This document shows, one piece after another, positions 1-64,000 of a DNA stretch of 64,000 nt; the stretch's first letter is position 1; every line of letters begins with the position of its first letter. The translations under genes were made by a program, and so were the position numbers. Source of the DNA: Ashinkailepas kermadecensis (lineage: Eukaryota; Arthropoda; Thecostraca; Neolepadidae); NCBI GenBank assembly GCA_034440615.1, contig JAOTOM010003126.1:62001-126000 (forward strand), written 5' to 3'. Under the pieces are notes generated by a model. That model made no database searches. It saw only the letters and a program-made list of their open reading frames with translations, and had not been told where the DNA came from.

Positions 1-354
1 GCTGGTAAAGGCACTGAATGCATTGGAGTATGTCGAAGTACCGCCGTCTCATCCATACACAGTGGCGCAGACTTCACAGCTCTTGCCTCCACCATCTCGA
101 TCAATGCCAGACCACCAGCATAGCTCCTGCAGGCGCTGCTTGCATCTGACGATGCTCTGGTACCACTGATGTGCCAGGCTGAGCAGTCTAAGCGAAGCAG
201 ACTTTCTGGAACGATTAGGCAATCGCCGCGCACAGCCATACCTCTGCACAGTGAGTTAATCCCTGAGGTGGAAGAATGGCTGAAGGTCAGGCGAGCAGTC
301 GCCCGACCTACGAGACCACGGACGCGATACCTGATCACGCAACACGATCTTCAC
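1..354 (-). pseudogene. Ty3/gypsy integrase N-terminal fragment
   Basis: Read on the minus strand, 249-49 gives an H2C2 zinc-binding region of a Ty3/gypsy integrase: a histidine in LAHQW, then IVRCKQRLQELCWW and a CEVC pair. That spacing and the WW-GID step are characteristic of metaviral integrases. The upstream part (344-250) reads as the usual linker before integrase (LQPFFHLRD), interrupted by a TAA. The fragment runs off the window at base 1, so the catalytic core is not seen. Its upstream end stops exactly at the satellite-ended insertion (355 onward). The RNase H end at 27995 fits directly against it, so it is probably the downstream half of one element split by that insertion. It is decayed (stop, small indel) and not expected to be functional. 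Confidence 0.8.
345..354. repeat. Left copy of 9-10 bp target-site duplication
   Basis: CGATCTTCAC at 345-354 recurs exactly at 27985-27994. Each copy lies between Ty3 sequence and the outermost unit of a 16-bp satellite array, and the two arrays are inverted. If the first C is given to the element, the duplication is 9 bp and both element ends become 16-nt units of equal length. Duplications of 9-10 bp are typical of MULE and Foldback insertions (established knowledge). Confidence 0.75.
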
Positions 355-3322
355 GATTCTAGGACAAATGTACGTAAGGACAAATGTACGTATGGCAGAT
401 GTACATACGCAAATGTACGTAAATATCTGCGTTTACGTACATTTGTACGTAAACGCAGATGTACGTATGGCAATTGTACGTAAGCGCAGGTGTACGTATG
501 GCTAATGTACGTAAGCGCAAATGTACGTATGGCAAAAGTACGTATGCGCAAATGTACGTATGCGCAAAAGTACGTATGCGCAAATGTACGTAAGTGCAAA
601 TGTACGTATGTGCACATTTACGTATGCGCAAAAGTACGTATGCGCAAATGTACGCAATCGCAAATGTACGTATGGGCAAAAGTACGTATGCGTAAATGTA
701 CGTAAGCGCAAATGTACGTATGCGCAAAAGTACGTATGCGCAAATATACGTATCCGCAAAAGTACGTAAGCGCAAAAGTACCTAAGCGCAAATGTACGCA
801 AGCGCAAATGCACGTATGCGCAAAAGTACGTAAGCGCAAATGTACGTAAGCTCAAAAGTACGTATGCGCAAATGTACGTAACCGCAAAAATATGTAAGGG
901 CAAATGTACGCAAATACAGCTTTACATAATCGAAGTGTATGAAAGCGCACGTGTACGTATGTGTGCATGTACGTATGTGTAAATGTACTTGAGCGCGAAT
1001 GTACGCAAGTGCAAATATACGTATTCGCAAAAGTATGTATCGGAAAATGCCCGTATGCACAATTATACATAACCGCAAATTTACGTGATAGCAAATATAT
1101 GAAAATACAGCGTTAGGTAACAAGTGTCTGAAAGCGCACGTGTACGTAAGCGCAAATGTACGTAAGCGCGAATGAACATATGCGCAAAAGTACGCATGCG
1201 CAAATGTACGTAAGCGCAAATGTACGTATGCGCAAAAGCACGCGTGTGCAAATGTACGTAAGCGCAAATGTACGTATGCGCAAAAGTACGTATGCTTAAA
1301 TGTACGTAAGCGCAAATGTACGTATGCGCAAAAGTACGTATGCGCAAATGTACTTAAGCGGAAATGTACGTCAACGCAAATGTACGTATGCGCAAAAGTA
1401 CGTATGCGCAAATGTACGTAAGCGCAAATGTACGTATGCGCAAAAGTACGTATGCGCAAATATACGCATGCGCAAATATACGCATGCGCAAAAGTACGTA
1501 AGCGCAAATGTACGTAAGCGCAAGTGTACGTAAGCGCAAACGTACCTAAGTGCAAATATACGTATTCGCAAAAGTATGTATAAGCAAATGCCCGTATGCG
1601 CAATTGTACGTAACCGCAAATTTACGTGATAGCCAATATATGAAAATACAGCGTTAGGTAACACAAGTGTCTGAAAACGCACGTGTACGTAAGCACAAAT
1701 GTACGTATGCGCGAATGTACGTATGCGCAAAAGTGCGTATGCGCAAATGTACGTAAGCGCAAAGGTACGTATGCGCAAATGTACATGCGTAAAAGTACGT
1801 ATGCGCAAATGTACGTAAGCGCAAATGTACGTATGCGCATATGCGTAAGCACGTGTTCGCAAATGTACGTAAGCGCAAATGTACGTATGCGCAAAAGTAC
1901 GTATGCGCAAATGTACGTAAGCGCGAGTGTACGTAAGCGCAAATGTACGCAAGCGCAAATGCACGTATGCGCAAAAGTACGTCAACGCAAATATACGTAA
2001 GCTCAAAAGTACGCATGCGCAAATGTACGTAACCGCAAAAGTACGTAAGGGCAAATGTACGCAAATACAGCTTTACGTAATATAAGTGTATGTACGTATG
2101 TGGAAATGTACTTGAGCGTGCATGTACGTAAGTGCAAATGTACGTATTCGCAAAAGTAGGCATAGGCAAATTCCCGTATGCGCAATTGTACGTAACCGCA
2201 AATTTACGTGATAGCAAATATATGGAAATACAGAGTTAGGTAACCCAAATGTTTGAAAGCGCACGTGTACGTAAGCGCAAATGTACGTAAGCGCGAATGT
2301 ACGTATGCGCCAAAGTACGTATGCGCAAATGTACGTAAGCGCAAATGTACGTTTGCGCAAATGTACGTATGCGCAAAATTACTTATGCGAAATCTACGTA
2401 AGCGCAAATGTACGTATGCGCAAACGTACGTGTGCGCAAATGTACGTAAGGGCAAATGTACGTATGCGCAAAAGTACGTATGCGCAAATGTACGTAAGCG
2501 CAAAAGTACGTAAGGGCAAAGGTATGTAAATACATCTTTTCGTAATCGAAGTGTATGAAAGCTCACGTGCACGTATGTGTACATGTACGTATATGTAAAT
2601 GTACTTGAGCGCAAATGTACGTAAGTGCAAATGTACATATTGGCAAAAGTATGTATAGGCAAATGCCCGTATGCACAATTGTGCGCAACCGCAAATTGAC
2701 GTCATAGCAAATATATGTAAATACAGCTTTACGTATTCGAAGTGTATGAAAGCGCTAGTGTACGTATGCGTACATGAACGTATGTGCAAATGTATTTGAA
2801 CGCAAATATACGTAAGCGCAAACGTAAGTATTCGCAAAAGTATGCATAGGCAAATGCCCGGATGTGCAATCGTACGTAACCGCAAATTTACGTAATAGTA
2901 TATGGAAATGCAGCTTTAAGTAACCGAAATGTCTGAAAGCGCACGTGTACGTATGAGTAAATGTACTTACGTAAGCGCAAATATACTTATGCGCAAATGT
3001 ACCGAAGCGCAAATGTACATACAATGTAAGACTATATAAGCACAAATGCACGTATGCGCAAAGGTATATATGCACAAATGTATGCATGCACGCAACAACA
3101 AAATTACATGAGAAAAATGTATGCATATCCAGTTATACGTAACCCAAATGTATGAAAACGCAAGTGTAAGGAAGCACAAATGTACGTATGCTCAAATGTA
3201 GATACGCGCAAATGAACTTATACGCAAATGCACGTTAGTACAAATATACATACTTGCAAAGGTGCGCAAGCACAAATGTAAGTACCCACAAATGTGCCTA
3301 TGTGTAAAGGTACGCATGCGCA
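355..3322. repeat. 16-bp satellite array, left inverted arm
   Basis: Tandem repeats of a 16-bp unit, consensus near TACGTAAGCGCAAATG with TACGTATGCGCAAAAG variants. Near-perfect stretches lie around 540-860, 1140-1540 and 1680-2060; the array degrades toward 3322. Because 16 is not a multiple of 3, it creates long spurious frames with a 16-residue period on both strands. A second block, containing ACAGCTTTACGTAA followed by GTGTATGAAAGCGCACGTG, recurs at about 915, 1107, 1645, 2067, 2228, 2531, 2722, 2909 and 3127. This gives irregular higher-order units of roughly 160-540 bp. The same block is found inverted in the arrays at 18.3-19.3 and 26.5-28.0 kb. Confidence 0.95.
425..460. repeat. Perfect 16-bp inverted repeat in satellite end
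   Basis: ATCTGCGTTTACGTAC at 425-440 is followed by a 4-base loop (ATTT) and its exact reverse complement at 445-460. It lies about 70 bp inside the outer end of the left array, where the unit direction briefly flips. The matching position of the right array has no such hairpin. Confidence 0.9.
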
Positions 3323-4174
3323 CCCGTCGCCTACACCGCTCACGTGCCCTCATCACGCCTGCCGACCTTTGTCACCTCCATAACCCTTCGCTTTCGCTGA
3401 TCGCACGGATACGCCACGGAGTACGGACGCTGACGACAAAACCGAGAACTCGCGGACGAACGAGTCTCCGAAGACGCCAGCCACCATCGCCGCAGCCCAC
3501 CTGCCGACCAGCCGCCAGCCGCCTACCGCCAGCCATCAATCACCTGCCACCTGCCACCACACACACGAAGCCTCAATCACCAATACACGCACACGCACCA
3601 AGCATCAAACCATACCTCCCCACGCCACCGATATCTCCTCCTCCTTCACTCAAACACCATCTCAACCCACCTCTCCTGAAACTGAGCCTATCTACAGGCA
3701 AGCCTCTTCAAGCCTTCAAGCCTTCAAGCCTTCGACTCTCCAAGTCTTCAAGTCCTCAACTACCTCTTCAAGACCTTCATCTGTGCAACTGTGCTAGTGC
3801 TGTGCCTCATCTTCTACGCCGCCTACATCTACGGATCTTCCTCGTCTACAAGGTCAGTCCGGCGGTGCTGCCAAACCCTCCCGCCTCGGGCTCCCTCCAC
3901 ACCACCCCCCTATTTTCCCTCTAGTGCCCTCTGCACGATCTTTATCTGATCTTTTTTCTGACCGTGCTCTCTTCACGCACATTCTCCGATTTCTTTGTGT
4001 TCCCTTCGACTTTTCTACCCCTCTTTTACAATCTGTCGGGCTTCCTTCACGCCCTTCTATACCCTCCGCCAGCTATTGTACTGTTTTGAGTTGCACACAC
4101 ACCTGCCACAACCCACCTTTTCCCAACACCACATACATCATAGACGCATACAACAGCCCACGGACCCGCAGACT

Positions 4175-5263
4175 ATGGACAACGACACCACACCCACAGG
4201 CGAGTTCTTCATCTGTCGCCGGGGAGACGGGGAGCCCATGGGCTCCCTCGACCCCTGGCGGGTAGATGAAGAATTCGCAACCTACACGGGAGCGCCCCTA
4301 CACGCCAAATTACTCAGATCAGGGGCGCTCCTCATACAAGCAAATTCCAACATCGACGCACGCCTCCTACCTACCATACACGCCATACTTAATATCCCGG
4401 TCTACATCACCCCCGCTACACACCTAAACACCTCGCAGGGAACCATTATGGCCCGAGAGCTGGCCGGTATATCGGCGGACGTCCTGGTCGAGAGGCTCCT
4501 CGACCAGGGTGTCACCGCCGTGTACCGGCCGGCCCCAAGAAACACCCGCACCACAGGACTTCACATACTCACGTTCAATACACGCACACCACCTAAATAC
4601 ATCAAAGCGGGATACCTTAGTTACCAAGTCACCCCACGTGCACCCCTTCCGCGACGCTGTGCCAAGTGTCAGCGATATGGCCACTCAAAGGGGGGGGGTG
4701 CCACAGCAACACACATACATCCGGGAACTGCGCGCAGCCACACCCTACAGACCAGTGCAGGAGCGGCGAGCTTAGCTGCGCCGCCTGCGGGGGGGACAAC
4801 GCGGCATCGGACGGGCGCTGCCCCCGGTGGCCCGCGGGCGGCGTGGCCAACTCGCCGCACAGAGCCGGGTAACCACAACACACCAGCACCACCACTCTCT
4901 TACATAGAATACCCGGCTCTGCCCATACCAACACAACGCAAGCAGAACACAAACCCAAACTCACAACAAACTGACACACCAACACCGACCAACACCAACA
5001 CACACAAGAAACACCCCGCAACATCAGGACACCCCACCACCCACCGACCACTACAAGCACCACCACCCATCCCAAACCGCCCACTGGCACCTACCCCACC
5101 CTGCCACCCACCACCGCCACCACCCTACCAACCGGAAGCCCACTCAACTTCACAACCGGAAGCCCACCCCACACACTTCACATACATCGGCCACATCACC
5201 GGCACAACACTCAAACACAGACACCGGATCAGAGCAAACGGACACCGAACACATCACGACTGA
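4175..5263 (+). pseudogene. LINE ORF1 (gag-like, zinc-knuckle protein)
   Basis: The start is the ATG at 4175, beginning MDNDTTPTGEFF; the open frame extends upstream only through leader sequence. The first 170 residues match the pre-knuckle region of I/Jockey-group ORF1 proteins, which bind LINE RNA and act as nucleic-acid chaperones. A first CCHC knuckle begins CAKCQRYGH at about 4657. A run of nine G at about 4689-4697 then shifts the frame. The next knuckles, including CAACGG...DGRCP, are read in a different frame up to about 4870. The original frame resumes after that as a proline/threonine/asparagine-rich tail. At least two frameshifts make this a pseudogene. Confidence 0.8.
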
Positions 5264-5398
5264 CTCAGACGTCACAATCCCCTTCACCCCAACACCACCC
5301 CCCTCTAAACCACAAGAAACACCACAACGGCCAACGAAAAGCACAATAAAAAAACCATCACCCAAAAAACCATTCACCCGCGCTAACACCCACAGACA

Positions 5399-8300
5399 AT
5401 GAATACAATCATACTATGGAACACGCACGGACTCATTCGACACTGGCCAGAATTCAAACACTACGCACTACAAACAAATCACACAGCACTATGCATACAG
5501 GAAACACACTTCAAACCTCACGACCCATATCAATTTAACATTCCTCACTACACACTACACAGACAAGACACACACAACACACACAGATCAGGCGGAGTAT
5601 GCACATACATTAGGAACACAACGCCGCACCGCCTGATACAATTAAACACTACAGCAGACATATTACTTACTGAAATCCACGTACACAACACAGCTTACAC
5701 ACTCATTAACGTATACGACCCCCCTCGCGAAACACAGAAACCCTCTCGGAATTAAATAAGGCACTTGAACAAATTCACACCCTTGTCATACTCACAGGAG
5801 ACTTTAACTCACACCACCCACTATGGGACAACACGAGCACAACACGACCCGATCACAGAGCACTCACACTCATTACACTGGCTACACAACATAACCTCAC
5901 AACATGTGGTTTGTGTTTGCATCACACTGGCTACACAACAACGCAACAAGCTACACAACCTCACAACCACTCAACACCGGCTCACCAACATACCTCGTAC
6001 CAGTTAGCTCACACCTCCCTACCACCCCGGACGTAACGCTCGCTTCCTCTCGCATAGCCCTCACCCTATCCTGGACAGCCGACTCCGATCCACATTTTAG
6101 TGACCACGCCCCCATCACCATTACCTTCCACCAAATCCCGACCATTGGCCCACCCAACCTCCCGACGGGCCGGTGGAACCTTAAAAACGCATCCTGGACC
6201 CCATTCTCAGAATCCTTAGCAGCACAGACATCCTATAATCCACAATACACACCAGGACAATACGCGGACATGCTACTCACCACCGCACTCGAACACATAC
6301 CACAAACACAACCACGACACCAATACAAACCTCGCGCGGCTCCCTGGTGGAACGACGAGTGCCACCGGGCGATCCGCGCGAGGAACCACGCACGACACAG
6401 ATACGAACGACACCATACACCGGAAACACTCACAGCACATAAACAAAACAGAGCACTATGCAAACGCACCATCCGACATGACAAAAAGACCTCCTGGAAT
6501 AAATTGTGCACACAATTTAATAGATTCACACCTCTCCGAAAAATTTGGACACTCCTCAAAACATTTCAACACGGACAAAGAACCCAGCTAAAGCCATCAC
6601 ACTTATACACAACAACATCACCATCACAAACCCACAAACAATAGCAAACGTTTTCGCAGACAATTATTACATTAGGTCATGCACACTCCCACGACACCCC
6701 CCACCCCCAATCAGACACACACGTCCACATCTTTACAACACTAGGTTTACACTCACAGAATTACAAATAGCAATCGCACAAACAGGAAACACAAGCGTAG
6801 GACCAGACAACATACACTACTCATTCTTCAAACATCTACCACTACAAGCATTACACGCATTACTCGACACCTACAACACGCATGGAAAACACATACATAT
6901 CCACAATCTTGGTTACACGCTTTTCTCATTCCCATCCATAAACCAAACACTGACTCAACTCTATGCGACTCTTACCGTCCTATCGCACTAACCAGCTGCT
7001 TTCACAAACTCTTCGAACGCCTAGTCAAAAAACGCCTTCTTTATATTATTAAAACACAAAACTAATATCTCCTATACAATCAGGCTTTCTTCCTAACCGC
7101 TCATGTCTAGACAACCTCACCTATCTCACCACCCACATACAGGAAGCGGCGGCCAAGAAACTTTCCACCGTCGCCGTCTTCCTGGATCTCAAACAAGCCT
7201 ATGACACTATCAAAATCACAGCACTCCTAGAACACTTACACAACATAGACATACAGGGCAGACTCATACACTACCTCCATTTCTATCTATTAAACCGCTC
7301 CTTCCAAGTCAAAATTGGACAACACACCTCAGAAACTAAATTCCCTACAACCGGCCTAATGGAAGGCTCGGTTCTCATTCCCCTCCTCTTTATTTTAGGC
7401 TTAAATTCAGTCCTCACCGACAACTTTTCGGCCAAAATTGCAATCTATGCAGACGACATTGTACTTTGGACATCGCAAGCAACACCAAATCACGCACTAA
7501 CTCTACTACAAAACTCACTAACAGAATTACACAACAAACTCGCAGTACTAAATCTACACATCGCACCACACAAATCAAAATGCACGATTTTCGGCTACCA
7601 CCAACACACAGACGCACAACCACTAAAAATAGACCAAACATCTATACCCATCGTTACCGAAGAAAAATGTTAGGCATCACTTTAGATCGACGTCTTACTT
7701 TTCGGCCACACATTCTGGACATTGAAAAACGCGCATCCAAAAGAATTAACATACTACGAGCACTTTCTGGCACAACCTGGGGATCCGATCGAAACACACT
7801 TCTAACCCTCTACAAATCACTCATTCGGCCAATTTTGGAATACGGAGTCCCACTCTTCGAAAACGCTGCTAAATCAAACCTCAAAATTATAGACAGCCTA
7901 CAACACCAATGCTCAAAAATAGCCACAGGAGCCTATATCACCTCACCATACCTCGCACTACATATATACAACCACATACCAGAATTACAGCACAGACGCA
8001 CACAAGCACTATTAAGATATCACTACAAAATGCAACTCATAACACAACACCCATGTACACAGGCCCTAAAGCTTCGCACCACACGTGTACACCAACTCAT
8101 GACAACATCACGACTCAAAACCACAATAGGCTGCCGCATCCACCAACACACAAACAGACTACACATTACACTACCCACTGCCAAACCATTACCAACACCC
8201 ACAGCCTGGTGGAAACACGAAACACCCACAACACATTTCCTCATAGACCACCCAAAACACACATACACCGACGCAGAAATACACCAACTCTTCCAATTCA

Positions 8301-9171
8301 CAGCACAACACGCAAATTACAACATCATATACACAGACGGTTCGAAATCACATACACAGCAGACGGGCACAGCGGCGGTGCTGTACCCCAATGCAGCACC
8401 GCCGCGGGTTATCCTTCGTGCCCGTCTGCACGACACAGCATCAACCTACACAGCAGAATTATACGCAATCTTTTCGGCTTACTCCACCATTTATAACACC
8501 AAAATTGAACACAACATCATAGCCACTGACGCCAAATCAGCATTACAAAGCATCACACCATATACCAAACACCAACACCCCTCATCCCGAAAATACTCAA
8601 CATACACCAAAAACTCAACCCACGACAAAGACCACTTCTCCTATGGATCCCAAGTCACACAAATATACACGGCAACGAACACGCAGACACTGAAGCAAAC
8701 ATAGCCACAACACTACCACAAACCATACCATGTCCACTCTCACAATCTGACTACTACCCCACAATACAACAGGCACTTAACAAACACATCCAACAAACAT
8801 GGGACACAGCACTAACGCAACTTCATGAAATACACCCCAAACACGAACCTTGGCACACCATCAACCAACGCACCAGACTTAGGGAACGCACACTAACACG
8901 ACTACGCCTCGGACACACAGCACTTACACACTCCTACCTCTTACTACAACGCCCACGACCACAATGCACAACATGCCAACGAACGCTCACCATCAAACAC
9001 ATACTCATCTACTGCACCAAATACAACCACCAAAGACAACATATCACCAACTACTGCGCCACACACAACATCCCACTAAACCTCACTACTCTTCTCAACA
9101 TCCAGCACTACACGAACATGTCTTCCACTTTCTCTCTATCACACGCATACTCGAACAACTGTGGAAAAAAA
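5399..9171 (+). pseudogene. LINE ORF2 (endonuclease, RT, RNase H)
   Basis: The start ATG at 5399 opens the endonuclease, with IQETHF (catalytic Glu) near 5490. Later segments, in shifting frames, give TGDFNSHHPLWD near 5795 and SDHAPITITF near 6100 (catalytic Asp and His). The RT region shows NTSVGPDNIHY near 6795, VFLDLKQAYDT near 7180 (motif A) and YADDIVLW near 7450 (motif C). RNase H follows: YTDGS near 8330, TAELYAI near 8455 and ATDAKSAL near 8525 give the D, E, D residues. The C-terminus near 8965 carries CTTCQRTLTIKHILIYC. Open stretches are 5399-5755, 5904-6644, 6545-6991, 7359-7673 and about 7640-8704, so several frameshifts and stops separate the domains. It would have nicked target DNA and copied the element RNA. 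Confidence 0.85.
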
Positions 9172-9330
9172 TGAAATACAAATAAAAAGATGTTACAAAA
9201 GATGAAGAAAAAAAATGAACAAAATACCCAAAAACGAACAGAAAAACATGATATTGATGAAAAACAAAAAAAAACAAACAAAAACAAACAAACAAACAAA
9301 AAAACAAAAAAACAACATACCCAAAGACTG

Positions 9331-10045
9331 AATGTGGTTCTTACAATGTTAATCAACTATGGCGACGACCCAACCCCAAACCCCCACTACACCCCATACC
9401 CCAACATGGCACCGTCCGGACTGGCAACTCTTCGCAACCACATCATCTTCGGACTTCGACCAGCTCTACTGTACTTCTGCTCAACTCAGCTCTACTCAGC
9501 CTACTCCAAGCTTCAAGACGCCTACAAATCTACTCCGGCACCGCTCAACAAATCAACCCCCTCTTCCACTCCTCGACTAATCCTCCTACCATACTCTTCA
9601 CCCCTTCTTACCTCTCAATGCTAATACACCCACCAAACACACGGAAACAGCCGATATCACCACACGGTGGCCAGGCTGGCAAAATTCAAACACATACACA
9701 CACACACTTGTCACCTCAAGACGGCCTTGAGTCATCTCAACATGCCCGACTTTAACCGGGCCGTCGCCTGGTTCGCCGTCACCATCGGCTTGTTCGGACC
9801 CTCCGTGCACCTGAATATCTCAACCCTACAGAACACCAGTTGGATCCAGGGCGATCCTGTCAGAACCAGCACCTCACGGTCCAGAAATGTTACTTGGCCC
9901 TCGCCATCCTCTTGCCTCTGGCCAGGCGGAGTGGGACCCCACGAAAAATATAAGGTGGTTCGAATCCCAGTGACCTCAGCAGTGGCGTATCAATGATTTA
10001 GTCTAGTGGGAGGGACGAACACCTGAAGAGCCCTACCTACTGAGG
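9331..10045 (+). other. Possible LINE ORF1 remnant and unassigned sequence
   Basis: Directly after the A-rich LINE tail, an ATG at 9359 opens a 73-residue Thr/Pro-rich frame (MATTQPQTPTTPHTP). The compositional bias resembles the preceding LINE and a second element start may be present, but no domain can be recognised. A B-box-like GGTTCGAATCC lies at 9958-9968 without a convincing tRNA fold. CAGTGGCGTATC at 9981 looks like a hAT-type end; no partner end was found. Confidence 0.3.
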
Positions 10046-10133
10046 GACCATATGTTTATAACACATACACACACACCCACACACACACACACACACACAT
10101 ACACATACACAACACATACAGATACACATGCAC

Positions 10134-10169
<36 letters not shown>
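10046..10169. repeat. Imperfect (CA)n microsatellite
   Basis: ACACAT/ACACAC tracts with TACA and CCCA interruptions, ending in an uninterrupted CA run of about 20 bases before 10169. It is followed by about 260 bases of unassigned sequence up to the next microsatellite. Confidence 0.95.
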
Positions 10170-10425
10170 TGTTAACTGAAGTATATTAGTTGGTGAAGTC
10201 CGACAGTTTGCCAAAAAGAACAGTGAGAGCACACGCAGGTGCAGCTTGCGGAGAGCTCAGGTCGCGGCCGACTGACCCTCTCCCTCCTCGCGCCGCGGGT
10301 TACATATCCGCCATGAGTCAGAAGCACGAGCATGCCTACGTCACATCCGACGTCACCTCTGACCTTGACCTCTACGTGTTACACAATCCACAAGTGAATC
10401 ACGCCATGACCAGTCGACGCGTCAT

Positions 10426-10427
<2 letters not shown>

Positions 10428-10514
<87 letters not shown>
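10428..10514. repeat. (CA)n then (TA)n compound microsatellite
   Basis: About eleven CA dinucleotides pass directly into about 32 TA dinucleotides. The TA run is the left boundary of a dispersed repeat (10515 onward) that is also TA-bounded in its copies at 40061 and 54.87 kb. Confidence 0.95.
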
Positions 10515-10518
<4 letters not shown>

Positions 10519-11450
10519 CATATATACTTATTCGACAAAGATGGTTAAATGGGTGGTAAAATAAGGCGCAACGCGCTAGTGTGGCTAATCCAAGAGTTCG
10601 GAAAATACAGGAAGGAAAACGAACCATTTAGCTGCCGACAACAACCAAGAAAGGAAAACCAATTGCGGAATTCAAAGGGACATAAACACGTATCTAATGA
10701 AGGTAGGAATTTTATTAGATTGAGTCAAAATATCAGCACTCATCTGCATGAACAGAATTGCTCCTTTCTGTTATCGGCTAAGTTCAGACATAGTTTAATA
10801 GGGAGGGTGTTTATGATAAGAGTAGGCTCACATTGCTGTGCCTTCTCAACACCGTCACACGTTCTCAAAATGAGGCGCATGAATACCAGTGGGGAAAAAT
10901 AAGTGCAAAAGTTTGGGACAGAGAGGAGCTAGCAACATGCCTGACCAGCTATGTGCAACACACAGCACCCCAAATTTTTTTTTGCTTAACCGATGACACC
11001 CACCAGGGCGAAACAACTGGCATCGCTGGAGCGACCGTCATCACAGCTATCGCTGGACTGTCTGTTTCGCCATCGCTGGGGCGACTGCAACTGCTGAAGC
11101 TGTGGTCAGGCTACTGGAACAGCTGTGGCCGCTTGGGCGGTCGTCACCGCCAGGACGATTGTGGCTACAGGGGCGGCAGCCGCCGCTGAGGTGGCTGTGG
11201 GTGACCTTTCTTGTCCTTGGCAGCATTTATGACTATGAAGGATATCCTATCTCTGAAGTTGGCCCTCAGTATTCCTCGCACCCATCGCCGCTTCTCAAGG
11301 ACTCTCTTAGCTCTCAGGGGCCCCGATCCGTCAGGTGCTCATCCTAAGGTTCAGGCACACTCCAGTGCAGTCCTATCTGGCTCTCTGAGGACTTATTCAT
11401 CCGACAGGAGCCCTCTCCAACTTGCATGGGCCATTTCCAGTCCTCGATAA
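10515..11450 (+). repeat. TA-anchored dispersed repeat, copy 1
   Basis: It begins right after the TA run with GACAAAGATGGTTAAATGGG and GGTAAAATAAGGC. The inverted copy is found in two pieces at 54294-54870 and 45650-46071, separated by the BEL/Pao insertion. A third partial copy lies at 40062-40250. The middle (about 10990-11200) is an alanine-codon-like GCTGGAGCGACCGTC region, GC-rich, with no continuous reading frame. The element type is unknown; no terminal repeats or coding domains were recognised. Confidence 0.7.
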
Positions 11451-13375
11451 ACCTGCATAACTTTCATTGGAATCCTGCGCACCTCCGAGACAGGCCTCAC
11501 ACTTTCTCGCAAATATCGCCAGCTCTCGGAACCTTCCTAAGCTCTTACCTGGCTCTGTTCATCCCTCAGTGTTCCTCCAAAGCATCAGGAGCATCACAGT
11601 CTCATCCGCTCTAGCTCACGGGGAACCTCCCCAGTCCTCGACAGCATGTCGGCATGCAAGGACATTCTAGCTCTGAAGCTGGCTCTCAGTATTCCTCATA
11701 ACCATCGCTAGCCATTAGGGGCTCTCTTCAGATCTCAGGATGTCCTGTTCTTTTCATAGGGACCCCTTCCAAGCATCTTGGACATCCCAGTCCAGTCCTC
11801 TATAGCTTTCAGTGATCATTTGCAATCGGCATGGGTTCTCTCCATCTGCTAGCGGCCATTCCCAGTATTTGACAATATTTCTAGCTGCAAAGGCTTTCTA
11901 GCTCTGGCACTGGCTCTCAGAATTTCTCACAACCATCGTAAACCTTAGGGACTCTCCTTAGTTCTCAGGGTGCTTTGCTGGACATCGGGGCCCTCTCAAG
12001 CTGCTAGGGACCCTTCCTAGTAATCGACAGCTCTTGAAATTTTTAATCTCTCAGGGGACCTTGTTCATCCATTAGGGGCCGCTCTCAACCTCGGAAGAAT
12101 CCCATTCCAGTCCTACATTACTCTCACGAGATCCTCTCCATCGCTCGGTGCCATTTCCTGCTTTTAGGCACCCATCACAGTCCTGAATGGTTTCGTTTAG
12201 CTCTCGTCTCGGGGGAATTTCAGGTCTGAGATGGACCCTCACTTGTCCTCTTCAGCTCTTAGGGGTTCTGTCCATCACTCAGGGGCCCTTCCAAGCCCAA
12301 AGAGCATCCCAGCCCTCTCTAGCTCTCAGGCGCCCTGTGTGCTCCTAAGCTACGAGCCCAATCCACCGGAGACTCATCTTCCCAGCTGCCACGGGCATTC
12401 CAGCTCTAGGGCGGGCTCTCTCTGGCCTTCACGGCCCTTGTCAGCTCTCAGGGTGAACGTATTCAGGTATCGAGGGCCATTTCCACACAAGCTGTTAGAT
12501 GCGTTTGCATTTGTCCTCGGTTATATCTCTGCCCCTCAGGGCGATCGCCTGGAGAGCCCCATCGGACTAACCAGGGGGCAGGTGCCCTTTCACCCCTTGG
12601 AAACGTCATTGCTTTTTAACGGGCCGGGACCCTCCTTGGGCCCGGCCTCCTTAGAGGTCCTTTGCGTAGCAACGGGATCCCACCGCTTCGGCCCGGATCG
12701 TCTCCCTAGCTCGGGGGCCTCCTTATTGGCCTGAGGCCCACTGTCAGCTTTGAGCCCCTCTGCATCAGCGTGAGCCAAAGCCGAAGGCTCTGCACGTCCG
12801 GCCCGGGCCCCCATCCGTCGGCTCAGGGATCTTCTTCAACGGTCAGGACACTCCGTCCGGCCGGAGCATCCTCTTCAAAAGTTTGGTTCTTCTCTATCAC
12901 GCAAGGGGCCCTCCGTGCAGCTTCGGCCCCCAGCGGTCCAGAGGCCGTTCATACCGGCTCTGGTCCCACTTCGACGACCCGGAGCATCTTACGGCTGTAG
13001 GGATCTGTCCGTCGGCACAGTAGCCCTTCTTGGTGATCCAGAGTCTCCTCTGTCAGGCCGGAGGCCCTCTTTCAACAGCTCGACCCTCTCCATCAGGCAA
13101 GGGTCCTTTGCACCGCTTGGGCCCCATCTATCGACCAAAGTTCCCTTTCTGACTGTCTGAGGTCCTCATCGGAAACTAGGGCCCCCTCCATTGTTTCATA
13201 GATCGTCTTTGACGACCCAGAGCCTTTTCCGGAAAGCCGGAGGACCCTTTCCAAACACTTGGGCCCTGTCCATCAGGTGGTCCGGGGCTCTGTCTTCGGC
13301 GTGGGCACCGCCGTCAGTCCAGGGGCCATTCAAACAATCCCGGGGCCCCTCCGTCAATCTAGAAGTTCTTCATGT
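11260..13375. repeat. Degenerate 21-bp GGGGCCC-type tandem repeat
   Basis: Motifs of the form GGGGCCCTCTCCATCGCTCAG recur at about 21-bp spacing, strongly diverged at the left and clearer from about 12600 on. Since 21 is a multiple of 3, open frames survive with a 7-residue period (for example 12231-12734 and 12770-13160), but these frames carry no domains. Related blocks with the same period lie at 24.9-25.9, 32.5-33.4, 58.0-58.5, 61.9-62.9 and 63.4-64.0 kb. Confidence 0.65.
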
Positions 13376-13394
13376 TAGCCCAGCCAATGCCCCT

Positions 13395-14560
<1,166 letters not shown>

Positions 14561-17500
14561 GCTGCCTCTGTCTGTTCTGTCTTAATTTAGTCCTGAATGT
14601 TCAATATTGGTCAGTTTGCATTATCTGGTCCCAGGTATATGCATCAGTCTATTTGGTTACCTCGCGTTGAATATGTTGTTTCTCCGGTGTGGGCAGCAAT
14701 AGTATCGCGCACACCACGAATAAATGCGCCGTCACCACTCAACGCCTGGGATAGCGCCGGCCTGCGAGCAAACAGCAGTCGCAGTTGCGCAACAAAGGGC
14801 ATCAACGTAAGAAATGGTACACCATCATCGGCTCTTTGTGAATTTCCAACCGGTCCACATGGGGCAGGTTCCCTATGAATCCCTAAATCTCAGTGGCGTT
14901 CGCCATGAGCCATGAGGAGTGCCTGTCCGGAAAGAGGTGCCCTTCATTGGAAAGGAATGCCCCGCACTGGAGGAGAGTCCCCTTCTAAAGGGAATTATTA
15001 AAGTAAGAGCGTTGGAAGACGTGGGTCACAAGTGCCCATACGGCGTCAGCAAAAAGTGTTGAGTGAGGGCAGGGAGGGGGGGGGGGGGGGGGGCTTCAGA
15101 TGTTAAATGTTGTCAATGAAACGGTGTTACAATGACGATGTTCGATATTTCGCGCTACCTTCCAGCATCTGAGTGAACCTCGCTGGAAAGCGAACCCTTT
15201 TATCAACTCTCCTCGTGGGTGGTTGAGTGCCCCCCAACAAAATGCAGGAAAGGGATCCCAGGCCCCTAGGATTGGCTTCACCACTTCTTAAATCCTGTCG
15301 AACGGTTCTGAGCCTTTAAATTGTCGGAACTAATTTTCTGTGTGCACCCTTACGGAACCACTAACTCACCAGCGGAAGAAAATTAATTAATAGATATGAA
15401 TGCGAGCTGGGCAAACAAGAAATATCGATTAAGGTCATTCATCTTTCCCTACGGGTGGTTAATTACCTCTTTCTCAGATCGTAGCGTATTTTTTAACCCC
15501 TTGGAATGGAGGAGATGCGCCACATGTCCTGACACACAATAGGCGAAATTTTGACGGGTGTCTACACCTATTTTTTCATAGGGGGCTTATGATGTCCCCA
15601 CCCCGAGGCGGGGTGTGAGAATTTGACCGGGAAGACTGGGCGAGTTAACATGGGACAATATCGGGTGGGCCGCGCCAACCAAATTGGCAGCACACATGGC
15701 CTTCATGCATTGGGCCCCTCCAATATACCTCTTGGTGTGCCTGGCGAACCACTCGCCAATGCCACATTATTTACCTCTTGTCCAGGGGCGAATCCTGTTA
15801 GACTAATCAACCTAGCTCTTTTTATTGAAAGGTCTCATCGAGAGGAAAATCAACAGCAGCCAGATGGTGCCATGACAACGCAGCATGGGTACGTCACAAA
15901 TCAGCATTGAAGTGTGGGGTACACCGTGACCGAAATCCTTAACTACAAATATGGTGCGTTTATGGTAGATCACATATTGAAATAAATAATACCCGTTTAG
16001 ACATTGGAGATGTCCAAATTAATGTAGGTACAAAAGGTCAACATGGGCCTCCGTTTTACATGTACATCACACACTTGGTCCTCGAAATACACGACAATCT
16101 GCCCAGTTCACACAACTGGACCTCTGTTGTCACTTGGACCTCGTAAGTACAACCCGTCACAAAACATATACTTTCTCATTTATCGTGTCATACAACATTT
16201 GGTAACGGTCGAGCACCATGTGGCAAAGATGTGATTCCGTCATAGCGTTCCATCACGCTTAGAAATGGTGGTCCTCTATTGTGACCGTACGGTCATGTGG
16301 CTCACTTTTCACGGCTCACAAGACTGTGTGTTTGTGTGTGTGTGTGTGTGTTTGTGTGGTGTCTATATAGGTGTTTATACAGGTGTGTCTATTGGTGAAC
16401 CCAATCGCAGCGTCAAGGAGCAGCTCTACGAATACCAATGTAACTGTGCACAGAATACCAGGAGCCCAGGTTACTGACCAAAGTCTTTCACTTCAGGCAC
16501 GTCAGTCGTAACGGATTGTTGTGATTTCAAAATGTGGGGAAGATTGATATAATATAATATAGGTGTTTTCTTTCTCTTATTGGTTGTGAGTGTATGTGCC
16601 GGAACTCTAAATTGGGCTAACGTGGCTTGAATTCGATTTTACAGGGTGTGAGATCTATGATTTTTGGAGTGCATGCTGCGATACGTTTCATGTCATTTTG
16701 TAATTGTTCCCTCGCCATCAAGCTGCCACTGTTGACAGACAAGCCGATGAGATGCACAGTTTAATTTTGGCCTAATTTATGCCCTTCGGTTCCGATCAGT
16801 AAAAAGACAAAGCTTCACATCATAATGCCAACAACTGCTCAGTACCTATAGTGCTGAATGATCTTGAAAGGCTATAGAGTCTTTTGCATTGTGATATTCG
16901 CTATTTTGGCCCAGATTCGTCTTTGTTTGGATACGTTTATATGAAGAGGACTGTGGTGTGCCAAACTACGCTATTGAACTACAGCTGTGGTGTGCCAAGC
17001 TACGCGGATTCTTGACTTGCGGTTGAAGAAATGTGTGACAAGTGCCGAAACTAGTCGTTTCCTAAGAGTTGTAGGATACATTTTTGGGATCGGACGCGAT
17101 CAACACCGGTCTGTGAGTTATGACTGAGAGGCTGTACAGTGAACACTGCCGTCTACTTTGGTGATACACGATGCTTGGCTCAGATGCCTGTTGTGCTAAT
17201 TTGTTCTTGCGATCTACATCTCCAATTGGAAGCTCTTAAATGATAAACGAGATGAGGGAATCCGATTTGGTACGTCGCGTTTTTCAACCCTTGTCTTGCG
17301 TCCGAACCGGATTGGGCTGAACCGAACCGTACCCGTCTTGTCCAGTGTAATGCAAACCGCCCGAGTTTGATCCGGTTCCGAGCCCTCTGATCCATTTCAG
17401 TTTATTTCTGTTTGGTCAGGTGTGGTGTGGTTTGGGCGGAGGAGCGGTTTATAAAAAGTGGCCTGCATATTGGGTTAGCAAACTGAGCTGTTCTGTATTT

Positions 17501-18287
17501 ACTGTTCGTTTCGTTACTTTAGAATGTTGCTTCGTGGCGCCTCCATTACCGATAAAAAGTGCTGAGTATAAAAGTGTGCAACAAACCCAGTATGGCACGG
17601 TTTCTGAAATGAAATGTTATGGTAGAAATGGAAGAAACAAATAGTTTCAGGCAATTACTTTTACTTCGCTAAAACGGATGAATTCTCTGCATATCTTGCG
17701 GAAATTTTGGGGAAATGGTTCTAGGGATAGCTACCGTTGTTGCCCACCTTCTCCCTTTACCACTGCCAGAACCGCCACCAAGAGTAGTGAACCAGGCCTC
17801 GATGTAGAACCTGAGACCTCGACACTTTTGGGGAAATGCCAAAATAACCGACCCACCATCCGAGTACCCATAGGATGCATAGCGACTTAAACCCTGTCTT
17901 TCTAGTGCTATCGGATAAAGTGGGTGTGGGCAGTGCCTGATCCAGAGGGTCATGGGGTCATGGCCCCTTCCCCTTGGGCCTCAAAGGCACCCAAGCGGGC
18001 TGTTGAGAACGTGTTTCAACATAGGTCATCACGTAACATTGGAACTCTGGGGGTACTCCGAGCAACCGGTCAGGGCCCCGGGCCGACGTCAGGGTCAGGG
18101 CCGTCTAACGATGAAAGAGGTGCGGAGCTGATGCGGAGGATCCCGAGCCGGTGAAGAAGGTTCAGGAGTCGACGGAGAGTGCCCACGGACAGACGTTGAA
18201 GGCCCCGGCTGGGCCAACGTGAAGGCTTCTATGCTGGCGGAGGGAGCCCCGGGTTGTTTGAAGGACCCCGACCAGCGCATTAGTCAC
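14561..18287. other. Interior of the satellite-ended element, unassigned
   Basis: No gene was recognised; open frames are all below 100 residues. It contains a run of 18 G at 15076-15093, a (TG)n tract at about 16326-16352, and a CAGGGGCGAATCC hAT-like end at 15782. The last 350 bases (17930-18287) include GGGCCCC-rich sequence similar to the degenerate 21-bp family. If the 355-27984 block is one transposon, a transposase would be expected here; none is visible by eye. Confidence 0.5.
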
Positions 18288-19292
18288 ACGTACCTTTGCA
18301 CTTGCGTCTGCGCTTACATAAGCCTGTCGTACATTTGCGCTACGTACATTTGCTTACGTATGTCTACCATACGTACATTATGTATTTTTGTCATATGCAC
18401 ATTTGCTTACGTACATTTGCTTACGTACATTTGCTTACGTACATTTGCTTACGTACATTTGCTTACGTACGTCTGTCATGCGCACATTTTCTTTCGTGCA
18501 TGTGTCCCAGAATCGCGCTTGCCTATATCTGCGGTCACGTACTTTTTCGCATTCAATCTTTTTCCCACGTACATATCCACTTACTCATATTTCTGATTGC
18601 GTCCTGTTGTAATTACGCAAATGCCTGTGTGCTTACGCGCACAGGACGTGCTTACGCGCCCATTCCAGATGCTTACGTGATGTGTCCTTACGTGCTTACG
18701 CGCACATTCCAGATGCTTACGCGTCATCTGTGTTTTTCTGCTTGCGTACCCTTCAATTGACGTACATTTTCGTTTGCATACATTTCCGCTTACGTACGTA
18801 CGTACGTCCATTCCCGCTTAAGTACATTTCTCATCCGTACCCTTGCACTTATGAACATTTGGGCTACACAAATTTGCAATGGCGTACGTTTGCTCTTACG
18901 GACTTTACCTTGACGGACATTTCCGCTTCTGTACCTTAGTAATGACATATATTTGTCATACGGGCATTTCCATTTACGTGCATTTACATTTACACTTGGG
19001 TTACGTAAAGCTGTATTTACACACATTTGCTCTTACGTACTTTTGCGCTAAATTACTTGTGCATACGTGCATTTGCGCTCACGTACATTTCCGTATACGT
19101 ACCTTTGCGCCTACAAACACCTGTACTTATGCACATACGTACTTTTGCAATTACATAAATATGCGCATACCTAAACGTGCGCTTTCATACACTTGGGTTA
19201 CGTAAAGCTGTACTTATATGCATTTGCTCTTACGTACTTTTGCGGTTACGTACATTTGCGCATACGTACATTTGCACATACGTACATGTGCG
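18288..19292. repeat. 16-bp satellite array, right arm, inner part
   Basis: Units read TACGTACATTTGCGCT on the plus strand, opposite to the array at 355-3322. A clean run of CTTACGTACATTTG units lies at 18405-18470. The higher-order block (CACTTGGGTTACGTAAAGC) is at about 18995 and 19185. The array ends abruptly at 19292 where a CAGGGGCG end begins, and continues in phase at 26543, so it was probably continuous with the 26543-27984 array before the insertion. Confidence 0.9.
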
Positions 19293-20535
19293 CAGGGGCG
19301 TCGATTTGTATCCTTTTTCGGGGGCCATGCCCCCCCCCAATGCTGATCTTGGCCCCCCCAATGTTGATTTGGCCCCCCCCAATAACCCATGCTATTTGTA
19401 TGCTGATAAAAAGCTAAAGGAAAAAAAAGAAGAAAAACACTGTTAGGTACATAGAAAACTTAGTTGATGTTAACCAGCACATTTTGTACTGAAAAAGAAC
19501 AGATTTGGATTAGATAGTGGACTGAGTATCCAACTTTTGCTACACAATTCAAAATTATGTGCAAAAAAACAAAATAGCTAGATTTCCCTCCACTGTGCAA
19601 GGAAAACTTACGACATAAAATGTTAAGATTCGCTGATGATGCATTTTAAACCAGATTGTCTTTTATTAATGTTAAGCCACAAAACAACAATTGGATTGTC
19701 ATACTGATGTTTGTACACACCACCAATGACAAAACCACACACATATGAGCTTAAACAGGAAAAAATCCATTCTTAATTTCCAGTCATTGTCAAACTTGCA
19801 TTGTCCAGTTAACAGCAATGACAATCATCCTTGAGATTGTGGATATGCAAACTATAATTATCTTCAGCAGCCCACCTATCACACCATCAGCTTGATATTT
19901 ACCTAGGTACCTACCTAAATGCCCAATGACAATGCATGCATTCAATATTGATATGGGGAAAACGAGAGCCATGTGTGGGCAAATCTGCCAGCTTATGATA
20001 CCATGACAGAGAAAAGTCAGCAAGAAGCTGCATGGCCACTGCAATATAATTGGTATTCCTAAAAGAATAAAAAAGAAAGCTATGGCTCACATGACTTTTA
20101 AGCAAACCTTAGTCATCCACGACCAATGCTATACAAGAGAAATAGCCTTGACAAGCCCAATGTCTCGTACGCCCCAAAAACACCATTATTAAACGCCGCA
20201 AAATACCATTATTTTAAAAGGTACACCAAAGTCGCATTCAAACCTTAATGACGTCACATATTTTTATTCGTATATTGCAGAAATTGGTAGCATCAGGCAA
20301 GTTTCAATTTAACTGCATGGGGGAGTGAATTTTTCAGGCGTACCGGACCACAGAGGTCATTTACGCCACCTTTGAAGCGAGTACGTTACATGTCTGACTA
20401 TAAAAGCGGGTGTTTGCGATCAAGGTGCAGGCATGTGGACGTTTACGTAAAGGGAATTTTACGTTATAGTTTGTGTGATATTTTAGGCGCTGAAGGCGGA
20501 GCTAGGATGGGGACATCCCCCTAATGTCTAGATGG
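19293..20535 (+). repeat. CAGGGGCG-family repeat, copy A1
   Basis: It starts CAGGGGCGTCGATTTGTATC with a GGGGGCCATGGCCCCC palindrome-like stretch. It runs through AT-rich sequence and ends near ATGTCTAGATGG just before the next CAGTGGCG end. A near-identical copy (by eye) is at 55143-56398. Fragments are at 42150-42355, at 45292-45640 and, inverted, at about 39000-39797. The right part contains ACTATAAAAGCGGG, a TATA-like motif of unknown significance. No coding frame. Confidence 0.75.
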
Positions 20536-21023
20536 CAGTGGCGTTGATTTGTATCCTTTTGTGGGGGCTAGGGCCCCACCAGTGTTGATCTTTGCCCCCC
20601 AATGTTGATTTGGCCCCCAATAACATATGCTGTTTTTATGCTCATAAAAAAGTTGAAGAAAAAAAGAAGAAAAACACAATGCTAGGTACATAGAAAATGT
20701 AGTTGATGTTAACCAGCACATTTTGTAATAAAAAAAACAGATTTGGGTTAGATAGTGGACTTGCTATATGGAGGCAAATGTGTGTAAAAAATTGTCTTGT
20801 TACCACCTTAAAGCACAATAATACCGATTTAGCTAGGTTAGGCTAGTTTAGTTGTTTACCTTGGAAAAATTGTTCCATCATTTTCAAAAATAAAATAAAA
20901 TTTGAAATTTTCCTTCAAAAGCAGCTGACACTAGGTTCGGGTAAGTTGGGTTCGGTTGTTCAACTTAGAAAATTTTCAGAATATATATTGCTTAATTTTT
21001 GTTTCTATTTTTTTTCTCCAAAG
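20536..21023 (+). repeat. CAGTGGCG-family repeat, copy A2 (partial)
   Basis: It starts CAGTGGCGTTGATTTGTATC immediately after copy A1. It loses about 1 kb relative to the copy at 56399-58015. It carries a TTAGG-like island (GGTTAGGCTAG) near 20855 and ends where another CAGGGGCG end starts at 21024. The same A1-A2 junction is present at 56398/56399. Confidence 0.65.
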
Positions 21024-21899
21024 CAGGGGCGTCGATTTGTATCGATAGACACTAGCGCGCATTAAATGTCACACATCGTGATGGGCGTTCCTCAGAACAT
21101 CCAAAATCGTAACATGCAAAGAAAAAATTCCAGTTCCAGAAATTCCAGCGCCTGAAGTCTAAATTTGAGGTTACAGTGACAAATGTGACGGAGGTAAGAC
21201 ATCTGTGGTGCAATTGCGCGCAGTGTTTAATCCGGAGGCCAATCTCATGTGACGTCGTACTGATTCGTTTTTTGTACTTCGCACATTCTGATGTATCGCA
21301 CCTTCTGATGTATCTGCGGATTGGTGTGATTTTAGATAGTGAATATATAGCTTGCTGATATTTAATTCCCAAAGGAAGAGTAATTGAAGAAGTTGGCAGG
21401 TAAGCTTGAAAAAGTCCAGTCCATGCTTTTTTCTGATTTGTGCTCAGGATTTCCATGTTAATATCACATAACTACCACGTTTGTCTTCAAGAAGAGCTGT
21501 TTTTAGTTTACTTTTATTAATATTTTCATTCCACTGCTCTTAGTGCCCTTTCTGCCCAGGATTGGGGCACCTAGTGTTGCATTTCCGTCGAGGGGTTGGC
21601 ACACCTTTTGGTAAATTTACAGCTTAAGGTAATTTCTGATTAATTTTTTCCCATGCAATGTTTAGGAATGTGATGAACACGATGTTACTGCTCATTTTGG
21701 TAGATTTGTGTTTTAAGATGTTTTATGAATTCGTGGAATGTATCATTTCAATGCAATGTTTATGAATGTGACTCAGATGATGGGACCACTCATTTTCTAT
21801 ACAAATGCCTACATTTCAGGTTGTAAGCAAAATAACATCAACAATAAGCTTTGAATTAGGTGACATAGGGTAAAGTATTTTTTTTAAATAAAATAAATG

Positions 21900-23375
21900 C
21901 AACATAACCTAACCTAACCTAGCTTAACCTCCCCTTGGAGAAAAACAAAACCAAAACATCAAGTCGTAAAAATTTCAAGCAATGTATTTTTTTACAATAA
22001 AAAAATGTAACCCAACTTAACCTAACCTAACATAAGCTGCTTTTAAAGCAAAAAGATCTATTTCTTTCAAATTTTGGAACAATTTTTGCAAAAAATGTCG
22101 AACTTAAAACACTTAAACTAATCTAACATCACCAAACATAGCCCATTTGTTTGCTTTATGGAGGCAAATGTGTAATAACTTGCCTTGTTACCACCTTAAA
22201 GCACAATAATTCTGGTTAGATTAGGTTGGGTTAGGTTTTTTCATTTGTAAAATTTCAAGAAAATAAATTGCTACATATTTTTCCCAATCTTGTTTTTATA
22301 GTTGTTTTCTCCAAGGTCAGCTTAGGTTACATTAGGTTATGTTGAATTTTTTATGTATTTCTTTTAATTGCTACGTTACCTAACTCAAAGCCCATTTTTA
22401 ATGTTATTTTGCTCACAACCTGGAAAGTAAGCATTTGCACAGAAACTGAGTAGTGCCATCAGCTTAGTGACATTCATAAACATTGCATTGGAAATTTAAA
22501 TATAAAAATATTAATAAAACACATAAAAGCACACATTTAATGTCCTTTCCTCTGCAAATGCATGCCTTTCAATTGGGAGTAAAGAATAACACCAAAAAGG
22601 GGTGTGGAGTAAGGAAATATAGCATACAAATAATGTTCAAGATGTATGATAACCTTACCTACATAGTTCAACTTCCCATACAAGAAATTAATTGTTTTTA
22701 ATTTAAATTTTCGAGGCATTTTCTCAAATATTTTCAACTTAAAAAACCTAACCTAAGCTAGCCTGAACCGTTTATTATTTTTTTTGTAGAAAAATAATAA
22801 ACAAAAATTGTTTACCAACAAATGAATTTTTTTTATAACTTACAACAAAAGCCTAACCTAACCTGACAAACCTCACCCCTTTGTATGCTTCATGGAGGTA
22901 AAATGTGTGTACAACTTGTCTTGTGGTTGCCTTAAACTATGATAATACCTGGCTTTTTGGGTAATATTTCAGCTCATGGTACTCTCTGACTTCTTCTAAT
23001 TTATTTTTTAATGCAGTGTTTGTTAATGTGCTGAACATGATGTAACCGATCATTTCCTCTGCAGATGCACACTTTTCATTTGTGAGGAAAAATAACGTGG
23101 AAAAGGGGGCTTGTATTTGAGTAATATAGGATGAAAAATAATGTTCAGATAAAAAAAAATGTAACATAACCTAACCTAACCTAGCCTAGACTTCCATGCA
23201 AGTAATAATTAATTTTTAGCCAAATTCCCCCCCCCATTTCTTTTTTCTCAAACATTTTAAACTTAAAAATTCTAACGTAACCCAATCTAGCCTGAACCGT
23301 TTTTGAAGATTTTTTTTTTCATTTACTAACTTACAACAAAAGCCTAGCCTAACGCAATTAGACAAAACCTAGCTC
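21900..23375. repeat. CCTAA/TTAGG-like islands in left arm
   Basis: Short runs such as CTAACCTAACCTAGCTTAAC (from 21909) and GGTTGGGTTAGG near 22225 recur every 100-400 bases on either strand, embedded in AT-rich sequence. Each run is only two to five units, and the units are often CCTAACCTAACC with interruptions. This resembles internal repeats of the AT-rich element rather than true telomere. The mirrored set lies at 34770-36210. Confidence 0.7.
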
Positions 23376-24049
23376 CTTTGAATGATTCGTGGAGGTAAAA
23401 ATGGGTGTAAAACATGTATTGTGGTTACCTTAGACTGCAATAATATCTCTTTTTGTGCTACCTGGTGTACGTGATGAACCTCCATCTGCATGCTGCATGA
23501 GAGCATTGCACTTATTGCTTTACAAAGAACAATAGCATGTTGAAAGTACAATATTTTCAGGAATGGAATCCTGTGCTGATAACATTTTCTGAGTTATAAA
23601 TTTGCAGATCAGATCTACATCATTTGTGTTAATAAATATGAGCAATTCATAGAAATGCATACACCGGTATGTGGACAAGAAGTTATTCTGATGATTTCTG
23701 ATGTATTGGAAAATGAAAAATTTTCATGATGGAAGCCGGCAAAGTTAAAGTACATATATCTCAATAAGTGGTCAGTTCACTAACAAGACAGCAAATTCAC
23801 TCAAATAGCACTCAAAATGCCAGGCGGCCCACTCTTTTTGCAAGTTTAAAATCGATGACAGTGCTTTCTTGAATCATGTTTAAAGCACATGAAGGAAATG
23901 TATTGCTGACACTTGTTAGGAACTGATGTGTGTAACGTTAATTAACATTTCTAATGTCCTGATGCTTGTACACAAAATATAGCTCACTATTGTAAATAGC
24001 ATGGGAAGTATGATGCCATATATCATGGCTAATTTATGCTCAAACTGTT

Positions 24050-24110
24050 ATGCAGCAGATTCCCTGCATTGTTACTTAGTTATTTGGGCTTTAGGGCACA
24101 GACCATGTTG
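24050..24110 (-). repeat. SINE 3' remnant shared by both IR arms
   Basis: On the minus strand it reads CCCTAAAGCCCAAATAACTA and is flanked by AACAATGCAGGGA-type duplications. The equivalent copy in the right arm is at about 34015-34062, so this insertion predates the arm duplication. Confidence 0.6.
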
Positions 24111-24899
24111 ATCACAAAGCTCCCTGCATTGTTCTTAACTGATACATCAGTATGTTTGCAAATTCACTTATGAGTGAATCCATACCATTCTCACTGGGGT
24201 ATAAAAGCTACATTATAACATTGCTTATACCGGGCGGCTGTGTCGGTGCATTGACGGCACGTTAAACTTTCGGTCAAAATTCTGCCGTTTAACTTGAATT
24301 CATGGATCGGGTGGTGGGGCCAGGGTTCACGCAACACGCTCTGCTTAGCAATCGGACCCTGGTTCATAAAGCCACCCCAACAAGAACTCGGATGAAACTT
24401 ATGAGAAAAAAAAATGAAAAAAAATGCATATAACAGAAACCCATCTCGATTGTCCTGCTTACTCATGACACCATAGAAGTCAATGAAGCCAATGAAAACC
24501 ATAGAAGTCACTGAAAATGTTACTTCATCCCCTGTATTGTTAATAGAAACAAGTATCTTGAACCATATGTTATGTCCTTCACAGTGTTGCTCCATCCACC
24601 TCCAACTCCAACCCTGACCAAACTTCAGGAGCTCATCCATCTCCAAAGCAGTGTGTTGAAGAAGGTATGTATTGCAGCATAACTACTGTGACCGGAATTC
24701 CATGGTATCCATGTTGCCTTACAATCCATCCTTGCTGATCCATGTAGCAGATGTTTGACTTTCCTGAAACTGTCTGGATAACTGGGGAGTTGAAATCACA
24801 TGTGTGGTGAAACAGATGAACTATTCCTGGATTCTTATGTTGCATCATTGCATGGCACAGTGACATACGGAGTGGGGAGGGGGAATTGTGGGAAGTTTC

Positions 24900-25870
24900 C
24901 TCACCCCCCCCCCCGTCCTGATTGGTTGTGGGGCCCCCAAGAGTCCGCCGAGCTTAGGAAGAAAATGCGCTATGCTCCCTAAGAATTTCACTCGGTCCAC
25001 CAAAAATCGCACCGGGGATCAGAAAAATTACATTGGGGGCCCCCAAACGTAGCGCAGGGGCCCCGATAATAACGCTGGGGCCTCAAAAGTTTGCACCTGG
25101 GCCCCTGAAAATCACGTTGGGGCCGCAAACAAGTCGTGCCGGGATTCAAGAAAATTACGACGGGGGCCACAAACGGTCGGGCCGGGGCCTCCTGAAAATC
25201 ACGCCGAGACTGGGGTATTAAGAATTATCACCCGGGCCCCTGAAAATCACGCCAGAGGCCTGATAGGTCCCACCGGGGCTCTAAAAGTCTCGTTGAGATC
25301 ACCCAAAAAATGAAGCCGGGTGAATGAAAAACAGTCCGGACACGGAAAATAAATCTGGGATCTCAACAATAGCTCCAAAGGCCCACACAACTTGTTGGGC
25401 CCCCACAAACGTGTCGTAGCCACCGCAAGGGATCCCAACAAGTGACGACGGGGCCCCAAAAATCGCACTTAGACAAAAACAAATTCACGCCGCTTCTCTT
25501 GAAAATCTCACTGGGGCCAAAACGTCGTGCCGGAGCCCACAAGTTGCAGCTGGCTTCCCAAGTACCAATATATACCCGGAATGTCACCTTGCGGACGGAA
25601 AAATTGCGTCAAGGATCCACAAAATGAGAAGTCGTCGGACGCCGGAAATAAACCTGTTTGAGCACCGGAAAAAACGCACCGAGAGCCAGAAAAATCGTAC
25701 CCGGTTCCAAAAATAGCCTGTAGGGGGCTTATAAAAATAGACTTCACCACAAAAACCACAAGGAGACGCCATCGAATCGACCAGAGCACCGGAAAATTAA
25801 GAATGGGTCCCGAAAGAAAGTTATCCGGAGGGCCCTTCTACTCTCGATCGTGCAATCTGCGGAAAAAACA
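24900..25870. repeat. 21-bp GGGGCCCC degenerate tandem repeat
   Basis: Units such as GGGGCCCCAAAAATCGCAC recur at about 21 bp with heavy divergence. Translation shows a 7-residue period (GAPKRSA, GAPIITL, GPQKFAP, GPLKITL). It is mirrored in the right arm at 32475-33430. Non-coding by this evidence. Confidence 0.75.
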
Positions 25871-26151
25871 CGTTGAGCAGCCGCAGTGGCGTACTAAATG
25901 GAAAAATTCCCTTCCCTAACGTTAGGCACCAAGGAAATACTTTCACCCATCGTCATTACCGTTCAGGTCTGCTGTGCTCTGATGCTTCATCAATGCCGGT
26001 GTGTTTTAGCCTGCATCTGATCGCTGAAGTATTTTTATTTAAGCCGGTGTGTGTTTGTTGGTGTGTGGAGTAGGAGGAGGGTAACAGTGACGGTGACGTT
26101 GACGATAGATCCGAGCCCACTATATGGCACTGCAGTCGCATGCTATTACTC

Positions 26152-26303
26152 AGAGTTGTTATGTTGGTGTGTTCGAGTCTCACCTGTCGCTACTCTTCGC
26201 CCGCGACCAATCGGCGTGAGAGATTGGCGACGCTATATGACACAACGGTCGACGTGTCGTAGAACCAATAACCAACCAAGACCAACCAAGAGTTGTTATG
26301 TTG
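26152..26303 (+). mobile_element. 5'-truncated tRNA-derived SINE with 15-bp TSD
   Basis: The body at 26167-26288 contains the B-box GTTCGAGTCTC and a tail of ACCAACCAA type. It is flanked by a perfect AGAGTTGTTATGTTG duplication (26152-26166 and 26289-26303). The other IR arm keeps the empty site near 32190-32206. The same family is present with its tRNA-like head at 29159-29324. A TSD of this length indicates LINE-mediated insertion. Confidence 0.9.
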
Positions 26304-26542
26304 AAATGTACTGAGCACTGCTCTTTTAATTATGTGACTTCACCAGTTATTGGACGATTTTCCCCGTCGGTGAGGATGCTGAATAAACATAAACATACAC
26401 ATCGTCGAATAAGAAATCAGAATTTCTGAGATCTGAAAATATAGTGGGCTAAATCCGATGAGTTTTTTTTGGGGCAGGGGGTTGGGGTCTAGTGCGTTGG
26501 CACTTAGGCCCCCCCAATGTTTTTCAAAAATCGACACCCCTG

Positions 26543-27984
26543 CATATGCGCATACGTAAACGTGCACTTTCATACACTTGGGTTACGTAAAGCTGTACGG
26601 ACATACATTTGCTTTTACGTACTTTTGCGGTTACGTACATTTGCGCATACGTACATTTGTGCATACGTTCTCTTGCGCTAAAGTACACTTGTGCATACGT
26701 ACATTTGCGCTTACGTACATTTGCGCATACGTACATTTGCGGTTACGTACTTTTGCGCTTACGTACATTTGCACTTACGTACATTTGCGCATACGTACTT
26801 TTGCGCATACGTACATTTGCGCTTACCTACATTTGCGCATACGCACTTTGCGCATACGTACATTTGCGCTTACGTACATTTGCGCTTACGTACATTTGCG
26901 CATACGTACATTTGCGCTTACGTACTTTTGCGCTTACGTACATTTGCGTTTACGTACATTTGCGCATACGTACTTTTGCGCATTCGTACATTTGCGCATA
27001 CCTACATTTGCGCATAAGTACTTTTGCGCTTACGTATATTCGCGCTTACGTACATTTGCGCGTACGTATACGTGCGCTTTCAGACATTTGGGTTACCTAA
27101 AGCTGTATTTCCATATATTTGTTATCACGTACATTTGCGGTTAAGTACAATTACGCATACGGGCATTTGCCTATACATACTTTGGCGAGTACGTACATTG
27201 CACTTAGGTACATTTTCGCTTAAGTATATTTACACATACGTACATGTACATATACGTACACGTGCGCTTTCGTACTCTTCAATTACATAAAGTTGTATTT
27301 GCGTACATTTGCCCTTACGTACTTTTGCGGTTACGTACTTTTGCGCATACGTACATTCGCGCTTACGTACATTTGCGCATACGTACATTTGCGCATACGT
27401 ACATTTGCGCTTACGTACATTTGCGGTTACGTACATTTGCGCTTGCGTACATTTACGCTTAGGTACGTTTGCGCTTACGTACACTTGCGCTTACGTACAT
27501 TTGCGCTTACGTATTTTTGCACATACGTACACTTGCGCATACGTACTTTTGCGCTTACGTACATTTGCGCTTACGTACATTTACGCATACGTACTTTTGG
27601 GAATACGTACATTTGCGCTTACGTACATTTGCGCATACGCACTTTTGCGCATACGTACATTTGCGCTTACGTACATTTGCGCATACGTACTTTCGCGCTT
27701 ACGTACATTTGCGCATACGTACTTTTGCGCATACGTACATTTGCGCTTACGTACATTTACACATACGTACTTTTGCGCATACGTACAATTTGCGCTTACG
27801 TACATTTGCGCATACGTACATTTGCCATACGTACATTTGCGCTTACGTACATTAGCCATACGTACATCTGCGCTTACGTACAATTGCCATACGTACATCT
27901 GCGCTTACGTACATTTGCTTACGTACATTTGCGTACGTACATCTGCCATACGTACATTTGCTTTACGTACATTCGTCCGGTTAC
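26543..27984. repeat. 16-bp satellite array, right arm, outer part
   Basis: Units read TACGTACATTTGCGCT/A on the plus strand and are very regular between 26690 and 27060 and between 27340 and 27800. Higher-order blocks (TTGGGTTACGTAAAGCTG) lie near 26576, 27090 and 27280. The last dozen units before 27984 mirror, variant by variant, the first dozen after 355. Long frames on both strands are repeat artefacts. Confidence 0.95.
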
Positions 27985-27994
27985 CGATCTTCAC
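27985..27994. repeat. Right copy of 9-10 bp target-site duplication
   Basis: CGATCTTCAC, identical to 345-354. It separates the outer satellite unit from the RNase H end of the Ty3 fragment. Confidence 0.75.
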
Positions 27995-28950
27995 TTATAG
28001 CCGCCACCAACTCTTCATCGATTGCTGCCGGATGGTCTCTTACTGTAGCGATACATTTGTATTTGTCCTCCACCACTTCTGCCGATGCCGGCAGTCGCGA
28101 CAACCCATCTGCAGGACGTACACCTCCTTTCACACGCTAAACTGTGAATGAGTACTCCATGAGCCAGTCTGACCACTTTGTTATCCTCATGGCAGCTTGG
28201 GCGACACCCGGTGACATCAGCGGTGTCTGCAATGCCACATGGTCAAGTCGCAGACAACTGCTGATTCCAGAGATACTTCCTCCATTTCGCCACTGCCCAT
28301 ACAACCGCCTGCGCCTCTCTGTCATACTGCAGCGTCTCTGGGCTTGGCTTAGCGTACACAACGTGAATGCTACCACCCTCTCTTCCTCTGAGTTAGGCTG
28401 AGACAGCACCCCACCCAGGCCCACATCACTTGCATCCAAAGTTATGACTGTGGAAGCTGAGGGTCGTAAATGGTGACTCCGCGACTGCCGGGTACAGCAC
28501 GTCTCCCTTTGAGCACTGCCGCGAGCTCCTCTATCCACTTGAACGGCATCGCCTCCTTCAGCAGCATCCTCCTCGGTGGCTCCATGAGGGTGCTGTATCC
28601 AGGCACGAAACGAGAGCAGAAGCCCAACAGCCCAGTAGTGACTGGAGCTCTTTCGTCCTAACGCCTAATGTCCTAACGCCCAAGCCCGCTCCGGGCTCAC
28701 CAAGACTCCCGCCGAGGACACGGTAAACCCAAGGAAATCCGCAGCCGTCTGTCTCAGCGTGTATTTTCCATGTTTAGTGTTACCCTGTGTTCCCGCAGAC
28801 GAGTTAGAAAATCTGCCAATCGCTCCTAGTCGCCGCACAGACGAGGACATTTCCCCGGTACCTGCACCTGCACTGCTTCAGAATTTCCTCCATCGCCTTC
28901 TGAATTGTCATCAGTAAGCCCTTGGTCCCATGCTGACAGCGACAACACGA
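27985..28950 (-). pseudogene. Ty3/gypsy RT and RNase H fragment
   Basis: Minus strand, in order: a QKAMEEIL segment of the RT palm near 28890; ERLADFLTRLREH near 28820; FLGFTVSSAGVLVSPER (RT thumb) near 28720; FCSRFVPGYSTLMEP near 28610 (connection); DASDVGLGGVLSQ near 28430 (RNase H first Asp, with an ERRR...Y region after it); and ADGLSRLPA near 28100, the usual sequence after RNase H. The YxDD segment is missing, apparently deleted near 28840. Several frameshifts and a stop separate the blocks. The end at 27985 fits the integrase fragment at 1-354, so both are probably one copy split by the 27.6-kb insertion. The 5' part (gag, protease) is absent. Confidence 0.85.
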
Positions 28951-29145
28951 AAACAGACCTTAGTGACATACAAACGTTGTTAATGGTTGTTACTCCGAGT
29001 GTAACTCCAGCTGGTGATTTGCAACTTTTGGGTCCAGACATGACAACACTGTTACTCCTTGCATCTGCTGAAACGTGTTCTGCATCAGTTATAAATTATT
29101 CCCGAAATAGGGTGTAATATACCACTTACTGAACACTGAATCGAC
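28951..29145 (+). other. Unassigned; short open frame
   Basis: A plus-strand frame from about 28905 to 29117 (ending SASVINYSRNRV) has protein-like composition but overlaps the minus-strand RT remnant at its start. No family was recognised. It could be an exon or chance. Confidence 0.2.
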
Positions 29146-29337
29146 ATCCTTCCAAAAGGGGACGAGTGGTCTAGGGGTAAGATGCTCGTCTCACAATCGA
29201 AAGGTTGTGGGTTCGAGTCTCACCTGTCGCTACTCTCCGCCCGCGACCAATCGGCGTGAGAGATTGGCGAAGCTACGTGACTCAACGGTCGACATGTCGT
29301 AAAACCAATAACCAACCAACCAATATCCTTCCAAAAG
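29146..29337 (+). mobile_element. tRNA-derived SINE with head and 13-bp TSD
   Basis: The body is 29159-29324 (166 bp). The head resembles a tRNA: A-box TGGTCTAGGGGTAAG near 29167 and B-box GGGTTCGAGTCTC near 29210. A CTCACAA anticodon-loop-like sequence suggests a Val(CAC)-type ancestor, but the anticodon stem does not pair well, so this is not a working tRNA gene. The tail is CCAATAACCAACCAACCA. A perfect ATCCTTCCAAAAG duplication flanks it (29146-29158, 29325-29337). Confidence 0.9.
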
Positions 29338-31104
29338 AAGTATGGACATCTTGCCTATTGGTGCGTGTTTGTGGAAGTATTCATGCCCCGATTCTAAGTA
29401 TCCCGTCTATAGATATCATACTTTTGCCCATCGTAACGGGATCCGGCATGGTGATAACGAACATCCCGTATCGCAATTTCAGGCGAATGGATTACCTATG
29501 ATGTGCAATGTTATGTTATACAATGCCAGTTTATAGCATAGCTGTTTGTATGGTTATCGTTGATATCGGTATCTCCAAATTAGATAGCTTTCAAAACACG
29601 CAAAACGGGAAGTCATATGTACGCATTTATCTCAAAACTGAGGAGATCGTGATGGACCAAATCTGACACCTCAGATTGGAGGTTTGGTCACACTGGGAAC
29701 TATTTCAGCTGGAGATTTCGTCAACCTGGCACTTGGGTGACCAAATATCCCGCTTCTATATCTCCTCAATTGGCTGCAATTGTGCGACGGAGAAAACACG
29801 ATCCGTCGGCAACAGGGTTCGATTTATACTTCGCAATCCTAGATGTGAAGAATGGGCCCTACATGGCCAATGAAGTTCATGCGCCAAAAAGCCCAAATAA
29901 CTAACTGACTAAACTTAGATGTGAAGAGGAAAATGATTTGCTCGTCTAATCGGATACTTGTTTTCAAAACTGTAACATCATAATCTCTGTGCACTTTCCA
30001 GGGAATCTTGAGAACTCTATCACAGAGCAGCTGATTGTCCAACAGCTCCATTTAACCTTTAAATGAGGAAAGTGATAGGATAGTATTCTGAATAAGAAAA
30101 ATGCTTAAACAGGCTATCATTCTGGCCCTGGTCTTCAGCGCTGCTGAGTGTCCAACAGCCATTAATGAGCAAAGATTGTTTTTGTGTTGATGTGGGCACC
30201 TTGAACAGGCTCAATTTTAAAGGGTTCTGGAGATGGTTGGAAACAGTGCATACAACTGAACAAGCTCCACCCAAGGAATTTCCTCTCAACTTATAAACTC
30301 ATCTTTCATGCATATCTAGCATGTTATTGGGTTCACAGGCATGTCTTTATCATACTATCTGTCCAGTTTTTTTTTTACTGTTTTTGCTTCCACATCCACA
30401 CTGCATTTTGCAGTAATGTGGCAGGTGCCACCTCTCCAACAACAAGGTGAAATGGGGGTTGCACTGTAATTAGGCATCTAGTATCCATGGAATCCGAGCC
30501 TAGTATAAATTTATTTGGAAAATGATTCAGGCGTGGAGTGTGCTGCCACGAGTTGGTACTGCTTCCATCCTTACTCGCCATGGCATAATGAAGTCATCAA
30601 TACCTTTCAAACACATTTTTTCTCAAGTTGGGTGTAAAGACAGACAATATGACGTTGTTTGTAATAGAAATAAAGAAAGAAATGATTGATTTAGAACATT
30701 AAAAGATGAACCTTCTAACCACATTTGCTCCAAAATTGTCAAATGGGTGGGGAAGGGATGCCTGCCTAATCATTACCGAATGTGTGGCCATCACTTGGTG
30801 AACCATCACTGAGACATGACAAATTAGATGGACAATTTAAGTTGTGTACGTTATAACTAACATGGAAATGAATAATGCATGAGCACTTAAATTTGCCTAC
30901 AGATTCACTACCAAAAATGAGAAGAGCATAATAATTGATGAAAGTTGATACTACCACCAGAAAAAGAAAACATTGCTATATATATATAGCCCACGCACCA
31001 AGCTCACCATTGTGCCTCTGAGTACAATAACTCGGGTTCTAGAACATGTCACCACATTACCATGCGTGAACCTTTTAATGTTATATAACCGATTACATTA
31101 GTTG
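29338..31104. other. Unassigned AT-rich stretch
   Basis: No domain-bearing frame; the longest open frames are about 75 residues. It contains a short SINE fragment at 29852-29915 and a TATATATATA palindrome near 30978. Nothing else was recognised. Confidence 0.4.
29840..29927 (+). mobile_element. Short SINE 3' fragment with 12-bp TSD
   Basis: A 64-bp insert (29852-29915) ends AGCCCAAATAACTAACTGAC, flanked by TAGATGTGAAGA at 29840-29851 and 29916-29927. Related 3' ends lie at 24050, 31840-31907, 34015-34062 and 57212-57275, defining a second SINE-like family with GCGCTGTATG and ATGCGCCCTAAA blocks. Confidence 0.75.
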
Positions 31105-31106
31105 TT

Positions 31107-31193
31107 GGGTGGGGTGGGGCAGGGCGGGGTGGGGTAGGGTAGGGTAGGGTAGGGTAGGGTAGGGTAGGGTAGGGTAGGGTAGGGTAGGGTAGG
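31107..31193 (+). repeat. (GGGTA)n pentamer array
   Basis: GGGTGGGG units pass into about thirteen uninterrupted TAGGG pentamers. The G-runs could fold as G-quadruplexes. It differs from the canonical arthropod TTAGG by one T. It lies in the spacer between the IR arms. Confidence 0.95.
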
Positions 31194-31956
31194 ATAGTTT
31201 GGGGGAGGTGCAGGTTAGGTCAAGACGTCTACATGAAGTAAATTCATTAAATCAGGGATGATGTACAATCACTCCAGTGATATTTGAGGGCCGCGTAGCA
31301 TGGACGAAGTGGAATAGACGAGTGGTGTGGTTGCTAAGGTGCATCAATAATCTTAATGAGACTATGGGTTTTAATCCAACAGCGCACTCCGAGTAGGATA
31401 TCTTATTCTTCCTTTGCGTATACAAGTGTTTATCCTAACAAGATAATTGCAGCGCCCATACCATCGTCAGTCAAACAGTGAAATGCAAACAAAAGTCAGT
31501 CAGAATGACATGCCACGAGGTTAGGTACAAGTGTGATACCATACCGTCCTTCGATGCTCATTTAAGCGGTATTGGTATATTTTTATTATGCATTATCCTT
31601 TGATATTTCTTTGTCATTTGTCTGCTGTATTAGTATTTACATGACCTATCATTAGCGGATCACTGTACTGCTGAATCCCCTCTCTGTTCGAGTTAGGTCG
31701 TGTGTTCCAGTGTTGGTACCAGCTAGATTATCTATCAATATAGCGAGACATCAAATCATATGCACTTTTTTGGTGTTGGAGTCCACATATGCATCTTCTA
31801 TTGCCGTCAAAATTCACAGTATCCAATGCCTCTTTGAATGTTGGGCGCTGTATGACAGACGCAGTCGATGCGCCCTAAACTCCAATAACCAACCAACCAA
31901 CGCTCTGAATGTGTTTTGAAAAGTTGTCCACCGCTGCAACAGTCTATTTACGTATG
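31194..31956. other. IR spacer, unassigned, with SINE 3' end
   Basis: No gene was seen. A SINE-like 3' end lies at about 31840-31907 (GGGCGCTGTATGACAG, ATGCGCCCTAAAC, tail CCAATAACCAACCAACCAAC). The last ten bases before 31957 (TTTACGTATG) match the satellite unit that also borders the left arm at 26543. Confidence 0.5.
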
Positions 31957-32474
31957 CAAGGGTGTCGATTTTTGAAAAACATTGTGGGGGGGGGCGAAAT
32001 GCCAACGCACTAGACCCCCCCCCCAACCAAAAACTCATCGGATTTCGCCCACTATATTTTCAGATCTCAGAAATTCTGATTTTTTATTCGACAATGTTTA
32101 TGTTTATGTTTATTCAGCATCCTCACCAACGGGGAAAATCGTCCAATAACTGGTGAAGTTACATAATTAAAAGGGCAGTGCACAGTCCATGTCAACATAA
32201 CAACTCTGAGTAATAGCATGCGACTGCAGTGTCATATAGTGGGCTCGGATCTATCGTCACCGTCACCGTCACTGTTACCCTCCTCCTCACTCCACACACC
32301 AACACACCCCGGCTTAAATAAAAATACTTCAGCGATCAGATGCAGGCTAAAACACACCGGCCTTGATGGAGCATCAGAGCACAGCAGACCTGAACTGTGA
32401 TGACGAGGGGTGAAAGTATTTCCTTGGTGCCTAACATTAGGGAGGGGCATTTTTATCTTTAGTACGCCACTGCG

Positions 32475-33430
32475 GCTGCTCAACGTGTTTTTTCCGCAGA
32501 TTGCACGATGGAGAGTAGAAAGGCCCTTCGGATAATTTTCTTTCGGGACCCATTCTGAATTTTCCGGTGCTCTGGTCGATTCGATAGAGTCCCCTTGTGG
32601 TTTTTGTGGTGAGGTATGTTTTTTTTGTAAGCCCCCTGCAGGATATTTTTGGACCCCGGTACGATTCTTCGGGCTCTTGGTGCGTTTTTTTTTGGTGCCC
32701 AAACAGGTTTCTTTTCCGGCGTCCGACGACTTCTTATTTTGTGGATCCTTGACGCAATTTTTGTGTCCGCAGGGTGACATTCCGGGTATATATTGGTTGT
32801 TGGGAAGCCAGCTGCAACTTGTGGGGCTCCGGCGCGACGTTTTGGCCCCAGTGAGATTTTCAAGAGAAGCGGCGTGAAATTGTTTTGATCTAAGTGCGAT
32901 TTTTGGGGCCCCGTGGTCACTTGTTGGGATCCCTTGCGCGAGTTTTGGTGGCTTCGACACGTTTTTGGGGGCCCAACAAGTTTTGTGGGCTTTTGGAGCC
33001 ATTGTTGAGATCCCAGATTGATTTTCGTGTCTGGACTGTTTTTCATTTCCCCGGCTTCATTGGTTGGGTGATCTCAACGATACTTTTAGAGCCCCGGTGG
33101 GACCTGTCATGCCTCAGGCGTGATTTTCAGGGGTCCGGGTGAGAATTCTTAGTACTCCCAGTCTTAGCGTGATTTTCAGGAGGCCCCGGACCGACCATTT
33201 GTGGCCCCTTTCGTGACTTTCTTAAACCCCGGCACGACTTTTTTGCGGCCCCAGCGTGATTTTCAGGGGCCCAGGTGAAAACTTTTGAGGCTCCGGCGTC
33301 ATGTTCAGGGGCCCCTGCGCTACTTTTGGGGGACCCCAATGTGATTTTTGGTGGACCGAGTGGGATTTCTAAGGAGCATGGCGCTTTTTTTCCTGAGCTC
33401 GGCGGATTCTTGGGGGCCCCACAACCTGTC
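32475..33430. repeat. 21-bp GGGGCCCC repeat, right-arm copy
   Basis: Reverse complement of the block at 24900-25870, with units such as GATTTTCAGGGGCCCAGG at about 21-bp spacing. The 7-residue periodic frames are not genes. Confidence 0.75.
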
Positions 33431-34014
33431 AGGGAGGGAGGAAACTGCCCACAATGCCCCCTCCCCCATTCGGTATGTCACTATGCCATGTAATGATGCA
33501 ACATAAGAATCCAGGAATAGTTCATCTGTTTCATCACTCACATGTGATTTCAACTCCCCAGTTCTCCAGACAGTTTGAGGAAAGTCAAACATCTGCTACG
33601 TGGATCAGCAAGGATGGATTATAAGGCAACAGGGGTACCATGGAATTCAGATCACAGTAGTTATGCTGCAATGCATACCTTCTTCCACAGGCTGCTTTGG
33701 AGATGGATGCGCTCCTGAAGTTTGGTCAGGGTTGGAGTTGGAGGTGGATGAAGCAACACTGTGAAGGACATAACATGTGGTTCAAAAGACTTCTGTTTAC
33801 ATTAACAATACAGTGGACGAAGTAACATTTTCATGAATTGACTTCTATGGTGTTCTGAGTGAGTAGGACAATCGAGATGGGTTTCTGTGATATGCATTGT
33901 AGAAGCAATGTTACGATGTAGCTTTTATACCCCAGTGGGAATGGTATGGGTTCACTCATAAGTGAATTTGCAAACATACTGATATATCAGTTAACATCAA
34001 TGCAGGGAGCTATA

Positions 34015-34062
34015 TGATTAATATGGTCGATGTGCCCTAAAGCCCAAATAACTAAGTAACAA
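34015..34062 (+). repeat. SINE 3' remnant, right-arm copy
   Basis: GTGCCCTAAAGCCCAAATAA followed by CTAAGTAACAATGCAGGG; orthologous to the remnant near 24050 in the other arm. Confidence 0.6.
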
Positions 34063-34769
34063 TGCAGGGAATCTGCTGCATAACATTTTGCCCATAAATT
34101 AGCCATGATATATGGCATCATACTTCCCATGCTATTTAGAATAGTGAGCTTTATTTTATGTGCAAACATCAGTACATTATAAATGTTAATTAAACGTTAC
34201 ACACATCAGTTCCTTACAAGTGTCAGCAATACATTTCCTTTATGCGCTTTAAACATGATTCAAGAAAGCACTGTCATCGATTTTAAGCTTCCAAAAAGAG
34301 TGGGCCACCTGGTGTTTTTAATGCTATTTGAGTGAATTTGCTGTCTTGTTAGTGAACTGACCACCTATTCAGATATAAGTACTTTCTTTACCTTTGCCTA
34401 CTTCTATCATACAAATTTGTAATTTTCCAATACATTAGAAATCACCAGAATAACTTTTTGTCCACAACCGGTGCATGCATGTATTTCTATGAATTTATAA
34501 TATTTATTAATACAAGTGATGTAGATCTGATCTGCAAATTTATAACTCAGAAAATGTTATCAGCACAGGATTTCATTCCTGAAAATATAGTACTTTCAAC
34601 ATGTTATTGTTCTTTGTGAAGCAATAAGTGGAATGCTCCCATGCAGCATGCAGACGGAGGTTCATAACGTGCACCAGGTAGCACACAAAGAGGTATTATT
34701 ACAGTCTAAGGTAACCACACGACAGGTTTTACACCCATTTTACCTCCACGAATCATTCAAAGGCGCTAG

Positions 34770-36210
34770 GTTTGGCCTAGTTACGTTAGGCTTGGCTTTT
34801 GTTGTAAGTTAGTAAATTACAAAAAAGAAGATTTTTCTTCAAAAACGGTTCAAGCTAGATTAGGTTATCTTAGGCTTTTAAGTTGAAAATGTTTGAGAAC
34901 AAAAAAAAATTGTTTGGAAATTTGGCATTAAAAAAATCATTTATTGCATGGAAGGCTAGGCTAGGTTAGATTAGGTTATGTTACGTTACATCTTTTTTAT
35001 AATATGAACATTATTTTTTATCCTATATTACTCAAATCCAAGCCCCTTTCTGGGTGTTATTTTGCCTCACAAATGAAAAGTGTGCATCTGCAGAGGGAAC
35101 GAGCGGTTACATACATGTTCAGCACATTAATAAACACTGCATTAAAAAAAGAAATTCAAAGAAGTCAGAGATGAAAAAAAGCTGAAAAATTACCCAAAAA
35201 GTCAGGTATTATCGCAGTTTAAGGTAACCACAAGACAAGTTTCACACACATTTTACATCCATGAAGCATACAAAAGGGTTAGGTTTGTTAGGTTAGGCTA
35301 GGCTTTTGTTGTAAGTTAGACAAAAAATCATGTGTTGGGAAGTAATTTTTGGAAATTATTTTTATACGAAAAAAAATATACATGTCAGGCTAGCTTAGGT
35401 TAGGTTAGGTTTTTTAAGTTGAAAATATTTGAGAAAAATGCCTCCAAAATTTCAATTAAAAACAATTAATTTCTTGTATGGGAAGTTGGACTAGCTTGGG
35501 TAAGGTTATCTTACATCTTGAACATTGTTTTTATGCTATAATACCTCACTCCACACCCTTTTTGGTGATATTCTTACTCCCAATTGAAAAGCATGCATTT
35601 GTAGAGGAAAGGCCACTCAATTTGTGCTTTTAGGTGTTTTACTAATATTTTTTAAGTTAAATGCAATGTTTATGAATGTCACTAAGCTGTCACTAAGCAC
35701 CACTCGTTTTCTGTGCAAATCCTTACTTTCCAGGTTGTGAACAAAATAACATTAAAAAACGGCCTTTGAGTTAGGTAACATAGCATAAAAAGAAATACAT
35801 TAAAAATGCAACATCACCTAACCTAACCTAGCCGAACCTGACTTTGGAGAAAACAATTTTAAAAACAAAATTGGAAAAATATCAAGCAATTTATTTCCTT
35901 GAAATTTTACAAATGAAAAACCTAACCCAACCTAAACTAACCTAACCAGAATTATTCTGCTTTAAGGTGGCAACAAGACAAGTTCTTACACATGTAAGGT
36001 GTTTTAAGTTGGACATTTTTTGCAAAAATTGTTCCAAAATTTAAAAGAAATGGAGCTTTTTTCTTCAAAAGCAGCTTGTGATAGATTAGGTTAGGTTGAT
36101 TTAGGTTTTTAATTTTAAAAAAATATATTGCTTGAAATTTTTAAAACTTGATGTGTTCGTTTTGTTTTTCTAAAAAAACAGGGTTAGGCTAGGTTAGGTT
36201 AGGCTATGCT
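34770..36210. repeat. TTAGG-like islands in right arm
   Basis: Mirrored counterparts of the left-arm islands, for example GGTTAGGTTAGGTTTTTT near 35398 and CACCTAACCTAACCTAGCCG near 35815, in AT-rich sequence. Confidence 0.7.
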
Positions 36211-36744
36211 GCATTTCTTTTATATTAAAACAAAACAATTCTTTTGCCCAATATCACCAAATTCAAGGCCTTTTTTGGTGTTCTTTTGCTCACAACCTGA
36301 AATGTAGGCATTTGTACAGAAAATGAGTGGTCCCATCATCTGAGTCACATTCATAAACATTGCATTGAAATGATACATTCCACGAATTTATAAAACACCT
36401 TAAAACACAAATTTACCAAAATGTGTGGTCACATCATGTTCATCACATTCCTAAACATTGCATTAAAAAAATCAAGAAATCAGAATTTACCTTAAGCTGT
36501 GCATTTACCAAAAGGTGTGCCAACTGCTGGACGGAAATGCAACACTAGGTTCCCCAATCCTGGGCAGAAAAGCACTAAGAGCAGTGGAATTAAAATATTT
36601 ATAAAAGTGAACTAAAAATTAAAATTAACATTAAAATTAACGATGGAACCTGAGATTGGCCTCCGGATTAAACACTGCGCGCAATTGCACCACAAATGTC
36701 TCACATCCGTCACATTTGTCGACCGCAACCGCAAATTTACACTT

Positions 36745-37424
36745 GAGGTGCTCACTAGTGGATCTAGCCCACCGGTTGCGGGGGGGGGGGTGCAACTTTC
36801 GGTTATCGGTGTCAGCCCCCCTCCCCTCCTCCAGTGGCGTCCTAATAATTGCATCAGGGAGGTGTTAAACGGATTTGGAGGGTGCCAATTCTCCCACTAT
36901 TTCTTTTGTTAAAAGCACCGGATTTCGATCACTATTTGATAAAGGGCCCATTAAACAAAAAATGTATAAAAAATTAACAACATAATTTCCTGTGAAGGGG
37001 CTCCAGCCTACCTCCACCGCTTATGTTATCGGATTTTTGTTCTTGTTTACCAAAACGTTCACGTTTACGTTCAACGTCTTGTACCACATCAACGTTCGTG
37101 CACGTGTACACACTGGCGGATCCGATCTTGTCAACTTTTGCTGTAAGCAGAACTTGAGTAGCATGGAATCCTCGATGTGTATCAGAATTTACTATGCTAC
37201 CATATTGGCTTCCAAAAAAATATATTTTAAAAATCCCTTTAAAATTGGAGATTCTTTCATCCAGACGCTATTTTTTACCCCTGCAAAGGTTACTGCATTT
37301 TAATTTAGTTGACTTCTGGTGGTTTCGGGGGGCCAAAAGACACTATGGTCCCCCCCCCCTTTTAAGCGCATCGGGGGGGGCATGGCCGGAATGGCCCCTC
37401 CCTGGATCCGCCAGTGGAGGTGCT
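36745..37424. mobile_element. hAT-type MITE, copy 1, with 8-bp TSD
   Basis: The element at 36753-37416 (664 bp) starts CACTAGTGGATC and ends GATCCGCCAGTG (near-inverted ends). It is flanked by a perfect GAGGTGCT duplication at 36745-36752 and 37417-37424. The matching site in the left IR arm near 21150 is empty. It has a G- and C-run-rich interior and no frame of transposase length. The 8-bp TSD and CACTGGCG-like ends indicate hAT mobilisation. Confidence 0.9.
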
Positions 37425-37529
37425 GGGATTTCTGTAACTAGACTTTTTATCTTTCGATGTTACGATTTTGGATGTTCTGAGGAACGTCCGTCACGATTTG
37501 TGGCATTTCATGCGCGCTAGTGCCTATCA

Positions 37530-37773
37530 AGTCTCTCCAGACACATTTGGTGATGGGCTTTGACCTTGTATAACTTACAAGCAGGTGGTTGTCACTTCTA
37601 CAGCCGCCATAGGCCCATATTTCTGAGCTGTGACGTCAGGAGTGCGATTGCCAGGCTGCGCCGAATTTCTCCATCGAATTTGGAACATGCCAGATTTATG
37701 CTCGGGTGCATCAGCAAATAAGCCTCGGTAACGCGCCGATAAACTATGTACCGCGTTGCCAAGGATTAAGGTT
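37530..37773. other. Unassigned flank between IR arm and MITE 2
   Basis: No repeat or frame was recognised. It contains GTGACGTCAGG near 37630. It continues after the MITE at 38482. Confidence 0.3.
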
Positions 37774-38481
37774 GCAGTTAGCACTGGCGGATCTAGTCCA
37801 CCGGTTTCGGGGGGGGGGGACAACTTTCGGTTTTCGGCGTCAGCCCCCTCCCCCCAGTGGCGTACCTAGGAATTGCATCAGAGGAGGGGTTCGAACGGAT
37901 TTGGAGGATGCCCATTCTCTCACGGTTTTTGGTTGAAAGCATCGGATTTCGACCACTATTTGGCAAAGGGGCCCAATTTTAAAATAATAATTAAAATTAA
38001 AATTAAATAAAAAGTAAAATAATAATTGACAACATGATTTCCTGTGTAGGGGTCCCAGCCTACCTCCACCGTTTCTATGTTACTGGATTTTTGTTCTTAT
38101 TTACCAAAACATTCACGCTCACGTTCAACAATCTTGTACCACGTCAACGTTCGTGCACGTGGACACTGGTGGATTCGATTTTGTCAACTCTTGCTGTAAG
38201 CAGAACTTGAGCAGCATGGAACCCTCGATGTGTGTCGGAATCTACTATGCTACTATACTGGCTTCCAAACAACTACATTAAAAAAGTCCTTTAAAATTGT
38301 AGATTCTTTCATCCAGACGCTATTTTTTTACCTCGGCAAAAGTTACTGCATTTTAATTTAGTTGACTTCTGTTGGTTTCGGGGGGCCTAAAAGACACTAT
38401 GCCCCCCCCCCCCCCCTTTTAAGCGCTTCAGGGGGGGCATGGTCGGAATGGCCCCTCCCTGGATCCGCCAATGGCAGTTAG
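37774..38481. mobile_element. hAT-type MITE, copy 2, with 8-bp TSD
   Basis: The element at 37782-38473 (692 bp) starts CACTGGCGGATC and ends GGATCCGCCAATG. A perfect GCAGTTAG duplication flanks it (37774-37781, 38474-38481). It is the same family as 36753-37416 and similar end to end, including a C-run near 38402 and the CAGTGGCGTACCTAGG block near 37856. Confidence 0.92.
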
Positions 38482-38554
38482 CGTGTTCAATATGCGTGAT
38501 GACACGCAGTAAGGTTCCTACATAATTTAAAAATTCAAAATAGTGCGGTTGAAA

Positions 38555-38640
38555 AAGGAAAGCTATTGGAGAGATTCGAACACGCCACCTCTGGGTCTCG
38601 AGTTTGAGTTCATACCTCTGCGCCACACGGCTGGGCGCAA
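38555..38640 (-). repeat. tRNA-like SINE head (Leu-type)
   Basis: On the minus strand: A-box-like GTGTGGCGCAGAGGTA, a CTCAAACTCGAG anticodon-region sequence and B-box GTGTTCGAATCTC. The spacing is that of a class with a long variable arm. Stems are imperfect and no acceptor pairing was found, so it is judged a tRNA-derived repeat rather than a tRNA gene. Confidence 0.55.
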
Positions 38641-38999
38641 CCGTCAACGAAGTTTGGGATGCGGGTTGGACAGTGTGCAATAAAACTTTGACGCTATATA
38701 CTACGATAGTTTCGATGGCTAGAGCAAAAGTGGTAGATATATTGGTGAAAGAAAGCGAAGCGATCCCTCTTTCAGTGCCAGAATCATGCGAATTGGCGTA
38801 ATATAATCCGATATATGTTTTTTCCGGAAATCGCAACAGCTCCCTGTACAGCATAGGGATGGGCTACATCGAACTGGTGACGTCACGATCAATCAGTCCG
38901 AAGCGTTCAAATCATCTAATGACTATACCTGATTATATGCCTTGCTTGCAAGGTTCGTTTAGAAAGTCCTGGAACCTACGGCTTAGTAGTACCTACCTA

Positions 39000-39797
39000 T
39001 TAATTCCTTGAAGAATAGTAATTATAATATCGTGTGTATGCAGCTTCTTGCTGACTTTTTTCTTTCATGGTATCATAAGCTGGCAGATATTTGGCTCACA
39101 TGTGGCTCTTGGTGCAGGTCGAGACTGGGGTGCTGCTTATCAATATTTAATATATGCTAATTGTCATTGGGATATAGGTGGGCACCTAGGTGAATATCAA
39201 GCTTATAGTGCGATGGGTTGACTGCTGAAAATAAATGTAGTTTGTGTATCCACAATCTCAATGAAAACAGAATGTTGTTGACAGGACTGGATTGTGTGCA
39301 AGTTTGACAATGACTGGAAATTGAATGGAATGAATCCAGTTCAAGCTCCATATGCATGTGCTTTTGCCATTGGTCATGTGTGCAAGCATAATTATGACAT
39401 TGTTAATTGTTGTCTAGTGGCTTTGCATATTTTTCAGACAATATGGTTTACAATGCATCATCGTCAGCTAATCTCGACATTTTATGATGTAAATTGTGCT
39501 TGCAAAGTGGAGTGAAATCCAACTCCTTTGTTTTTCCACAATATTTTCAATTTAGCAGCAAAAGGTGGAGTCAATCCACTATCCAATTCAAATCTGTTTC
39601 ATTTCAGTACAAAATGTGCTGATTGGCATCAACTAAGTTTTGTAAGTAGCATGGTGTTTTTCATTTTTTCCTTTAACTTTCTTCTCAGCATAAAAATAGC
39701 ATAGGTTATTGGGGGGGCCCAAATCAACATTGAGGGGGCCAAGATCAACATTGGTGGGGCCATGGCCCCCACAAAAGGATGCAAATCGACGCCCCTG
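39000..39797 (-). repeat. CAGGGGCG-family repeat, inverted copy
   Basis: Reverse-complement match to 19293 onward: the end AATCGACGCCCCTG at 39784-39797, GGGGCCATGGCCCCC near 39758 and the shared block CATAAGCTGGCAGAT near 39073. It is bounded on the right directly by a TA microsatellite. Confidence 0.75.
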
Positions 39798-39806
39798 TAT
39801 ATGATA

Positions 39807-40250
<444 letters not shown>

Positions 40251-42149
40251 CTGGGTAGCTATGGGGCCCTCTTCAGATGATCTGCCCCTCCCCCCCCTCT
40301 TCTGGAACAAATCATGGCTTCGCCACTGGAGAACAACCTGATATATCGCTCCAGGCAGGGGCTTTGTCACGTCATTTTAATTGGGTGGTAGCAAAGGCCA
40401 AAATCAGCCTGAGACGCAGGCTGGTAAAATACGGAAATACCGTTGACGTATCGGGTTTGTATTGACACGGATACGGGGTCAGTTTTGATATACTAGTGAT
40501 GCATTCAACAAATAATAACTTGTGCCCATGCTTCAAGAAAGCTGAATTCAATGTTCCTTTTCCTTACAAATTATACCTGATGGGTGCGAGTAGGAGATGG
40601 CCAGAGCCCTCCCCTCATTCCGATATCATTGAATACAGAAATTACATCAGAGCGCGTTGCCCTCTAGCAAAGGTGGAGATCCCAGGGAGGGGGTCAGGAA
40701 CCTCCTTGTTTTCGTTGGAGCCTCACTGAACCATCCCCGGACAATTTTACTCTAAAATAAAAATCAGCCTAAATGCAATGCAATGAAGAGGGGCTGAGAC
40801 ATCTCCAAAACCGATGTATTATTCATTCTAGGTTGGATTGTGAGCGGACAAATCTTCCTCCTGGGCCCCTCGCCGCTGGAATCTTGAGAGGTCTCCACCG
40901 ACGCCCTCCAGCGTTGCATTTTAGAAATGAAAGTTTAAATAAGCTCGCTATGGCCATATGCACGCTCCTCCTGCACCACCTTTACAACTGACATTAGATA
41001 ACATCGAACTCCGACGTGCGCGTAACGTAACTTCGATTTAGAAAAAGAATGCAATGCACTCTTAAACACTTAAAAACACTCGTTACTATTTCGGGCCGTT
41101 TTTATTGGAGCCTTCACGACGCACAAACTCATTCTATAGGTTATACGGCCAATTGCTCACGCGGATTTGTAGCGGCGGCGAGATGCGACAGGACGGCACA
41201 CAACCTTTCGTTTGAGAGGCCATCGTGCTATCCCTGTTGGAACCTCTCTCCCCTTTTCTTTTCGTTTTTCACTCGTATATTTCCAACACAGGGTATAGCT
41301 GATGAAAAGGCGAGGTCATGTCGCGGGACAACCTTGGCCAATATAACCGACGGGCCACATACGGCATGCATGCTGCCCCGCTTCGCGGTAGTGCCTGCTT
41401 AGTGCAGCTGTGATGCCTGTTCGGTGCAGCCGTGGTGCCCGCTCTGTACAGGCGTGGTGCTCGATCAGTGCAGCAGTGCCCGCTCGGTGTGGCACTTGTG
41501 ATTGGGTTATTAGTCCATCAAGCTTTTGCTCATTTCGCTTCAGTCGCACTTTTTAAAAATGTGGAAAATTGTCTGCACCAAATCCGCTGGGTACCTCTCA
41601 CCACACAGCATTCTGTCTCCTCACCAATATGCCTACATACTTAGCCACTGTACGGGGGGACAGCGCGATCGATGACTTCCCTGTTCCTTTCCCGAACATC
41701 ACCTTGTCTTATCGTATCCCTATCCACCTTATCGTACGCTGACGGCATCCAGCTGCTTGGCCACGTCGTTCGGATCGGGAAAATCTGCAGAATCACAAAA
41801 CCCGCTTGGAACACTGACTCGAAATTCTTCAGATATGCTAACGGTCAAGCTCACTCAAGATGAAACCTCATAAAACGGATTTCATTCTTATTAAACATAG
41901 AAAAGCTGTAGATTTCCAGTTTAAAATGTCAAACGTCAAACCATCACAGGCCGTCAAGCTACTGGATTGCTTCATGGATTCCGTTCTATAGCGGTCTGGG
42001 GTGGGACACCGCACGCAGGTCGCCCGGAGACGAGGAGACGCAACTGTCAGCTCATCTCCCTGTACTAGCTCCGTCACCACTTCACGAAGGACACTCAAAT
42101 TATTCATTCAAAATCAGTCTTTCCCCATATCACTTACTGCATTTCGGTC
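40251..42149. other. Unassigned, with a 22-bp short tandem repeat
   Basis: No domain-bearing frame. At about 41391-41500 roughly five degenerate 22-bp units occur (GCCCGCTCGGTGCAGC followed by CGTGGT). Nothing else was recognised. Confidence 0.45.
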
Positions 42150-42360
42150 TGAGAGAAGAGTTATTTTTAGGCGTACCGGACCACAAAGGTCATTTGCGCC
42201 GCCTGTAGAGCGAGTACGTTACATGTCTGCCTTCAAAGCGAGTGTGCTTCGCAAGCAAAGTACAGGCAAGTGTACATTTACGATAAGGGAGCTGTACGTT
42301 ATAGTGTGTGTGATATTTTAGTTGCTGAAGGCGGGGGCTGGGTGGGGGATGTCTCCTTGA
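42150..42360 (+). repeat. CAGGGGCG-family 3' part, fragment
   Basis: GGCGTACCGGACCACAAAGG near 42170 to GATATTTTAGTTGCTGAAGG near 42310; matches 20325-20525 and 56200-56395. Confidence 0.7.
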
Positions 42361-42641
42361 TTTTTATAAGGTTTTAGTTTTACTTTACTCTTCCGTAAGA
42401 TCATTTGTAGCTGGGGTGGAGGGGGAGGGAGAGGTTTGAGTGACGAGAACTTTAATTTTGCCAGGATGCCGGCTTTAGCATACTCTTCTCGAAGAGCACC
42501 GAGAGATCTTTGCCGTGCGAATAAGGAGGTAATTATCCACACCACCTATCACGCCGACCGCCGCGTGTTAGTTGTTCGTAGCAAGTTAGTCTAAGCATGC
42601 CATGCAGGGTTGTCAGTTGGGTTAGTACGGCGTTTTGCAAT

Positions 42642-42866
42642 TCGGCTCATCTACGTCCGCTGTACCTCTAGGCAGCTGTTTTACGTTATGAGTTGCAATG
42701 TAAATCGGCTCATCTACGTCCGGTGGCTCCTGTGAGTAGTCCTTTCACGTAGTGCTAATTTTTCCTTTTTTGTTTTCCTAAAGCAAGTCGGCTCATCTAC
42801 GTCCGACGGCACCGCTAAGTAACCATATATTTATCATTGGAAAGCAAATCAGCTCATGTACGTCCG
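42642..42866. repeat. Four spaced copies of an 18-bp motif
   Basis: TCGGCTCATCTACGTCCG at 42642-42659, 42705-42722 and 42788-42805, and a variant TCAGCTCATGTACGTCCG at 42849-42866. Spacing is 63, 83 and 61 bp. Each copy is preceded by a GCAA-type run; the intervening sequence differs. It lies just downstream of the LINE coding end at 42957 (minus strand), so it may be the 3' UTR of that LINE. Confidence 0.85.
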
Positions 42867-42956
42867 ACGCCACTCGGGGATGGCTTTTAACGTGTTCCCT
42901 GCAAGTGTTTCGCAGGTATGCATTGCGTGCTGAAGTGAGCTTCGGTGGTGGGGTGT

Positions 42957-43398
42957 CTACACTGCTCCTGCTAGTTTTGTGGCGTGCAGATATTCAAATA
43001 GCAATTTAAGGAGTTCTGGGTGCTTGTCACCGAGAAGCGATAGAAGCGACAGGATGATGCCCTCTCTTTGGCAGAATGCCTTAGGTGGTTGCCTTTGAGA
43101 GTTAAAGCTACTACAGTCTAGCAGGATGTGGTATATGTTTAATGTGGTGTTGCAGGTGTTGCAGTGAGGTGTTGTATATTGGTCACCCTCTAATTGAGGC
43201 TGTGTTAATTTTGTGCAACCAGTTCTAAGTCTAGTGAGGATGACCTCTTTTTGTCGGTGATATTGATTTGATGTGTTCCATGCACCTACCGTTGGTTTGA
43301 TGTGGGTGTGGTTTGATATTGTGCCGTGTTGAGTTGTGTTGTGTCCATGTGTTTTGGTGATGTTAGCGAATGTGGCGTTGTAGGAGTGCTTTGCAATC
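42957..43398 (-). pseudogene. LINE ORF2 C-terminus (I/Jockey group)
   Basis: An uninterrupted minus-strand frame from about 43398 to a TAG at 42957-42959. It contains ILTRLRTGCTKLT near 43210 and CNTCNTTLNIYHILLDC near 43125, the C-terminal CCHC-type motif that follows RNase H or RT in these LINEs. It is the same type as the 8960 region but a different lineage by sequence. Upstream RT sequence is missing; a stop bounds it at about 43402. Confidence 0.8.
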
Positions 43399-43401
43399 GT
43401 C

Positions 43402-44459
43402 TACCAGGATTGTCACGGAAACACATCGGTTTGACTTTGGAGTCCCTGGGGTGGGGAAAAATCGAGCGCCTATTGGAGGGGCGGGATATCACCAGAGTGT
43501 GTAAGGTGCTCTACAGCGGCTCTGGCCCTTAGGCTCTTCGTGAAATGCTTCGGGCCCGCTTCGAGGTGTCGCGGCGCGTGACCCGATCGGTCAGCGCCTT
43601 TGAGCTGAAGAGACGCCGGTTAGCATGCATGCAGAGGAGTTTTTGTTTCCCGACCGCTGCCTCTTGGAAGCAGGTGCCTCCGGCCTTGTCATTTTAACGA
43701 ATTGGCCAGGTATTCCTACCAGGTTACCCAGGTAATCCACGTATGAATCGACCAGGTAGTCTCCGTGGTGGGTTCCTTGTGCAGATCATTAAAAAAAACG
43801 TTGGAATCTAAATTGCACAACAAAATATCCAAAAAGACATGGACTGTCATCAAACAGAGCTAAACTATGCAATACAATTGCAACTTAGCGAGTTAAGTAC
43901 GAACATTACAACTACAAAACCAGTACCATGTGATTTTTAATATTTTAATGCATATGAAGCTTGGTGGACATCAGAAGAAAAAAAACGTATCAGATTAACA
44001 AGACAGGGACTAAAACGACAACTTCCACCGATATTGTCTAATTGTCAATGTAAAAAAGAGCTGAAGAATGTGACAAAATTGCAATTTGACCAGCTACGTG
44101 CTAATGCCACTGCCATAAAAACTTTACTACGTGATAGGCGATGTTTCAATGCATGAACGTGATGGGACCTCGAGAGAAATCCTTAATAATAAGAGGCAAA
44201 CACTTTTCCTCAATTCCCTATGTAGACATATGCTCAGATGCCGGCGATTTGCGTTCATCAGCGCTTGTGCCATAACGTATTTTTTTGCGTTTAGTAGGTA
44301 GGATTCAACAACACGTATACCATCTTGTGGAAGAAACTTCGTATGTCCATCATCGGATTTTCGCGACTTCATGCGGCACTGCGCGTGTTTGCGCGTGTAG
44401 ATTGCAGTTTGCACGGAACCGTACGTCGGTATCAAGGCGGCTAGTTGAACATGGGTATG
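43402..44459. other. Unassigned
   Basis: Small open frames only (102 residues at most, minus strand 44127-44435), with no recognised motif. CCAGGTA recurs several times around 43705-43765. Confidence 0.3.
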
Positions 44460-44654
44460 CTCATGAGCAGAGGCGTAGCCAGGATTTTCTCAAGGGGGCC
44501 GATCCAACCAACCACAAGTGTGATGATAGATGGAACGCTCTCGGCGCCGAAAATTAATGGTTTTCCGTGGTGAAAAAATGTTCGATCCAGTGTGTTTTTG
44601 GTTGCTAGGGGGAACGGTCCCCCGCCCGCCGTTGGCTGCAGCTCTGTTCATCAG
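44460..44654. mobile_element. Small hAT-like MITE
   Basis: 44468-44646 (179 bp) starts CAGAGGCGTAGCCAGGA and ends in the imperfect inverse of it (TTGGCTGCAGCTCTG). Flanking octamers CTCATGAG and TTCATCAG share six of eight bases, suggesting an old 8-bp duplication. Confidence 0.55.
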
Positions 44655-45291
44655 GCCATCCCAAATGCATTGGGACGTCATCGGTATTCACCGACATACG
44701 TATTCAGCGGCAAAGTTGGCCCTACATCTTTTACTTTCGCTACACACCATAATGAAAGTTGCAGATAACGGCAACATGTAGCCCTATCCTTAAACTTCGA
44801 AAAAGCATGATCCTGTATCTCTTACTGGTGACCTTCCAGATCGGGCGGAAGCGAGCAACGTTGGAGTGCTGCCGGCCAGCGGGCAGCCGCGCCGGAGTAT
44901 CGGCCGCCGCACCATAACATGCATCACGCGATACTTGTCTACTAGAACTGACCAATCACGCTCAGAATAGAGCGGAATAATGATGCTCTGGAAACCGGTC
45001 GAGGGTGACGACACTGGAGACTGACCGACATATGACGGCTGATTAATATGGTGTATGTATGACATAGTATGACATATGACGGCTGATTAATAATGACCTG
45101 GATAAATATGGTGCAAACGACTATGTATGCAAGTCACATAAAACATGAACCGCTTCCGGACAAAGTTGACAGTGTGGCCGTCAACACCGCCAACGCGGGC
45201 TTTGGTCAATCAGAGATCAGAGATCAGAAATGTGGTGTTATGCTGGACAATACAACGGTCACTTAAAAACTGCTCCTATGATTGGACAAAG
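44655..45291. other. Unassigned; short direct repeat
   Basis: GACATATGACGGCTGATTAA occurs twice, near 45029 and 45070. No frame of interest. Confidence 0.4.
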
Positions 45292-45640
45292 CAGAGGTGT
45301 CGTTTTGTATCCATTTATGGGGGCCATGTCCCACCAAAGTTGATCTCCCCCCTCACCAATGTTCATGTGCCCCTCCCCCAATAACTTATGCTATTTTATG
45401 CTGATAAAAAGAAGGCTAAAGTAAAAAAACACACACCATGCTACTTAGAAAACAGACGATGCCAACCAGCATATTTTGTACTGAAAAGGAACATATTTGG
45501 ATTGGGTAGTGGATTGACTCCACCTTTTGCAGCGAAACTGAAAATTTGTGCATAAACAAAATAGTCAGATTTCGTTCCAATTTACAAGCACAATTTTTAT
45601 CTCCTATTATCATGACATATTTTCTGTGACTAATCTAGTA
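45292..45640 (+). repeat. CAGGGGCG-family 5' part, fragment
   Basis: It starts CAGAGGTGTCGTTTTGTATC and follows 19293-19620 with more divergence. Confidence 0.65.
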
Positions 45641-45649
45641 TATTTATAT

Positions 45650-46071
45650 TTATGTACGCAACATGACATTACGACCTATAAACACTCCGGGATGAATTAG
45701 TCTCCTGATACCCAGATAGGACTGGACTGGACTGGGATGAGATCCTGAGTTTTGATAAGGACACCTGAAGGATCGGGGTACTCTGAGAGCTAAGACATTC
45801 CTTGAGAACTGGCAATGAGTGCGAGGAATACTGAAGACCAGCCTCAGAGATAAGACTTCCTTGAGGGCCATAACTGTTGTGGACTAGGAAGGCCACCCAC
45901 CACCACCTCAGCAGCGGTGGCCGCCCCTGTGGCCACCCCTGTCCTAACGGTCACAGCTGTCCTGGCGGTGACGACCTGCCCAAGCGGCCAAAGCTGTCCC
46001 AATGGCCTGACCACAGCTGCTTCAGCAGCTACGGTCGCTTCAGCGATGGCGGAAAAAAAAACAATAGCTGT
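45650..46071 (-). repeat. TA-anchored repeat, copy 2, part 1
   Basis: Reverse-complement match to about 11000-11440, interrupted at 46071 by the BEL/Pao element and resuming at 54294. The last five bases (GCTGT) are the target duplicated by that insertion. Confidence 0.75.
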
Positions 46072-46966
46072 TGTTGCGGACGCCGTCTTCAACCGCTGAT
46101 AGTGGAATGTATATATGTGGGTGGCACCCTGCAGCATTGGGTAGAATGGCCAAGAGGCCTAAAGAGAATGGTATAGAAGAGAGAGCGAGGGAGAAGTAAG
46201 CGGGAATACATGTGAAAGGAAATTACTTGAATAACAATAGGAATAGGAACAAATAATTGCAATGTGAGAGGTCGGAAAGATGTGATGGGAGAATGTAAAG
46301 AAATAATCGAAGTAACCTAAATAAAGGTGGACGTAATAATAGGGGTTGTAGGATAGAGCTCCCCAATTCAAGGGAGACAAAGGAACTCTCCAATCCAAGA
46401 GAGCAGTGGCCTAATCAAGAACACTCCAATTCAAGAGTGAATGAACCCTCCAATTCAAGAGAGCAGTGGCATTAGGAAATGAAGGAGTACGAAAAACGTG
46501 GAAAGAAAGAAGGAAAAACAGAGTCAGGCACGGTGACTCAGCCGTGACGAGCAGTGCTGCGCGTGGTTCCTCAATTAACTTCTACTGATCACTCACTGTT
46601 CCACTTATCACTTCAACACTCGCTCAAAGCACTCATTTCTATGTTGGCGACGGCGAGACGGCAGAGGAGCAGTGCACCTGACGAAGACGACAGAAGAAGA
46701 GAGCGAGAGGGTGTAGACGCGCCGCTTATATATGAAGGTAAGGGCCAGCTGAGACAAGGAGAGAAGGGGGTCACGGGTCGCAAAAACCCCGCACCTGCGC
46801 CGCGGCCGGCGTTCAACAAATAGGCAGAACAAATACGGGCGACGCGACGGGGACGCCCCACAGGTCGAGCAAACACGTCGTCGCTGGACCTGCGGTGTCC
46901 AGCCCGATGTCGCGGCTGCTCGCGAACGGCAGACCACCGCGCGACATGCAGTGTCTGTCGGCAACA
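46072..46966 (-). repeat. BEL/Pao 3' LTR
   Basis: 895 bp, TGTTGC...GCAACA. It matches 53367-54288 end to end except for indels, among them fewer copies of the CCAATTCAAGAG-type unit and no duplication of the GCGACGCGACGGGGACG segment. Confidence 0.95.
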
Positions 46967-46979
46967 TCACTCCCCCCCT
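46967..46979 (-). promoter_or_regulatory. Polypurine tract
   Basis: The minus strand reads AGGGGGGGAGTGA immediately upstream of the 3' LTR, the expected plus-strand-synthesis primer of an LTR element. Confidence 0.8.
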
Positions 46980-47264
46980 GTGTTCGACTGCACACGACGA
47001 ACACACACACAGCTGCCGACAGAACTACTCAGCAGTGACATAATCGCTCACTCTGGGCTGGGTGTGGGACGGCAATACAAATTATCATTACCGCCCGTCG
47101 TATAACTATTCCTAACTCTATGACACACATTCCAGCACCTGAATCGGCCCAGCGTCCAGGATCAACAGAGCCAAACACACGCACACAGGGAGGCGAAGGC
47201 AGGCTTCGACAAAGGCAGTGGGTTCTGCGGTCTATCGCTTGGAGGCTGGTGAGTCGCGTTTGAC

Positions 47265-50200
47265 TTAGGTGCAATCCTCCTCCAGAAAGCATATCTTGGT
47301 AGCCGGCCGCGTGAACAGCTTCCCACCAGCTGTGCGCAGCTCGGCCGAACGCACTCTGCCGTCCGCGGCCGGAAACACGCGAGTGATGCGCGCCAGCGGC
47401 CATGATCCCCGGGACAGGTTGGATTCGGCCATCAACACTAGGTCCCCAGCTCGCAGGCTTCTCTTTTACTGGCGCCACTTGCTGCGTTGAATGAGAGTCG
47501 GAACGTACTCTCTAGCCCACCTTTTCCAGACATGTTCCGCGACAGCCTGCGCTTGTTTCCACCGGCGTCGGCTGCAGAGATCTCTGTCTCTCACAAGCCC
47601 TGGGGCAAGGTGCGGAGAGGCGTGGCCGAGAAGGAAGTGGTTTGGGGTTAGGGCTTCTGGGTCCGTGGGCTCCGAGCTGACGTGGGTCAGAGGTCTGCCG
47701 TTGGTCATATGTTCGACCTCAGCGAACACAGTAAGCAACACTTCGTCTGTGAGTGTCTGCCGACCCACTACGACCCGTAGGGAGTTTTTCACAGATCGGA
47801 TCATTCTCTCCCACACTCCGCCCATGTGGCTGGCGGCGGGAGGGTTGAAATGCCATTCAATCTCAAAGGCGCCGAGCTTCTCTGCGATCTCCTTCTCCAT
47901 GGTTTGTAGCTCGGCTCTCAGCTCGCGACAGCTCCCCACGAAGTTGGTGCCATTGTCGGAAAAATGACTGATGCCCTTCCCCGACGAGCGAAGAACCGCC
48001 GTAGCGCCATTATACAGCTGTCGGTATCCAGACCGTGGACTACCTCCAAGTGTATTGCCCTCGTTGCCATGCATGTTGCCAGCAGCCCTTACCTCTTCTC
48101 CGTCTTTCTGAATCGTTTGACGTGCAGTGGTCCAAATATGTCGATGCCCGTGCTGCTGAAGGGCCGCCTGGTGTCAAACCTATCCGTCGGCAGGCTGGCC
48201 ATTTTTGGCGGTCTCGGAAGTGCTCGGAGCCGTCGACAGAGAGGGCAGCCCTGCAGCAGCTGTTTCACGGCTGTCCTGCTCTTCACTACCCAGTACTTCT
48301 GACGTACCTCGTTGAGCGTGTACTCCACGCCGGCATGACCGCATTTGGCATGCTGCTGCATTATAATCAGGCGCGTGACCTCTCCACGGTGAGGAAGTAT
48401 GACTGGGTGTCGGGCATCTTCTTGTAATGGAGCGTTCCCGATTCTTCCGCCGACTCTCAGCAGGCCGTGGTCGTCCCTGTATGGCGATAGCGATAGCAGG
48501 CCACTCCTTGTCGATAGGTCTCGCTTTAGAGTGAGACTACGCGTTTCTTCCGGGTAGCTTCTGGCCTGCGTCTGCTTCACGATCCAAACTTCAGCCTCCT
48601 TCAACTCGTTAGACGTCAGCGGGCCGCTGAGGCGCGATGCTTCCCTTGGTGAGAGAGCCGCGACGTTGTGAGTAAAACGTCTCACCCAGGCCACCACGCG
48701 GCGATACCTCAGCCATGATGAGAAATTGCCGGGGTCGGGGGCGAGCTGGCTAGCGCTGCTTAGCGAGCTGGCCAGGATATTTGGTTTTACCCCTTCCAGG
48801 TCACACGTCAGTGGCGGAGCCGTTACCTGTGCCGGCCAGTCCTCTTGGTTACGGCAGAGGAACGCTGGGCCGCTCAGCCATCTATTTTGACACGTGAGTT
48901 CAGAGGCGGCCAGACCTCGTGAGCAGTCGTCGGCTGGATTTAACTTCCCTGGAACATGCCGCCATTGGCCGCCGGCAGTCAGTTCCTTCACTTCAGCTAC
49001 ACGGTTGGCTACGAAAGCATGGAATCTGCGAGACTCGTTGGCTAGGTACTGCAGTACTACGTAGATGTCCGACCAGTAGAATGTCGTGACGGGCTTCTTC
49101 TCCAGTTCCCTCAATGTTACATCCGCGAGACGCGCCCCCAACAGGGCAGCTTGTAGCTCAAGTAGAACTATCGACAGCCGCTTCAGAGGAGCCACCCGAT
49201 TCTTGGAGATGAGGAACCTGCAGTGATGGTAGCCGTCGTGAGTCGTGGATCGCATATACACCACAGCTCCAAAGGCAGCCTCGGATGCATCGCAAAATAC
49301 ATGCAGCTGCCGGAACTTGATATGCACTCCTGGCACCACACACCGTGGAACGCTGACGTGCGTAAGGTTGTTCGACTCGCGAAGCCAGTCCAGCCATAAT
49401 GTCAGTTTCGGTTCCGGCAGCGGTTCGTCCAAAGTCAACTTTCTGGACCACAAGCGCTGTATCATGACTCTGGCCTGCACAGTGAATGGAGCTGCTATTC
49501 CTAGCGGATCAAAAACAGAGGCTGCTCTACTTAGGACTCCACGTTTTGTCAGCGGCTCGTTTGCTTGGCGCAAGCGGAACCCCAGTGTGTCTTCGCTTTC
49601 GTCCCAGACGACCCCGAGCGCTTTCTCTCCCGCAGCTGGCGACGCACCCAAGCACAGAGCACTGTCCGGGTTCGCCCTATCACTGGTAAGTGTCCCCTTT
49701 AGCGCTTTACTCTTGTTGCTCCGCCAATTGGTCAGTTGGAATCCTGCTTCCGCGAGAGATCTGGTGGCTTCTTGCTTCAGCTCATTTGCGGAGGCTTCAT
49801 CTACCTCCGACTGCAGAAAATCATCCATATAAAAACTCCTTTGAACCTGTTCGGGTTCCCTGTAGCCTGTCACCGCGTCCTTTCGCCAATGCTCTTGCAG
49901 TATTCTCCTGAGGACGTAATTGGCGACGGCTGGCGATGACTGGGCGCCGAAGATGGTGACCTGCATCTGGTACACGTCTGGACGCCTGCCGCTATCCATA
50001 TCTCTCCACAGAAAGCTGATGGCTGGTTGGTCTTCTTCAGTGATCCTGATTTGATGGTACATCTGCTTGATGTCCGCAGCAACAACGACGGGGCCTTCCC
50101 GGAAGCGCAAAAGGACACCGGGCAGGCTCTGCAGCAGGTCTGGACCAGTCCGCAGCTTCTCGTTGAGGGAGACCCCTCGGAAGACTGCGGCGGCGTCGAA

Positions 50201-51256
50201 GACGACCCGGACCTTGTCCGGTTTGTTAGGGCTTGTGACGGCATGATGGGGCAGGAGCCAACGGCGGTCGTTCGGGGCTTCTGCTTCTTGAGGTGTCAGC
50301 TTCCGGGCGTGACCGTCGGTGACGTATGCTTCGATCGTGGCTTGGTATTTCTCAGCTACATCCGGTTGTTTTCTGAGCTTTCTTTCAGTGGCTTGCAGCC
50401 GCTGAATGGCCTGAGGTTTGTTGTTCAGAAAGGTTGGGTTGTCTTCTTTCCACAGCAGGCCCGTTGTGTAACGTCCTTCGATCTTCTCAGTGTTCTCTTA
50501 GAGTAGGGTCAGCGCCCTGTTGTCCTCTGTCGATCGTGGTGTCGGTTCCCGGTACTTCGTCCCGAAGGCCTCCGTGGACCACCACTCGTTGACAATGGCT
50601 GACAAATCTTCATCTTCTTCTGGCTGTTGTCGTCGCACGAACATGACGTGACGCATGCTGCTGGGCACCAGAGCCGACAACGATCCTGTCAGAGTCCAGC
50701 CAAAGCCGGTCCTCACGGCAACCGGCTGGTTTGGGCGACCCACCCGCACCTCCTTCTGGAGCACCCCTTCGATGACGTTCGCCCCGAGCAGCAGCTTTAC
50801 TTGACCGCCGCTGTACTGCGGAAGATCGAGACCGCGGAGATGCTTACATCCCTGGAGCTGGCTCTTCGTCACTATGGTGGTAGTCACATTCAGTGATGGC
50901 ACGGACCAAGCTTCAGGGATATTGATGTGCCCCTTCCTCGCGTCAGCACCGAGGGCGCTGAACGTCAGGTGAACCCGCTCAGATGGTCGCTGTGCGCCGC
51001 TACCTTCTACATTCTGTATGCAGAGCTGGCGACGCTGACCCGTGACTCCCAGCTCCTGCAGGACGTCTTCGCTGCACAGCGACGTCTGCGCCCCGGCGTC
51101 CAGGAGAGCCAGCACGTCCTTTGATCCGTTGTCTCCATGGACACGGACTTGGACGATCTGTAGAAGAGTATCCGTCTCGTTGCTAAGAGAGGCTGCTACG
51201 AATGGTTCATGTCCTGACTCTTCTCTTTGGAGCTCGTGCTGGTTGGCTTTGGGCTA
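47265..51256 (-). pseudogene. pol: BEL/Pao pol: protease, RT, RNase H, integrase
   Basis: Order on the minus strand. Protease (51115-50501): LLDAGAQTS, with DAG where most retroviral-type proteases have DSG or DTG. RT: VAADIKQMYHQIRI near 50070 and YMDDFLQS near 49820 (YxDD). RNase H: FCDASEAAFGAVVY near 49280. Integrase: zinc-binding HAKCGHAG...CPLC near 48290-48220, TGIDIFGP near 48140, SDNGTNF near 47955 and GVWERM near 47820 give the D, D, E core; a GDLVLMAE C-terminal domain lies near 47440; end at TAA 47265-47267. TAA 50498, TAA 48089 and TAA 47466 interrupt it, and the frame changes near 47980. The only long uninterrupted part is 50497-48092 (RT, RNase H and start of integrase). Confidence 0.92.
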
Positions 51257-51322
51257 CCTGGGACCTTCGTGGAGCAGTGGGTGGTGCGTAAACTTGCAGC
51301 CTTCCATCCCGCACCGCCGGGC

Positions 51323-53209
51323 TCACTTGCATCTTCTGCTCCAGTGACCCTTCCTCAGACATGACAAACAAAGGCCCTCGGCGTACACTATTTCCCTCCT
51401 TGCGTCCAGCATTTTGGACTTGAACGTCGGACAGTCAGCCATTTTGTGTTTGTCCTTACAAACTACACAAAGGGGTGGCGATCTTGTTTCAGTTTCTTCA
51501 GCTGCGTACGTCGCAACAGTTACGAGTGCCGACTTTCGCGCCGCACCATCCCTGGGCGTGTGAGCTGCCCGTTTCTGGTCGGACGCTTCCGTTTGGACAG
51601 CGGAGAAGCTGAGGATGCTCACCTGAACCCTTAGCTGAACCCTGAGCGTCTCCAGCGAAGGCCGCTCGGGCCGTAAGCGGAAGACTTCACGACGCCATTC
51701 GCGAGACAGCTCGTTCGGCAGCTTCTCCACCACTCTTCGCAAATTCTCGCTGCTGGAAAGGTCACTCGCATAGCACAAGTTGCGCAGTACCGTCACTGTG
51801 TTGTGAACGACAGCGTATAATTTATCCATGGACGGCAGATCAGTGAGTGCAGGCGGAGTCGTGGTGAAGACGCTCCTCAAGTGCGCTTGAATGATGTCTT
51901 CATCTCGCCCGAACCGCTCTTGTAATGTCCTCAAGGCTTCCTGGTAAAGGCCACCATTGAAGAGCATGCCGTCGATTGCCTGAGCGGCCGGCCCATCCAC
52001 CGCGTTTTGCAGATGGGCCATCCGCTCGGAGTCCGTCAACGATGGCTGGTCTTGCACTAGGGCCTTGAACAGGCCGATCCAGCGTGGCCACTCCTGCGCT
52101 CTTCCTCTGAACGTGGGTAGGCTCAGGCGCGGTATGCTCTTGACAAATGCCGATGGTCCTTGATTTCCGTCAGTGCGCTCCGAGCATAATCCCTTCACCC
52201 AGCTGGCCGGTTCATACCTGACCTGCTGCAGTGGCTCGGCCTTGGTAGATACGACAGGAATGACGTCCAGCGGGCGCACCTGGCGACACGGCTCACCAAC
52301 ATCACGCGGCTGCTCACGTTCCTTGATCGGTCGGTCATCGTGGATCAGAGTGGTAGCCATGGCTTCTTTAATGGCTTCCTCCTCGAAGTAATTCCTTCGG
52401 TCCCACTCGAGGTCCGTTTCCGCTGCCCTACACAAACGCGCCTTCAGACGGGCGCGCTCTAGTTCCTCTTCGATGGTTTTCACCTCTAGAAGTTCCTCTC
52501 GTTTCTTCTGCTGCTCTTTCTGCTTCTTACACGCTTCTTCCTGCGCCTTACGCGCTTCTTCCTGCGCCTTACGCGCTTCTTCCTGCTCTTCTTCCTGCTC
52601 TTGTAGCTCATCTCTGACCACTCCTTCCCTTTTCTGTCTTGCCTTCAGATGTTTAACCTGGAGAGCCTTTAATTCTGCGGCGAACTCGGCTTCCTTCGAG
52701 GCCACCGAGGCACTCGAACGTTGCGAGACGCGAGACACACTGATCTTGCTTCCTTCGCGGCGTGCAGTGGGTGACTGCCGTCTCTCTCCCGGATGGGACC
52801 CAGTGCCCCATGCCGGCTGCTGAATAGTTGAATGCCTAATCTTGGTTACCATGCCAGAGTGACGAGCTGTTAGTCTGGAGGCATATTCTTCTGCTTCCTT
52901 CAATTCATCCACGTCATCCAGCTTGTCAACATATGCGTCATTGGCTTCCATAAAGCCGTCCAGTGCCACGTTCAGATACTCCAGACGCTTCGTCAGCTCG
53001 TAGCCGTCTGCCTGTTGAGATATTTGTGTCTCTGCCGTATTGCACGCACGCGTAAATGTAGCAGCCTTACGTCGACGATGCAGCTTCAGGGATTTCGATT
53101 CGCGAGCCACCTCTCTCCCTGTCTTTTCAGCAGCGTCTGCATCTTGTGGCACCGTCTTCCCATTGCCGGCAGAACTCGCCGCATCAGCTCCCCCCGGAGC
53201 CTCCATCTC
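51323..53209 (-). CDS. gag: BEL/Pao gag polyprotein
   Basis: The first ATG in the frame is at 53207-53209 (the frame opens slightly upstream); the frame is open to TGA at 51323-51325, giving 628 residues. The N-terminal third is charged. It is followed by a coiled-coil-like Glu/Lys/Arg region with tandem EEARKAQ heptads near 52560. The capsid-like domain follows (LPTFRGRAQEWPRWIGLF near 52110), the DUF1759-type signature of BEL/Pao. Two zinc motifs lie at the end: CVVCKDKHKMADC near 51460 and CLSCLRKGHWSRRC near 51345. After the TGA the frame continues into a further GMEGCKFTHHPLLH-type zinc region, then TAG at 51254, so the TGA truncates the normal gag-pol reading. The role is assembly of virus-like particles and RNA packaging. 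Confidence 0.9.
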   Translation of the reverse strand, partial: EMEAPGGADAASSAGNGKTVPQDADAAEKTGREVARESKSLKLHRRRKAATFTRACNTAETQISQQADGYELTKRLEYLNVALDGFMEANDAYVDKLDDVDELKEAEEYASRLTARHSGMVTKIRHSTIQQPAWGTGSHPGERRQSPTARREGSKISVSRVSQRSSASVASKEAEFAAELKALQVKHLKARQKREGVVRDELQEQEEEQEEARKAQEEARKAQEEACKKQKEQQKKREELLEVKTIEEELERARLKARLCRAAETDLEWDRRNYFEEEAIKEAMATTLIHDDRPIKEREQPRDVGEPCRQVRPLDVIPVVSTKAEPLQQVRYEPASWVKGLCSERTDGNQGPSAFVKSIPRLSLPTFRGRAQEWPRWIGLFKALVQDQPSLTDSERMAHLQNAVDGPAAQAIDGMLFNGGLYQEALRTLQERFGRDEDIIQAHLRSVFTTTPPALTDLPSMDKLYAVVHNTVTVLRNLCYASDLSSSENLRRVVEKLPNELSREWRREVFRLRPERPSLETLRVQLRVQVSILSFSAVQTEASDQKRAAHTPRDGAARKSALVTVATYAAEETETRSPPLCVVCKDKHKMADCPTFKSKMLDARREIVYAEGLCLSCLRKGHWSRRCK

Positions 53210-53345
53210 GCCCACTGTGTCTTCAGCTCCCAATCCAGCAAATCAACACAAGCTCAAGGAGCTGTTGACAATTGCTTACGCAGTGCAGCGATCCACTGGA
53301 CGTTTTCTGCTTTCAGAGTGCTTCCTCTCACTTGACGCTGGGCCG

Positions 53346-53363
53346 ATCCGGCCCGGAGGACCA
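53346..53363 (-). promoter_or_regulatory. Primer-binding site
   Basis: The minus strand reads TGGTCCTCCGGGCCGGA four bases inside the 5' LTR. It starts with TGG, complementary to a tRNA 3' CCA end. It resembles the PBS of other BEL elements with an Arg-like tRNA 3' end, but the exact tRNA is not determined. Confidence 0.75.
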
Positions 53364-53366
53364 AAA

Positions 53367-54288
53367 TGTTGCGGACGCCGTCTTCAACCGCTGATAGTGG
53401 ACTGTATATATGTGGGTGGCGCCCTGCAGCATTGGGTAGAATGGCCAAGAGGCCTAAAGAGAATGGTATAGAAGAGAGAGCGAGGGAGAAGTAAGCGGGA
53501 ATAACATGTGAAAGGAAATTACTTGAATAACAATAGGAATAGGAACAAATAATTGCAATGTGAGAGGTCGGAAAGATGTGATGGGAGAATGTAAAGAAAT
53601 AATCGAAGTAACCTAAATAAAGGTGGACGTAATAATAGAGGCTGTAGGTTAGAGCTCCCCAATTCAAGGGAGACAAAGGAACTCTCCAATTCAAGAGAGC
53701 AGTAGCCTAATCAAGAACACTACAATTCAAGAGTGAAGGAACCCTCCAATTCAAGAGGGCAAGGACCCAGATAAGAGCACTCCAATTCAAGAGTGAAGGA
53801 ACCCTCCATTTGAAGAGGGCAAGGGCCTAGATAAGAGCACTCCAATTCAAGAGTGAAGGAACCCTCCAATTCAAGAGAGCAGTGGCATTCGAGAGGGTGT
53901 AGACGCGCCGCTTATATATGAAGGTAAGGGCCAGCTGAGACAAGGAGAGAAAGGGGTCACGGGTCGCAAACACCACGCACCTGCGCCGCGAACGGCGTTC
54001 AACAAATAGGCAGAACAAATACGGGCGACGCGACGGGGACGCGCCACAGGTCAAGCAGACACGTCGTCGCTGGACATGCGGTGTCCAGCCGGATGTCGCG
54101 CATAAACACCCCGCATCTGCGACGCGGCCGGCGTTCAGCAAATACGCAGAACAAATATGAGCGACGCGACGGGGACGCCCCACAGGTCGAGCAAGCACGT
54201 CGTCGCTGGACCTGCGGTGTCCAGCCCGATGTCGCGGCTGCCCGCGAACGGCAGACCACCGCGCGACATGCAGTGTCTGTCGGCAACA
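53367..54288 (-). repeat. BEL/Pao 5' LTR
   Basis: 922 bp, TGTTGC...GCAACA. The middle (about 53650-53890) is a minisatellite of CTCCAATTCAAGAG-type units with one to two more copies than the other LTR. Near 54000-54210 the GACGCGACGGGGACG segment is duplicated. As 5' LTR it should carry the promoter; no single TATA box was assigned. Confidence 0.95.
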
Positions 54289-54293
54289 GCTGT

Positions 54294-54841
54294 GATGACG
54301 GCCGCTCTGGCGGTGCCAGTTGTTTCGCGTTGGGATCAAGCAAACAGAAAGAAAACAATCAATTTCAGGATGCTGTGTGTTGGCCATAGCTGGTCAGGCA
54401 TATTGGTAGTCCTTTCCGTGTCCCCAAATCTTGCACTTATTTTTTCCCACTGATGTTCACTCCTCATTTCGAGAAAGTACGACGGTGTTGAAAAAGCGCA
54501 ACAATGTGGGTTCCACTCTTATTATGAACACCCTCCCTATATTAAACTATGTCTGAACGTAGCGGATAACATAATGAAGCAATAATGTCCATGGATATGA
54601 GCAATCATATTTTTACTCAAGCTAATAAGATGCATGCCTTCATTAGATATGTGATAATGTTCCCTTATTTTCCGTCATATATTTTATTTTCTTAGATGTT
54701 ATCGGCAGCTGATTGGTTTGTTTCTTCTTTCTGGTCTTTACCGGGGTGTTGGACATTGATTGCAGATCTCGGATTAACCACGCCAGAGCGGAGTGCCTTA
54801 TTTTCCCAACGAATTTAATCATCTTTGACTAATAGATATAT

Positions 54842-54873
<32 letters not shown>
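54294..54873 (-). repeat. TA-anchored repeat, copy 2, part 2
   Basis: Reverse-complement match to 10515-11040, ending in a (TA)13 tract at about 54847-54873. Together with 45650-46071 it forms one copy split by the BEL/Pao element. Confidence 0.75.
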
Positions 54874-54875
<2 letters not shown>

Positions 54876-55142
54876 AATACTATTTTGACAAGTTATACAT
54901 AAGTGGCACAATGATGTTAAAAAAAAAAAAAAATTCACCCACAAACACATCACCAACGTTTCGGTCATAGGCCTTCAGGGTGACACAATTACCAAATTTA
55001 ACAACTTTAAGCACGCAATCACGCACTCGAATTCCTGTGCTCAAAAAGTGACCCGCATCGCAGCCTCTCGCTGGGCTGACGAACGATATTGTGCGAAACA
55101 CTGCGTCAATGGCGAAGGGCGACACAACGGAATACACAAAAC
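54874..55142. other. Unassigned
   Basis: AT-rich, with an A-run near 54920. No feature was recognised. Confidence 0.3.
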
Positions 55143-56398
55143 CAGGGGCGTCGATTTGTATCCTTTTGCGGGGGCCATGGCCCCCCAATGCTGATCTTGG
55201 CCCCCCCCATGTCGATTTGGGCCAGCCCAATAACCCATGCTATTTTTATGCTGATAAAAAGCTAAAGGAAAAAAAAGAAGAAAAACACTGTGTAAGGTAC
55301 ATAGAAAACTTAGTTGATGTTAACTAGCACATTTTGTACTGAAAAAGAACAGATTTGGATTAGATAGTGCACTGAGTATCCAACTTTTGCTACACAATTC
55401 AAAATTATGTGCAAAAAAAAACAAAATAGCTAGATTTCCCTCCACTGTGGAAGGAAAACTTACACCATGCAATGTTAAGATTCGATGATGATGCATTTTA
55501 AACCAAATTGTCTTTTTAAAAAATGTTAAGCCACAAAACAACAATTGGATTGTCATACTGATGTTTGTACACGCCACCAATGGCAAAACCACATGCATAT
55601 GAGCTTAAACAGGAAAAAATCCATTCTTAATTTCCAGTCATTGTCAAACTTGCATTGTCCAGTGAACAACAATGACAATCATCATTGAGATTGTGGATAT
55701 GCAAACTACAATTATCTTCAGCAACCCACCTATCACACCATCAGCTTGATATTTACCTAGGTACCTACCTACATGCCCAATGACAATGCATGCATTAAAT
55801 ATTGATATGGGGAAAAACGAGAGCCATGTGTGGGCAAATCTGCCAGCTTATGATACCATGACAGATAAAAGTCAGCAAGAAGCTGCATGGCCACTGCATT
55901 ATAATTGGTATTCCTAAAAGAATAAAAAAGAAAGCTGTGGCTCACATGACTTTTAAGCAAACCCTACAGTCATACAAGACCAATGCTATACAAGAAATAG
56001 CCTTGACAAGACCAATGTCTCGTACGCCGCAAAAACACCATTATTCAACGCCGCAAAAATACCATTATTTTAAAAGGTACACCAAAGTTCGCATTAAAAC
56101 CTTGATGACGTCACAGGTTTTTATTCGTATATTGCAGAAATTGGAAGCATCAGGCAAGTTTCAATTTCACTGCACATGGGTGGGGGAGTGATTTTTTTAG
56201 GCGTACCGGACCACAGAGGTCATTTGCACCACCTTTGAAGCGAGTACGTTACATGTCTGACTATAAAAGCGGGTATTTGCGATCAAGGTGCAGGCATGTG
56301 GACGTTTACGTAAAGGGAATTTTACGTTATAGTTTGTGTGATATTTTAGGCGCTGAAGGCGGGGCTAGGATGGGGACATCCCCCTAATGTCTAAATGG
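55143..56398 (+). repeat. CAGGGGCG-family repeat, second full copy
   Basis: Direct copy of 19293-20535, nearly identical by eye over its whole length, followed by the next CAGGGGCG end at 56399 at the same junction. Confidence 0.85.
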
Positions 56399-58015
56399 CA
56401 GGGGCGTCGATTTGTATCCTTTTGTGGGGGCCAGGGCCCCACCAATGTTGATCTTGCCCCCCCCAATAACATATGCTATTTTTATGCTGATAAAAAAGTT
56501 GAAGGAAAAAAGAAGGAAAACACCATGTACATAGAAAATGTAGTTGATGTTAACCAGCACATTTTGTAATGAAAAAATAACAGATTTGGGTTAGATAGTG
56601 GACTGACTCTCCATCTTTTGCTACAAAATTCAAAATGGTGTGCACAAAAACCAATTGTCATTGTCAAACATGCATACAATCCAGTCCCGTGAACAACAAT
56701 CAGTTATCATTGAGAGTGTGGATATACAAACTATAATTAACCTCAACAGCCCACTCAACACACTATCAGCTTGATATTTACCTGGTACCTAGGCACCTAG
56801 GTACATGCTACAGAAAGACTTAGGAGAGCTTGTGAAGTGGTCCAAAAAATGGCAGATGAAATTAAATTTTGATAAGTGCAAAATCATGCATGTATGCAGG
56901 GGCGTCGATTTGTATCCTTTTGTGGGGGCTATGGCCCCACCAATGTTGATCTTGACCCCCAAGGTTGATTTGGCCCCCCCCAATAACCTATGCTATTTTA
57001 TGCCGATAAGAAAGCTAAAGGGAAAAAGTGAAAACCCCATGCTAAGTAGAAACATTGATGTTAACCAGCACATTTTGTACTGAATGGAAACAGATTTGGA
57101 TTAGATAGTGGACTGACTCTCCACCTTTTGCTGAAAAATGTAAAATTGTGTGCAAAAACAAACAAAATAGCTGGAATTCCCTCCACTGTGGAAGTACAGC
57201 TTACATCTTTCTGGGTTGGTTGGTTGGTTATTTGGGTTTACGGTCGCATTGACTGCGTTGGTCATACAGCGCCCATACAACTTTTCTTGTTCCCACCTTA
57301 AAACACAATAATACCCAAAAGTGTCCGAAATAATTTACAACCATGTTCACAAAAAAATATAATTTTGTATTCAAGATCAGCTTAGGTTAGGTTAGGCTCG
57401 GTTAGTTTTCTTTTTTAAGGTTGAGAATTTTCAGTAAATAAATTAAGTTACATTTCAATTTAGTTTATTTTTTTGTTCTCAAAATATAGGTTAGCGTAGG
57501 CTAGGTTAGGTTTTGTTGCATTAAAAAAACATTTATGTTTATGCTATGTTACCGAACTCAAAGCCTTTTTGGCATTATTTTGCTCACAACCTGAAAAGTA
57601 AGCACAGAAAATAAGTGGGTCCAATCATCTTAGTCACCTTCATAAACATGGTATTCTGCATATTCTTGTTGTTTTAAAGGAAAAAAAGAACACCTTAGAC
57701 CGCAAGGTTACCAAATAATTTGCAATTTTTGGGGGAAACTTTTTTGGAATTTTGTTAAAACGTTTTCCAACTTCAAAAACCTAAACTAGCCTAACTTAAC
57801 CAAACCTAACCCATTTGCTTGCTATATTGAGGCAAATGTGTGTACAAACTTGTCTTGTTACCACCTTAAAGCACAATAATACCGATTTGGCTAGGTTAGG
57901 CTAGTTTAGTTGTTTACCTTGGAAAAATTGTTCAATCATTAAAAAAAATAAAATAAAATCGGAAATTTTCCTTCAAAAGCAGATGACATTAGGTTCGGGT
58001 AAGTTGGGTTCGGTT
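56399..58015 (+). repeat. CAGGGGCG-family repeats, nested copies
   Basis: One unit starts at 56399, another at 56897. The final part (57830-58015, with GGCTAGGTTAGGCTAG) matches 20820-20960. It contains TTAGG-like islands near 57380 and 57490, and a minus-strand SINE 3' end at 57212-57275 (GGTTGGTTGGTTATTTGGG). Confidence 0.7.
56801..56896 (+). pseudogene. LINE reverse transcriptase fragment
   Basis: A 30-residue frame containing LQKDLGELVKWSKKWQMKLN and then DKCKIMHV, a conserved segment shortly after the YxDD motif in CR1/Jockey-like RTs. It is cut at 56897 by a CAGGGGCG end. Confidence 0.7.
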
Positions 58016-59010
58016 GAAATGTGCGTCAGAAGGACTAAATAAACACAGCGGAACCCTAAGAGCACAACGGGGCCGAAAATGCAACTGGCCCTCCAGAGTC
58101 CCGCAAAAAGTGACAGGGCCTTAAAACATGCGTTCATGCCGGGAGCTCTAAAGGAAATACACCGGAAGTTCTCAGGGCATACAGGTGCCATACGACCGCA
58201 CAATAGCCTGAAAAAGAGGCTGGGGACGCAAAAAGCAACATGGTCCCAAAACGAACAGAAAGACCGGGCACTAAATAAACACATCGGGATCTTTGAAAAC
58301 GCCCCGACATCTAAAAAATCCTCGGCCACAAAAAAAAACTAAAACGAGCAGGGGTTTCGAGAATGTGTTGGGTCCCTAAAAAAAATCGATTGGAGCCCTA
58401 AGACACATCCGTAGACGAAGAAAGACGAAACGGGTCCAAAAAAGGAACACTGAGACAGGGCCTCGGTTCGTTAGCCAATCTGGGAGCATATTTAATCAAC
58501 AGTATGAGGTGCACAAAGCTCAGCGGGTATCCGAATTTCTTAACCACCATAAAATGTGGGAAGTAGGGAACTAATGATCGAATTTAAATAATCTAATTTT
58601 CGCAGCGAACGCCCATACGAAGCATTCCGTCACGTCAAATATGGCGCAAGTCTATCATGTGGCAGCAACTAGCAAGACGTAGGAGGCCTAGCAGAAACCG
58701 TAGCATCGCACTAAGTGTGGAAAATGCGCCGAATGCGCAAGATGGGTGTGCACGTGCACGAGCATTGGCATCGTGGCGACCGGGCGCGGTGAATTTGAAT
58801 GTCTGAAATTGGGAAATTTTACATTTTAAAGTGATTTGCATAGGTCTAATTTCAGTAGCGTGAGGTGACTTATCAAGGGATACCAAAAGAAAACCTTGGA
58901 ACAGGGTGGGGAAGTTAGGATTGAAATCCGACGAATCGGAAACGATAGTGATTGATTAGGCCCCTCCACAGGACAATTCAGTTGGTCACTAATTATTATA
59001 TTTTAAAAGG
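58016..59010. repeat. Left arm of second inverted repeat
   Basis: 58020-58553 is the reverse complement of about 63275-63815, and 58680-59010 of about 61390-61720. It contains 21-bp-type GGGGCC repeats and, at 58462-58565, a short plus-strand LINE-like frame (GPRFVSQSGSIFN) matching the minus-strand LINE at 63.3 kb. Confidence 0.75.
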
Positions 59011-60673
59011 TCTCCTTTGCCAAAATAGTAGTCGAAATCTGGTCTTTTCCGAAAAGGTCAGCCCGGGAGATTCCCAGAAGTGCCATACGACGGTTTTGAA
59101 ATGGGTATGTCGGCTGGAATGGTTCCTTTGCTAGAGTCTGGATTAAAAAGTACAAAACTTCGGAAAGTGGGAATAATGGCAGAAATCAAAGCAGTTTTCA
59201 AATCGGCGGAATTGGAATGGTCCCGCACTAGGCGTGTCGCAATAGGGGCATTTTACTGCAGCCCTGTTAGTACTTGTAATAATTTCACTCCAAAAGGTTA
59301 TGTGCGGTGTTTTCTATACTTTTCGTGGTGCTTGGACCCCACCATATTTGCCTTCTTGACCTCATTCACCAATTTGATTTATAATTCCCCTTGAAATTGA
59401 CTTGGGACGGATCAAGGAGGATAATATTCCAAAATCTCCAAAATGCCGAGATTCGCAGTGGTTGCAGCATAGCAACACCAAATCCAGATCATACTGTTCT
59501 TTCATCACATCAAATAACTCTGCTTTCCCAAAATTGTAATCAAGGCCAAGGTTACTAAACGGAGGTCAGGTCAAATTATCTCTTCTTATCGCAGAAAGGG
59601 TAAAACTTTTGGTGCAGAATAGGATGAAATAATGATATAGACATTCGGCTTTCAAATATGTGACAAGGTCAATGGTGTTAGATCAGGTCAAGTATTATGC
59701 ATATTCTACACTGCTGTCTTGTGTGTGGAGTTGGGACTTTTGTGCACGTCAGCTACCTTAGCGACATTCCGCCCGCAATGTTGTCTTATGCCGAATGCTA
59801 CTGCTCCTTGTGAAATTTTAATTCAGTTTTAGAGTCACCGAAGTAGTACACCATGACATTGTGTTAACAATGATCCGAGATGACCCGACTTCGTGTGACC
59901 GGGCCTTATCATATAAAGCAAATATAAAGCATATGAAGGGCAAATATAAAGAGGTGCAAAATGTCACACAGTAGGAACACATGACAGACGTAAGGAGTCT
60001 TCATATAGGTGCGAGGGACACGAATAAGGCCACACGGGTGCCGCACCCAAAGGAATTTCTGGCCGCGCCGCTGTTGGTACCTGTAATCCTTACCCTAGTA
60101 GAAGTAAGGTAAGTCTCGCTGCTGACAGAATTTGCTTTTCTGATGGCATCAATATTCATCGCTCGAAATGCACAACAAGAGCAGCTGTGTCTCAAGCAGA
60201 TTCAATGGCTGTGACGAATTGGGAAATATTAATACGTGGGTGACATTGCTACCTATTAATGGTAAGGTGAACGGTAGAATGCGAAGAAAGTGACAACTAA
60301 TGCACACAAAACTGATCGGAAAGATGATGCAAAGCCGCGACTAATCCCACACCGTTCACTGTGACTCACCAGGGCCGTGGAGTACGCACCGTCCACGAGG
60401 GTTGGATTTATACTTTGCAATCCTGGGTAATGAGAGTACAACTTCTGAGTGATGGAATACGGAGAGGATATTTTCCTTCAAACCTGGGCATCAGAATCTC
60501 ACTTTGAAGTTTCAGGTGATTCTTGAGCACTTTACCACAGGGCAATTCAGTGTCGAACAACACAATCGGACGTCAACATTGAAAACGCATGGAGGAAACA
60601 ACATGGAGGATAATTTGACCGAAGAGAATAATGCTATGGATGGCAAAACTCCAGGAACATCCAGTTGTTTGAC
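59011..60673. other. Unassigned spacer
   Basis: Open frames below 105 residues, none with a recognised motif. GGTTGGATTTATACTTTGC near 60400 resembles 29815-29835 (GGTTCGATTTATACTTCGC), suggesting a shared short repeat. Confidence 0.35.
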
Positions 60674-61256
60674 CCTGACGTCCACTGTGGTGGGTCAGGG
60701 TCGCAGAGCAAACCGTCAACTGTGGCGAACCGGGGCTGTGGAGCACACCTTCTAGTATGACAGACCAGAGCTGCGAAGCACACCGTCCACTCTGGCGGAC
60801 CGGTGCCGCGGAGCACACGGTCCACCGTAATGGACCGGAGCCGCGGAGCACACCGTCCACTGTGGCTGGCCAGGGCCGCGGAGTACATCATCAACCGTGG
60901 CAGACCAGGGTCGCAGAGTATACCGTCCACTTTGGTGGACCGGTGCCGTGGGGCACACCTACTATGACGGACTAGAGCCGCGAAGCATAGCGTCCACTGC
61001 GGCGGATCAGGGCCGCGGAGTACATCATCCACTGTGGTGGATCAGGGTCGCGGAGCAAACCGTCCACTGTGACGATCAGGGACGTGGAGTACACCGTCCA
61101 TTGTACTGGACCGGGGCCGCGGGGCACACCGTTCACTGTGGCGGATCAGGACCATGGAGTACACCGTCCATTGTGGCGGATCGGAGCTGCGGAGCACATC
61201 GTCCACTGTGGCGGACCGGGGCCGCGGAGTACACCGTCCATTGCGGCGGATCTTAG
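60674..61256. repeat. 35-bp minisatellite
   Basis: About 16-17 units. Each has a GTCCACTGTGGCGGACC half and a GGGGCCGCGGAGCACACC half, with ordinary point divergence. Because 35 is not a multiple of 3, overlapping frames arise on both strands (for example minus 60634-61032, plus 60897-61256) and are not genes. Confidence 0.92.
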
Positions 61257-61389
61257 CCATCAACAGGTTAAATTATGTCATGCCATGGTAGTGGCCTACC
61301 TAGGATTTGCGAGAGGGGGGCAAGCTGACTTGAAAGCTGCCCAACTACCCTCATTTAAATAAAGTCCCGGATTTCCTTTTTTGAAAGGG
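61257..61389. other. Short unassigned stretch with hAT-like end
   Basis: GTGGCCTACCTAGGATTTG near 61291 resembles the CAGTGGCGTACCTAGG block inside the MITE at 37856. Nothing else was seen. Confidence 0.35.
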
Positions 61390-61899
61390 GTTCTTTATAT
61401 TTCTGTTATATAATAACCAGTGCCCAAATTAAGTGTCCTGTGGAGGGGGCCAAATCTACCACCATTATTTCTGAATGACCGGATTTGAACCCTAACTCCC
61501 CCATCCTGTTTGAAGGTTTTTCTTTTGGTATCACTTGAAAAGTCACCTCCACTGCTGAAATTACACCTGAACAAATCACTCAAAAATGTAAAATTTGACA
61601 ATATCAGGCATTCCAATAAATAACGCCCGGTCGCCAAAACGCCAACGTTCGTGCACGTGTACACCCGCATTGCACAGTCGGCGCATTCGCCACTCTACGT
61701 GCGCTTCTCCGGTTCTGCTAGGCTTCCCACGTTTTGCTCATTACTGTTACATGATAGTCTTGTGCCACATTTGACATGTGGAATGCCTGGTATGGCGGCT
61801 TGCTGGAAACAAATCGATAAATTCAATTCGATGTATTAGTTCTAATTCTGGCTACCGAGCCGTGACCCTGGCTAGGTGTTCGTGTCTTACCCGTTGCGT
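61390..61899. repeat. Second inverted repeat, right arm, inner part
   Basis: 61390-61720 matches 58680-59010 inverted (for example TTTCTTTTGGTATCACTTG near 61515). The remainder to 61899 is unassigned. Confidence 0.7.
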
Positions 61900-62880
61900 A
61901 TTTCTTCTTCTATAGCTGTGTTTTAGGGCTCCAGCCAATTTTTGTTAGGGGCCCGGCACATGTTTGAGACCCAGCCATTTTTTACAGCTTTGTTGCGTTC
62001 TGATACACCGATGATATTTTTGTGGTATCGGCTCGTTTTTGAAGACGCTGATGTGTTTATTTAGTGTCCGGTCTATTTGGTCCTTGTTTACGATCAATTC
62101 CATTTTTGAGGGCCCCAGCCTGTTTTTGAGGCCCCGAGCGGTCTGATGGGCATGGTGTGCCTTGAGGGCCTCCGTTATGCTTTTATTTAGCGCTCCCGGT
62201 GTGTTTATTTCGAGCTGCAGCGCATATTTAAGGCCCTATCGCTTTTTGCAAAACCCGGTACGCTTTTCATTACAGACACTAAATTTGTGGATTACCGACG
62301 GAATTTTTGGCCCCCAAACGCGATATTTGGGGGCCCCGTGGTCACTTGTTGGGATCCCTAGCTCGAGCTTTAGTGGCTAGGGCAGGTTTTTTTTGTGGCC
62401 CAACACGCTTTGTGGGTTTCGGAGCGGTATTGGGATCCCAGAGTGATTATCCATGTCCGGCTTCATTTGTTGGGTGATCACAATGAGACTTTTGAAGCCC
62501 CGTTGCGACCTGTCATGCCTTAGCGTGATTGTCAGGGATCCGGGCGATAATTCTTGGTACCCCTAGGCTCAGCGTGACTTTCCGGGTCCCGGCCCGACCG
62601 TTTGTGGCCTCCATCCTGTTTTTCTTGAACCCCAGCACGACTCTTTCGAGCCCCCAGCGTGATTTCCAGGGGCCCAGGTGGGAACTTTTGAGGCCCCAGC
62701 GTCCTTTCCCGAAGCCCCTGCGCGACTTTTTCACCCCAGTGCGATTGTACGGAGCTCCGGTGCGATTATTGGGGGCCCAAACGGGATTATTAAGGAGATT
62801 GGCGCTATTTTTTTTCAGGAGCTCGACACGATTCTTGGGGTGCCCCACAACCTGTCAGGGGGCAACTGCCCACAATGTCC
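61900..62880. repeat. 21-bp GGGGCCC degenerate repeat
   Basis: Units such as GGGGCCCAAACGGGATTATT and GATTTCCAGGGGCCCAGG, similar to 32475-33430. It includes a match to the GGGCAACTGCCCACAATG block found near 33438. Confidence 0.7.
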
Positions 62881-62885
62881 CCTCC

Positions 62886-63369
62886 CCATTCGGCATAGAC
62901 ATAAGACATAAAGACATAAAAGATCAGTGCAACTATGAGCCACAAGGGCCCTTCTTGGTTGCACTCTGTACACTGAACCAGTTGTCCATCAAATGTGTTG
63001 ATCAACTCTCCCTGGAATACAGAAAAACAAGCCCCCTATTCTTATAATGATTGTCTATGCTGTTCTTAAAGATGTTCAGTGTGTTGCTACTGACAATGGT
63101 TTCTGGCAGCTGGTTCCAGTGTTCTACTACCCTGTTGGTGAAGGAGGACTGTCTTAACCTTGTCCTGCTGTGATTAACTTTAATTTTGAATTGATGACCT
63201 CTAATTGCATCATTTCTGTTAAATTCAAACAGTTCCCTGAGATAACCCTGTTCCTGACCATAAGCATGGTTAGCTACATGGTTAAGAAATGCGGATACCC
63301 GCTGAGCTTTGTGCACCTCATACTTTTGATTAAATATGCTCCCAGATTGGCTAACGAACCGAGGCCCTG
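62886..63369 (-). pseudogene. LINE ORF2 C-terminus with 3' microsatellite (CR1-like)
   Basis: The minus-strand frame 63369-63002 contains HKAQRVSAFLNH, then RGHQFKIK, SFTNRVVEHWNQLPE and NIFKNSIDNHY. This is the standard extreme C-terminus of CR1/Jockey-like RT polyproteins in invertebrates. The 3' end carries a TTATGTCT-type short repeat (plus strand AGACATAAGACATAAAGACA at 62894), as expected for CR1-like LINEs. The RT core is absent. Confidence 0.75.
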
Positions 63370-63815
63370 TCAGTGTTTTTTTTTTGGACCCGTTTCGTCT
63401 TTCTTTGTCTACGGATGTGTCTTAGGGCTCGAATCGATTTTTGTTAGGGACCCAACACATTCTCGAAACTCCTACTCGTTTTAGTTTTTTTTTGTGGCCG
63501 AGGATTTTTTAGATTTCGGGGCGTTTTCAAAGATCCCGATGTGTTTATTCAGTGCCCGGTCTTTTTGTTCGTTTTGGGACCATGTTGCTTTTTGCGTCCC
63601 CAGCCTCTTTTTCAGGCTATTGTACGGTCGCATGGCACCTGTATGCCTTGAGAACTTCCGGTGTATTTCCTTTAGAGCTTCCGGCATGCTTAGGGTTGCA
63701 ACGCATGTTTTAAGGCCCTGTCACTTTTTGCGGGACTCTGGAGGGCCAGTTGCATTTTCGGCCCCGTTGTGCTCTTAGGGTTCCGCTGTGTTTATTTAGT
63801 CCTTCTGACTCACAT
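63275..63815. repeat. Second inverted repeat, right arm, outer part
   Basis: Reverse complement of 58020-58553. Open frames at 63494-63778 (plus) and 63481-63687 (minus) mirror those at 57973-58342 and derive from the repeat. Confidence 0.8.
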
Positions 63816-64000
63816 TTGTGGGGCCCCAGTACGATTTTGGTGCTTCGGTGCGATTTGTCTGGGTGCCAGCGCGACTTATCGCGCCTAGGCGCGTGGTTCC
63901 GGGGACCCAACGCAAGTTTTCTGGGCTGAGCGCGATTTTTGTGGATTTCTTCTGAATTTTCTTTATAGTCCGAATCCCGGCCTGATTTTTCGAGCCCCTG
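63816..64000. repeat. 21-bp GGGGCCC repeat to window end
   Basis: Units such as GGGGCCCCAGTACGATTTTG and GGGGACCCAACGCAAG; the block runs off the window. Confidence 0.6.

What the first reader, a model, noticed from the sequence alone, without database searches (positions are those of the whole stretch)
345..27994. A 27.6-kb Foldback-like transposon whose TIRs are a 16-bp satellite, inserted in a Ty3 element
Seen: CGATCTTCAC flanks the block exactly, the Ty3 RNase H end (27995) and integrase linker (344) fit directly across it, and both ends are inverted satellite arrays with the same variant order. Known: Foldback elements (MULE-related) have TIRs of tandem short repeats and 9-10 bp duplications. 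Inference: the satellite in this genome spreads, at least in part, as the arms of a very large transposon. I know of no described element of this size with this unit.
Basis: partly seen in the sequence, partly recalled or inferred. Interest (0 to 1): 0.92.

Follow-up and report, generated by a model that had tools for sequence, protein, structure and literature searches.

The report
Barnacle-type jumping gene with satellite arms
The block is a real cut-and-paste type jumping gene whose two ends are long arrays of a 16-letter satellite repeat, one of many such copies in what looks like a barnacle genome; it is a large, satellite-rich relative of elements described in nematodes and flies rather than a new kind of thing.

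Summary
355-27985 is one DNA-transposon copy inserted in the RNase H-integrase linker of a decayed Ty3 element. The duplication is 9 bp (GATCTTCAC); the tenth shared base belongs to the right terminus. The termini are asymmetric 7-mers, GATTCTA (end A) and GGTAACC (end B), each followed by GGA and inverted arrays of ~16-bp units. In the same genome end A has 720 and end B 983 sites (controls 0). Of 37 A/B pairs, 19 carry a perfect abutting 8-9 bp duplication, against 0 of 1332 mismatched pairs. The 27.6 kb includes a 6.3-kb non-LTR and a 7.3-kb hAT-like insertion; net length 14.0 kb. On contig C1370 a FLYWCH-MULE transposase gene lies between an end-A arm and the shared core; on C3918 a broken copy is followed by core and an arm ending in end B. 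No complete or intact autonomous copy was found. The plan matches Tm1 Mutator/Foldback elements of root-knot nematodes, with far longer arms; Tetris of Drosophila virilis is the satellite precedent. In a listing sample 83 of 100 satellite matches lie just inside a full terminus.

The parts
346..354 (.). left copy of the 9-bp target-site duplication GATCTTCAC
27986..27994 (.). right copy of the 9-bp target-site duplication
355..361 (+). end A, GATTCTA, followed by GGA and the outermost satellite unit
   Evidence: GATTCTAGGACAAATGTACG has 720 sites in the genome with at most 1 mismatch, control 0
362..3332 (+). left satellite arm, commonest spacing 16 bp
3333..3378 (+). start of the internal core, up to and including the left copy of TTGTCACCTC
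   Evidence: matches L021 at its arm-core junction, by eye
3379..9707 (+). nested non-LTR retrotransposon (reverse transcriptase, RNase H) flanked by TTGTCACCTC at 3369-3378 and 9708-9717; L021 is the empty site
9708..13170 (+). internal core, left part; pieces shared with L021, C1325 and C651 at 89-96 % identity
13171..16325 (+). middle of the internal region, with a (CTCTTG)n tract at 13776-14558; no long match in the other copies compared
16326..18278 (+). internal core, right part; shared with C651 and C1370 at 94-95 %; its arm-side part also with C1222 (94 %) and C3918 (93 %)
18279..19292 (-). right satellite arm, inner piece; holds a degenerate inner end A at 18514 (3 mismatches)
19293..26542 (.). 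nested element with CAGGGGYGTCGATTT-type termini, flanks CATGTGCG / CATATGCG (7 of 8); called hAT-like from its termini and 8-bp flanks (recalled), no transposase found
26551..27978 (-). right satellite arm, outer piece
27979..27985 (-). end B, GGTAACC read on the minus strand
   Evidence: GGTAACCGGACAAATGTACG has 983 sites in the genome with at most 1 mismatch, control 0
1..354 (-). integrase zinc-binding part of the interrupted, decayed Ty3 element
   Evidence: (Pfam match below its cut-off, E 0.037)
27986..28960 (-). reverse transcriptase end and RNase H part of the same Ty3 element

Best explanation
The block is a non-autonomous copy of a Mutator/Foldback DNA transposon of the Phantom/Tm1 type. 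A FLYWCH-MULE transposase made by copies of the C1370/C3918 type recognises the ends (7-bp A or B motif, GGA, then 16-bp units), cuts the element out and inserts it with a staggered cut of 8-9 bp, which gives the duplication. The satellite is the terminal inverted repeat itself: arms gained tandem units and each new insertion seeds a new array. Shown: termini, duplications, Ty3 empty site, shared core, many termini, arms made of the satellite, transposase gene beside the core with an arm and end A (C1370) or an arm and end B (C3918). Inferred: that this transposase moves these copies, that its finger binds the units, that movement is cut-and-paste, and how arms lengthen.
For: Duplication test 19 of 37 perfect against 0 of 1332; 13 of the 19 are 9 bp and 6 are 8 bp. 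End motifs counted in the whole genome, 720 and 983 sites, controls 0. Ty3 empty site. Core or core edges shared by insertions with different perfect duplications: window GATCTTCAC and C651 GTCCATAC share the core, C1222 ACCACTCG its two edges. MULE domain E 3.2e-6 and FLYWCH E 2.7e-5 on C1370, between an end-A arm and the shared core. On C3918 I fetched the stretch where the C1370 plan put the arm; it holds core, arm and an exact end B. D88, D155 and E281 invariant in the query and the 9 relatives aligned, of 74 found. Satellite sample: of 100 listed matches (of 1478), 86 lie within 6 kb inside an exact end or terminal unit, 83 counting full A/B ends only.
Against: No copy found has both ends, a duplication and an intact transposase. 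C1370 has end A, but its right arm stops about 20 bases into the satellite, no end B or matching duplication was found in 36.6 kb, its FLYWCH and MULE parts are about 3.2 kb apart although adjacent in other copies, and a run of N lies upstream of the FLYWCH part. C3918's gene is broken, its predicted left end was not found, and 3.5 kb fetched upstream showed no end. For transposase copies on C3664 and C3604 (about 80-89 % nucleotide identity) the 3-3.5 kb fetched showed neither satellite nor core. 8 of 37 A/B pairs fall below 0.77 identity (C1222b, C1507, C1778, C2065, C2340, C1325, L020, L021), though L020 has a 9-bp match one base off. No Pfam transposase lies in the scanned parts of the window copy. 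The Ty3 joint is out of frame by one base.
Confidence: 0.86

Rival explanations
1. Satellite DNA was captured during repair of a staggered double-strand break in Ty3; fill-in made the short duplication and no transposon is involved.
For: Such repair can leave short duplications (recalled, not tested).
Against: The same 7-bp termini at hundreds of sites, 8-9 bp duplications abutting them in 19 of 37 pairs against 0 of 1332, and a shared core in insertions with different duplications.
Confidence: 0.02
2. The termini are moved by another transposase, for example of the P, hAT or Merlin superfamily, and the MULE gene on C1370 and C3918 is a passenger. Galileo shows that foldback structure can arise in other superfamilies (PMC4079207, passages).
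For: 8-bp duplications (6 of 19) also fit hAT and P elements (recalled); no intact MULE copy with both ends; only C1370 and C3918 tie the gene to arms. Only MULE (PF10551) was searched for genome-wide, so other transposases were not compared.
Against: 13 of 19 perfect duplications are 9 bp; the gene lies in line with the core; Tm1 combines the same end plan with the same transposase class.
Confidence: 0.07
3. The window block is a composite: two short satellite foldbacks flank a stretch trapped between them, rather than one element with its own core.
For: Short copies of 0.6-1.4 kb made almost only of arms exist; pairs without duplications suggest recombination between copies; a degenerate inner end A lies at 18514.
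Against: The core bounded by arms recurs in the window, L021 and C651, with its edges in C1222 and pieces in C1370 and C3918; three of these have different perfect duplications.
Confidence: 0.05

Closest known systems
Tm1 Mutator/Foldback family, Meloidogyne (PMC3169594; start of abstract and passages seen)
   [quoted passage not shown] then 3-bp GGA; then tandem ~14-bp units as inverted repeats; 8-10 bp duplications in 45 of 53 elements; Phantom-like MULE transposase with an imperfect FLYWCH domain in one element; most copies non-autonomous
   Different: Tm1 arms hold 1-9 units, here about ten to over a hundred; other 7-mers and another unit; here many more termini (720 and 983 sites)
Tetris, Drosophila virilis (PMC4079207; passages and section 10 seen)
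   Same: Foldback transposon whose tandem terminal repeats became a satellite; 8-10 bp duplications
   Different: 220-bp unit, long flanking domain outside the repeats, three structurally complete copies, transposase not found
Phantom clade of MULEs (PMC6446971; passages seen)
   Same: FLYWCH in some members, duplications of 8-10 bp, Crustacea among hosts, minisatellite after the transposase gene in aphids
   Different: Listed terminal repeats 18-613 bp; clade membership by tree not tested here
FB (Drosophila) and Galileo foldbacks (recalled, and as cited in PMC4079207)
   Same: Long tandem-repeat arms
   Different: Galileo is an exception to the Mutator grouping; no sequence comparison made here

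Membership tests
Tm1-type Mutator/Foldback | asymmetric 7-bp end motifs, one of each per element | tested here: met
   GATTCTA and GGTAACC; 19 of 37 A/B pairs have a perfect duplication, 0 of 6 same-type pairs tried has one; three of those six are 22-34 kb apart, so this control is weak
Tm1-type Mutator/Foldback | GGA next to the end motif, then tandem units of about 14 bp | tested here: met
   GGA follows both motifs; commonest unit spacing 16 bp in all 15 elements measured, with some 14 and 15
Tm1-type Mutator/Foldback | 8-10 bp target-site duplication | tested here: met
Tm1-type Mutator/Foldback | Phantom-like transposase with FLYWCH and MULE domains inside the element | tested here: inconclusive
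   both domains on C1370, tied to one arm and end A there and to an arm and end B in C3918; no copy complete
Tm1-type Mutator/Foldback | purine-rich motif D at the inner end of the arm | not tested
   not looked for
Phantom clade | transposase falls in the Phantom clade by phylogeny | not tested
   no tree built; nearest relatives found are MULE proteins, many with FLYWCH
MULE superfamily | DDE residues conserved | tested here: met
   D88, D155, E281 invariant in the query and 9 of 74 relatives aligned; calling them the catalytic triad is recalled from motif positions
hAT, P or Merlin elements | own transposase of that superfamily in the element | tested here: inconclusive
   no such Pfam domain in six frames of 3501-13402 and 14581-26547; the arms and 13403-14580 were not scanned, and the window copy has no MULE domain either, so this does not separate them

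The most novel reading that the evidence does not exclude
A genome-wide satellite that is, in the main, the terminal repeat of one Mutator-type transposon: every 16-bp unit is a transposase binding site, arms grow from the outermost unit (C1022 shows 13 identical terminal units in a row, one variant and two more, at a variant end A), and jumping elements plant new satellite loci across the genome.
Probability: 0.4. Interest if true: 0.68.

Novelty: new member of a known kind. Interest (0 to 1): 0.5.

Why it matters
It joins two earlier cases that were each incomplete: Tetris, where foldback arms became a satellite but no transposase was found, and Tm1, where a transposase is known but arms stay short. 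Here kilobase satellite arms, dispersed copies with duplications, and a candidate FLYWCH-MULE transposase occur in one genome, so whether a transposase drives the spread of a satellite can be tested directly.

Tried and rejected
A transposase inside the window copy: six-frame Pfam scans of 3501-13402 and 14581-26547 gave only RT and RNase H of the nested non-LTR, a sub-threshold RVT_3 and a sub-threshold SEA_Gpr126 match. The arms and the low-complexity stretch 13403-14580 were not scanned. C651's interior was looked at only as a list of frames of 150 or more residues.

MULE loci L029-L038 (10 of the 39 matches) hold no satellite in the ~3.3 kb returned; GATTCTAGG in L033 and L034 lies inside a region the two share, not at an end. 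The C4380 locus (9 kb) has no satellite either.

The left end predicted for C3918 was not found: 3 places with 2 mismatches on other contigs, and 6 for the reversed control. Core copy number and a host identification by cytochrome oxidase did not complete. Host: relatives named by sources include Amphibalanus amphitrite, for Ty3 2 of 5 and for MULE the best two. That the host is a barnacle is inference; species unknown.

Literature: searches (11 of 11 listed; 2 of 2; 15 of 388; 12 of 14; 12 of 615; 8 of 8) listed no paper on this family; that is all I can say about whether it is in print.

Full report
What is there. In the 64-kb window the ten bases CGATCTTCAC occur twice, at 345 and 27985. 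Between them lies a block with inverted arrays of a 16-bp repeat at both ends. Other copies from the same genome show the true boundaries: end A GATTCTA and end B GGTAACC, both followed by GGACAAATGTACGTAA. The element is therefore 355-27985 and the duplication is the 9-mer GATCTTCAC.

Empty site. The flanks belong to the minus strand of a decayed Ty3 element (RNase H above its Pfam cut-off, integrase zinc domain below it). Compared separately with three relatives, the right flank ends at residue 600 of P0001 and the left resumes at 608; for P0002 858 and 863. Allowing for the duplicated 9 bases, both are by my arithmetic about 4 residues from direct continuation. In P0004 (Amphibalanus) the linker is longer (366, 392). 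The frame shifts by one base at the joint and both flanks hold stops and other shifts; the copy is decayed, so position rather than frame is the evidence.

Is it a family? The window lies on contig C2629 of a 907.7-Mb assembly. GGACRAATGTACGTAA has 571 forward and 564 reverse sites against 0 and 1 for the reversed control. With at most one mismatch, end A (20-mer) has 378 + 342 sites and end B 464 + 519, controls 0. These are sites, not counted elements.

Duplication test. I took 37 A/B pairs in opposite orientation: 16 fetched earlier (window included), chosen for paired terminal units in the listing, and 21 picked by eye, under 30 kb apart, from the first listings. Where a copy had inner ends as well, the outermost A and B were used. 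Perfect abutting 8-9 bp duplications: 19 of 37 (18 of 36 without the window), 13 of them 9 bp and 6 of them 8 bp; at least 0.87 identity: 26; at least 0.77: 29. Mismatched left and right flanks gave 0, 2 and 4 of 1332. Six same-type pairs gave 0, but three of them are 22-34 kb apart and need not be one element. Dropped before the count: L009 and L015, where no second terminus was recognised. Below 0.77: C1222b, C1507, C1778, C2065, C2340, C1325, L021, and L020, whose 9-bp match is one base off.

Anatomy. Masking the satellite and comparing interiors (C1370, C1222 and C237) shows a shared core: pieces of window 9708-13170 match L021, C1325 and C651 at 89-96 %; window 16326-18267 matches C651 and C1370 at 94-95 %; C1222 shares the two edges of the core only. 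Two later insertions inflate the window copy. A non-LTR element (RT E 3.2e-24) sits between two copies of TTGTCACCTC, and L021 is its empty site; the same non-LTR family inserted independently into satellite in C1325 with AAAGTACGTAT. An element with CAGGGGYGTCGATTT termini sits in the right arm with 7 of 8 matching flanks; in C237 the same kind sits in satellite with exact CATTTACG. I call it hAT-like from recalled features; no transposase was found in it. Net length is 14,034 bp, like C651, 14,378 bp with duplication GTCCATAC. Arms reach 5.1 kb in C651. Small copies of 0.6-1.4 kb are little but arms.

Transposase. None was found in the scanned parts of the window copy. Of 39 MULE matches in the genome (a lower bound), the one on C1370 lies between an end-A arm and the shared core. 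Its 366-aa frame carries MULE (E 3.2e-6) and an upstream frame FLYWCH (E 2.7e-5). The copy on C3918 is 92 % identical over residues 109-366 but broken. I then fetched the stretch of C3918 where the C1370 plan put the arm, and found core, arm and an exact end B there. Against: C1370's right arm stops after about 20 bases, no end B was found in 36.6 kb, a run of N lies upstream of its FLYWCH part, and its FLYWCH and MULE parts are 3.2 kb apart although adjacent in C3918, C3664 and C3604; the left end predicted for C3918 was absent; and the stretches fetched beside the C3664 and C3604 copies showed neither satellite nor core. So the link between gene and ends rests on two incomplete copies. Relatives: 74 proteins at E at most 1e-5, the best two from Amphibalanus amphitrite at 45 and 51 %. 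D88, D155 and E281 are invariant in the query and the 9 relatives aligned.

Satellite and transposon. A two-unit satellite pattern has 730 + 748 sites. Of the 100 listed, 86 (34 of 44 clusters) lie within 6 kb on the inner side of an exact end; this end set, typed, includes 12 bare terminal units. With full A/B ends only, 83 of 100 (31 of 44 clusters); requiring the same strand as well, 66 of 100 (26 of 44). The upper bound for a random position is 1.1 %. Of ten clusters without an end, four were fetched: three have an end with 1-3 mismatches, one has none in 2 kb. This samples one satellite variant on low-numbered contigs, not the whole genome.

Comparison. Tm1 of Meloidogyne has the same plan: 7-bp asymmetric ends, GGA, 1-9 tandem ~14-bp units, 8-10 bp duplications in 45 of 53, FLYWCH-MULE transposase in one element, its FLYWCH lacking a histidine (PMC3169594, passages). 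Tetris shows foldback arms turned satellite (PMC4079207, passages and section 10). The Phantom clade includes crustacean hosts (PMC6446971, passages). [quoted passage not shown]

Verdict.

Noticed in passing
window 45690-46083 and 54283-54873: An LTR element between them (about 46.07-54.29 kb; BEL/Pao by recalled look of its proteins, no domain search) is flanked by pieces that match the foldback core, so it appears to have inserted into an old relic of the same element.
   Followed up: partly
window 31953-39797: A second, inverted copy of much of the hAT-like composite element lies outside the block.
   Followed up: partly
window 19285-19292 and L028+L043 (C237): In both loci the hAT-like element sits at the same phase of the satellite unit (CATGTGCG, CATTTACG), which hints at a target preference.
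   Followed up: no
L123 (C1022:70600-71300): At a variant end A (GATTATA) the outermost unit GGACAAATGTACGTAA is repeated 13 times exactly, then one variant and two more, as if arms grow by copying the terminal unit.
   Followed up: partly
window 18514; L067 1680: A degenerate inner end A lies inside the right arm at matching positions in the window and C3918, so arms may contain old nested ends.
   Followed up: no
window 29158-29319: A tRNA-Val-like match with a repeated tail, perhaps a SINE; a partial copy lies at 26140-26279 inside the nested hAT-like element.
   Followed up: no
window 13776-14558: A long (CTCTTG)n tract in the middle of the internal region, not seen in the other copies compared.
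   Followed up: no
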